Part shown: positions 1 through 37,133 of the stretch, in pieces
How the letters are laid out: each line of letters starts with the position of its first letter
Position numbering within the stretch: the first letter of the stretch is position 1
Translations under genes and position numbers: made by a program
Virus record (IMG/VR): IMGVR_UViG_3300040810_000362
Coordinates: 1 to 37,133 of that record
DNA from: a virus
DNA length: 37,133 nucleotides
Reading direction: 5' to 3' (one strand)
Notes under the pieces: model-generated
Told to the model about the DNA's origin: nothing
Seen by the model: only the letters and a program-made list of their open reading frames with translations
The model's database searches: none

Positions 1-127
1 CAAAGATCATCGAGCTTGATGTATTCTTTGGATCCGCACCCCCAGACTTCCATCAAGTCAATGAAACGTGAGTCCCAATATCTGGTGGCCCTGAAGGGGA
101 ATGAAGGTGTGATGCCGTGGAGCAGTG
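1..127. repeat. 127-bp terminal direct repeat (circular assembly overlap)
   Basis: Bases 1-127 are identical to 37007-37133. The copies meet inside one open reading frame, which reads through without interruption when the ends are joined. A 127-base overlap equals the largest k-mer commonly used by short-read assemblers, so it is best read as the closure of a circular contig rather than a biological terminal repeat. The unique genome length is then 37,006 bp. This fits circularly permuted or cohesive-ended packaged DNA. Confidence 0.95.
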
Positions 128-485
128 ATCTTCGGAACAGGAATGGCAGATCAAATCCGTTTGAGTTGAATCCAACCCAACGCATACCTGGTTGATCAGT
201 GACTTCATTCCAAAACCACTCAAGGATCTCAGCCTCTGATTTCTGGCGTTGATCAACAATGAGTGTCGATCCGTCATGAGCCTGTTTCACTCCTATCGCC
301 AAAACCTGTCCAGTCGTGGCTGATAGTGCAGCCTTCTCAATCCATCGAGCTTCCTGCTGCTTCAAGTTTGCTTCGATTTTTTCAGGATCTTTGAAGTTTT
401 TCGGTGCCTCAAACTCAGGCATCAGATCCACCAACTGCGGCACTGGCAGTGGTCCGGTTTCAATGTCAAATACGTTATATCTCAT
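1..485 (-). CDS. PolB-like 3'-5' exonuclease (N-terminal part, continues at 37006)
   Basis: The gene starts with ATG at 485 and runs off base 1 to continue at 37006, ending at 36832. The joined product is 219 residues. It carries the three DEDD exonuclease motifs: FDIET (D7, E9), GFNSNGFDLPFL (D112) and YLKMDLELTEAL (D195). This matches the predicted 3'-5' exonucleases related to the PolB proofreading domain, not a full polymerase. It would degrade single-stranded 3' ends using two metal ions, probably in recombination or repair beside the ssDNA-annealing-like gene just upstream (501-1547). A purine-rich AGAGAGGAAAA and the AAACCAGAAA box precede the start. The gene is cut only by the point where the circle was opened. 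Confidence 0.85.
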   Translation of the reverse strand, partial: MRYNVFDIETGPLPVPQLVDLMPEFEAPKNFKDPEKIEANLKQQEARWIEKAALSATTGQVLAIGVKQAHDGSTLIVDQRQKSEAEILEWFWNEVTDQPGMRWVGFNSNGFDLPFLFRRSLLHGITPSFPFRATRYWDSRFIDLMEVWGCGSKEYIKLDDL

Positions 486-500
486 TTCTGGTTTTCCTCT

Positions 501-1547
501 CTATTTAATGCTGTTTAAAAATGCTTCTGGCTGGCTCAACACTGCTCGCAGATGTTTATCGCTCAGATCAGCCCATCCTGCTCCTGCCTCAAACCATCCA
601 GATTCAATGCAGTAAGCCTCTACTGCTTCCTCATTGCCCTTGATCACTTCGGTAAATTTGGCCACCAGATCAGCGTGTTCCATCGTTGGATCTGCCTTGA
701 CCTTGGCCTTTTTCTTGGGCTTCGGTTTCTCTTCTGGCATATCGAATGAAACATTGTCATCATCTGCTGGAGTTGATTGCTCTGGCTTGCGGCTGGTAAG
801 AGTGAAATAATCCTCACGCTTGGCATGACCGTCCTTGATGCTGGTGTAAATACTCCGGAGGTTGTTGAGTTCATCCTCGATGATGTTCTCCAATTTATGC
901 CCCAAGTATGCCTCGATCATCGGCACATCCACCCCGATCAGGTGAAAGGCATTGCACATCTTCCTTGCTCGATCTCTGATCGGTTCAACTCCGCTGCTCA
1001 GTGTCTTGTTACACTGTGCCAAGGCTTCCTCCACAATATCCCCAGGAATCACGTTTAAGATGCATGCTCGCATCCTTCTGGCTCCCATGTTGGCCACCAG
1101 TTCATAAATGTCCCGTTCATCGGTCAGCTTCTTCGATCCCTGCTTGGTGTCCCGAACATGGCGCACTTGGAAAACAATCGTCCTTTTGACGTTGGTTTCC
1201 AGATCCCAACAATACGCCATGACCGAAGATTCCCCATCATTTCGATCCAGCTCGATCAGTCCGAAATCCATGTTGCCCCAATTCTGAGCCAACACTTCAG
1301 CCAGCCTAATGCTTGGGCCGATCACCAGTCCTCCACCCCTCGGGTAAGCATAGGTGGCTTTTTCAGCCAAAGTCTTCCGCTTGCAAGACTCGATGATGTT
1401 TCGATAAGCAATGTTTTGATCCCGTGGGAATCGCTTTGCAACTGCCATTGCTGCTTGGACCTCCGCAGCCTTCCGGTTACTCTCAGCCATTGCCATTGAT
1501 CCTCCAGCCATTGCTGGAGCCGTTTGATTGTATGTTGTTAGTTCCAT
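501..1547 (-). CDS. Probable phage recombination / ssDNA-annealing protein
   Basis: The product has 348 residues. Its N-terminal two thirds resemble a conserved phage family marked by a YPRGGGLVIGPSIRLAE segment followed by WGN (about residues 68-92) and by repeated Arg/Lys-rich helices. I know this family from phage recombination and replication neighbourhoods, but its annealing activity is inferred, not proven. A linker rich in Pro, Lys and acidic residues (about 260-290) leads to a small C-terminal domain with GWFEAGAGWADLSDKHLRAV. The gene lies 15 bp upstream of a 3'-5' exonuclease gene, giving the exonuclease-plus-annealase pairing typical of phage recombination. Its start is preceded by AAAACCAGAAAAAACT, the recurrent early-gene leader, with no clear Shine-Dalgarno. 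It could instead be an ERF- or RecT-like protein of another fold. Confidence 0.6.
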   Translation of the reverse strand: MELTTYNQTAPAMAGGSMAMAESNRKAAEVQAAMAVAKRFPRDQNIAYRNIIESCKRKTLAEKATYAYPRGGGLVIGPSIRLAEVLAQNWGNMDFGLIELDRNDGESSVMAYCWDLETNVKRTIVFQVRHVRDTKQGSKKLTDERDIYELVANMGARRMRACILNVIPGDIVEEALAQCNKTLSSGVEPIRDRARKMCNAFHLIGVDVPMIEAYLGHKLENIIEDELNNLRSIYTSIKDGHAKREDYFTLTSRKPEQSTPADDDNVSFDMPEEKPKPKKKAKVKADPTMEHADLVAKFTEVIKGNEEAVEAYCIESGWFEAGAGWADLSDKHLRAVLSQPEAFLNSIK

Positions 1548-1568
1548 AGTTTTTTCTGGTTTTATTGT

Positions 1569-1586
1569 GGGGCGGTTTCCCGCCCC
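1569..1586. other. GC-rich perfect hairpin between two early genes
   Basis: GGGGCGG and CCGCCCC pair perfectly around a TTTC loop. It lies between the 54-residue gene (stop at 1600) and the start at 1547. Neither side has a clear U-tract in the minus direction (ACAATAAAACC follows), so it is not a standard terminator. It may attenuate transcription or shape initiation of the annealing-like gene; the plus-strand flank is more T-rich but no plus-strand gene ends here. Confidence 0.55.
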
Positions 1587-1599
1587 TGTTGGTTTTGAT

Positions 1600-1764
1600 T
1601 TATGATTCGTAAGCGAACCTATAAAAGCTCGTGTTGTCGGACTTGCTTCTAAATCTTATGACGGTTTTTTCTGCTAATTCTTTTGAGTCACCGAGCTGAA
1701 TTAAGCGTTCAATGGTTTCGTTCTCTTTTTCGCTGAACTTTGTCTTGCTGTCGTTTGCTGTCAT
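1600..1764 (-). CDS. Small early protein, 54 residues
   Basis: This ORF starts MTANDSKTKF and ends SFYRFAYES. It is charged and lysine/glutamate rich with a likely central helix (residues 11-40) and no membrane segment; I do not recognise a family. It is the first gene after promoter P2: the -10 box ends 6 nt before the ATG, so the mRNA probably begins at or next to the start codon. Being first in the operon with a leaderless arrangement suggests it is expressed early and is a real gene. It might be a regulator or host takeover protein, but nothing in the sequence shows this. Confidence 0.6.
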   Translation of the reverse strand: MTANDSKTKFSEKENETIERLIQLGDSKELAEKTVIRFRSKSDNTSFYRFAYES

Positions 1765-1770
1765 GTGATC

Positions 1771-1799
1771 AATATGAACTCAAAGTGTTGTTTTGTAAA
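1771..1799 (-). promoter_or_regulatory. Early promoter P2, sigma70-like, apparently leaderless
   Basis: On the minus strand TTTACA (1794-1799) is followed after 17 bp by CATATT (1771-1776). Six bases (GATCAC) separate the -10 from the ATG at 1764, so the transcript would start at about the A of the start codon. A-rich tracts (1803-1825 on the complementary strand) sit just upstream and could act as an UP element. It would drive the operon that crosses the circle junction. Confidence 0.5.
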
Positions 1800-1845
1800 C
1801 TATTTTTTTAACTTTTTTTTTAACTACGAAAAGAGCCTTTAAAAT

Positions 1846-1876
1846 CCCTGCTGGTGGTATCCAGTCACCAGCAGGG
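1846..1876 (-). terminator. Strong hairpin, probable terminator of operon A
   Basis: CCCTGCTGGTG and CACCAGCAGGG form an 11-bp perfect stem with a 9-base loop. On the minus strand it is followed by ATTTTAAAGG. It sits 71 bp after the stop of the RHH-like gene (1947) and just upstream of promoter P2, so it likely ends transcription from P1 and insulates the next operon. The U-run is short, so termination may be partial. Confidence 0.65.
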
Positions 1877-1946
1877 CTGTCGTTCCAAACATCAATTCAT
1901 TTAAGAGTTGTGTTTGGTTTTCCTAACTGCCACTCGGCAGCAGAAA

Positions 1947-2111
1947 TCATTTGACCAGGATCTTCTTTTTCTTGGCTGGACCTCTCAGTTCATAATCCTC
2001 CATGGCCTCTCTGACCAATTCAGTCAATTTTAAGTTGTGGAGTCGAGCCATTTTTTTCCAGTGATCAAGTTCAGCTTGAGCCATCCGCATGTTGAATATC
2101 TTATCCCTCAT
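1947..2111 (-). CDS. Small ribbon-helix-helix-like DNA-binding protein
   Basis: The 54-residue product begins MRDKIFNMRMAQAELDHWKK, a short strand followed by two helices (MAQAELDHWKKMARLHN and LKLTELVREAMEDYELR), and ends in a lysine-rich tail. This is the pattern of Arc/CopG-type ribbon-helix-helix repressors, which dimerise and bind operators through the N-terminal strands. I chose the ATG at 2111 because GGGAGGA lies 10 bases before it; an upstream in-frame ATG/TTG (2141-2144) lacks such a site. It overlaps the preceding small zinc-binding gene by 11 bp and is last before the terminator hairpin at 1846-1876. Operator targets are unknown. Confidence 0.6.
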   Translation of the reverse strand: MRDKIFNMRMAQAELDHWKKMARLHNLKLTELVREAMEDYELRGPAKKKKILVK

Positions 2112-2262
2112 CTGCTGTGATCCTCCCATCCATAATGTCATCAAGCATCTCTTCCTTGGCCAATTTTATGCAGTGATCACATGGGTTTACGTCAATATTA
2201 TCCGGCCAATTGACAATGGTCACATCGAGTTCATAGCCACAAGCGTTACAGTTAATAATCAT
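2101..2262 (-). CDS. Small protein with two Cys pairs (zinc-binding-like)
   Basis: This 53-residue ORF has CNACGYE (C5, C8) and CDHC (C28, C31), spaced as in a zinc ribbon, then an acidic helix ending DGRITADEG. It overlaps the wall-hydrolase gene by 4 bp (ATGA) and the following RHH-like gene by 11 bp, so it fits the tight operon tiling. No family is recognised; a zinc-ribbon adaptor or regulator is the simplest reading. Confidence 0.6.
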   Translation of the reverse strand: MIINCNACGYELDVTIVNWPDNIDVNPCDHCIKLAKEEMLDDIMDGRITADEG

Positions 2263-2675
2263 TTTTTTAAGCGGTAAAATTTATGTTTACCGATTACAGC
2301 CACGGGCTCTTGGCCCTTGGCCCAATACGGTGCTTTGATCCAGTCTGCGTAGTAGTGATCTGCAAACCCAATCTTGGCTCGGTTCATCGAGTGGATGTTT
2401 TCCTCCAGATACAAAGCCCATTCAGCCATCGGTGATTTGTAGAGGTGATCAAGATTCTGTTCAGATTTTCCGTTCCAACAACTGAACTGCCACCTCTGAA
2501 GGCAAACCTGATCCGGTGTGATGGATCTGTTTTCGGCTCGCTGGGCAATGACGCAAGCCACTGCTGCCATGCCATCTCTGCCCTCTCCCCTTGCTTCAGC
2601 CAGGATCGTCAAGGCCACGACTCCAGCCTGGATATGAACGCATCCTACGAGCATTAATAGTAGAGCTGTTTTCAT
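2259..2675 (-). CDS. SleB-type cell wall hydrolase (candidate endolysin), exported
   Basis: The 138-residue product has a hydrophobic N-terminus (residues 1-20) and then the SleB/Hydrolase_2 pattern: AEARGEGRDGMAAVACVIAQR (E27 and E31), WQFSCWN, and the C-terminal HYYADWIKAPYWAKG and VIGKHKFYR segments. Members cleave the peptidoglycan glycan strand, many as lytic transglycosylases. The leader reads LMLVGC, a possible lipobox with C12, so the enzyme may be lipid-anchored; alternatively it is a cleaved signal or a signal-anchor. It is the only peptidoglycan hydrolase I recognise, yet it sits in an early operon, far from the holin-like gene (16618-16806). It overlaps its neighbours by 4 bp on both sides. 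Confidence 0.85.
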   Translation of the reverse strand: MKTALLLMLVGCVHIQAGVVALTILAEARGEGRDGMAAVACVIAQRAENRSITPDQVCLQRWQFSCWNGKSEQNLDHLYKSPMAEWALYLEENIHSMNRAKIGFADHYYADWIKAPYWAKGQEPVAVIGKHKFYRLKK

Positions 2676-2953
2676 TCTTCCTCCTTTTTGCTCATGGCTT
2701 CTTGGATCGGTTTGGTAACGTGATCCCTGTATTCTTCCGCTGTTATTTGCGGATACAAATTTCTAACCAAAGCACTCTCGATTCGATCTTTGAGATAAGC
2801 CATGTATTCCTTTTCACTGACCCCTGCTACCTCTCGCCAGACCTTCCAATTCTTTTCCCACTGCCCAAGGATGTAGGAGAATGCTCCAACGATTGCCGGT
2901 GTGCAGAATCGATCATGCTTGATGTCAATTTCTGATAGTTTGGTTTTTTTCAT
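2672..2953 (-). CDS. Hypothetical early protein, 93 residues
   Basis: A soluble, charged, mainly helical product with aromatic residues clustered at about 28-38 (LGQWEKNWKVW) and an acidic, lysine-rich C-terminus (SKKEEE). No motif or family is recognised. It overlaps both neighbours by 4 bp in ATGA form, so it is translated as part of operon A, just before the wall hydrolase. Confidence 0.6.
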   Translation of the reverse strand: MKKTKLSEIDIKHDRFCTPAIVGAFSYILGQWEKNWKVWREVAGVSEKEYMAYLKDRIESALVRNLYPQITAEEYRDHVTKPIQEAMSKKEEE

Positions 2954-3735
2954 TTCAAAATCTCCGCACGTTTTTTACCAAGTCGAATTTGCTTCATTTT
3001 TTGCCCCTGAAGATGCCCATTAAAAGCAATGATGCAGCGTTCGATGATGCTGATCTTGTCGGTTCTGCTTTTCCTTGGCAACTGTGCAAATGCCTTGTTC
3101 AGTGCGATGATTGGCGACCCTTCAGAAATGTTGGTCATGTTTTTTATTTTGTCATGGAATGCCAAAATTGACTCAGGCCAATGTTTTTCAGCCATATAAT
3201 AAAAAGCTCCCCAACTGCTCGGAACAACAACATGCTTCATTTCTTCAGCAGCTTTCGCAGCATTAGCAAAACTTGAATAATCTTTGTCAATTATTGATTT
3301 AACTTCGACGTGACTCATTGACCGATCCCATGAGGTGCCAGAGTCATAGTCTGCAACAGCACGCACTATGGCTGGAACCAGTGTTGCATACTGCAGACCT
3401 TCAATCCTCATCGCATCTGCTGCGCTTCTCGGCGCACCTGCATCAATCGTTTCAAACACACCATGTTCACCTGGAATGTTGGTTGTGACAACCGTCTCTA
3501 TCGGTTTTTCACATTGAGCAACGGCCATCAATCGGTGCTGACCATCAAGCAGAATGTTCTGATCCGATATTTTAATTGATTCCCCGTTGAGCTTCCAAAG
3601 CCCTGCTTCAATGTCTCGGATGTATTTTTTAATTCTTGAAGGATAAATCCTTCGATTATTCTTGTTGTATATTTTAAGCCAAAGTTTGGCGATTTCCGGT
3701 GTGATTGTAATGATTTCTGATTTGATTGTGTTCAT
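2950..3735 (-). CDS. DGQHR-motif ParB/sulfiredoxin-fold protein
   Basis: The 261-residue product has an N-terminal ParB/Srx-like domain (about residues 7-100). It shows a helical RRIYPSRIKKYIRDIEAGLW segment, then ILLDGQHRLMAVAQ with the DGQHR motif at 64-68, and FETIDAGAPRSAADAMRIEG. Such proteins occur in phages and mobile elements beside DNA-modification or partition genes; the DGQHR/GHGR-type motif binds nucleotide or DNA. The C-terminal part is helical and unassigned. I chose the ATG at 3735 because the early-gene leader AAACCAGAAAAAAACT lies just before it; an in-frame extension to 3807 would overlap the upstream gene. The biological role is not clear; a second ParB-like protein is encoded at 27185-27736. 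Confidence 0.65.
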   Translation of the reverse strand: MNTIKSEIITITPEIAKLWLKIYNKNNRRIYPSRIKKYIRDIEAGLWKLNGESIKISDQNILLDGQHRLMAVAQCEKPIETVVTTNIPGEHGVFETIDAGAPRSAADAMRIEGLQYATLVPAIVRAVADYDSGTSWDRSMSHVEVKSIIDKDYSSFANAAKAAEEMKHVVVPSSWGAFYYMAEKHWPESILAFHDKIKNMTNISEGSPIIALNKAFAQLPRKSRTDKISIIERCIIAFNGHLQGQKMKQIRLGKKRAEILK

Positions 3736-3758
3736 AGTTTTTTTCTGGTTTGTTGTTT

Positions 3759-3962
3759 TTATTTTTGGATGTAGTAGCTGATAAAACTGTATCGGTTGCT
3801 GTCCCAATTTGGATGCTCCAACGTGTAGCCCTTGCCGAATTTGCCTTGGTACGGTGTGACAAAGCCATCCGTTTTGCGAGAGATGTATCGGCGTGTTAGG
3901 GCTGTGTGGTGCAGCTCAAATTTGCTGCTGTTTTTCAATTCTTCTGGTGTTGGCATTTTCAT
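3759..3962 (-). CDS. Hypothetical early protein, 67 residues
   Basis: The product is basic and aromatic (RRYISRKTDGFVTPYQGKFGKGYTLEHPNWDSNRYSFISYY) and looks like a small beta-rich domain; no family is recognised. Its start is preceded by AAATCAGAAATAAAACC, a variant of the shared early leader. It is followed by a 23-bp gap to the DGQHR protein start. Confidence 0.55.
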   Translation of the reverse strand: MKMPTPEELKNSSKFELHHTALTRRYISRKTDGFVTPYQGKFGKGYTLEHPNWDSNRYSFISYYIQK

Positions 3963-4005
3963 GGTTTTATTTCTGATTTGATTTTTTTGGTGCTGGCTAA
4001 TTAAA

Positions 4006-4197
4006 TTATAGGGAACCTCTAGATGTTCTTATTTGGTTCTCTGTCAATTCATCCCGCTCAACATCGTTGCATTCAATAGCACACCGAATTACGGAATCAA
4101 TTTTGTCTTTAATGGAACCATACGGTCCGTGGTGAACATTCAACGCTTCTGCGTCTTCGAGGCAAATTTCTTTGATTTTTTTGTAGGTAAGCTTCAT
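4006..4197 (-). CDS. Hypothetical early protein, 63 residues
   Basis: A charged helical protein starting MKLTYKKIKEIC. The ATG at 4197 is chosen because the leader AAACTAGAAAGAAACGAA before it is nearly identical to that of the upstream gene; the longer frame to 4230 would run through that leader. No family is recognised. Confidence 0.55.
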   Translation of the reverse strand: MKLTYKKIKEICLEDAEALNVHHGPYGSIKDKIDSVIRCAIECNDVERDELTENQIRTSRGSL

Positions 4198-4425
4198 TTC
4201 GTTTCTTTCTAGTTTGCGTAGCACGCACATTCAATTCGGGTGATGCTGTCAGACGGGCGGCGGCCATCATATTTTTCAATCCTGTTCAACAATGCCCGTT
4301 CTCCGAGATTGGGCTTTTTGTCAATAACGCTCATTTGGTATTCAAAATGAGCGTTATAGTATGGGGAGAATGCAGTGAAGGTGATTGTGTATAGGTATTT
4401 CATTTCGTTTCTTTCTGGTTTCTCT
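4197..4425 (-). repeat. Duplicated translation leader in front of two early genes
   Basis: The 22 bases around the start of the gene at 4403 recur at the start of the gene at 4197, with one mismatch (AAACCAGAAAGAAACGAA against AAACTAGAAAGAAACGAA). The duplication covers the untranslated leader and the start codon, while the coding sequences differ. It may be a shared regulatory or ribosome-binding element. Confidence 0.6.
4209..4403 (-). CDS. Hypothetical early protein, 64 residues, first gene of operon A
   Basis: It begins MKYLYTITFTAFSPYYNAHFEYQMSV and ends IECACYAN. The pattern suggests a small beta-alpha domain; no family is recognised. It is the first gene after promoter P1, with about 45 bases of untranslated leader containing AAACCAGAAAGAAACGAA. 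Confidence 0.55.
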   Translation of the reverse strand: MKYLYTITFTAFSPYYNAHFEYQMSVIDKKPNLGERALLNRIEKYDGRRPSDSITRIECACYAN

Positions 4426-4451
4426 TGGGATCATTCCCTCGATCTGGAAAC

Positions 4452-4480
4452 AATATCCCATATCCCCCACCATTTGTAAA
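4452..4480 (-). promoter_or_regulatory. Early promoter P1, sigma70-like
   Basis: On the minus strand TTTACA (4475-4480), a 17-bp spacer and GATATT (4452-4457) with TGG just before the -10 (extended -10) lie about 50 bases upstream of the gene at 4403. The -35 and the two bases after it (TTTACAAA) match those of P2. The interval 4404-4538 also has to carry any promoter of the divergent glycosyltransferase gene, but I see no convincing plus-strand boxes. Confidence 0.5.
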
Positions 4481-4538
4481 GACAAAAGTAAAACTTTTTT
4501 CATCTTTTCTTCCATCCTCTTTTTGGCATCATCTCGGA

Positions 4539-5633
4539 ATGCGTCCTAAACGTAAACCAGTCAACTATTTCCATGAAATCCAGAGGCAAGCAGATCAAGA
4601 TCAAAGGCAGCTCTATGTCAATGCGATGTTCAACCCAGCGAATGGTTATGGTGATCTGGCAAAACATTTTTGCGTTGAGGCATCCAGGATGATTGACCTC
4701 GGGATAATCCCGCACGGTGGAGATACCAGAGTCCTGCAACGTGCGGGACTCATGGATCGAGTGGAGCATCGGATTCATAACATCAACTCGCTGCTGTCCA
4801 TTCAACCAACATTCTCACTCATGCAGCACAATAATGCCAAAGCAGGAGCTATGTTCACGATGTTTGAAACGTCCAGACTCAAACCTGAGTGGATCAGGGC
4901 GATGAACACTTACAAGATCGTCATCACTCCATCCCATTTCAATGCTTCCGATTTTGCAGAACAGTTAACGGTTCCAGTCGAGGTGGCGAATATGGGTCAT
5001 GATCACAACTTGTTCACCCTGCATCCGTATCCACGCAAGGGTCCGTTCATTTTCGGAGCTGCTGCCCATGTTGGCCACGGTCGGACCAGAAAAGGCATCG
5101 AGAGGATCATTGATTGGTTCTGCTCGGCATTTCCTAATCAAAAGGATGTTAGGCTTTCCCTTAAACTCAATGCGTATCCTGAGAACGGAATCATCCCAAA
5201 TGATCCAAGGATCTCAGTGATCGAGCAGGATCTCAGCGACGAGGATTGCCGTGATTGGCTCCGGTCAATTCATTGCTACATTGACGGCAGCACATTTGAA
5301 GGATGGGGCATGTGGAATCATCATGCGATGGCAACAGGTCGTCCAGTGATCGGATCAAATTATTCAGCCAGATGTGAGTATTTCAAATTTGGAAATCACA
5401 TTCCGATTGGCTATCGTGTGATCCCTGCTTCTGATCAATACGTTGGACTAGGACACTGGGCAATGCCTGACAGATCAGATGCAATCGAAGCTATGCGATG
5501 GGCATTTCAGAACCCAAGCAAGTGCAGGGCTATCGGCAAAAAGGCTCACCAAACGGTTAGCCTTATGACTTGGGAGATGTTCGCAAAGCGTGTTCTCAGG
5601 ATTCTCCGCAAACACAGAATTTTTTCAAATTGA
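4539..5633 (+). CDS. GT4-type (GT-B fold) glycosyltransferase
   Basis: This is the only credible plus-strand gene. The 364-residue protein has the GT4 C-terminal signature: FEGWGMWNHHAMATGRPVIGS around residues 252-272, containing the conserved glutamate and the Gly/Pro loop that bind the nucleotide sugar. It would transfer a sugar from a nucleotide-activated donor; acceptor unknown. The ATG at 4539 is preferred because the upstream extension (to 4425) is low-complexity and overlaps the early promoter region, but the ribosome site is weak (CTCGGA). Its 3' end overlaps the convergent GT2 gene by 38 bp. GATC density (about 17 sites by eye) matches the genome backbone, unlike the adjacent GT2/FkbM genes, so it may have a different history. 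Confidence 0.8.
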   Translation: MRPKRKPVNYFHEIQRQADQDQRQLYVNAMFNPANGYGDLAKHFCVEASRMIDLGIIPHGGDTRVLQRAGLMDRVEHRIHNINSLLSIQPTFSLMQHNNAKAGAMFTMFETSRLKPEWIRAMNTYKIVITPSHFNASDFAEQLTVPVEVANMGHDHNLFTLHPYPRKGPFIFGAAAHVGHGRTRKGIERIIDWFCSAFPNQKDVRLSLKLNAYPENGIIPNDPRISVIEQDLSDEDCRDWLRSIHCYIDGSTFEGWGMWNHHAMATGRPVIGSNYSARCEYFKFGNHIPIGYRVIPASDQYVGLGHWAMPDRSDAIEAMRWAFQNPSKCRAIGKKAHQTVSLMTWEMFAKRVLRILRKHRIFSN

Positions 5634-6285
5634 AAGGCTTTTTGTAAACCTCACTCCCAGGACTCCCACCCCATTTTTGTTTGTATCTGTAATCGTTTGA
5701 ATTAATGCAGTTTTGCATTTGTGAAATGAAAGTTTTGCCTGATGCTTTATTTTTTACAACTGACCTGCTCAATGCATTCTTTAGGATTTTTGTTTCTGGA
5801 GTCTTAAAATCTAATCCTTCGAGTTGCATTCTCCACCAATAATCCGCATCCTCGTAGTAGGCTGGATAAAAAGCATCATCAAATCTTCCAATCAACTTTT
5901 CTGCCTGAATCGGATGAATTGCCCAAAATTTGAAATTGTAATTTTCACCACTAAAAATCGGATGCTTTTGGTGGCTGTTCATTAGATCAATCATTGTCTC
6001 GATTCCATCCGGCAGAATCATCGTATCATCATTTGTGACAATGCATCTTTCCAATCCTAAATCAAAAACCAAATTCCAAGCTGAAGCCAGCCCCATGTTG
6101 TTGGAGGCAATAACATCAAGTTTTGGAAAACCAAAATCAAGCAACCGTTTTTTTTGCAACCTCCCGTTTGAGTTATCAACAATCACAACTTGATCAGGAA
6201 CCTTTGTTTGTATTTGGATCGAAAAGAGCAATCTCTCAAGCAGATCGAAACGGTTGAACGTAACAACCATCATCGTTGTTTTCAT
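5596..6285 (-). CDS. GT2-type (GT-A fold) glycosyltransferase
   Basis: The 229-residue protein opens with a GT-A core: MMVVTFNRFDLLERLLFSI, VVIVDNSN, ASNNMGLASAWN, then CIVTNDDTMI with the metal-binding DD at 86-87. YYEDADYWWRM near 143-152 provides the likely ED base motif. The fold and motifs are typical of family 2 transferases. It is the last gene of the late operon, directly after an FkbM methyltransferase, so it may decorate a virion protein or a host surface glycan. The 3' end overlaps the plus-strand GT4 gene. The sequence is more AT-rich and GATC-poor than the genome backbone, a sign of later acquisition. Confidence 0.85.
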   Translation of the reverse strand: MKTTMMVVTFNRFDLLERLLFSIQIQTKVPDQVVIVDNSNGRLQKKRLLDFGFPKLDVIASNNMGLASAWNLVFDLGLERCIVTNDDTMILPDGIETMIDLMNSHQKHPIFSGENYNFKFWAIHPIQAEKLIGRFDDAFYPAYYEDADYWWRMQLEGLDFKTPETKILKNALSRSVVKNKASGKTFISQMQNCINSNDYRYKQKWGGSPGSEVYKKPFNLKKFCVCGES

Positions 6286-6291
6286 ATAATT

Positions 6292-6888
6292 TCAATGAAA
6301 AGCCCAAAAGTTTCCAAGATCATTGTTCCGTTTTTTGACCAAAGTCCTGAATCCGTTTTCATGGAAAAATCTACTCAGGTCATCCCAAAAGAAACCATCA
6401 AAACGGTGGTACTCTCCTGCAATCAGCTTGACCTTTCTGATTTTCTCGCACGGCAAGAGTGCTTTGTATTCTGACCCCTCACAGTCTATTTTCAAGATGT
6501 CAACCTGACCAACCCAATTGATTATGTCATCAAGAGAAATCGTTGGAACACCCGCACCTGACGCAGCAACAGGACACCCACCTGTGTTCCTCATATCGTG
6601 TGACTGGATGCTTTTACAAAAACCACCTGAAGATTCACGCACAGCATACTTGTGTGCAGTGATGCTTGTCCCTTGTGAATTTTGCTTCAGTAGATTGAAG
6701 TTGTCTTCATTCGGTTCAAATGCATAAACTGATCTTGCCCCACCATTGTGAGCCAAGACAGAAAAGCATCCAACGTGTGCGCCAATATCAACAACTGTTG
6801 CACCAGCGAAATTTTCAATCATGTATTCATTTTCAGAAAACACTGCCTGATAAATATCCTCGTCCCATGTTCCAGCTCTGATTTTCAT
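6292..6888 (-). CDS. FkbM-family SAM-dependent methyltransferase
   Basis: The 198-residue product has methyltransferase motif I (VVDIGAHVGCFSVLA, about 32-46), an acidic loop in YAFEPNEDN, and the FkbM hallmark VDILKIDCEGSEYKALL. FkbM enzymes O-methylate sugars or similar acceptors using S-adenosylmethionine. The ATG at 6888 is chosen: the GTG at 6897 overlaps the stop of the upstream gene and adds only three residues. Together with GT2 it forms a small glycan-modifying unit at the end of the tail operon, likely making a methyl-capped sugar. Confidence 0.85.
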   Translation of the reverse strand: MKIRAGTWDEDIYQAVFSENEYMIENFAGATVVDIGAHVGCFSVLAHNGGARSVYAFEPNEDNFNLLKQNSQGTSITAHKYAVRESSGGFCKSIQSHDMRNTGGCPVAASGAGVPTISLDDIINWVGQVDILKIDCEGSEYKALLPCEKIRKVKLIAGEYHRFDGFFWDDLSRFFHENGFRTLVKKRNNDLGNFWAFH

Positions 6889-6890
6889 GT

Positions 6891-7121
6891 TCACCACTTC
6901 CCTGCATCACATTTGACCGCAGAAAACTTTGACTTCAATTCCATGTTGCAGCCACAAAGACTGCACTTCGTTTCATTCGGTCTTTTCCTTGCATAATCAC
7001 AGGTCCGACACAATCCTAACCTGATCTGATAAAGTTCATCACTGACTTTTTCAAATTTGCTCATGATCACCTTGCTTGCACTTTTAGCAAACCCTGCGAT
7101 TTGTTTCCCGATGCTTGGCAT
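6891..7121 (-). CDS. Small zinc-ribbon protein of a phage family (CxxC, CxCxxC, GKW end)
   Basis: The 76-residue form starts MPSIGKQIAGFAKSASK and has CRTC, CSLCGC and a final KCDAGKW. This is a familiar phage/metagenome family, with an amphipathic N-terminus and a Cys-rich C-terminus ending GKW, that often lies near glycosyltransferase or tail genes; its function is unknown. I chose the ATG at 7121 because family members usually begin at MPSI; an in-frame TTG at 7187 would add 22 residues and overlap the FN3 gene by 11 bp. It sits just upstream of the FkbM gene. Confidence 0.65.
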   Translation of the reverse strand: MPSIGKQIAGFAKSASKVIMSKFEKVSDELYQIRLGLCRTCDYARKRPNETKCSLCGCNMELKSKFSAVKCDAGKW

Positions 7122-7176
7122 TTTAACAGGCTTCTGCTTGTAGCCATTCTTCGGGACAAATTCGATGATGCGTGTT

Positions 7177-7632
7177 CTACGTTTCAATGGTTTTTAGGTA
7201 TGCAATTAAAACTGAGTCATTCTCCTCCTGCGTCCTTGATGCAGTGCTTCCGAAAGTGATCTGATCGTAGTCATACTGTGTGCCGTCTGCAAGGATCGGC
7301 TTCGATAAATCAGCTCCCTGAATATCTGCAACCGTGACCTGGGTCATTGTTATTGGGCTGTCAATGGAAGATCCAATCCCCGTGCCATCGACGGCAGCAA
7401 CACGGTAACGCCACGTTGCAGCAACATAAGTTCCTCCAGATTCGACCACGATCGGCACAGCATAATCAGTCCATGAAGTGCTTGTTGTTTGCACGATCTC
7501 GCTCAGGTTTGCACCACCGCTGATATATCTCCACACGATATAATAATCAGCCCCAGAGACGGCAGACCAAGCAATGTCAACGGTTGGCCCATCCTGCGTC
7601 AAATTTAATGTTGTAGGTGCTGGTAAGCTCAT
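7177..7632 (-). CDS. Fibronectin type III-domain tail protein
   Basis: Of 151 residues, about 5-100 form an FN3-like beta sandwich: PTTLNLTQDGPTVDIAWSAVSGADYYIVWR, then TWRYRVAAVDGTG. The C-terminal 45 residues (KPILADGTQYDYDQITFGS) look like a separate small module. FN3 domains in phage tails bind surface carbohydrates or extend baseplates and fibres. It overlaps the 1,263-residue protein by 4 bp (ATGA) and is probably its partner at the tail tip. Confidence 0.7.
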   Translation of the reverse strand: MSLPAPTTLNLTQDGPTVDIAWSAVSGADYYIVWRYISGGANLSEIVQTTSTSWTDYAVPIVVESGGTYVAATWRYRVAAVDGTGIGSSIDSPITMTQVTVADIQGADLSKPILADGTQYDYDQITFGSTASRTQEENDSVLIAYLKTIET

Positions 7633-10600
7633 CTTAATGGCACATTGATTATTGCTCTGATTGAGTCAAATGCGAGTGTTTTTCTGGATGTAGCACCCAC
7701 TGAACAAGATGCTGTTCCTACATTGTTCGTGTATGCCGATTGCCTTGGTTTTTCAGCCTCAAGCGTTCCACCAACAACGCTCTTGCAAGTTGAGGTTATT
7801 TCTTGGCTTTGCGTGAATTCATAAACAGTCCCATCAACATTGTGACTGCACGGATCAGGTGTCCCAGATCCATCCCAAATAGAAGCACTTGCTGTATCAT
7901 GCTCGATGTATTCTGCTGCCATGAATCCGCTTGAGTTGTTGTTTCTGCTATATAAAACGGTGATCATTTCCTTCAGATCATCAGGCAGTGCATAATACGC
8001 CATCGCTTCAACACCTGAAGCCCCAAAACCTACTTCATACTCAACGTCTGTTCTTGTGATTGATATGCCACAAATGCCCCCAACGGTATCAAGAACAGCA
8101 GATTTGCTTGCCTGAATTGCAACAGCATCACCTATCGGTGGCAGACAAGCTCCACCAGGAACATCGTATTGCCAAGAACCAGTTGCGGTATCCGTCCATG
8201 AAACCTGATCTGGGATTCCTTGGCTTAACTGGTAAGTGCATGATGCTTCTGGTGAAAGCGGAACAAATCCAGAATAACTTCGTGTCCTCCAACGGACACC
8301 GTAAACTGGCAAATCAAGCCTTGCCCTTGTCAAAAGATTTAAAGCCTTCCCAAGCTGGTTGAAGTGTGCTGCATAACACTCCATCTGCGGAAATGGTCCG
8401 TATCCTTCCCAATTGTCGCCCTCCGCTGTTGCTGGATGCATCGTAAACCAGCGATTGCCCATCGCCTGAAGCATTAGCGTCGAGTATCGGTAATCATACA
8501 TCCTGTTTTGACCGCAAAATGGCAGAGTGTTGCAGTCCTCGATATAATACTCGACAAGTGATGCATCACTCGTCAAATCAAGATACCCCTCACAAATAGC
8601 TCTGAGAACAAACCCAGCCCATCGTATGTTGTCGATGGTCATTCTGGTATCATGATCATCCAGATTGTTGTTCCCGTCAGCATAAACCTTCGGCATCAGT
8701 TTATTGAAATGGAACCTCGGAAAACATGCACCATTGTAAACCCCAGCATCCCAATAACTGTCCCATGATCCATCAGCCCCAGCATCACCTGATTGATCTC
8801 CAATCCTGATTGTGCATTCTCCATTACCTGCTTTGTAGTTCAAATACTCAATGACGGCATTTTCATCAGACCTTGCTGCTGCTGGACCTGTTGGGTCATT
8901 ATCATCAGCAAGCATGTAATCTTCCCATGAAGTGCTGTTGTTCGCCACTGCCTGACCTGTCACGTTGTCATTGTGCCGAAGCCTTCCATCCAACTCCACT
9001 GCTACCAAACCCGTGCTGGTATCATACGTCACAGACTGAACCTGATAGTCTGGAACATAAACCTGACAGGATTTGTAATGCGCCACTTGACCGTAGCACT
9101 CAAGTTCATCTGCTAGTCCTGGATCACTGCAAAGGCTTGTGTTCTGATTTCCGACAAGGTTTTTACTGTTGCCTTCCTCAGGTAAATTGGTTCCAAGAAT
9201 GTATCTGTAACCGCTCGGATTCTCTTGTCTATTTATGGGTCTTCTTTGCCGAGCATAAACATGAGCCCTGATCTCTTTAGACTGATCAGTTGCACCGCCC
9301 CAACTGCTGCTCAGAAGTGTGCAGCGGTCAACAAACATGCCATCTCGATCAGCAAACACCTCTGGCTTGTAAAGGTGCGAATTAGAATCCTTGTAAGGCA
9401 AAGTCTGAAGGAAAACCTGCCATTGGTTTGTCTCTCCCTGCTTCGGTGCTTTGGTTATGATGATGTCATTTTCGTAAATAACCGGAGTCCCTGAAATGGT
9501 CGTCCAGTTGTTCACCTTGTATTTTCCAAGGAAAATGTTTCCCTCAGTATAAACCACTCCATCATAACTGATCGAAGCACCAGATCCCGTCACCTTATAC
9601 CGAACACCTGCCTTGATAAAACCCGTGGATATAGCATCAGAGCTTGGAGCGATTCCTTCAAACAAGTCAATGTCTCCATCATTTCCACCACCAAACAATG
9701 CGAGTGACCTAGTGAAATACAAAACCGAATTTCCTGATCCATTGATCTCATATCCCTGAAGATGGTTCCTTTTAACAAGCCGAAGATTGTCCCGCACTAT
9801 CCTTCTGGTTTCTTCATAGACCGGATTCTTCCAAAGCGATTGTTCCCCTGCTGACTGAATGGAATCCCTGCTGTAATTCACGGCCATTCCATGCCGCTGG
9901 TATCGGTCCCAAACATCCTTTGCATCTGGCTCCTGATGTCCCCATCCATCCATCGTTTGAGTCACGCTCGAAGCCATGCGGGTGACAACATAAGCATCTT
10001 GCACCCTCGGACTCATCTCCATGATCTCAGCAATCTCGATGTATGCCTCCTCCGATCCAGCATATGCATCATTGCATTTGATCTTTACGACTGACCCAGC
10101 AGGGAAAACACTTTTGAACCAATGGCTCTTATCAACATCTGCACCAGCTTCGAGACTGTGCGTGTAAACAAGTTCATCATCGACATAAACCCCAAAGGTT
10201 TTTGGCGTGTCAATGTCAGATCCAACGGCAATCAACCCAGCAAAGCAAAACCCTGAATGGATCGTGTATGAAGTCGTTGAATTAACGATCCCAAAGGATC
10301 CGCTTGTTGTTCCATTTGCAAAGTCAAATGTTGGATAAGATCCGGTCAATCCATAAGGACCAGATCCATAAGCAGGAGCAAGGTAATACTGCTGAGTGAA
10401 GAAATCCTCAAACCTGAAAGCGTGTTTCTGAGGATTCCACGTTGATTCATTTCTTTGACTGACTCCGGAATAATCTGCTCCCCTGAATTCTGAAGCATAT
10501 GAATAGAGAGCAAAATCGAGCTGACCTCCCCGCTCATGCCTCAAGAAAGCATTTTCAGTATATGGACCCTCAAGATAGTCTGTGTATGGCAGCGTTGTGA

Positions 10601-11420
10601 TCGTCCCATCGTAATGATAAAGCACGTAGCCATAAACACCAGCAAACCATCCCTGAACTGGTTTGGTGTGTCCTACGCACAATCCCGTGCATGTTGGGCT
10701 TGATGGTTCCGTGCCAGATTGACCTCGGCAAGTTGTGTAAGTGCAGTTACAACCAGTATCTATGTGCCGAAACTTGATCTCATATTCGTCATAAGTTGGA
10801 TCATCGGCACAGACACCTGAAACCCTTGGCCCTGCATGGAATCCTCCATACCCCTTGAGATAAGACCATGTGGCACCATAGTTGATCCTGTAATACTCAT
10901 CTGCAGCAAGCAGGGCATTGGATGCTGAAAGATCATCAAGAGTCGAAGGGATCGCCCCACGTTGAACCTTGCCAAGCTCCCAATGATCAAGATCACTTGT
11001 TGGCGCACCTGAAAGGAATTCGTGCAGCTTGATCCCTGTCTGCTCCACTGGATCATAATTTAGGCGATCCGCTTCGTTGTAAATATCGAGTGACTCATTC
11101 CCATAGACAAAGGCAGCAATCGGATTTGAAGCATTGATCCCTCCATTGGTTCCAACGTCTGTCAGAGGCCAATCCTTGCCGTTTTCTGGCTTGATGTGGC
11201 ACCAGTGTGACCACCATTCGTCTCTTGCTGGTTGCTGCAACCCATCACCCAATCGGATGTACTGGAACAAGGCATCTGCATACCAAAAGAGCCGCCAACT
11301 ACAGTCAGCGACTCCATTTTTCAGACGATCATTGATTGCATCAGCCAACGCATTGTATTGGCTGGATGTGATCGGATCTCCGCTTTTTACAAGCGGAACT
11401 GATTTGTAAGAGAACGACAT
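7629..11420 (-). CDS. Large tail tip / receptor-binding-like structural protein
   Basis: At 1,263 residues this is the largest gene product. The start reads MSFSYKSVPLVKSGDPITSSQYNAL, and ITSSQYNALADAINDRL is a segment I associate with virion proteins of marine phages. A Cys-rich patch lies near residues 222-246 (CNC, CTGLC), a beta-rich GVRYKVTGSGASISYDG module around 600-640, and TSCSVGATSRK-like Cys-rich sequence near the end. No enzymatic motif is recognised. Its place after the tape measure and three smaller tail genes, and before an FN3 protein, points to a tail tip or spike that contacts the host. Confidence 0.65.
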   Translation of the reverse strand: MSFSYKSVPLVKSGDPITSSQYNALADAINDRLKNGVADCSWRLFWYADALFQYIRLGDGLQQPARDEWWSHWCHIKPENGKDWPLTDVGTNGGINASNPIAAFVYGNESLDIYNEADRLNYDPVEQTGIKLHEFLSGAPTSDLDHWELGKVQRGAIPSTLDDLSASNALLAADEYYRINYGATWSYLKGYGGFHAGPRVSGVCADDPTYDEYEIKFRHIDTGCNCTYTTCRGQSGTEPSSPTCTGLCVGHTKPVQGWFAGVYGYVLYHYDGTITTLPYTDYLEGPYTENAFLRHERGGQLDFALYSYASEFRGADYSGVSQRNESTWNPQKHAFRFEDFFTQQYYLAPAYGSGPYGLTGSYPTFDFANGTTSGSFGIVNSTTSYTIHSGFCFAGLIAVGSDIDTPKTFGVYVDDELVYTHSLEAGADVDKSHWFKSVFPAGSVVKIKCNDAYAGSEEAYIEIAEIMEMSPRVQDAYVVTRMASSVTQTMDGWGHQEPDAKDVWDRYQRHGMAVNYSRDSIQSAGEQSLWKNPVYEETRRIVRDNLRLVKRNHLQGYEINGSGNSVLYFTRSLALFGGGNDGDIDLFEGIAPSSDAISTGFIKAGVRYKVTGSGASISYDGVVYTEGNIFLGKYKVNNWTTISGTPVIYENDIIITKAPKQGETNQWQVFLQTLPYKDSNSHLYKPEVFADRDGMFVDRCTLLSSSWGGATDQSKEIRAHVYARQRRPINRQENPSGYRYILGTNLPEEGNSKNLVGNQNTSLCSDPGLADELECYGQVAHYKSCQVYVPDYQVQSVTYDTSTGLVAVELDGRLRHNDNVTGQAVANNSTSWEDYMLADDNDPTGPAAARSDENAVIEYLNYKAGNGECTIRIGDQSGDAGADGSWDSYWDAGVYNGACFPRFHFNKLMPKVYADGNNNLDDHDTRMTIDNIRWAGFVLRAICEGYLDLTSDASLVEYYIEDCNTLPFCGQNRMYDYRYSTLMLQAMGNRWFTMHPATAEGDNWEGYGPFPQMECYAAHFNQLGKALNLLTRARLDLPVYGVRWRTRSYSGFVPLSPEASCTYQLSQGIPDQVSWTDTATGSWQYDVPGGACLPPIGDAVAIQASKSAVLDTVGGICGISITRTDVEYEVGFGASGVEAMAYYALPDDLKEMITVLYSRNNNSSGFMAAEYIEHDTASASIWDGSGTPDPCSHNVDGTVYEFTQSQEITSTCKSVVGGTLEAEKPRQSAYTNNVGTASCSVGATSRKTLAFDSIRAIINVPLR

Positions 11421-11439
11421 TGCTCTTTCATATCACAAA

Positions 11440-11661
11440 TCAAGACCACCGTGCGACCAAATTTTCATTTACCACTGGTGCAGCAGTGGATTGCGGTCTT
11501 GGCCTTCGAATTTGTGTTGATCGAGTGGTTCCTCTGGTCGTCCTCGATGTCATGACGCCATTAGAAACAAGCTGATTTTGCCTCTGTGACTGATCAAGCA
11601 AATAACGAATGTTGTTGGCGATCTTACCCTGCCCCGTCGGTTTTTGGACGATGTTTGGCAT
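11440..11661 (-). CDS. Small tail-operon protein with basic Ser/Thr/Arg-rich segment
   Basis: The 73-residue form begins MPNIVQKPTGQGKIANNIRYLLDQ and then has TSRTTRGTTRSTQIRRPRPQST, a disordered basic stretch. The ATG at 11661 follows the upstream stop by 4 bases; a longer frame to 11703 would overlap that gene. No family is recognised; the position suggests a small virion or tail-assembly protein. Confidence 0.5.
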   Translation of the reverse strand: MPNIVQKPTGQGKIANNIRYLLDQSQRQNQLVSNGVMTSRTTRGTTRSTQIRRPRPQSTAAPVVNENLVARWS

Positions 11662-11665
11662 GATC

Positions 11666-12034
11666 TTAGTAAGAAATCGCAAGGGCTGAACAATCAGCTC
11701 CATTTACATCAAACTCACCTTTTCCGGTCGTAGGATCTCGGAATGAATCTGCATTCCGAACATAAAAAGTGTCACCTGCATCAACCGAATAAACCTTGCT
11801 TGATGGAGTAGAACCGATGTCACCAAGGCTGCTTCCAGCAGGAACAGGAACCACGAATGTGAAATTGCGGGAAGCTGAGACATGTCCATTTTTAAGCAAA
11901 ATGCCAGCACACCCCTCCCATGTGTATTCCAATCCAGTTCCAGAACTGATCGCCGTGTAATTGCCAGCAGTTGTGATGTTAATACCTGCGTGATTTGTTA
12001 GTTTTGGATCTTTAACTTCCAATGTATCTGCCAT
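11666..12034 (-). CDS. Probable virion protein, 122 residues
   Basis: A Gly/Ser/Thr-rich beta-type product (MADTLEVKDPKLTNHAG ... VYSVDAGDTFYVRNADSF) resembling small structural or decoration proteins. No family is recognised. AAAGGAATAATC precedes the ATG. It lies between the 315-residue tail protein and the 1,263-residue protein in the tail operon. Confidence 0.55.
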   Translation of the reverse strand: MADTLEVKDPKLTNHAGINITTAGNYTAISSGTGLEYTWEGCAGILLKNGHVSASRNFTFVVPVPAGSSLGDIGSTPSSKVYSVDAGDTFYVRNADSFRDPTTGKGEFDVNGADCSALAISY

Positions 12035-12049
12035 GATTATTCCTTTGTT

Positions 12050-12997
12050 TTATTCTGCGTATTTGTAGGTGAACTCATTGAACCAGTAACGGCCATACCA
12101 CTCTCGGTTAATCACAAATTGATTCAAAGTCGTTTGCGTTTTCTGGATCGGCTGCTTGTGCCAAAAAGGAACCCCAGGAACAACGATTCCAGCAGGAATG
12201 TATTCTCCGGAAAGCAATGGCTCAAAAAACATTTGCTTTGGTGTGAACATCCTGTTGACGTTTGCAAACATTTTCGGCCAAAGCGAAAAGTTGAAAGCAG
12301 CAGTGACAGTGACTTCGTTGCGGATCACCCATTGTGGCTCTTGGTATGCGTCTTGCCCCAAAAGCCATGCCTTTGCATATTCTGAAGCAAAATAATTTAG
12401 TTCATCAATCGAATATCCGGTGGTGTAGACATAAGCCCCGTTAGGCAATGGCTTGTGCCACCTGATCAACCCAGATTCACCAACATCCATCTCATCCTTG
12501 CTTCCTTGATTAGTGCTGGGAAGCACCATCGTTGCAGGTATCATTTGAACTTGAGCAAAGTTGAAGATCCGATCGTTCAGGTTGTTTTTGTGGTAGTCAA
12601 CAAAATGCTCGATCATGTTCACCCAACCTGGCCTTGCTTTCTCAAGTTCAATGGCATTTGGATGTGTCGAAATCCTTGGCTCGATCATGTTGGAATCGAG
12701 AGTCCAAGTTGAAAGCAGCTCAATGTTCCCATATTTGACCTCTGCTTCCCAAATCGGTCCTTTTTCCTTGGTCGAAAGATCCTTGATCCATGATGGATCA
12801 GGAAAGTAATTAGAAGGATACGTCCTTGCATCAACAATAACAGTAGGATGCCCCTGCCATACGTCTGTGATCTCCCAAGTCGGATTGTTTGGATCTCCGC
12901 TTTGAAAAGTCTTTTTATCAACCAGCAATAGAGTGCCACCACTGCCAAGTGGTTTGAACGCTGAAGCATGATTTGAGAAATAACGTGGAAGGCTCAT
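12050..12997 (-). CDS. Tail protein downstream of the tape measure, 315 residues
   Basis: The product is rich in aromatic residues and Pro (SLPRYFSNHASAFKPLGSGG, YPSNYFPDPSW, YGRYWFNEFTYKYAE) and looks like a globular beta-rich structural protein. It directly follows the tape-measure gene, overlapping it by 4 bp, which is where distal tail proteins usually lie in siphophages. No sequence motif identifies it, so distal tail/tip protein is inferred from position only. Confidence 0.5.
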   Translation of the reverse strand: MSLPRYFSNHASAFKPLGSGGTLLLVDKKTFQSGDPNNPTWEITDVWQGHPTVIVDARTYPSNYFPDPSWIKDLSTKEKGPIWEAEVKYGNIELLSTWTLDSNMIEPRISTHPNAIELEKARPGWVNMIEHFVDYHKNNLNDRIFNFAQVQMIPATMVLPSTNQGSKDEMDVGESGLIRWHKPLPNGAYVYTTGYSIDELNYFASEYAKAWLLGQDAYQEPQWVIRNEVTVTAAFNFSLWPKMFANVNRMFTPKQMFFEPLLSGEYIPAGIVVPGVPFWHKQPIQKTQTTLNQFVINREWYGRYWFNEFTYKYAE

Positions 12998-14154
12998 ATT
13001 TTTTCCTCAATAATTTTTGTCTGTACAATAATCTGCTTCACGATGTTATCAGCAACGCTGAGTTGTCTCCTCTGCAATTTGATTGCTTCAGCCTCTCCAC
13101 CTGTAGCAGCAAGGCCAACTCTCTGAAGTGATGAAATGTTCTGACCAGTGTTGTTCATCCTGCCCGTCAGATAATCGAGGAAATCGGTTGCCCCTGCTGC
13201 TTGTTCTTCTGTCAGATTTTCAGTTGCAGCCCGTGAAACGTTTCCTTGAGCAACCCTTTCGGTGATTCTTGCCCTCGCTGCCTGAACTTCGGCATTTGCG
13301 AAATCTATTGCTTCTTGCTTAGATAACCCGCCAAGAACACCCCCAATGTTTGAAGTGATAAAAATCAGGCTGGATCTGATCGAATCAATCGCAGAATTAA
13401 TGCCTCCAAGAACAGACTGAGCAGCTTCACCGAATGACTCAAATGGAGTTATCAGCTTGATCACATCTTCTCCGATCACCTTGATCTGTCCAGAGAATCG
13501 GTCAGTCTCAGAAATCAGTTTTCCGAAGGTTTCTTCGCTGATCACCTCTCCTGAACCCCTTGCCACTTCTCTGAAATACTCAAAATTCGCTGCCATCTTC
13601 AAAGCCAAAGCAGATCCGTTCTCTCCGAATATCTTGATTGCTGCATCGTATTGACGAGCAGAAAGCCCACCTTCTTTGAATTTCTTGGCGATGGAATCAA
13701 ATATCTCGTCAGGTTTTTTGCTGCGAATATCGTCAAGACTCACGCCAAGGTTGAGTAGATCCTTTGAAAGAAACCCTTGAGCCTGAGCCTTTGCAATTCC
13801 TTCAATCGCCCTCCGGACAGTTCCAGCAGCGAGTCCAGCCTCACGTTCAGCGATGGAGAGTTCCTGCGCCTTCTCATAACTGATCTCCAAAGCACGGGAT
13901 AGCTTCTCAGCCTCATCAACATGCTTTGAGATATAACCAACAGCAGCCATTGCCTTTTGGAGCAGAGTGATAGCACCAAGGGCTTTCAAAGCATGCTTGG
14001 CAAACCCAATCATGTTGACGCTTGCCTTGCTGGTGTTCTGTGCAACCTGATCACCAGAATCAGCAATCTTGTTCGTCTCCTGCTGGACCCTCTTGGCAGC
14101 GTTCACGGCATCACTTGGATCTGCCGTAAATTTAATATCGACGCTTTCAGCCAT
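12994..14154 (-). CDS. Short tape-measure-like tail protein
   Basis: The 386-residue protein is almost entirely helical and Ala-rich. A charged N-terminal coiled region (DPSDAVNAAKRVQQETNKIADSGDQ) is followed by hydrophobic stretches (FAKHALKALGAITLLQKAMAAVGYI; FITSNIGGVLGGLSKQ). Tape-measure proteins set tail length and line the tube during assembly. At the usual 0.15 nm per residue it predicts a tail of about 58 nm. It overlaps the preceding gene by 8 bp and sits after the tail-tube-like and chaperone-position genes. Confidence 0.7.
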   Translation of the reverse strand: MAESVDIKFTADPSDAVNAAKRVQQETNKIADSGDQVAQNTSKASVNMIGFAKHALKALGAITLLQKAMAAVGYISKHVDEAEKLSRALEISYEKAQELSIAEREAGLAAGTVRRAIEGIAKAQAQGFLSKDLLNLGVSLDDIRSKKPDEIFDSIAKKFKEGGLSARQYDAAIKIFGENGSALALKMAANFEYFREVARGSGEVISEETFGKLISETDRFSGQIKVIGEDVIKLITPFESFGEAAQSVLGGINSAIDSIRSSLIFITSNIGGVLGGLSKQEAIDFANAEVQAARARITERVAQGNVSRAATENLTEEQAAGATDFLDYLTGRMNNTGQNISSLQRVGLAATGGEAEAIKLQRRQLSVADNIVKQIIVQTKIIEEKI

Positions 14155-14734
14155 TCAATGCCTCCTCTTTTTTCAACTGCTTCACATACTCACGTCTTGC
14201 TCGGTGAGCATCTGAAACAAAGTCGATTTTGCCATGTGCCACCATACCACCAAGGGCATCATTGACTGCCAGCTTGTATGGCATCTGCATGATCTCTGAA
14301 TGCGAGAATCCCCAGTCATGCATCAAAACCCATTTGATCGTCTGAAGCCACGACATGCTTTTAGGCGATCCACCTGAATCCTCCGTCTTCCATATCTCGT
14401 ATGATTCATTGTTCCACGCCCAGTATCGGTAAAAATCATTCAGGACACGAAGGTGGAGGTCAGTGTTTTTGAGGAACTTTCTCCCTAGTTTGCGAACAAA
14501 CCGAAGGCAAGACCATCCTCCCATTTTTGCCTCTGCCTGATCACCCGATCTGGACAAGATCCACAAAGCCATTGCAAGTTCACCTGGCTCCAGAACCTTC
14601 TCCCCTTCAATCAACGGGTGATCAATGCGGCAGAGCAATGTGTAATGATGAACACTCAACGGATGCAAACGACAACGCCAAACCCGAACAGGGAATGGCA
14701 TCATCATTTTTGCATATGTTGAATTGCCCGTCAT
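14147..14734 (-). CDS. Probable tail assembly chaperone-position protein
   Basis: The 195-residue protein has a basic N-terminus, then HPLSVHHYTLLCRIDHPLI and ELAMALWILSRSG, features I associate with a conserved but uncharacterised tail-operon family. It lies between the tube-like and tape-measure genes, where tail assembly chaperones are normally encoded. I do not see an obvious programmed frameshift. Start and stop overlap neighbours by 1 and 8 bp. Confidence 0.5.
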   Translation of the reverse strand: MTGNSTYAKMMMPFPVRVWRCRLHPLSVHHYTLLCRIDHPLIEGEKVLEPGELAMALWILSRSGDQAEAKMGGWSCLRFVRKLGRKFLKNTDLHLRVLNDFYRYWAWNNESYEIWKTEDSGGSPKSMSWLQTIKWVLMHDWGFSHSEIMQMPYKLAVNDALGGMVAHGKIDFVSDAHRARREYVKQLKKEEALNG

Positions 14735-15219
14735 TAAGATCCTGCAATCTCAGCAAGTGCTGTCTTATTGGCTGAAGTATAGGTTCCGTCATCAATCGCC
14801 CTCAGTGTCATCGTTCCAGTTTTCCATCCCTGATTTGATCCAGTGACCGATCCAGAAATGAAGTTGTATGCCCCGTTCAAGTCAGTGTTGTCCATGTTTT
14901 CCAGCGTCAGCTTCGCCATCAAATCGGGCATGATCAAACCTTTCGCATCTGTTATGGAAGGGGTGGATGCATCACTTCCAAACTCGAAATTGATCGTTAT
15001 TTCAAATTGAGCATAAGCAAATGCTTCTGAAGTTAATCTTCCATACTGATCGAACCCTTGGACATTTCCCTGCATTGATGGGGTGTATGTGTATCCAGTA
15101 ATGATGCATGATCTTGTCGCATCCAGTGTTGGCCAATCAGTGTTTACGCCAACATCATCAGCCTTCACATTGCCAGCAATGCCATAAACTCTCGCCTGTG
15201 ATCCATAATAAACTGCCAT
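14734..15219 (-). CDS. Probable major tail tube protein
   Basis: The 161-residue product is beta-rich (MAVYYGSQARVYGIAGNVKADD, FEITINFEFGSDASTPSI) with a C-terminal GSVTGSNQGWKTGTMTLRAIDDG, consistent with tail tube subunits, which polymerise into the DNA conduit. It is preceded by a tail-completion-like gene and followed by the chaperone-position and tape-measure genes. AAGGAAATACT before the ATG gives a ribosome site. Identification is by size, composition and order. Confidence 0.6.
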   Translation of the reverse strand: MAVYYGSQARVYGIAGNVKADDVGVNTDWPTLDATRSCIITGYTYTPSMQGNVQGFDQYGRLTSEAFAYAQFEITINFEFGSDASTPSITDAKGLIMPDLMAKLTLENMDNTDLNGAYNFISGSVTGSNQGWKTGTMTLRAIDDGTYTSANKTALAEIAGS

Positions 15220-15228
15220 AGTATTTCC

Positions 15229-15684
15229 TTAATCTCTCGGTGTTTTTAATTGTATTTGTGCGACGATCTGGTGCCGTTCCACGAAACGCTTTTCGCTAGG
15301 CTGTGGAATCACGGCAATGTTGTAAAAAGGGCTTGTGCCTCCGGATGGATTAAATCGGTGCAGGACGTTTGCCACATCCCATGCGACACTCCACCCACTG
15401 ACTCCCTTCCCATATTCCTGTGCATTGAAATGATTGTTGAGTTGCATCTCCACCACAAGATTCAAGTTCCAAGTGTCACGATCAATCTGAGTTAACGTGT
15501 CCAGCTTAACGATCAATCCAAACCCAATCTGCTTCAAGCCAGCTTCCAGCTCATTGGTTAAATCTGACCCTCTCCAAACATGGACAGGAATCGCACCAGA
15601 ATCACCGATGGCATTTTTTATGATGGGAATTTTTCTGATCATATCAGCCATTGCATCTTGGATCTGGAAAAACGGATTGCTCAT
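15229..15684 (-). CDS. Tail terminator / completion-like protein
   Basis: A 151-residue product (MSNPFFQIQDAMADMIRKIPI ... IVAQIQLKTPRD) with alternating strands and helices like the minor tail/terminator proteins that cap the tail tube. It overlaps the connector-like gene by 4 bp (ATGA) and precedes the tail tube gene. The assignment relies mainly on order and size. Confidence 0.5.
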   Translation of the reverse strand: MSNPFFQIQDAMADMIRKIPIIKNAIGDSGAIPVHVWRGSDLTNELEAGLKQIGFGLIVKLDTLTQIDRDTWNLNLVVEMQLNNHFNAQEYGKGVSGWSVAWDVANVLHRFNPSGGTSPFYNIAVIPQPSEKRFVERHQIVAQIQLKTPRD

Positions 15685-16187
15685 AAATCGAAACTGTCAT
15701 CATCGTATCCACCGGAAAACCGGAACCCTTGCCGTTCTTCGGTGGATGCTGTTTCAGGTTCAGCAATGCCGAATTCACCTCTTGCAACTGCCCTGAGCCG
15801 ATCCATTGCGTCATCATATGCTCTGGATCTCCTGTCGTTCAGATCCATCAGATCACCACCAAGACGTTTCCACGCTTCCACGACTGAAAGATCCAGCAAG
15901 GTTGACTCAAGACTTTCTGGAATGGTGCCAGACTCTCCAAGAATATATCTGCCAGACGCATCAATATATCCTCTGATCATGTTCACCATTCTATTGATCA
16001 CTGGTGATAGCAGATTCTCATATGGCGCAGCATCGACTAGCCCAACACCCTGATCTGTGACTAGCAATTCGGCCTGATCTGTCTGAAGCAGATCCCCAGG
16101 ATATTTTTGCAATGACCCCAGTGATTCCACCTCAGATGCGGAAAGCACCTGATAAAGACTCGTCCATGTTGGTGTGATCCATGCCAT
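15681..16187 (-). CDS. Head-tail connector / adaptor-like protein
   Basis: The 168-residue protein has an acidic helical core (SLYQVLSASEVESLG, LLSPVINRMVNMIRGYIDASG, AWKRLGGDLMDLNDRRSRAYDDAMDRL) resembling Mu gp36-like DUF1320 adaptors, which join the portal to the tail. It is the first gene of the tail block and lies after the lysis/fibre cassette rather than beside the capsid gene. Confidence 0.5.
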   Translation of the reverse strand: MAWITPTWTSLYQVLSASEVESLGSLQKYPGDLLQTDQAELLVTDQGVGLVDAAPYENLLSPVINRMVNMIRGYIDASGRYILGESGTIPESLESTLLDLSVVEAWKRLGGDLMDLNDRRSRAYDDAMDRLRAVARGEFGIAEPETASTEERQGFRFSGGYDDDSFDL

Positions 16188-16190
16188 GTT

Positions 16191-16634
16191 TTAAATTTTG
16201 TTTAAAATCGTTTTGATCAGGTCGAAGGTTTTGTTTGTCTTTTGATGAATCTTTAGATTGTCAACGATCTCAGGAATTTTCCCCTTGGCATTTGATTTGT
16301 CCAAAGCCTTCCGGAACTTCTGACCAGCATCAACAGCATCAATCGCAGCCTTCTTCCACTTCCTGCCACGATACGCAGCAAACGCACCAAGTGCTGCAAT
16401 GATCCCTTCGCTGATCAGACTTCCAGCACCTGGAACAATGCTTCCAGTTATCCTCAATCCATTTTCAACTGATGGTCTGACAACCCAGTTTGTTGAAGTG
16501 ACTTCTTTTCCATCCACTATTTGGGTTTGCACATCCTGCTCAAGCGCCCAGCCTGTTGCTTTTTCAAGTGTGCTGCACCCGCTCAAAGTGATAATTGCCG
16601 TGCATAAAAATACCAATTCAATCCATTTTTTCAT
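16191..16634 (-). CDS. Lipoprotein of the lysis cassette (possible outer-membrane spanin)
   Basis: The 147-residue form begins MKKWIELVFLCTAIITLSGCSTL, a signal peptide with lipobox LSGC, so it should be lipidated and sent to a membrane. A Gly/Ala-rich hydrophobic segment (GSIVPGAGSLISEGIIAALGAFAAYR) and a basic, coiled C-terminus follow. Being directly after a holin-like gene it could be an outer-membrane spanin, but at 147 residues with an inner hydrophobic segment it is not a classic one. The start at 16634 overlaps the holin gene by 17 bp; an ATG two codons earlier is also possible. The 5' half lies in a GATC-free block, the 3' half does not. Confidence 0.6.
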   Translation of the reverse strand: MKKWIELVFLCTAIITLSGCSTLEKATGWALEQDVQTQIVDGKEVTSTNWVVRPSVENGLRITGSIVPGAGSLISEGIIAALGAFAAYRGRKWKKAAIDAVDAGQKFRKALDKSNAKGKIPEIVDNLKIHQKTNKTFDLIKTILNKI

Positions 16635-16806
16635 CGTCATTTTTGAAATAATTTCTTGCTGCACCTGCTGCCTTGAATCCCATGTAGACCAGAGTTGCAA
16701 AGGCGATGCCAAGCCGTAACCACTCGTCAAGTGTGCTGCCGGTAACGGTAAATCCCACCGCCCCGACAAGCGACACTTTCAAGTTTTCAGCCCACCCGTT
16801 TTGCAT
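16618..16806 (-). CDS. Small holin-like membrane protein
   Basis: The 62-residue product has two short hydrophobic segments (about 10-24, VSLVGAVGFTVTG; 33-50, LGIAFATLVYMGFKAAGAA) and a charged C-terminus (NYFKNDDEKMD), the pattern of class II holins, which form holes in the inner membrane to time lysis. It overlaps the upstream gene by 1 bp and the lipoprotein gene by 17 bp. The wall hydrolase is encoded elsewhere (2259-2675). Confidence 0.65.
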   Translation of the reverse strand: MQNGWAENLKVSLVGAVGFTVTGSTLDEWLRLGIAFATLVYMGFKAAGAARNYFKNDDEKMD

Positions 16807-17102
16807 TATTGGGCTGGCTCATCCTCAGGTGCAACAGCAGCGTCAAATCCAGCCAAAATGTCGTCCACGGAGTCCATTGTGATTTGATTTGCCGCATTGT
16901 AAGCAGCCACCGCACCGGACACCTGCATCAGCAGGACTTCGGTGTTGTCACGGTTGACTGGTTCGCTCAATGACTCCCGTGCTGCCAGCAGTGCCTTGGC
17001 TTTGCCGAGCAATTGGAGGATGGTAGATTTGCCGTTATCGGCTGCGAGCTGTGCGTCAATGCCAGCGATTTGGCTTCGTAGGTATGTGATTTTTGGGTCC
17101 AT
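16806..17102 (-). CDS. Hypothetical protein between tail fibre and holin, 98 residues
   Basis: Helical, Ala-rich and charged (MDPKITYLRSQIAGIDAQLAAD, KALLAARESLSEPVN) with an acidic C-terminus (DEPAQ). It may form a coiled coil; no family is recognised. It lies 6 bp after the tail-fibre stop and overlaps the holin start by 1 bp, wholly inside a GATC-free block, so it probably moved with the fibre and holin. Confidence 0.55.
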   Translation of the reverse strand: MDPKITYLRSQIAGIDAQLAADNGKSTILQLLGKAKALLAARESLSEPVNRDNTEVLLMQVSGAVAAYNAANQITMDSVDDILAGFDAAVAPEDEPAQ

Positions 17103-17108
17103 AGTATT

Positions 17109-19157
17109 TTATTGAATTTGGTAGGTCATCGAAAACCTCAAACTGCTAGTCGCTGTGAAGTTGGCGTGAGTTACAGCAGTCGCACCTGTAGCCCCTGAGC
17201 CGTAAAGAATTGCGTTCGGTTGATTGTCCTCATTCAACAAATTTACAGCAGAGGTGAGTCCGGTCATATCGAACGCAACAACGGATGAGGAACCGTAGCT
17301 TGTCGCGGTCATATTGTGATTCACGAATGGCAAACCCGCCAAACGTGCCGTCCCTGTGTCAGAGCCAACAGCTGACAGTGTTATCACGCCAGTTACAAAG
17401 CACGTATTACCTATTCGTGTGTAAACACCTTCCTGTGCAGAATAAGTGATTCCCGTTGACCCACCTCCAAAACTTATTGAAGGAGTCCACGTTCCAGTTT
17501 CATACACTGGCACTTCCCGCCCAGTCAATGTGACACTGGTTCCGGTTCCGACAAATGCATTGTCGCTGATGTCATACAGTTTGTTGGTGCTGGTGTCGTA
17601 GCGTTCTGCTCGGAAGTCTGCGAGGGTGCCTATTTGCGTGATTTTCAGGTTTTTAGCGTATATGACATCATCTCCCCCTGAGTCAGTAAACGTAAAAGCA
17701 CCCCCGTCTGTTGCGTAAATTCTAAAAATTTGACCACTTGCCACTCCTTCAAGTGTATGATGCTCCCAAGTGTCTGGGGACGGGGTTATCTGTGTTCCAC
17801 CCGCGATGAAATCACCAAAATTTATTCCATCAACATTTGAATTTGCTGAACTAACATAAAAATCACCCTCAACTCGACACCGCTTGCCTAGTGGGATTGC
17901 GGATATGGATTGGCTGAAATAATGTATTGAATTAGCATTGTCAAGAGTCAGTCTAATTGTGTCATCAACGCCGCCGATTCCATCTATATTTCCGGCAACA
18001 GTTCCACCAGAAGCAGCGTATCCGTCTGTGCCAGCCGAGAAATCAGAAGTCTCGACCGACCCTAAAGCCCCACCCCATTCTTCAGAAAATCCCAAATCAT
18101 TTCCACGGGCAAGCTCGGCTACTTCGGCTGCTGTGAGTTCTCTGTTGAAAATTTTAACGTCACGGATGGAGCCTTTGGCAAAACTGGAACCTGACCTTCC
18201 GATATAAACTGGTTGAACGGTATTGCTTTGTCCTGTGTAAACGCCAGATGATTGCTCAGTCATAGCAACAGCTTGACCATTGACATAAAGGTTGATGAAC
18301 GTGGCTGCGGTTGCGAACGAAGCGGAAGCACAGCCAGTATACGTGCCACAAACATGAATCCATTTGCCCTCGTAAGATGTCAGTGCTGCTGAACTAATTT
18401 GCCCCTCATAGTTGCCACTAGTATCAATTACTGCCATGTTGAGCTTGTCACTGGAACCGACAACAAACGACCATTCACGCGACGAGGATTCATCGTCTTT
18501 TACAGCAATTCTAAAACCAGTCGCATCATCCATGTTCACCCAAGCACTCAAGCTAAATGGCAAATCATCGGTGCCATCCGTGAATGATAATTTCGCATCA
18601 TCAGCCACCTGCACATATGAGGATGAGCCATTGAGATACAGGGCAGGTGCCGTGGTCTTCAACGCATTAGCCTGTGCGTCCTCGTCAATGGAGTTGACTT
18701 CTAAAGTGGTTCTTGCAGTCGAAGCAGTTGAAATTCCATCAAGAATGTTTGCGATGCCTTCAACCAACTGCCAAACTGATCCGGAGTAAACAAGGGCATC
18801 ACCCTCTTGCGCTGTGATGTTTCCGCTGCCGTAATTCCTCGTTCCAGGATTGGTCACATAATAGGTATCACCTGCCGTGCCCGATCCATCTGCCAAGGCT
18901 GGCGAGTTGGCCACCATATCATGCCCACCCAGATAGCTCACGCTTTGACTCGGATCTTGACTGGATGTCAGCTTGTCTGCTCCGTCCAAAGTAGCGATCT
19001 TGTATGTGCTAGGAGCAGCGACGATCTGCGAAGCAACAGCAGCAATGAATGCATCACGCAGCATTGTTCCTGTTCCGCTCGGAGAATCCATAAGGATCTC
19101 ATCGTCTGATGCAAACGATGCTTTGCTGTCTAAATCTTTAACTCGTATGTTGGCCAT
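17109..19157 (-). CDS. Tail fibre with LamG-like domain
   Basis: The 682-residue protein is modular. Residues 1-130 resemble a short-tail-fibre N-terminus (RVKDLDSKASFASDDEILM). About 170-352 form a LamG/concanavalin-like sandwich (APALYLNGSSSYVQVADDAKLSF through SIRDVKIFNRELTAAEVAEL), a carbohydrate-binding fold. About 554-682 is a phage fibre C-terminal domain (YETGTWTPSISFGGGSTGITYS, then RLAGLPFVNH). It should bind a host surface glycan. All GATC sites are in the first 127 codons; the remaining 1.67 kb has none, which suggests the receptor-binding part was replaced by transfer while the N-terminus stayed. Confidence 0.8.
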   Translation of the reverse strand: MANIRVKDLDSKASFASDDEILMDSPSGTGTMLRDAFIAAVASQIVAAPSTYKIATLDGADKLTSSQDPSQSVSYLGGHDMVANSPALADGSGTAGDTYYVTNPGTRNYGSGNITAQEGDALVYSGSVWQLVEGIANILDGISTASTARTTLEVNSIDEDAQANALKTTAPALYLNGSSSYVQVADDAKLSFTDGTDDLPFSLSAWVNMDDATGFRIAVKDDESSSREWSFVVGSSDKLNMAVIDTSGNYEGQISSAALTSYEGKWIHVCGTYTGCASASFATAATFINLYVNGQAVAMTEQSSGVYTGQSNTVQPVYIGRSGSSFAKGSIRDVKIFNRELTAAEVAELARGNDLGFSEEWGGALGSVETSDFSAGTDGYAASGGTVAGNIDGIGGVDDTIRLTLDNANSIHYFSQSISAIPLGKRCRVEGDFYVSSANSNVDGINFGDFIAGGTQITPSPDTWEHHTLEGVASGQIFRIYATDGGAFTFTDSGGDDVIYAKNLKITQIGTLADFRAERYDTSTNKLYDISDNAFVGTGTSVTLTGREVPVYETGTWTPSISFGGGSTGITYSAQEGVYTRIGNTCFVTGVITLSAVGSDTGTARLAGLPFVNHNMTATSYGSSSVVAFDMTGLTSAVNLLNEDNQPNAILYGSGATGATAVTHANFTATSSLRFSMTYQIQ

Positions 19158-19200
19158 GTTCTTCCTTGGGCTTTTTGATTATTTAAAATTGTTTGCAGTT

Positions 19201-19470
19201 TTATGGAGCAACGAAATTCTTGTTTTTGATATATGCCACCAATTCATTTCCGGAATTGTCGATCAGCACATTGCTGGATTGATCCTTGAGTTTATAAAGA
19301 CCGTTGCTTGTTATCAGCAGATCACCGTTTTTGCTCACCAATGTGTTGCCGCTTTGATCAACCAGAAATTCAAGCTCATCAGGAGCATTGTCCACTGGGC
19401 TAGATACAGATTTGACCCCTGCATAACCAGGTCTTTCGAAAAATCCTCTGAATCCAATGGTGAAATACAT
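19201..19470 (-). CDS. Small structural protein with internal degenerate repeats
   Basis: The 89-residue product has repeated D-Q/N-S-x-N-x-L units: LVDQSGNTLVSKNGDLL, KLKDQSSNVLIDNSGNELV. These suggest a short beta-repeat. No family is recognised. It follows the 103-residue protein by 3 bp and precedes the tail fibre, so it may be a fibre-attachment or virion accessory protein. Confidence 0.55.
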   Translation of the reverse strand: MYFTIGFRGFFERPGYAGVKSVSSPVDNAPDELEFLVDQSGNTLVSKNGDLLITSNGLYKLKDQSSNVLIDNSGNELVAYIKNKNFVAP

Positions 19471-19473
19471 TGA

Positions 19474-19785
19474 TCAGCTTCCGTATTTAAAACCCAAAGC
19501 CTTGCCACCGCTGACTTGGATCTGTGTAACCTCAACGGGCAACAGGAATCCAGCATCACATGCCAATCCCGCAAGTGATCCGGTCACGTTTGGCATTGTG
19601 ATTGAGGTGATGGTCATTGAATCAGCCAAGAACAGAATCCCAGAGAATTGTTTACCTGTGTAATTCGTATCCGCTGACAAAACTTCTGCGTGCTGAGACG
19701 TGCAGGATGCAGCGATTTTCAGCAAAGCATCTGCTGTGGATTCTCCCTCATTCAGGGATGGTGATGGAAGATTGATCAATGCCAT
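19474..19785 (-). CDS. Probable virion protein after the capsid gene, 103 residues
   Basis: Small, Ser/Gly/Ala-rich (MALINLPSPSLNEGESTADALL ... ITSITMPNVTGSLAGL), with no known motif. It follows the major capsid gene across a 92-bp gap holding a strong hairpin (19813-19852). A decoration or minor head protein is inferred from position. Confidence 0.5.
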   Translation of the reverse strand: MALINLPSPSLNEGESTADALLKIAASCTSQHAEVLSADTNYTGKQFSGILFLADSMTITSITMPNVTGSLAGLACDAGFLLPVEVTQIQVSGGKALGFKYGS

Positions 19786-19812
19786 GTGTTTTTTTTATGT
19801 TTTATCCCCAAT

Positions 19813-19852
19813 CAGCCTAGGACCGGAAACCAGAAAAACCGATCCTAGGCTG
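19813..19852 (-). other. Strong intercistronic hairpin downstream of the major capsid gene
   Basis: CAGCCTAGGA and TCCTAGGCTG form a 10-bp perfect stem; CGG/CCG pairs extend it inward past one mismatch around an A-rich loop (minus-strand loop is U-rich). The minus-strand flank (ATTGGGGATAAAAC) has no U-tract, so this looks like an mRNA-stabilising or attenuating structure rather than a strict terminator. It separates the capsid gene (stop 19878) from the next start at 19785. Confidence 0.6.
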
Positions 19853-19877
19853 TTGAGGTGGGTGTGGATGCTATCGA

Positions 19878-20792
19878 CTAGCTGGAGGTGACGGTGAGAC
19901 GCTTGACAGCTTCGGTGTTGGTTATTGAGAATTGTCGTGTCCAATCAACAGCGATGATGTCGGACCGTGAACGCTCATCCCGATAGGTGCGAACGGAAGT
20001 TACACCACCTCGTCCAGTGGTGAAGCACTTGGCGAAGCTAGGATCTTCCATGCTTGGATTCTGATCAGCGTAAAACAGGAAAACATCAGATCCGACGTTT
20101 CGTGTCTTGCTGGCAGTGGCACCAGGTAGAGCAGAATCATAAATCAATCCACCGATCTGAATTTCCACGGGGAAGATCAGGACATTTGAAACCATGTCTC
20201 GGGTGATTGATGCAAATCCGCTCTTGAAACGGGCTTGTGTTTTGGCGTTATCACGAAGGATCTGCCATGCCAAGGTTCCCATCAGGACACGGTTTGGACG
20301 ACGGCCCAAGGCAGTTTCCAAAGCAACCAACTGCTCATCGAGCTGAGTGATCGGATCAGTGGAGCTGTTCCAAGTTCCTTTTCCGCCTTCAGCGGATACG
20401 TTTGCCTTGATGTAGGTAAACAGATCCTTCTCATGACTCAGAACTGCGGAGGAAACCAAGGACCGAACCTTGGACTGTTGCAGACCGACAAGATCCCCAG
20501 CATCTTCACGCTCGAAATCATCAATCGGATTTTCCAAGGCATGAGGAACAAGATTCAACTGACCATCAGAAGCTAGCCAAGGAATTCGGTTGGCAGGACC
20601 ACCGATTGCACGTTGGGTTTCAAATGTTTTCCAACTGTTGACTTGATCGTAGATTTTGTAACGACTACGGGCCGAAGGCACAGTGACCTGTGGGCAGATG
20701 AAGTTTGCTGCCTCGTTCTCCAGATCAGGCATGATTGCCTGAGCGAAGGTTGTCAGCATTGGATTGCTTGATGCACTAGAAATTGCGCTCAT
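19878..20792 (-). CDS. Major capsid protein
   Basis: The 304-residue protein looks like a phage major capsid protein of the family found with Mu-like heads: an N-terminal FAQAIMPDLENEAANFICPQVTVPSARSRYKIYDQ, a conserved GGPANRIPWLASDGQLNLVPHALENPIDDF region, and a C-terminal DRSDIIAVDWTRQFSITN-like end. It builds the icosahedral shell. The preceding genes (protease with scaffold, decoration) and the AAAGGA ribosome site support strong expression. A hairpin follows the stop. The family assignment is by gene order and general resemblance. Confidence 0.8.
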   Translation of the reverse strand: MSAISSASSNPMLTTFAQAIMPDLENEAANFICPQVTVPSARSRYKIYDQVNSWKTFETQRAIGGPANRIPWLASDGQLNLVPHALENPIDDFEREDAGDLVGLQQSKVRSLVSSAVLSHEKDLFTYIKANVSAEGGKGTWNSSTDPITQLDEQLVALETALGRRPNRVLMGTLAWQILRDNAKTQARFKSGFASITRDMVSNVLIFPVEIQIGGLIYDSALPGATASKTRNVGSDVFLFYADQNPSMEDPSFAKCFTTGRGGVTSVRTYRDERSRSDIIAVDWTRQFSITNTEAVKRLTVTSS

Positions 20793-20828
20793 TATTTTTG
20801 TATCCTTTCAGTAAAGTTCCAACTGTGA

Positions 20829-21224
20829 TTATGCAGTGACACTGGACACGTCCAAAAGACGGGCCTTGATGATCCCACTGTTTGCTCCTGTTTCAAGGGC
20901 TTGAGCAACCGAGTTTTTACTAGATGCAGTCGCCTTGAATGTTCCGTCAGTGTGAGTTCCAAGGAAAGTCCCAGGATTCACAGTTCCAGCAGTGCTGTGC
21001 AGTTTGACGTAAACGATGGCGTCAATGCCAGCCATAGCAATGCTTGATCTGCTTCCGGATTCAGCACCATCGGTGATCACGCCGATCGTATCGACAGCAG
21101 TGTCAGAGGTTTGCAACGCAGCTTTCCCGCTGGAAAACTTGACTGCATAACCTTCTTTGTTCGTGTGATCCTCGTTGGCTTCCAACGTGGTCCGCAGGGT
21201 TTCTTTAACTATTCCGTATTGCAT
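20829..21224 (-). CDS. Head decoration protein (DUF2190-like)
   Basis: The 131-residue product is beta-rich (GYAVKFSSGKAALQTSDTAVDTIGVITDG, VYVKLHSTAGTVNPGTFLG) like the small head decoration or stabilisation proteins encoded just before phage capsid genes. It lies between the protease and capsid genes in the expected Mu-type order. The start is preceded by TTTAGAAAGATTCAAAA. Confidence 0.65.
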   Translation of the reverse strand: MQYGIVKETLRTTLEANEDHTNKEGYAVKFSSGKAALQTSDTAVDTIGVITDGAESGSRSSIAMAGIDAIVYVKLHSTAGTVNPGTFLGTHTDGTFKATASSKNSVAQALETGANSGIIKARLLDVSSVTA

Positions 21225-21253
21225 TTTTGAATCTTTCTAAAATTGTTTTTCGT

Positions 21254-22282
21254 TTACTTAAAAAGTTCAGGGCGTGCGGATCTGGCAGCTTCAAAGGCAT
21301 CTTGTCCAGACATGGTTGGGTTCTTGGCTTTGATTTCAGCCACGAATGCATACATCTGATCGGATGCTTTGACCTGCTTGGTGTCACCCTGATTCTTCGG
21401 TGTGATCGAAGCAGTCAATCCATCAGCAGCGTGAACAGGCATTGACTCGATGAATGCCTTGGCATTGACCAGATCAACACTTGCAATGGCTTTCAGGGCA
21501 TTGATTGCCTTGTCGTCCTTTGCCGTGATCTTCTTGGCATTAACAGCAGAAGCCACAAGATCATTGATTTCACGATCCTTGGCATCCGACTTCATTTTCT
21601 CGTTGTCCTCTTCCATCGCTTTATACTTGGATTTCAGAGACGCAACCATTTCCTTGAGTTCCTTGTTTTCGGCCTCAAGCTGATCCATTTTTTTCTTTTC
21701 GTCTTCAGACATGATTTTGTTTTTGTTGGGTTTGCATCGTGCTTCTTCGGGCATTTCTGAGGCCGAAACGAAGCGCAAATCAGAATTTGTGATTTCTTTT
21801 GCAGCCATCACTGCTGCAATTTCTCGGAAGGCAGGACGGTTGACCAATCCCCCAGCATTGGGAGTTGTCCCGATCACCCTGCCCTTTGCATCCGTTAAAA
21901 ATGATGGGGAAAAGCGCTTGTAAGATCCACCCTTGATCGCCTTGGCACCGTCTTCAGTCCAAACGACTCTCGCACGAATGCCACCAGTCTTTGGATCTTC
22001 TCCACCCCAAAAGAATGATTGAACCCATCCAGATGCTTCCTTGTCATCATGATTGAAATCGAAGTATGCCTCGAATCCTTGGTCTTTGATTTCTTCCAGT
22101 GATTTATTGAGAGCTTCGACTATTTCCTCAGAAACCTGAACGGTAAGCTCGGCAGGTTCTCCATTTTTGGAAGCAGTGATCTTATGCTCACCAGCAGGCA
22201 TCCACTGGATGTCAGCAGGTGGTTCACCACTGAAAACGATCTCATTGGCACTGCGTGCTGTTATTTTTGCAAAGCTGATCAT
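21254..22282 (-). CDS. Mu gpI-like prohead protease with C-terminal scaffold
   Basis: The 342-residue protein joins a Mu-like protease (about 1-170; FEAYFDFNHDDKEASGWV with H78, then SYKRFSPSF and GLVNRPAF) to a long charged coiled coil (about 191-250; MSEDEKKKMDQLEAENKELKE). In Mu, gpI cleaves the scaffold and an in-frame start inside I produces the scaffold gpZ. Here M191 (21712) could serve the same role, although its upstream bases (AACAAAATC) show no clear ribosome site. The enzyme matures the prohead. It overlaps the gpG-like gene by 4 bp. Confidence 0.8.
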   Translation of the reverse strand: MISFAKITARSANEIVFSGEPPADIQWMPAGEHKITASKNGEPAELTVQVSEEIVEALNKSLEEIKDQGFEAYFDFNHDDKEASGWVQSFFWGGEDPKTGGIRARVVWTEDGAKAIKGGSYKRFSPSFLTDAKGRVIGTTPNAGGLVNRPAFREIAAVMAAKEITNSDLRFVSASEMPEEARCKPNKNKIMSEDEKKKMDQLEAENKELKEMVASLKSKYKAMEEDNEKMKSDAKDREINDLVASAVNAKKITAKDDKAINALKAIASVDLVNAKAFIESMPVHAADGLTASITPKNQGDTKQVKASDQMYAFVAEIKAKNPTMSGQDAFEAARSARPELFK

Positions 22283-22857
22283 CTTTGAATTTGTTTGCTT
22301 CGTAAGTGTCTCTCAAATCCTTGGACGAACTTTTCGGCCAATTCTTTTTCACTTGGAATTGCCCCAGGCCAAGGTTTCTGATTCACACTCTGTTTCAGCA
22401 GATAGTGGAGCTTTATTGATCCGTCAATGCTTTCTGCGAGAAATTTCTCATTTTTTTCTGACTTCCAAACGAACAGCTTTTTTCCTGTCTCACGCTCAAA
22501 AGTTGCAGCCCTAATTGAATAAGCCTCCTTTGAAACTGGAATTGTCAGGTATTGAACTCTCTTGGCCTTGATCTCTCCACCATAAACCTTTTGAGCGATT
22601 CTTGGGTCAAGGATCTTGATGATTGCATCATTGCCCCGTGCGACTGGAGGTTGAACAGCTCTGCCAATATCAGCCCAAAAGTTCGTCCGTTTTCCCCCAA
22701 GTTTGTTCGGCTCTTTTCGGTTTTTGGCTGGATAGTATTCTGTTTTCATCCAGCTTTGAACACTGATTGCAGCGTTTTTGATAGCGACAGCATGAAACTT
22801 GGGTCCACCCATTTCCTTGAGCAGTTCCGGTATTTCAACTGTGATTTTCTTGATCAC
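22279..22857 (-). CDS. Mu gpG-like virion morphogenesis protein
   Basis: The 192-residue protein contains the family pattern NFWADIGRAVQPPVARGNDAI followed by DPRIAQKVYGGEI and YLTIPVSKEAY. In Mu-like phages gpG-type proteins help join head and tail or assemble the head. It overlaps the portal gene by 4 bp and the protease gene by 4 bp. Confidence 0.75.
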   Translation of the reverse strand: MIKKITVEIPELLKEMGGPKFHAVAIKNAAISVQSWMKTEYYPAKNRKEPNKLGGKRTNFWADIGRAVQPPVARGNDAIIKILDPRIAQKVYGGEIKAKRVQYLTIPVSKEAYSIRAATFERETGKKLFVWKSEKNEKFLAESIDGSIKLHYLLKQSVNQKPWPGAIPSEKELAEKFVQGFERHLRSKQIQR

Positions 22858-24848
22858 TCGTTTTGATCAGGGTTGGTTATGCTGAACTCATTCAGACGTT
22901 CAAACGCACCATTGGCAGCAGCAGATCCCATTGCTTCCTCCAACGCATTTGCAAGAGCATCATGGTTGATCGAGTCAAACAGTTCGGGCATTGACTTGGA
23001 AAGCTCTTCCATGGCCTCGATCACTTCCTTATCAGATTTGTTCGGATCTTGAGCAGCCATTAAAACCTTGGCGAAGGCAGGACGAGCAGGGGCAAGCCAT
23101 TCGGCAGAAACTCCGGTCAGCGATTCCATCACGGCATCTGTGAGTCTGTCATTGTTGGATGGAATGTTCTTGGCATCGACCTTGGAAGGATTGCAGCAAT
23201 CGCAATCATCATCTGTCACGATCTCTCCAGACCAATCACTTGCATCAAGCACATCCTGAACGGTTTTCCCCTTCTCCCACATCTTGCATGACCAATAACG
23301 AGCTTTCCACTTCGGACCTGGATCATCACAGTTATGACGGTTTCGGAAATTGGATCTTCGTTCATCATCATCACGCTTGATCTCCATCTTTGGATCACCG
23401 AATTTCACAAGGACAGTGTTTCCCTTGTCGTTTTTGACATAAACCCCAAACTTTTTATCCTCTCCCTTTGGGAGTCTAAAAGGATTATTCAATCCTGCCC
23501 TTGGTTCTTCCTTTGCATTGATCGGCTGCTTTCCGAAAAACGAAGGTGACTCAACCACTGACTGTTTGATGGTGTCCTCGTTTTCCTGCGGGACTCGGAT
23601 CTTGTGTCTCTCGTAAATCTGATCCTTGGGAAGCTCCATGCCCATGCTGATCAGGATCTGATCCCTTGTTGCCATCTGCACAGGATCTTCGGCAGATTCA
23701 AACCTAGTTTGGAGATATGGAATCTCGTCAGTGTCACCGAAATTGAAGGAAATGGCTTTTCGGATCACCTGATCATTAATGTTCTGCGCTGCCCAATCAC
23801 AGGCATCTTTGAGGTTGTCTTGGCGAACAGCAGCATGCACATCTCCCAAAGCCCTCGATCCTGAATCACCCACATCTGTTGTGAGTGTTTGCCCAAGGAT
23901 CAGAATATCACAAACACGGTCTGCCAGATCAATCAGGTGGTTCTGAGGGTTATCGGATCCGTTCTTGGATGCCTCAAGGATCTGAACTTCTGATCCTTCA
24001 GGAATCATTGCATACCCTGCGGCAGCAAGATCACGCAACCAAAGTTCAAGGGCATCTTTGTCTGCTTCACCCATGTTCTTGCCATACTTTGCCACCCTCA
24101 ACGGTATGCCAAAAATCTGAGCATAACGCATGAGCCATTGACGCCCAAAGATCATCCCAGACCACCAGAAAGCCAGAACTCGGCTGAATCCATACGTCAG
24201 CGGATTCCCTGATCGAGTCTTGTATCGGCCGACGAGAAATTTCTCATCAGGCATCTCCGTATATCCCCGTGATCCGATCCCTTCGATGTTCCGGAGCATG
24301 ATTTCCGTTCCGGTGGAATCATATCCCCAGAACTGCGGATGGACCCAATAAGAAGCCCTTGGCGTTATCTCACCTTCTTGATTCCAGTCCCAAAGCAACT
24401 CCTGAACACTGATTCCCTTGCCTATGGCATCACACAGATCATAAACCATGTCCTCGAAGCCGTTTTCATTGCGCTTCGGAACTGGTCGCATGTTGTCGAT
24501 CATTCGACGAACAAAATCAGCTTTTTCTTGAGCCCTTGGGCTTGGTTCCTGTCCCTGCTCTGCGAACGCTTGGACAACAAACTCTGCTCTGGATGCTGCT
24601 TTCTTGATCTCGTGCAGGTTCTTGGCAAGCCTTGGCCAAGTGTCTTCCATGATGGCATAAAGATCGTGCAAGCTCTGTGGATCTCCCGAAAAGGCTGATT
24701 GGAGGAGTCCTCGAACCTCCGCAGGATCAATCTTTTCATTCAGGAACGGATAGAACTTTTCGCGGAACGAAGGTGTAATGATGCGTTCACTGACCTTCTT
24801 TGTGGTCCTTGCTCGCTTTGGTTTTGGCGTTTGGTCTTGAGTTGCCAT
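22854..24848 (-). CDS. DUF935 (Mu gp29-like) portal protein with Cys-rich insertion
   Basis: The 664-residue protein has the DUF935 portal body (LWDWNQEGEITPRASYWVHPQFW, GFSRVLAFWWSGMIFGRQWLM, TDVGDSGSRALGDVH) and the family C-terminus (AEWLAPARPAFAKVLMAAQDP, DALANALEEAMGSAAANGAF). Portals form the dodecameric vertex through which DNA enters. Between about 500 and 555 is an insertion with RHNCDDPGPKWKARYWSC and DDDCDCCNPS, a Cys/His-rich segment seen in some marine phage portal or maturation proteins that may bind zinc. It follows terL by 6 bp. Confidence 0.85.
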   Translation of the reverse strand: MATQDQTPKPKRARTTKKVSERIITPSFREKFYPFLNEKIDPAEVRGLLQSAFSGDPQSLHDLYAIMEDTWPRLAKNLHEIKKAASRAEFVVQAFAEQGQEPSPRAQEKADFVRRMIDNMRPVPKRNENGFEDMVYDLCDAIGKGISVQELLWDWNQEGEITPRASYWVHPQFWGYDSTGTEIMLRNIEGIGSRGYTEMPDEKFLVGRYKTRSGNPLTYGFSRVLAFWWSGMIFGRQWLMRYAQIFGIPLRVAKYGKNMGEADKDALELWLRDLAAAGYAMIPEGSEVQILEASKNGSDNPQNHLIDLADRVCDILILGQTLTTDVGDSGSRALGDVHAAVRQDNLKDACDWAAQNINDQVIRKAISFNFGDTDEIPYLQTRFESAEDPVQMATRDQILISMGMELPKDQIYERHKIRVPQENEDTIKQSVVESPSFFGKQPINAKEEPRAGLNNPFRLPKGEDKKFGVYVKNDKGNTVLVKFGDPKMEIKRDDDERRSNFRNRHNCDDPGPKWKARYWSCKMWEKGKTVQDVLDASDWSGEIVTDDDCDCCNPSKVDAKNIPSNNDRLTDAVMESLTGVSAEWLAPARPAFAKVLMAAQDPNKSDKEVIEAMEELSKSMPELFDSINHDALANALEEAMGSAAANGAFERLNEFSITNPDQNE

Positions 24849-24854
24849 ATGATT

Positions 24855-26105
24855 CTAAAATGTTATTCCTCTGCTGCTTTGGGCTTTTGCTGTGCCTAGT
24901 TTGAATCCGCTAGTTGATCTGATCACCCCGTCAGTTGATCCCCTTCTCATCTTTTCGACGGCAAGGGCCAATGCCATTACACCGTCATCATGCATTCCAT
25001 CTGGTGCTGTGTATTTCACTCCCCCACCTGGGCTGTATTCATACGTGAAAGACTCAAGCTCAGATTTTAATGCTTCGTCGAAGAATCGAACCCTGTTTTG
25101 CTGAATAGCAGCACGAAGGCCCATCATCAAGGCTTGTTTTGAGGTTGACGAGAACTTGAAGCCCTCAAAATTTGATCCCTCCATGATCAGATCCTCCACA
25201 ATCGGATCACCGACACCCGTGGAATCAATCAAGGCTGGATTCCATTCTGTCATCTCGATAATGCTTTGCTTTGTCTCTCCCCATGACTTCTGAAACCTTC
25301 CATTGAACACTTGGCAACCGTCTTCATCGAGTCCAACACCCCAAGTCCAGTCATGACTCTTTGCCAGATCCCAACCAAACCATATCGCAGGTTTATGGCT
25401 TCTTTCACCGAAACATGCCCTGATTGCATCAACTCCAAATGGATTGCCACCATCATCGGCAGGCACTCCAAGGTATTCCTGCTTGTAAACCGCATCAGGC
25501 AGATCCTTTTGAGCATCGGTCAATTCCTGTTCCAGATCCGGAATCGTTGGATTGTCGATTGTGCCAAGCCTCCAGGATTTCCAATCCCGATCTCCACGCT
25601 GCCCTTTAAGAAATAACTGGTGGAAATAGTTCTGCCCCTTCGGTGTTCCAAGCACCCAAGCTCTGCCCTTGTAATCTGTCAGTGTTGGCCTGATGTCCTG
25701 CTCCCATCTGGATTTTAAATCCCTGACAACCGAAGCCTCGTCAATAATGATCCCGTGATATTTGCGACCACGACCAGCATCAGGCTTTTCAAGCGACCAG
25801 AAATCAAACCTTCCCCCATTGATCAAATGGATCTCCCTGTTCTGCTTGTCTGTCTTTCGGATCAACGGTGAAAATGATGCTTCAACGTCATTCCATTGCT
25901 CAGACATTGATTTGTAAGTAGGAGCGAACCAGCCATAGGTTTTCCCCATGATCCCAGCCATACGCAGGATGTGCAGTCCCATCGTGGTTTTGCCGAATCG
26001 ACGACCACATTGCAGAACATTAAAACGAAGGGCAGCATCGAGAATCCGTTGCTGCCCTGAGTGTGGCTTTTGAAGATTGATCCCTTGATCTAATTTTTGA
26101 GCCAT
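24855..26105 (-). CDS. Terminase large subunit (terL-like)
   Basis: The 416-residue protein shows Walker A GRRFGKTT (34-41), Walker B GIIIDEAS (DE 122-123), and RNase H-like nuclease aspartates in WFGWDLAKSHDW (D246) and DGMHDDGVMALALA near the C-terminus. TerL powers DNA packaging and cuts the concatemer. It overlaps the small-subunit gene by 16 bp and precedes the portal gene, as in Mu-like head clusters. The packaging type (cos or headful) cannot be told from sequence alone. Confidence 0.92.
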   Translation of the reverse strand: MAQKLDQGINLQKPHSGQQRILDAALRFNVLQCGRRFGKTTMGLHILRMAGIMGKTYGWFAPTYKSMSEQWNDVEASFSPLIRKTDKQNREIHLINGGRFDFWSLEKPDAGRGRKYHGIIIDEASVVRDLKSRWEQDIRPTLTDYKGRAWVLGTPKGQNYFHQLFLKGQRGDRDWKSWRLGTIDNPTIPDLEQELTDAQKDLPDAVYKQEYLGVPADDGGNPFGVDAIRACFGERSHKPAIWFGWDLAKSHDWTWGVGLDEDGCQVFNGRFQKSWGETKQSIIEMTEWNPALIDSTGVGDPIVEDLIMEGSNFEGFKFSSTSKQALMMGLRAAIQQNRVRFFDEALKSELESFTYEYSPGGGVKYTAPDGMHDDGVMALALAVEKMRRGSTDGVIRSTSGFKLGTAKAQSSRGITF

Positions 26106-26500
26106 GCAGGTTCCTTGATCGGCTTTCCATCCATCGTGACATGCACATGGATCTCACCGTTGTTATCAAGCTCCATTTTGTCAGACATCCCGCAAAAGTT
26201 TTTCAAGGCGAAGATCAAGAGCTGATCACGGTCTTCTTTGATCGCCCTATGCAGGAGCTTCATTCTTAGGCTTCTTGCAGTTGCTGCTCTGCCCTTGTTG
26301 TAAAGCTCTCGGAATTCAGAATTTTCCTTGGTGAATTCCCTGTTGATCGTTTTCACATTAACACGAAGAAAGTCAGCAATATCCTTCTGCGTGAATCCCA
26401 TGTTGCCGAACGACTCAGCTGCTTCAATCGGCATTTCAAAAGACTGTCTTCCCCGTTTGCGTTCACTGCTGATCTTGATTTTTCGATCTTTGATTTTCAT
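26090..26500 (-). CDS. Terminase small subunit (terS-like)
   Basis: The 136-residue product has a helix-turn-helix (SFGNMGFTQKDIADFLRVNVKTINREF) followed by a helical oligomerisation region (GRAATARSLRMKLLHRAIKEDRDQLLIFAL) and an acidic C-terminus. TerS proteins recognise packaging sites and recruit TerL. It starts 3 bp after the stop of the mom-like gene. Confidence 0.75.
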   Translation of the reverse strand: MKIKDRKIKISSERKRGRQSFEMPIEAAESFGNMGFTQKDIADFLRVNVKTINREFTKENSEFRELYNKGRAATARSLRMKLLHRAIKEDRDQLLIFALKNFCGMSDKMELDNNGEIHVHVTMDGKPIKEPAWLKN

Positions 26501-26502
26501 GT

Positions 26503-27195
26503 TTAAGAAAGCTGGAGCGCACAGGTCAGATTTGCACTGCCTTTTTCATCTTGGTAAGATGACACATCACTATCAATGTTTTGTGCGCGTTTTGGATAAG
26601 GTTTTGCAAGACACATGATTTTTTTTCTCATATGCTTGTCAAGTGGCATCAAATATCTATGTTTGCCTTCAGTTTTAATTATTTTGCACTGACTTGGCTT
26701 TACTGTTTTTCTTTTGCATCCTTGCTGAATATTAAACCCCTTTTCTGAAACTTGTCTGGAATGAAGCCTTTTCCCGTCTTTCCAAAATTCTTTACTCGGT
26801 GCTGTTGTTGATGCATAAATCCAATTGCCAGCTTGATAAATCCCTCCATGATGTCCATATTGAGGATCTGCAAAAGAGACAACTAGCCTTAATTTTTTAT
26901 TGTTTTTTTTCAAAAAAGCCAAAGCTATTTTGATGATTTTAGAAACTTTTGACTTGTGCTTATTGAGTGCAACTCTTGTTAACTCACATCCTTCAGTTTG
27001 ATTTAACCCGTAAGGCTTCAATAAATTACTCGATGCACCCCTTGAAAAAATTACAACTCCGATAAATTTTGAATCTTCCCACACTCCTACTTTAAAAAGC
27101 GGGGGAACTGGTATGCTTTTTGAATAATGCCAATTTTCACAAGCGTATTTTGCTGCTTCGTGAGTTGCCCAATCAATTTTCAAATCACACTCCAT
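26503..27195 (-). CDS. Mom-like adenine-modification enzyme
   Basis: The 230-residue protein matches phage Mu Mom in length and pattern: CENWHYSKSIPVPPLFKVGVWED, FIGVVIFSRGAS, GLNQTEGCELTRVALNKH, then LVVSFADPQYGHHGGIY and QAGNWIYAS (about 105-130) and a C-terminal GKHRYLMPL. Mom, a GNAT-like enzyme, converts adenine to N6-(carbamoylmethyl)adenine, protecting phage DNA from restriction. I chose the ATG at 27195 (the in-frame GTG at 27219 would extend into the ParB-like gene); AAAGAGATC lies before it and it overlaps the ParB-like stop by 11 bp. Only one GATC site lies in the coding region, against about one per 50-70 bp nearby, so it looks acquired. Confidence 0.85.
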   Translation of the reverse strand: MECDLKIDWATHEAAKYACENWHYSKSIPVPPLFKVGVWEDSKFIGVVIFSRGASSNLLKPYGLNQTEGCELTRVALNKHKSKVSKIIKIALAFLKKNNKKLRLVVSFADPQYGHHGGIYQAGNWIYASTTAPSKEFWKDGKRLHSRQVSEKGFNIQQGCKRKTVKPSQCKIIKTEGKHRYLMPLDKHMRKKIMCLAKPYPKRAQNIDSDVSSYQDEKGSANLTCALQLS

Positions 27196-27736
27196 GATCT
27201 CTTTGATTGAAAACTTCACTGCACTTTGGACACTTTACTAACACTGGATCAAGTTCATCCAGCTTTCCTTGATCATCTTCAGTGCCTGGACTGAAATCAT
27301 CATTTAAGAAATCAGTGTTTTCAAACCCAGTCAGATCCAGATCAAACCCTTCAAACACATCGTCTGTGAGCAATCCTTTCAGAGCATCCTGATCAGCTTC
27401 GGCAAGCTCTGCGATACGATTATCAGCAATCATGTCAGCATACTCTGATGCTTCGTCCTTGTATTCCTGCACATCGACCGGAACCTCAGAGCATCCCAGC
27501 TGCAAGGCAGCAGCGAGCCTGCCGTGACCTTTGACGACATAGCCTGACCTTTTTGAGACGGTGATCGGATTTCTCCACCCTTGATGCTTGATGATCTTTG
27601 CAAGCAAACGGATCTGCTCTGCTGGGTGAGTGTTGTAATTGCGTGGATGCTCTACCAATGAAGCAGGATCACGCATTTCTGTGTGAGAACAGAAGACTTG
27701 TGGATCTTCTGGTTTTTCGAGTTTTACTTGGCCCAT
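27185..27736 (-). CDS. ParB-like nuclease-domain protein
   Basis: The 183-residue protein has a ParB N-terminal/ParB-nuclease core: SLVEHPRNYNTHPAEQIRLLAKII, ITVSKRSGYVVKGHGRLAAALQLG (GHGR motif) and MIADNRIAELAEADQDAL. Such stand-alone phage ParB proteins usually sit next to DNA modification or terminase genes. The C-terminus is acidic and ends in VKCPKCSEVFNQRDHG, with one CxxC pair. It overlaps the mom-like start by 11 bp and the gpF-like gene by 13 bp, so it is co-translated with both. A role in targeting or regulating DNA modification is an inference. Confidence 0.75.
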   Translation of the reverse strand: MGQVKLEKPEDPQVFCSHTEMRDPASLVEHPRNYNTHPAEQIRLLAKIIKHQGWRNPITVSKRSGYVVKGHGRLAAALQLGCSEVPVDVQEYKDEASEYADMIADNRIAELAEADQDALKGLLTDDVFEGFDLDLTGFENTDFLNDDFSPGTEDDQGKLDELDPVLVKCPKCSEVFNQRDHGV

Positions 27737-28587
27737 TTGAGTTCCCAGCCTTTCTGATTTGTTTTGATTCCTAATGCTTTTCTGAGTTTACCGAAGATTC
27801 CCTTGTCCATTCGTGAACCATCAACAGACAAAGATTTGTTGAATTCTGATTTCGGATCTCGGATTCGTTCTTTCGGTTTGATTAAGCCTAATGCCACTGC
27901 TTCCTCCCTGTCAACCTCCTGAACATCCATCTGTGAGTTAAACCCCCAAGGGCCATGCGGAACGCCCAGACCACCGATTTCCTTTTTGTTCATCTCAAGC
28001 CAGAATTTGGTGTCGTCTTTTCTCCTGACCACACCTTCGTTTTTCTTGTGCAGCGGTCGAGGTTCTTTCACGTTTGCAATCCTGACAAATCTCCAAGCTG
28101 GGAAAGTCTCTGTCACATCAGGATCAACCGATGCTTGAAAGTTCCCGTATCCATAAGCGGATCTTAGGTTTGTTTCAAATATCAACCCAAGCCTTCTGGC
28201 AGAGCTAACGTCCATCATTTGAGTGATCATGCTTTGATCAGCCTTGCCCATGCCTTGTGGAAGCGGATTTCCCATGCCCTCACGTTCTGATACCTCCTGC
28301 ATCATGTTGATGAAATCACCTCGGCTTCCGGTCTTCAGGGCCGTGGTTATCTCACCTGTTGGCGTGATCACTTCCTCTCTTTGGGCTGTTAGGAAATCAT
28401 CAATCGCCCTTTTTGCTGACTGAAGGAAACGAGCCGAAGCCACCCTTGATGAAAAGAAAGCCCGATCCCGAATGGAAGCGGAAACGTCAGCCCATTGTTT
28501 TGAAGTCAATCTGCTTCCGATTTCCTTGCGTGCTTTGAGACGTTTGATTGCCTCCTCAAATTTCATTGGTTTGTTCAGATAAGCCAT
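27724..28587 (-). CDS. Minor head / Mu gpF-like head morphogenesis protein
   Basis: The 287-residue protein has the gpF/gp7-type region: DVSSARRLGLIFETNLRSAYGYGNFQ, then WRFVRIANVKEPRPLHKKNEGVVRR, KFWLEMNKKEIGGLGVPHGPWGFNS and MDVQEVDREEAVALGLI. Relatives are minor capsid proteins that join the portal and may be injected with DNA. Here the gene lies upstream of the terminase genes, not after the portal as in Mu. It overlaps the ParB-like gene by 13 bp. Confidence 0.75.
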   Translation of the reverse strand: MAYLNKPMKFEEAIKRLKARKEIGSRLTSKQWADVSASIRDRAFFSSRVASARFLQSAKRAIDDFLTAQREEVITPTGEITTALKTGSRGDFINMMQEVSEREGMGNPLPQGMGKADQSMITQMMDVSSARRLGLIFETNLRSAYGYGNFQASVDPDVTETFPAWRFVRIANVKEPRPLHKKNEGVVRRKDDTKFWLEMNKKEIGGLGVPHGPWGFNSQMDVQEVDREEAVALGLIKPKERIRDPKSEFNKSLSVDGSRMDKGIFGKLRKALGIKTNQKGWELKWAK

Positions 28588-28590
28588 TGA

Positions 28591-28836
28591 TCAATCCTTG
28601 ATTCCTTTGCTTGGTCTTTTGGCGATAAAAAAGCTGTGGTTAGTTTTTGAGAACAGATCCTTGCCCCTTGGCATATTTCTGGAGTCGAAGAACCGATCAC
28701 ATGCATCAGAAATCTCTTTTGCATGAGCCAGTGAAATATCAATCCCGATTTGATATTCATGCTCGATTGGTTCTGGATCTTCCACTTTAAAACCTTGACA
28801 TACTCTTATCACAGGTGTGTAAAATTTCATAGACAT
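28591..28836 (-). CDS. Hypothetical protein upstream of the head genes, 81 residues
   Basis: MSMKFYTPVIRVCQGFKVED at the start, then charged helices (SLAHAKEISDACDRFF, MPRGKDLFSKTNHSFF). No family is recognised. It is the first gene after the 109-bp gap at 28837-28945 and stops 3 bp before the gpF-like start, so it probably opens the late operon. AAGAAGG lies 12 bases before the ATG. Confidence 0.5.
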   Translation of the reverse strand: MSMKFYTPVIRVCQGFKVEDPEPIEHEYQIGIDISLAHAKEISDACDRFFDSRNMPRGKDLFSKTNHSFFIAKRPSKGIKD

Positions 28837-28945
28837 TTGTTAACTTGGCCTTCTTTAAAGAAAAGACCTGCAACAATTTCTGACGGAAATCATTGCAAGC
28901 CTTTGAGTCTGTTTGATTAACGATGTAAATTGTCCTTTTCTGTTT
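28837..28945 (-). promoter_or_regulatory. Possible late regulatory gap with a 12-bp palindrome
   Basis: This 109-bp stretch before the late genes has no credible ORF. It contains the perfect palindrome TTCTTTAAAGAA (28851-28862) and on the minus strand an isolated TTTACA (near 28925) without a convincing -10. A late promoter is expected here by position but I cannot point to clear boxes; it may need a phage- or host-encoded activator, or late genes may be read through from operon C. Confidence 0.3.
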
Positions 28946-29128
28946 TTACTGTTTTGATCTTCGCACTGGATGCCATGTGCCGTCTTTGATCGCTGCCTTT
29001 CTGATTTTGCTGTGCTCGTTTTTACAGGATTTGCAGTGCCATTGTCTACCGTCTGGTGCCAGCCTGTTTCTGGCAAACTGATCCTCTGGCTTGGTCTGGT
29101 CACATCCTCCGCAGTGTTTGGTTTTCAT
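28946..29128 (-). CDS. Small zinc-finger protein (CxxC ... CKSC)
   Basis: This 60-residue ORF begins MKTKHCGGCDQTKPEDQFARN and has CGGC and CKSC pairs separated by a DGRQW turn, then a basic helix (HSKIRKAAIKDG). This resembles the zinc-binding modules seen near phage HNH endonucleases, but no nuclease motif is present. It overlaps the preceding gene by 4 bp (ATGA). Confidence 0.65.
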   Translation of the reverse strand: MKTKHCGGCDQTKPEDQFARNRLAPDGRQWHCKSCKNEHSKIRKAAIKDGTWHPVRRSKQ

Positions 29129-29391
29129 CCATTCCCCTCCTCGATTTCTTTGGCGAGCTCCTGCGTAGCTTCCATGAAATCCGACGAGTATTGCCTCATC
29201 ATAGTTGCGTGCTTGGCGTCTGCCCGTCTCTCAACCTCCTCCATGAACTGTTTCAGGTGAATGTAGGGGCCAACATCATGTCGGAATATCTTGTCACGGC
29301 ACCATGTCACATCATCGTCTCTCCATTGTTCCTCGTTTAATGATTGCTCATTTTGCAGGTAAAGAGTCATTGGTGGCTTGTTATTGCTCAT
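29125..29391 (-). CDS. Hypothetical protein of the small-gene island, 88 residues
   Basis: An acidic, helical protein (MSNNKPPMTLYLQNEQSLNEEQW ... ELAKEIEEGNG) with a cluster of Trp/Asp (QWRDDDVTWCRD). No family is recognised. It overlaps both neighbours by 4 bp. Confidence 0.6.
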   Translation of the reverse strand: MSNNKPPMTLYLQNEQSLNEEQWRDDDVTWCRDKIFRHDVGPYIHLKQFMEEVERRADAKHATMMRQYSSDFMEATQELAKEIEEGNG

Positions 29392-29597
29392 AATTCATAT
29401 CGTCTTTCTGTTCTTTCTCCACACTTTGAACATTCAAGGACGTCGATGCACGCAGACAGTCCCCATGCGGGGCGAATCATATGCACACACTTCCATTGGT
29501 GGCGGCAGGCGACTGGTTCAGCTTTTCCGCATCTCAAACAACGCTGGTATCCATTGGCTATTTCTGCCCCCCATTTATGACGGTGGAACAGGCTCAT
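29388..29597 (-). CDS. Small zinc-ribbon protein, 69 residues
   Basis: MSLFHRHKWGAEIANGYQRC opens a two-ribbon pattern: CLRCGK and CSKCGE with CRHQWKCVH between them. The ATG at 29597 has an excellent ribosome site (GGAAGGAGGAAGC), much stronger than the sites of most other early genes; an earlier TTG/GTG extension is not needed. Likely zinc-binding; the role is unknown. Confidence 0.6.
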   Translation of the reverse strand: MSLFHRHKWGAEIANGYQRCLRCGKAEPVACRHQWKCVHMIRPAWGLSACIDVLECSKCGERTERRYEL

Positions 29598-29803
29598 GCT
29601 TCCTCCTTCCACCACCAATAAAAGTATCGTCTAAGTGAGCGCAATGGACAACCTTCTATGCGTGGATTATCCGGTAAAACCCATAAGGTTCCTGACCGGT
29701 TCGTGATTTTTGCAGTGACCCAGATGTTGCCTATCAGGAATGTGATGGTGTCACCTTCATAAACCCATTCCCCGTCATCGTCTTTAAATCGTGGTTTGCT
29801 CAT
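29594..29803 (-). CDS. Hypothetical small beta-rich protein, 69 residues
   Basis: MSKPRFKDDDGEWVYEGDTI then ITFLIGNIWVTAKITNRSG and a basic aromatic end (RYFYWWWKEEA). It looks like an SH3-type small barrel. It overlaps both neighbours by 4 bp. No family is recognised. Confidence 0.55.
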   Translation of the reverse strand: MSKPRFKDDDGEWVYEGDTITFLIGNIWVTAKITNRSGTLWVLPDNPRIEGCPLRSLRRYFYWWWKEEA

Positions 29804-30240
29804 CCTCCCATCTCCTTCCTGAGTGTTTCGGCGTATTCTCGCAAATTCCCGATGTCGTTTATCATCGCCTCCCCATCCTCTGAGAACTCGTTGGTGTCTA
29901 TCAGGTCATTTTCCCAGCCTGTGACCTCATCCACTAGCCTAATCAGCTCCAGCACCTCAGAGCAGCGGGGGATGGAGTTCCATTTGTGACCGTGTTGGTC
30001 GTTGTTTGGCCCTACAACTTTACACCCTTGCCCTGTGCATATGGCTATGCTATCAAAGGAATATTGTTCCGCTTTTGCCCCACAAAGCGGACAAGGCTTC
30101 AGCTTCGGCCTATAAAACTCCGGTGGCAGGTCGCACGAGGGCGGTCGGTTGGTGCTCATGACCAGTTTCTTTCGACTTATGCTTTCTGATGTATCTTCTG
30201 CGATGTGATTGGTTATATGTGTGACTTGTTCTTTTGTCAT
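29800..30240 (-). CDS. Lar-like restriction alleviation protein
   Basis: The 146-residue product has the Lar signature: LKPCPLCGAKAEQY, then AICTGQGCKVVG and HKWNSIPR (C50, C53, C68, C73), followed by an acidic helical tail. Lar proteins relieve type I restriction, in part by modulating host modification. The start at 30240 has the repeated leader TTTAGAAAGAGAAGATT; a second start (M28) would also leave the Lar domain intact. It overlaps the next gene by 4 bp. Confidence 0.7.
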   Translation of the reverse strand: MTKEQVTHITNHIAEDTSESISRKKLVMSTNRPPSCDLPPEFYRPKLKPCPLCGAKAEQYSFDSIAICTGQGCKVVGPNNDQHGHKWNSIPRCSEVLELIRLVDEVTGWENDLIDTNEFSEDGEAMINDIGNLREYAETLRKEMGG

Positions 30241-30257
30241 AATCTTCTCTTTCTAAA

Positions 30258-30353
30258 TTATGCCGTCTCTCCGGCTGTCAGGGTTTGTTCAGCACTGGCA
30301 ATGCCCTCAGTGCTGTTGTCAATTGTGGAGTTGTGCTTGGTCCCATCTGGCAT
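30258..30353 (-). CDS. Possible 31-residue protein
   Basis: The reading frame MPDGTKHNSTIDNSTEG ... LTAGETA stops just at the leader of the Lar-like gene. AAAGGAGGTG stands directly before the ATG at 30353, slightly close. A second, shorter ATG ORF (22 residues) starts 7 bases downstream with better spacing, so the exact product is uncertain. No family is recognised. Confidence 0.4.
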   Translation of the reverse strand: MPDGTKHNSTIDNSTEGIASAEQTLTAGETA

Positions 30354-30368
30354 CACCTCCTTTCTGAA

Positions 30369-30539
30369 TCAGTGTTCGTAGCCTTTGTATTTCGGTTCAG
30401 GGCAACACTCAGGGTTGATATGTGCCTTATGTCTTAGCGACCTGTTGACCTTTTGCTTCATCCATTTCCTAGACCTGCGGCACTTGCCCTCTCTGGTTTT
30501 ATTGTCCAACAGTTTCTCGGGTTCCTGTCGTGCTTTCAT
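30369..30539 (-). CDS. Small basic protein, 56 residues
   Basis: MKARQEPEKLLDNKTREGKCRR then SRKWMKQKVNRSLRHKA and INPECCPEPKYKGYEH: strongly basic, with three Cys. Its leader (TTTAGAAAGAGAAGATT before the ATG) is the same as that of the Lar-like gene. It may bind nucleic acid. No family is recognised. Confidence 0.5.
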   Translation of the reverse strand: MKARQEPEKLLDNKTREGKCRRSRKWMKQKVNRSLRHKAHINPECCPEPKYKGYEH

Positions 30540-30551
30540 AATCTTCTCTTT

Positions 30552-30668
30552 CTAAATTGGTGGCCAGTCCGGTTTCTCACCGGAGCCGCTTGGCTTGGAC
30601 CTCCTAGCCTTTGTTGCGCGGTTTTTACTGGCCGTTAATCTGTCATCAAAAGTGTTGTCCAATAGCAT
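30552..30668 (-). CDS. Possible 38-residue basic protein
   Basis: The ORF MLLDNTFDDRLTASKNRATKARRSKP ends SGEKPDWPPI and overlaps the 48-residue membrane protein in another frame. It stops within the leader of the next gene. Composition (Lys/Arg, Ser, Pro) looks protein-like, but there is no clear ribosome site. Confidence 0.35.
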   Translation of the reverse strand: MLLDNTFDDRLTASKNRATKARRSKPSGSGEKPDWPPI

Positions 30669-30781
30669 ATATTCATGCTTACTAATCCTGCTGCCATCAC
30701 ATGACCTCTGGAAACAAGCTCCCAAGTCGCCCATGCACAGATGACGAGCAGCATGCCACTGACATAATATCGGAGCCTCAT
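30635..30781 (-). CDS. Small membrane protein, 48 residues
   Basis: MRLRYYVSGMLLVICAWATWELV has one membrane segment at about 6-22; a second hydrophobic stretch (MAAGLVSMNICYWTTLL) follows. It starts in the ATGA overlap with the DUF551 gene. A small inner-membrane protein; no family is recognised. Confidence 0.55.
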   Translation of the reverse strand: MRLRYYVSGMLLVICAWATWELVSRGHVMAAGLVSMNICYWTTLLMTD

Positions 30782-31068
30782 TCCGTCGCCTCCGGCAAAT
30801 CAAGGTCGAGCCAGTGGGTAATAAGCCCGACGAACATGCCGTCATGCATACGGTCGCAAACGGGTTTCTCTTTATCCTTAAACCAAACAAAGCCTTCAAA
30901 ATCGCCATCCTCATCAAACTTTGGCAACCGCTCACTGACCGGCACCCATTTTCCGATGGCGTAGCCATCCAAAACTGCTTGTGACCGCTCCGCTTGTAAC
31001 GGAAGGTTTCTACGGTTATCAGCAAGTTCGCGCCCAAGTCGGCGACCTAATTCTTCTCTTGGTGTCAT
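30778..31068 (-). CDS. DUF551-like protein
   Basis: The 96-residue protein ends with the DUF551 pattern: KWVPVSERLPKFDEDGDFEG, then FVWFKD and FVGLITHWLDLDLPEA. DUF551 proteins are common in phages of enterobacteria and related Gram-negative hosts; their function is unknown. It overlaps both neighbours by 4 bp. Confidence 0.75.
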   Translation of the reverse strand: MTPREELGRRLGRELADNRRNLPLQAERSQAVLDGYAIGKWVPVSERLPKFDEDGDFEGFVWFKDKEKPVCDRMHDGMFVGLITHWLDLDLPEATE

Positions 31069-31256
31069 TCTTTTCCTTTCTCGTTTTTTAGCTCATGCGC
31101 TTCCTTAATAAGTGAAGCAAGTCGGACCTCGTAATCAATCCGCTCTTTTAAAACCTTCTCGAAATCCAGCTCCAGAATTCGGTTGTGGTATCCAATTTTG
31201 TAAAAGCAGAAGCTCCACAATGACACGATTACCAGCTTAACAAGAAATGCACTCAT
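31065..31256 (-). CDS. Small membrane-anchored coiled-coil protein
   Basis: The 63-residue product has an N-terminal membrane segment (MSAFLVKLVIVSLWSFCFYKIG) followed by a charged helix (LDFEKVLKERIDYEVRLASLIKEAHELKN). This is the layout of inner-membrane spanins (Rz-like), but it is away from the lysis cassette, so that role is only a possibility. It overlaps the DUF551 gene by 4 bp. Confidence 0.55.
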   Translation of the reverse strand: MSAFLVKLVIVSLWSFCFYKIGYHNRILELDFEKVLKERIDYEVRLASLIKEAHELKNEKGKE

Positions 31257-31314
31257 CCCCGTTTTTCTCCCGCCAGTAATACTGTCCCGGTTTGGTTGGT
31301 AGTTCGGTGCTCAT
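31237..31314 (-). CDS. Possible 25-residue protein, MSTELPTKPGQYYW-type
   Basis: The frame starts MSTELPTKPGQYYWREKNGDE and stops after CISC. The ATG overlaps the beta-helix gene stop by 4 bp (ATGA), and the LPTKPGQYYWRE segment is like that of longer phage proteins with a PGYYW motif, so this looks like a truncated member whose later part was lost. It overlaps the membrane-protein start by 20 bp. Confidence 0.4.
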   Translation of the reverse strand: MSTELPTKPGQYYWREKNGDECISC

Positions 31315-32549
31315 AGAAAAACCTCCCCTGCATTGTGCCATCCTGCTGTTTTTTGCACACGCTCATTTTTGTCTGCTCGTATATCACCAAAATATGCTCC
31401 GACAAATGGGGACAAATGATCCTCTTCCATTCGATTCCATGATGGAATACAGAATGTTGCTCCAACAAGTTCATTATTTTTTGCCCAAACCCTGCCGTCC
31501 GCTGTTGGCTTTGCATATGCTTGATTGCCCATGCTGATTCTTGACCTGCCACCGTGGGAGTAGATGCACTGAGAATACCCGAAAAACCGATTGAAGCATG
31601 TCTGGACTGCTTGTCCTGAATAAAAGATTCCAGCTTGCTTGCGGCTTCCGTTGTGTATCATCCTATGCGGTCCTTCAAACTGATTGTGGTTGATCGTTGC
31701 ATCTCCAAGGTAAACGTCATCTCCGGATCTTGCTGATTTCGGCATCCAATCTGCATCAATATCTGGGCCGTGGAATATGCCAATGTTGCTTCCTTGATGG
31801 GCTTGAATGTTGTTGTTAATTAGCTGAAGCCTGTCAGGGTTCTGAGCCAGATAAACCGGAACACAGTTGTTGTGCGCCACAATCATGCAGTCCCTGATTT
31901 CCTGTTCAAACGGCCTGACAATCATTCCATTCGGAAGTTCGGTTGCTGGCTCGGTGTAAATACCAATCGGATGACCAACGCATGGGTTCCAGCCAAAGAT
32001 GGATTCAACCATCAAAACCTTTTCACCATCTCCCATCGTGCGGATTGCTGGACCCCATCTTGTGACTGAACGCATCTGAAACCGCCCAGGTATCCGAATG
32101 GTGTTGTGGAAGCGATATTCACTTCCAGAGAACAGCAGGGTGATTACTGGCATATGGGTGGACCCATACCAACCTTTTCCTGACGGTGATTTTCCAAATT
32201 CAGACTGAAACTTTTCCTCCCCTTCTTCCCAAAATGGCTGCTGAATTTTTTGGCCTTTTTTAATGGCTTCTTGGAGTGATTTGTCAGGGTTAGCGTGATC
32301 AATCAGGAATGTGTATTCATCCTGATCGGATTGCGGTTTCAGGTCTTTCATGAATTGCTCCACCACTGAAACCGTGATTGATTTAACATCATCGTTTGAC
32401 ATTATGCCAACGAGCCTGTTCTCAAGGTTCTGAATTCTGGCACTCTGCGTGTTTATGACGTTATGTTGAGCTTGAATAAGCTCCTGTGTTGTGTCTGGCA
32501 GCTTCGCCAGTTCTCCGATTGATTCGGCTAATTTGATCAGTTCTTTCAT
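31311..32549 (-). CDS. Beta-helix (pectate-lyase-like) protein in the early region
   Basis: The 412-residue protein has a helical coiled N-terminus (MKELIKLAESIGELAKLPDT through QSARIQNLENRLVG) and then a likely right-handed parallel beta-helix: IPGRFQMRSVTRWGPAIRTMG, RDCMIVAHNNCVPVYLAQNP, LQLINNNIQAHQGSNIGIFHG, ATINHNQFEGPHRMIHNG, CFNRFFGYSQCIYSHGG. Phage tailspikes and depolymerases use this fold, but this gene lies among replication genes, not tail genes. It may be a misplaced spike, a moron, or an enzyme acting on host glycans. GATC sites are scarce here. Confidence 0.6.
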   Translation of the reverse strand: MKELIKLAESIGELAKLPDTTQELIQAQHNVINTQSARIQNLENRLVGIMSNDDVKSITVSVVEQFMKDLKPQSDQDEYTFLIDHANPDKSLQEAIKKGQKIQQPFWEEGEEKFQSEFGKSPSGKGWYGSTHMPVITLLFSGSEYRFHNTIRIPGRFQMRSVTRWGPAIRTMGDGEKVLMVESIFGWNPCVGHPIGIYTEPATELPNGMIVRPFEQEIRDCMIVAHNNCVPVYLAQNPDRLQLINNNIQAHQGSNIGIFHGPDIDADWMPKSARSGDDVYLGDATINHNQFEGPHRMIHNGSRKQAGIFYSGQAVQTCFNRFFGYSQCIYSHGGRSRISMGNQAYAKPTADGRVWAKNNELVGATFCIPSWNRMEEDHLSPFVGAYFGDIRADKNERVQKTAGWHNAGEVFL

Positions 32550-32595
32550 GGTTTTAATTTGTTAAAATATCTTCATGGTTTGTATTCCGCTTTAT

Positions 32596-32904
32596 TCAAG
32601 CATCCTTCTCACAGAACCCAACGTCCCGAATTGACTCATTTTGTTGAAAAAAACGGTCAATCGTTTTGCAATCTGTGTAATCACAAATTCCTTTGGACTT
32701 GTTTATATCAATGTCCTGAATATGATATGCCTGATCCTTGGAAGGTTTAAACAAGACAGCTTGCACCACTCCTCGTCGGTATGATTTCTCTGATAATCTG
32801 GACATCAGTTTCAGAAGTTTTCTTTTTGTTGATTTCGGCAATTCAGCAAACTCATTATATTGCAAGCCATGACATATGCTGTTTTTTGGGAAGCAAATTT
32901 TCAT
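32596..32904 (-). CDS. Hypothetical early protein, 102 residues
   Basis: MKICFPKNSICHGLQYNEFAEL at the start, a basic helix (STKRKLLKLMSRLSEKSYRRG) and several Cys (GICDYTDCKT, GFCEKD). The ATG at 32904 overlaps the upstream stop (ATGA) and has AAGGATGGGA upstream; an ATG two codons earlier is possible. No family is recognised. Confidence 0.5.
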   Translation of the reverse strand: MKICFPKNSICHGLQYNEFAELPKSTKRKLLKLMSRLSEKSYRRGVVQAVLFKPSKDQAYHIQDIDINKSKGICDYTDCKTIDRFFQQNESIRDVGFCEKDA

Positions 32905-33179
32905 TCCCATCCTTTCGCTTTGAAAACCTTTCGGATAAAATGATTCACCATGTCAGAAGTGACCCAGTTTTTTTCTGTAAGGTGTAACACTTTTTTCAAT
33001 AAAACTTTTTCCGTTGAAATTTCTCCAAGCGATATATCATACCATCCGTTTAAAGTAATCCATTTCCCTTTCACCTTTACTTTTCTGTCCATCTCATCCT
33101 GGATGATTTGCCCATTTTTCATCACATCATCTATTGTGAGAAGCCTTATGCACGGTTCATCTTGTTTTTGTTTGGTCAT
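32901..33179 (-). CDS. Hypothetical early protein, 92 residues
   Basis: MTKQKQDEPCIRLLTIDDVMKN then a beta-type middle (KVKGKWITLNGWYDISLGEI) and a basic helix end. AGAAAGAAAAACC lies before the ATG. No family is recognised. Confidence 0.5.
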   Translation of the reverse strand: MTKQKQDEPCIRLLTIDDVMKNGQIIQDEMDRKVKVKGKWITLNGWYDISLGEISTEKVLLKKVLHLTEKNWVTSDMVNHFIRKVFKAKGWE

Positions 33180-33191
33180 GGTTTTTCTTTC

Positions 33192-33479
33192 TCAAAATGG
33201 CACTTCATCATCATCCATTGCGTCAATGTCTGGTGTGGTTTCCGGTGCCGGTTTGTGTTCTGTTCTTTGGATCTCCATTTTCAGGTTTCCGATGATCGGA
33301 CCTCGTTGCCCTGCGTCTCTGGCTTCCTTGCTGATGCCTTGGCAAATGCAATGAGTGTTCCCGTATTGATCTGGACCGTTTTTGTTTTCCCAGATCACCA
33401 GATCGAGGTATTTCCCGTTTTTACCTGCGAACAGGTGTTCTTTTTCAATTCTGGTTACATTAATTTTTGCTGTGATCAT
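33192..33479 (-). CDS. SSB-like single-stranded DNA-binding protein
   Basis: The 95-residue protein resembles small phage proteins with INVTRIEKEHLFAGKNGKYLDLVIWENKNGPDQYGN and CQGISKEARDAGQRGPIIGNLK. It ends in the acidic, Phe-terminated tail DIDAMDDDEVPF, the hallmark by which SSBs bind partner proteins. It should coat ssDNA during replication or recombination. It overlaps the DnaA-domain-like gene by 4 bp. Confidence 0.65.
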   Translation of the reverse strand: MITAKINVTRIEKEHLFAGKNGKYLDLVIWENKNGPDQYGNTHCICQGISKEARDAGQRGPIIGNLKMEIQRTEHKPAPETTPDIDAMDDDEVPF

Positions 33480-33775
33480 AACTCTGTGTTTTTTAGTTTT
33501 TCTTCGATGTTTTGGTATGCTTTACGAAATGCTTTGTTGGTTTCGATCAATGTTGGAACAGTCTGCCGTGCATGTCGAACTGAACTGCCCTTTTTCCGGT
33601 TGAAATAATAGGCCACAGTTAAATCTGCTGCTCCCATATATCGCCAAGCCAGATACATTGCAGCCAATCTTGGGAAGCTGATTGCCTCGGTTTTTGATCT
33701 GCCTTTGATCGCTCTTGGAAAGACTCCAAATTCTTGGGCTGTTGTCTCGATGATTTTTTCGATGATTTGCTTCAT
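33476..33775 (-). CDS. DnaA domain IV-like DNA-binding protein
   Basis: The 99-residue protein matches the C-terminal helix-turn-helix of DnaA: EFGVFPRAIKGRSKTEAISFPRLAAMYLAW, then TVAYYFNRKKGSSVRHARQTV. There is no ATPase domain, so it cannot be a full DnaA. Stand-alone domain IV proteins may recognise DnaA-box-like sites at a phage origin or compete with host DnaA. It sits between SSB-like and replication genes. Confidence 0.7.
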   Translation of the reverse strand: MKQIIEKIIETTAQEFGVFPRAIKGRSKTEAISFPRLAAMYLAWRYMGAADLTVAYYFNRKKGSSVRHARQTVPTLIETNKAFRKAYQNIEEKLKNTEL

Positions 33776-33999
33776 GATTTCTCCGTATAAGTGAATCCAC
33801 GTTCCTCTTGGATCAGTTCGTATTTATTTGCCAGATCTGTAAATCCAGCTTTCCTGCAAAACCAGACAAGTGTCGCCTCTGCTTGGGAGTGAGCAATCTG
33901 GCTTGATGTTGGGTTGATCTTGCTCAAGTGATTCAGGGCATGTTTCTCAGTCACCCTTGCCATGTCCCATTTCTGGGCTTTTTGTTCTGCTTCGGTCAT
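33772..33999 (-). CDS. Hypothetical early protein, 75 residues
   Basis: A charged helical protein (MTEAEQKAQKWDMARVTEKHALNHLSK ... FTDLANKYELIQEERGF). No family is recognised. It overlaps both neighbours by 4 bp, between the DnaA-like and zinc-containing replication genes. Confidence 0.55.
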   Translation of the reverse strand: MTEAEQKAQKWDMARVTEKHALNHLSKINPTSSQIAHSQAEATLVWFCRKAGFTDLANKYELIQEERGFTYTEKS

Positions 34000-34640
34000 A
34001 CAGTCTCCATTTCTTTACCCTGCATCCACCGCAGAAGGTTTTTGATCTGCCCAATTTGCTGGTTTACGGTCATGCTTGGATCATAAAGTTGATCCTCCAT
34101 TTTCGCCAAAAATGTAAATGCAGCCCTTGGACGTGTCCAAATGATCCTCCCAATGTCCTGCGACCAGACCAAATTTGGGGAGTTTTTCATTCTCCGGAGT
34201 GCATCACTCCATTTCTTCGTCCATGAATGAAGGATCTTCCCCATGCGTTCCTGTTGCTCAACTGGGCATCTGAACTCCTTTTTGGACGGATCATAATTTC
34301 TCCCAAGCCAAGCAACCACTTTTCCAATTGCTTCCTTGGATGCTTCATAATCTCGCTTTGCAGCATAGCACCATTCACAAGCTGTATTTTTAATCATGGA
34401 TTGAATGACAGACTCACATCCTGCCCAAGTCTGTTTTTCGCCCCTCTCAGGGCCTTTTGCATCGTGCCCGCTATCATATACCTCCCTGAACATACTATGC
34501 CCTTGAAGGGCTAATTCTGTGCCACAAACGCAGCATGTGGTTTTCACTTCGATCATCCGATCTGATTGAAGCTCTAAATCTGGCTTTTCAGCTTTCGGAA
34601 TTGCCTTGCGAATCCTCCATTTGTCTCTGTCTAATGCCAT
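33996..34640 (-). CDS. Replication-region protein with Cys pairs, 214 residues
   Basis: The protein has CCVCGTE (about 36-41) and NTACEWC near 90, a possible zinc site, then a mixed helical C-terminus rich in Trp (HSWTKKWSDALRRM, IGRIIWTRPRAAF). Lying just downstream of the initiator-like gene it may be a helicase-loader or primase accessory, but no motif shows this. Confidence 0.5.
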   Translation of the reverse strand: MALDRDKWRIRKAIPKAEKPDLELQSDRMIEVKTTCCVCGTELALQGHSMFREVYDSGHDAKGPERGEKQTWAGCESVIQSMIKNTACEWCYAAKRDYEASKEAIGKVVAWLGRNYDPSKKEFRCPVEQQERMGKILHSWTKKWSDALRRMKNSPNLVWSQDIGRIIWTRPRAAFTFLAKMEDQLYDPSMTVNQQIGQIKNLLRWMQGKEMETV

Positions 34641-34641
34641 A

Positions 34642-35415
34642 TCAAATCTCTATTTTTTTATAACCTGTTGACTGTTTTCCATTTGGCTGCATGGTTCTCC
34701 TTCTTTCGGACCATGATTTCAATGCCATTTTCCATTTGATCATCTTTCCGTATTGGTTGACCCATAACTGCTTGGATTCATTATACTCCCAAAATGATCT
34801 TGCATGTTCATCTGGTATGCCCCTGACTTCGGCTTCAGCAATCACCTCCTCCAGAGTTGGGATCTCAGCAAAATCTGTTTGCGAAGCTGATCCTCTCTCT
34901 CTCTCATTTTCCTTAGAGAGAGATTTATCTCTCTCTGGATAATGGTTAATGGATAATAACATAGTTGAGCTTTCGTTGGTGTTCTGTTCCAACGTCTGTT
35001 CAACGTCCGTTGATACGTTCGTTATAGGGTCCGTTGGCATGGTTTTGTTGGCTTTCAATACTTTACGCCTTATTTTTGCGCTAAGTTTTCCTGCGTTTTG
35101 CGCGAGAGTTTGCTTTTCGCAAAATTTCAAAAACTCATCTTTTATTCGAAAGTTTGATACAAAAACAAGATCACCTTCGTAAGAAACTTCACCAACTCCA
35201 GCCTGATCAATCTCATCAATCACCCTCTTTGCAACCCTCTTACTCACCCCAAGCAGCCTCGCCCATGAACTAATCTTGTATCCAGCTTTTCCTGGAGAAT
35301 CTACCTGTGCCAAGTGGCAAAGAATATCCATCCATGCACCCCTTGCTTCTAGTGACAACATTCTGGTATCATTAAAATAATCTGCCCAGAAAAATTTTGA
35401 GTAAGGAAGTCCCAT
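34642..35415 (-). CDS. Replication initiator / helicase loader-like protein
   Basis: The 257-residue protein starts with a DUF1376/DnaD-like winged helix (YSKFFWADYFNDTRMLSLEARGAWMDILCHL, ARLLGVSKRVAKRVIDEIDQAG), then a charged linker (about 100-180) and a C-terminal module (ARSFWEYNESKQLWVNQYGKMIKWKMALKSWSERRRTM) like that of DnaT/DnaD and phage replication proteins. It should bind the origin and load the host DnaB-type helicase. No own helicase or polymerase is encoded, so host replication proteins must be used. Confidence 0.65.
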   Translation of the reverse strand: MGLPYSKFFWADYFNDTRMLSLEARGAWMDILCHLAQVDSPGKAGYKISSWARLLGVSKRVAKRVIDEIDQAGVGEVSYEGDLVFVSNFRIKDEFLKFCEKQTLAQNAGKLSAKIRRKVLKANKTMPTDPITNVSTDVEQTLEQNTNESSTMLLSINHYPERDKSLSKENERERGSASQTDFAEIPTLEEVIAEAEVRGIPDEHARSFWEYNESKQLWVNQYGKMIKWKMALKSWSERRRTMQPNGKQSTGYKKIEI

Positions 35416-35417
35416 AA

Positions 35418-35582
35418 TTATTTTTGCAAGTGATGTGCCATGATGATTTTTGATACATATTCGCTTCGATACAAATCTCCACGCTCATCATCAATGATTT
35501 TTGCCACGTTTTCAGGAACTGATATGCACAAGGTCTTGTGCTTCGGTCCCCTTTTAGGTGGTCTGCCCAATTTTGTCTTCAT
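35418..35582 (-). CDS. RHH-type regulator with GRP hook, copy 1
   Basis: The 54-residue protein starts MKTKLGRPPKRGPKHK, a GRP AT-hook-like tail, followed by the RHH strand and helices (TLCISVPENVAKIIDDERGDLYRSEYVSKIIMAHH). It is the first gene after promoter P3, with the -10 box ending 6 nt before the ATG, so its mRNA is likely leaderless. It is a paralogue of the gene at 35678-35842. It may repress P3 by binding the tandem repeats just upstream (35645-35671). Confidence 0.7.
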   Translation of the reverse strand: MKTKLGRPPKRGPKHKTLCISVPENVAKIIDDERGDLYRSEYVSKIIMAHHLQK

Positions 35583-35588
35583 GTTTTA

Positions 35589-35616
35589 ATAATACGCAAA
35601 TCGGTTTGTTTGTAAA
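35589..35616 (-). promoter_or_regulatory. Early promoter P3, sigma70-like, apparently leaderless
   Basis: On the minus strand TTTACA (35611-35616) and TATTAT (35589-35594) are separated by 16 bp. The -10 ends 6 nt (TAAAAC) before the ATG at 35582, so the start site is expected at the ATG itself, as at P2. It would drive the replication operon. Confidence 0.6.
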
Positions 35617-35644
35617 GGGAAATTATCAATGGGAATTCTTACCC

Positions 35645-35671
35645 ATGTTTACAATGTTTACATTTTTTACA
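35645..35671. repeat. Three tandem 9-bp repeats, operator or iteron-like
   Basis: On the plus strand two identical ATGTTTACA units (35645-35653, 35654-35662) are followed by a degenerate TTTTTTACA (35663-35671). They lie just upstream of promoter P3, between two RHH genes. A TGTAAA in the opposite orientation (35611-35616) is the -35 box of P3. ATGGG/CCCAT pairs (35629-35633, 35642-35646) form a small inverted repeat. They may be RHH operators or replication iterons. Confidence 0.6.
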
Positions 35672-35677
35672 TTTATC

Positions 35678-35842
35678 TCACCCATCATAACCAGCACCAA
35701 CGCATTTTCTGAGTTGTTTCCTGACCCATTCCCCTCGGCTCAGATCCCCACGGGCTTTGTCCCATATCTCCCACTCATCAGGATAAAGGCTGATTGTCCT
35801 GCAAACTGATTTCCGCTTTTTACTTGGTCGTCCTAATTTCAT
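35678..35842 (-). CDS. RHH-type regulator with GRP hook, copy 2
   Basis: The 54-residue protein starts MKLGRPSKKRKSVCRTISLYPDEW and has a helix pair including RGDLSRGEWVRKQLRK. It aligns with the other small RHH protein (35418-35582): both have LGRP near the start and an RGDLxRxEWV or RGDLxRSEYV core. It lies directly upstream of P3 and its operator-like repeats, suggesting paralogous RHH proteins regulating the junction between operons B and C. It overlaps the nuclease gene by 23 bp. Confidence 0.65.
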   Translation of the reverse strand: MKLGRPSKKRKSVCRTISLYPDEWEIWDKARGDLSRGEWVRKQLRKCVGAGYDG

Positions 35843-36134
35843 CTCGTTTAATTGTTTGATTGATCACTTCGATTGCTTCATCAAGGCTTTTGATCACGAC
35901 TGCTGATCCTCGCCATGTCCTGAAAAACTGTTCTTCGTCTGGTGTTAATCTACGTGCTGATGGTGGCTTGGATCCGTCTTTGATCTCCATCAAAATAGTG
36001 TAGCCGCCAAAGCCGACCGCAATATCAGGACACCCTTTCCCCACTTGGCTTAGGATCAGGACGCTGCATTCAGCCTTCCGTAATCCCTGCACGATTTGCC
36101 TCTGATTTGCATCGACTTTGGCAGCTCGCTTCAT
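35820..36134 (-). CDS. PD-(D/E)XK nuclease, VRR-NUC-like
   Basis: The 104-residue protein has the PD-(D/E)XK nuclease core: GCPDIAVGFGGYTILMEIKDGSK, with D37, E50 and K52, and a GTP-like Lys-rich end (RDEIRTTK). Small nucleases of this kind act on branched or flap DNA during recombination or replication. It overlaps the upstream gene by 4 bp and the RHH gene by 23 bp. Confidence 0.7.
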   Translation of the reverse strand: MKRAAKVDANQRQIVQGLRKAECSVLILSQVGKGCPDIAVGFGGYTILMEIKDGSKPPSARRLTPDEEQFFRTWRGSAVVIKSLDEAIEVINQTIKRDEIRTTK

Positions 36135-36304
36135 TCCGAATCCTTGGTGTATATTCTTGATTGTCTAACCATCCCATCCCACTCAAAAGTGGCAACTTTT
36201 TCACCAAACAGATCCTCATTGATTTCGATCACTCTTACTAAGTCAATGTCAACTCTGAGGTATCCCACCAGCACATAAGTCATCTGCTTGCGCTCCATGA
36301 TCAT
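36131..36304 (-). CDS. Hypothetical early protein, 57 residues
   Basis: The 57-residue product starts MIMERKQMTYVLVGYLRVDIDLV and looks beta-rich. The ATG at 36304 overlaps the preceding stop by 4 bp (ATGA). An earlier extension to 36319 would only add residues from the overlap. No family is recognised. Confidence 0.55.
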   Translation of the reverse strand: MIMERKQMTYVLVGYLRVDIDLVRVIEINEDLFGEKVATFEWDGMVRQSRIYTKDSE

Positions 36305-36579
36305 ACCGTTGCCCTCCATACGGCAGCACCGTCTCTCCGGTCATTGTTTCGCTCGATCCACCCGTCTCGGGCAAGCTCGGTGAACCGTCCAGAAATGGTG
36401 TTCAAGGGTCTGCCCGTCTGCTCTGAATACTCCTTGGCAGTAAGACCATGATCGAGTGATTTTTCGACTGCCATCAGCACATCAAGTCTGATCTGAGTCA
36501 TTGTTTTCTTGGCACGATCAAATGCCCGTTTTGAGGTCAAAACCCCTCCATGTTTTCGTTCACAAATATCAGTTTGCAT
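36301..36579 (-). CDS. Winged-helix DNA-binding protein, MarR-like
   Basis: The 92-residue form begins MQTDICERKHGGVLTSKRAFD and contains a winged helix: TAKEYSEQTGRPLNTISGRFTELARDGWIERNNDRRDGAAVWRAT. The ATG at 36579 has AAAGGGAC upstream and overlaps the previous gene by 11 bp; an extension to 36660 would run back through that gene. It is probably a transcription regulator or origin-binding protein. Confidence 0.65.
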   Translation of the reverse strand: MQTDICERKHGGVLTSKRAFDRAKKTMTQIRLDVLMAVEKSLDHGLTAKEYSEQTGRPLNTISGRFTELARDGWIERNNDRRDGAAVWRATV

Positions 36580-36835
36580 TTTTTTTGTCCCTTTCAATTT
36601 TCGCTTTCCGAACCACTCTGCAACGTAGATTTTCGATTTCTGAATCGGTGAGGATCTCATTTTTTGATGAATGGATCAGCCCAAGTTTCTGGCACCGCTT
36701 AACAGTCCTCTTGATAGCTTCCTCTGGGCAGTGTATGCCAGGAAAACTGCCCTTGATCTCATCCCATGTCACGGGTTTACCTCTCCATGATTGATCCTTG
36801 ATTGGCTCATACCACTTCATTCCACGTTTGCTCAT
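36569..36835 (-). CDS. Hypothetical early protein, 88 residues
   Basis: MSKRGMKWYEPIKDQSWRGKPVTWDEI, then a helical basic part (CPEEAIKRTVKRCQKLG, ENLRCRVVRKAKIERDKKN). No family is recognised. It overlaps the exonuclease gene by 4 bp and the winged-helix gene by 11 bp. Confidence 0.55.
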   Translation of the reverse strand: MSKRGMKWYEPIKDQSWRGKPVTWDEIKGSFPGIHCPEEAIKRTVKRCQKLGLIHSSKNEILTDSEIENLRCRVVRKAKIERDKKNAN

Positions 36836-37133
36836 CGCTGCCCTCCATTTGTCTCAGGGTTAATCCAAGGAAGGAATTTGAGCATCAATGCTTCAGTCAA
36901 TTCCAAATCCATTTTCAGATATTCAATCGCTGCCTTCGGATCCGTTACGAACATTTCGGCAAAATATTTCCCGCTTCCGGTCTTCCCACCGATCCCAACG
37001 TATCGGCAAAGATCATCGAGCTTGATGTATTCTTTGGATCCGCACCCCCAGACTTCCATCAAGTCAATGAAACGTGAGTCCCAATATCTGGTGGCCCTGA
37101 AGGGGAATGAAGGTGTGATGCCGTGGAGCAGTG
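36832..37133 (-). CDS. PolB-like 3'-5' exonuclease (C-terminal part, joins to 485..1)
   Basis: This is the 3' portion of the exonuclease that begins at 485. It holds the end of the catalytic core, with the third motif (YLKMDLELTEAL; D195 of the joined protein) and the C-terminus up to the stop at 36832. The internal TTG at 37062 is not a plausible start, because the reading frame is open through the circle junction. It overlaps the downstream gene (start 36835) by 4 bp in an ATGA arrangement, so the two are probably translationally coupled. Confidence 0.85.
   Translation of the reverse strand, partial: LLHGITPSFPFRATRYWDSRFIDLMEVWGCGSKEYIKLDDLCRYVGIGGKTGSGKYFAEMFVTDPKAAIEYLKMDLELTEALMLKFLPWINPETNGGQR

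Follow-up and report, generated by a model that had tools for sequence, protein, structure and literature searches.

The stretch of DNA analysed here (the window, 37,133 bp of an aquatic phage) raises the question of why a phage should carry so many GATC sites. Direct counting gave 375 sites, one per 99 bp, and the local counts in the preliminary description (26 in 1-1800 and 31 in 22801-24300) proved exact. Relative to base composition (zero-order) the ratio is 2.70. The chance expectation of one site per 260 bp used there is too simple, since 2.7 times composition is also reached by 14 of 50 pieces of Pseudomonadota genomes, chosen blind to GATC content. The first-order Markov ratio of 1.86, with which GATC ranks first among the 256 tetramers of the window, is matched by none of these pieces. 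The Markov correction suggested as a check speaks for enrichment at first order. At maximal order it gives 1.15, a value of little weight either way, since a large share of all GAT and ATC words lies within GATC.

A synonymous-codon shuffle of the 48 called genes, which fixes the proteins and the codon usage, gave an expectation of 233.0±11.0 sites against 353 observed (O/E 1.51, z 10.9). The enrichment is thus confirmed, but the effect is smaller than had been claimed, and protein and codon use alone raise the expectation in coding DNA from 125 to 233. That codon choice alone is insufficient, as had been argued from sites in different reading frames, holds in all three frames (142 against 107 for GAT/C, 59 against 35 for nGA/TC and 152 against 91 for nnG/ATC). 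Synonymous choice depends on context: the proportions are 0.87 for GAT before C compared with 0.65 elsewhere, 0.64 against 0.36 for GGA before TC and 0.56 against 0.44 for ATC after G. The excess is real and synonymous in nature. Non-coding DNA outside the accessory block holds 19 sites against 11.7 expected, small counts for separating mutation from selection.

With codon use and codon-junction dinucleotides both preserved, 353 sites stand against 263.9 (O/E 1.34, z 6.9), the highest score of all tetramers. Fixing junction trinucleotides lowers the ratio to 1.11 (z 2.7), in a null that contains the tested signal as its GAT and ATC counts include GATC. A common excess of all palindromic tetramers, which the preliminary description held to speak against its reading, was not seen: under the junction-dinucleotide null GATC stands alone, and no other palindromic tetramer of the window is in excess. 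The others are neutral or avoided (GTAC has 4 copies, CGCG 8), and avoidance extends over GTAC, CGCG, GCGC, GGGCCC, GTGCAC and GATATC.

A longer signal comparable to cyanobacterial HIP1 had also been suggested. HIP1 (GCGATCGC) is an over-used palindrome with GATC at its centre. It is named in PMC6604393. Unlike HIP1, the window shows no fixed longer palindrome: the flanks of GATC are nearly free, CGATCG occurs 3 times and the commonest octamer has 8 copies. The commonest GATC-centred hexamer is TGATCA with 56 copies (1.51/kb over 37.1 kb). A regular spacing was considered and rejected; spacing is near random, and distance 26 alone stands out (11 against 4.0, z 3.2, among 117 distances tested).

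The enrichment had been described as covering most of the genome. At 2.70 times composition and 1.51 times the codon null it is indeed genome-wide, in most blocks rather than all: 27.8 kb carry 12.6 GATC/kb, and five blocks totalling 9.3 kb (2950-3807, 5596-6897, 16806-19157, 26503-27219 and 29125-33179), chosen after the counts were known, carry 2.6/kb. The features are as follows.

1-2675, strand unassigned: GATC-rich core block (family matches), 14-19 GATC per kb, synonymous-shuffle expectation about half
Within 1-2675, truncated by the window end: 3'-5' exonuclease-like gene (family match), GATC-rich
501-1547: phrog_3657 gene of the GATC-rich core block
2259-2675: gene of the GATC-rich core block
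2950-3807, minus: phrog_5931 gene of unknown function (family match), GATC-poor, 3 against 5.2 expected
4425-5633, plus: glycosyltransferase, phrog_2170, the sole called gene on this strand
5596-6897, minus: accessory family-2 glycosyltransferase and FkbM methyltransferase (Pfam matches), GATC-poor, 6 against 8.2 expected
6891-16769, minus: tail and structural block, GATC-rich
16806-19157, minus: block with minor tail protein (tail PHROG match), GATC-poor, 6 in 2352 b
19201-26500, minus: head and packaging core (Pfam and PHROGs matches), GATC-rich
19878-20792, minus: major head protein, in the head and packaging core
21254-22282, minus: Mu I-like protease, in the same core
22854-24848, minus: Mu-like portal, 36 GATC against 18.3 expected
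24855-26105, minus: terminase large subunit, 18 against 7.6 expected
26090-26500, minus: gene in the position of the terminase small subunit (assigned by position, no Pfam match)
26503-27219, minus: Mom-family gene for predicted DNA modification, occupant of an exchangeable slot (PF25680, E 4.4e-45; phrog_1384, 4.8e-57)
27185-27736, minus: ParB-like gene (phrog_620, 3.5e-37; phrog_498, DNA methyltransferase, 9.7e-37)
27724-29103, minus: three genes adjoining the accessory block, GATC near expectation, 13 against 11.0
29125-33179, minus: accessory block, GATC-poor, 7 in 4055 b
33192-36660, minus: early block, GATC-rich, 34 against 19.6 expected over six genes
34642-35415, minus: primosomal-like gene (PHROGs match), early block
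35820-36134, minus: endonuclease-like gene (PHROGs match), early block

Within the tail and structural block, the 1263-aa gene at 7629-11420 has 40 sites against 21.0 expected and the gene at 15681-16187 has 11 against 6.3. The plus-strand glycosyltransferase is rich in GATC (19 against 10.8). The genes at 5596-6897 had no relative among the fetched pieces of the clade, and none of the accessory genes at 29125-33179 was found in relatives of 70% DNA identity. Window genes with a homologue in these relatives show 1.63 times the expected GATC and the remaining genes 1.30 times; the contrast between core and accessory genes is partial, as 7629-11420 and 4425-5633 are GATC-rich although they lack a far homologue.

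Judged by sequence similarity, the occupant of the modification slot in the window belongs to the Mom family (154 bits against PF25680, cut-off 27.1); it has a GC content of 0.36 and 2 GATC against 3.5 expected. The ParB-like gene beside it is GATC-rich (11 against 6.8) and is the constant neighbour of the slot, present at 20 of 22 terminase loci. The occupants change: in relatives the place of Mom is taken by TET, GNAT plus ATPase, methylases or glycosyltransferases. Over 12 loci the slot genes carry 3.3 GATC/kb (ratio 1.28), compared with 10.4/kb (ratio 2.04) for the neighbouring core. The modification slot lacks the GATC excess, and so do several of the accessory genes. The window's Mom gene was also found in loci L001, L003 and L022 only, L002 having another Mom subfamily. 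Mom was therefore rejected as the cause of the excess: few loci carry it, yet all relatives are GATC-rich.

Comparison with related phages, as had been proposed, revealed that the excess is a trait that persists across the clade. GATC is abundant at each of the 22 loci whose terminase is 75-99% identical, with first-order ratios of 1.62-2.32, whereas ten loci of the sister clade (42-45% terminase identity) have almost no sites (pooled first-order ratio 0.03); related phages without the excess therefore exist. Between sequences of about 93% DNA identity, retention of GATC exceeds that of most other tetramers whichever the frame, a count based on seven related sequences that are not independent. 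At about 70% identity individual sites turn over and the density stays, which together with the near-random spacing speaks against the suggested packaging or positional role.

Matching the phage to a host was attempted in several ways. A TGATCA scan of 398 Pseudomonadota and 396 Actinomycetota genomes found none as dense as the phage, the highest values being about 0.95/kb and 0.59/kb, respectively. Either the phage is denser in TGATCA than its host, or that host is to be sought outside the sampled genomes, which cover these two phyla and not Verrucomicrobiota, Bacteroidota, Cyanobacteriota or Planctomycetota. Scanning genome contigs for the terminase yielded nothing from one sequence and, based on an alignment, only relatives of 36-41% in unrelated phyla. 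No tRNA genes for host matching were found in the window or the 22 loci, and tetranucleotide comparison with the sampled Pseudomonadota gave no convincing match. Host composition is a possible cause of the excess.

The interpretation first offered, a Dam-positive host using GATC-directed mismatch repair, fared less well than the observation, and in all the preliminary reading is partly supported. Since the searches found no host, it is judged only indirectly, and we regard it as very unlikely. MutH, taken as a proxy for Dam in this one phylum, is present in 8 of 74 Pseudomonadota genomes, and these 8 are lower in GATC (ratios 0.38-1.39, median 1.02 against 1.27 for MutH-negative genomes, p 0.007); the genomes behind the two pieces richest in GATC have no MutH. 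Chance, with z scores of 10.9 and 6.9 and repetition in 22 related loci, is refuted for practical purposes. The excess might also follow passively from amino-acid composition, codon usage and a bias in short words, GATC as such being under no pressure; the rise of the coding expectation and the ratios of 1.11 and 1.15 in the trinucleotide-junction and maximal-order models favour this. These two models, however, include the signal itself, the dinucleotide-junction null still leaves GATC at the top of all tetramers and the lift recurs in three frames, so that we consider such a by-product decidedly improbable.

Direct selection is harder to dismiss. An enzyme of the host or the phage would methylate or otherwise mark the sites, or the ParB-like protein would read them, and the phage would profit from their abundance through protection, replication or discrimination of its own from foreign DNA. 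GATC as the sole enriched palindrome amid general palindrome avoidance, its retention at short distance, a density above that of 794 sampled bacterial genomes and a ParB-like gene adjoining the slot throughout the clade all favour this view. Against it, the modification genes vary between phages while the excess is constant, sites turn over at 70% identity, and neither a Dam gene, whose absence had been noted, nor an N6/N4 methylase was found in the window (PF02086, PF05869 and PF01555 all negative), so that the window shows no Dam system of its own; the relatives searched yielded one N6/N4 methylase. We therefore hold direct selection to be unlikely, and somewhat more doubtful in the version in which GATC is selected whatever modification gene is carried, with the ParB-like protein or a host mark as its possible reader, and has been driven to near zero in the sister clade.

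We slightly favour (probability about 0.55) a clade-wide GATC habit that builds up slowly and synonymously in long-resident genes and is kept because the hosts do not restrict GATC. The clade, with its Mu-like head genes, would carry a genome-wide compositional habit, in which sites may accrue in core genes by drift or selection through synonymous choices that depend on context (GAT ahead of C, G ahead of ATC, GGA ahead of TC). The push might be a match to host composition, a mutational or repair bias of the host, or a direct benefit of GATC. The low-GATC genes are then probably recent arrivals. The hosts of this clade seem to leave GATC unrestricted and apparently have selected against other palindromes, GTAC and CGCG among them; the sister clade presumably faces GATC restriction.

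A genome-wide GATC excess in phages is already known. Mycobacteriophages of subcluster B3 have about four times the expected GATC, with GGATCC enriched too, and the authors raised genome-wide amelioration and left the cause open (PMC4841201, 2015). The window phage works like the B3 case, in which the excess is likewise genome-wide in one group and absent from related subclusters, but the signal is not the same: host and genome differ, and GGATCC makes up 6 of the 375 sites here, TGATCA being commonest (B3 values from that paper). Phages avoid GATC, a usual target of selection, when their hosts carry matching enzymes (PMC6286503, 2018); the sister clade resembles these phages and the window clade is the opposite. 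We thus describe a second, independent phage group with a genome-wide excess, together with a near-zero sister clade, and its close relatives with different modification genes offer a test bed for host composition, restriction and a DNA mark. Mom-type and other phage DNA-modification genes, including predicted modules of GNAT and ABC-type ATPase, have been described (PMC7824862, 2021), and both kinds recur here, as the Mom-family gene in the window and as such modules in relatives. The word ParB is absent from the main text of that paper, and, unlike the systems described there, a single slot beside a ParB-like gene swaps several chemistries among close phage relatives. This exchangeable slot may be the more useful observation.

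The window contains 375 copies of GATC in 37,133 bases, and the magnitude of the excess varies with the null chosen. Against base composition the motif is over-represented 2.70-fold. A first-order Markov model leaves a ratio of 1.86 (rank 1 among 256 tetramers), whereas a maximal-order model gives 1.15, a value of limited use because a large share of GAT and ATC occurrences comes from GATC itself; the ratio close to 1 that the preliminary description would have taken as speaking against an enrichment is approached only in models that themselves include the signal. When protein sequence and codon usage of the 48 called genes are kept fixed, 353 copies stand against 233.0±11.0 expected (1.51-fold, z 10.9), with an excess in all three frames. 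Fixing the codon-junction dinucleotides as well leaves 1.34-fold (z 6.9, top of all tetramers) and fixing the junction trinucleotides 1.11-fold (z 2.7). The over-representation is real, the local counts reported earlier (26 and 31 copies) were exact on recount, and on the junction-dinucleotide null the excess requires a cause beyond codon use.

An excess common to all palindromes, the other suggested objection, is clearly not what was found: under the junction-dinucleotide null GTAC, CGCG, GCGC, GGCC and CCGG fall below expectation, and GATC is the only palindrome that is significantly raised. GTAC has 4 copies in the window (0.03 times base composition) and CGCG has 8; the hexamers GGGCCC, GTGCAC, CCGCGG and GATATC are almost missing clade-wide. 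Codon choice depends on context and is shifted towards GATC, as the Asp codon GAT is used in 87% of cases before C and in 65% otherwise, the Gly codon GGA in 64% before TC versus 36%, and the Ile codon ATC in 56% after G versus 44%; control NAY codons also shift before C, but less strongly (0.61 versus 0.51).

The terminase relatives in IMG/VR split into groups. All 22 loci with 75–99% terminase amino acid identity are GATC-rich (first-order ratio 1.62–2.32) and all 22 are poor in GTAC, whereas GATC is almost absent from a sister group of 11 loci (42–45% terminase identity, GC 0.58–0.67), with a pooled ratio of 0.03 in 10 of the 11 and 0 copies in most. Among relatives at ~93% DNA identity GATC is retained better than the majority of tetramers in each frame (0.95, 0.94 and 0.86 versus tetramer means of 0.80, 0.80 and 0.71), and at ~70% it shows no particular conservation in two of the three frames while its density is maintained; these counts come from seven related sequences that are not independent. 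This behaviour is that of a bulk preference rather than of fixed functional sites.

Genes that have a homologue among the relatives at 70% DNA identity reach 1.63-fold over the codon null and the remaining genes 1.30-fold, a partial contrast, as certain genes without a far homologue are GATC-rich. Five GATC-poor blocks (2950–3807, 5596–6897, 16806–19157, 26503–27219 and 29125–33179), chosen after the counts were seen, hold 24 copies in 9.3 kb versus 351 in the remaining 27.8 kb; they also carry 6 of the 8 CGCG sites. The block 29125–33179 has almost no GATC, and its genes were not found in the relatives at 70% DNA identity. The window and L002–L022 have one slot, flanked by a ParB-like gene on one side and terminase genes on the other, in which different DNA-modification genes are swapped among close relatives.

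Contents of the slot in loci with 75–99% terminase identity; assignments for L005, L007, L010, L014, L015 and L017–L021 follow ORF resemblance to tested loci, not own searches
Window (26503–27219), L001, L003, L022: Mom
L002: other Mom type
L004: ABC-like ATPase and GNAT acetyltransferase
L006: asparagine-synthase-like, C5-cytosine methylase and small methyltransferase genes
L008: asparagine-synthase-like gene
L009: N6/N4 methylase joined to a ParB-like part
L011: TET/JBP oxygenase and FkbM methyltransferase
L012, L016: TET-associated glycosyltransferases

All slot variants share the GATC excess, and therefore no single modification chemistry explains it. The clearest test of the long-resident-gene pattern is the slot itself, lying between the ParB-like gene and the gene in terminase-small-subunit position: in 12 loci it has 3.3 GATC/kb (ratio 1.28) versus 10.4/kb (ratio 2.04) in the adjoining core. 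Six ORFs lying upstream of the terminase in sister phage L032 matched no modification family (Pfam), and a search of four sister records for Mom and for Dam-type and N6/N4 methylases found none.

The most economical account is that core genes would have slowly adapted to hosts tolerating GATC. The explanations proposed earlier, a Dam-positive host or a role in packaging, found no support. Nor did mismatch repair, as the GATC ratio is lower in MutH-positive than in MutH-negative genomes among the Pseudomonadota compared. A signal in the style of the cyanobacterial HIP1 octamer is not supported either, since flanking bases are nearly unconstrained and no longer word stands out around GATC; spacing is near random, with distance 26 somewhat over-used. 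A GATC-rich phage group is already known: B3 mycobacteriophages carry GATC genome-wide at four times expectation, for a cause not known, and other B subclusters are unlike them (PMC4841201, 2015). The window clade shows a phenomenon of that kind. What takes it beyond the routine is the contrary state of its sister clade, together with the exchangeable slot for modification genes. By analogy only, the sister clade fits the under-use of GATC in 46 of 46 phages infecting hosts that have the matching enzymes (PMC6286503, 2018).

No host of the window phage was found. First-order ratios of 50 Pseudomonadota pieces drawn regardless of GATC have a median of 1.24 and all stay below 1.86; 14 of the pieces reach 2.7 times base composition, all GC-rich. 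One of 30 further pieces, mostly from genomes picked for high TGATCA density, reaches 2.14, and therefore comparable enrichment occurs in bacteria but is unusual. TGATCA is denser in the window (1.51/kb) than in any genome of the 398 from Pseudomonadota and the 396 from Actinomycetota. For unrelated viral contigs, which have just a piece of the portal protein in common with the window, the ratio is at most 1.57, and several have zero GATC. In the viral contigs L087, L092, L094, L099, L100, L120, L121 and L125 the pooled ratios of AGCT, CTAG, GATC and GTAC are 0.00 in 112 kb. Towards the end of the portal (22854–24848; residues about 443–560), a stretch of ~95 residues is 52–76% identical to many viral contigs that otherwise match hardly any of the protein, which gives this stretch the look of an exchanged domain.
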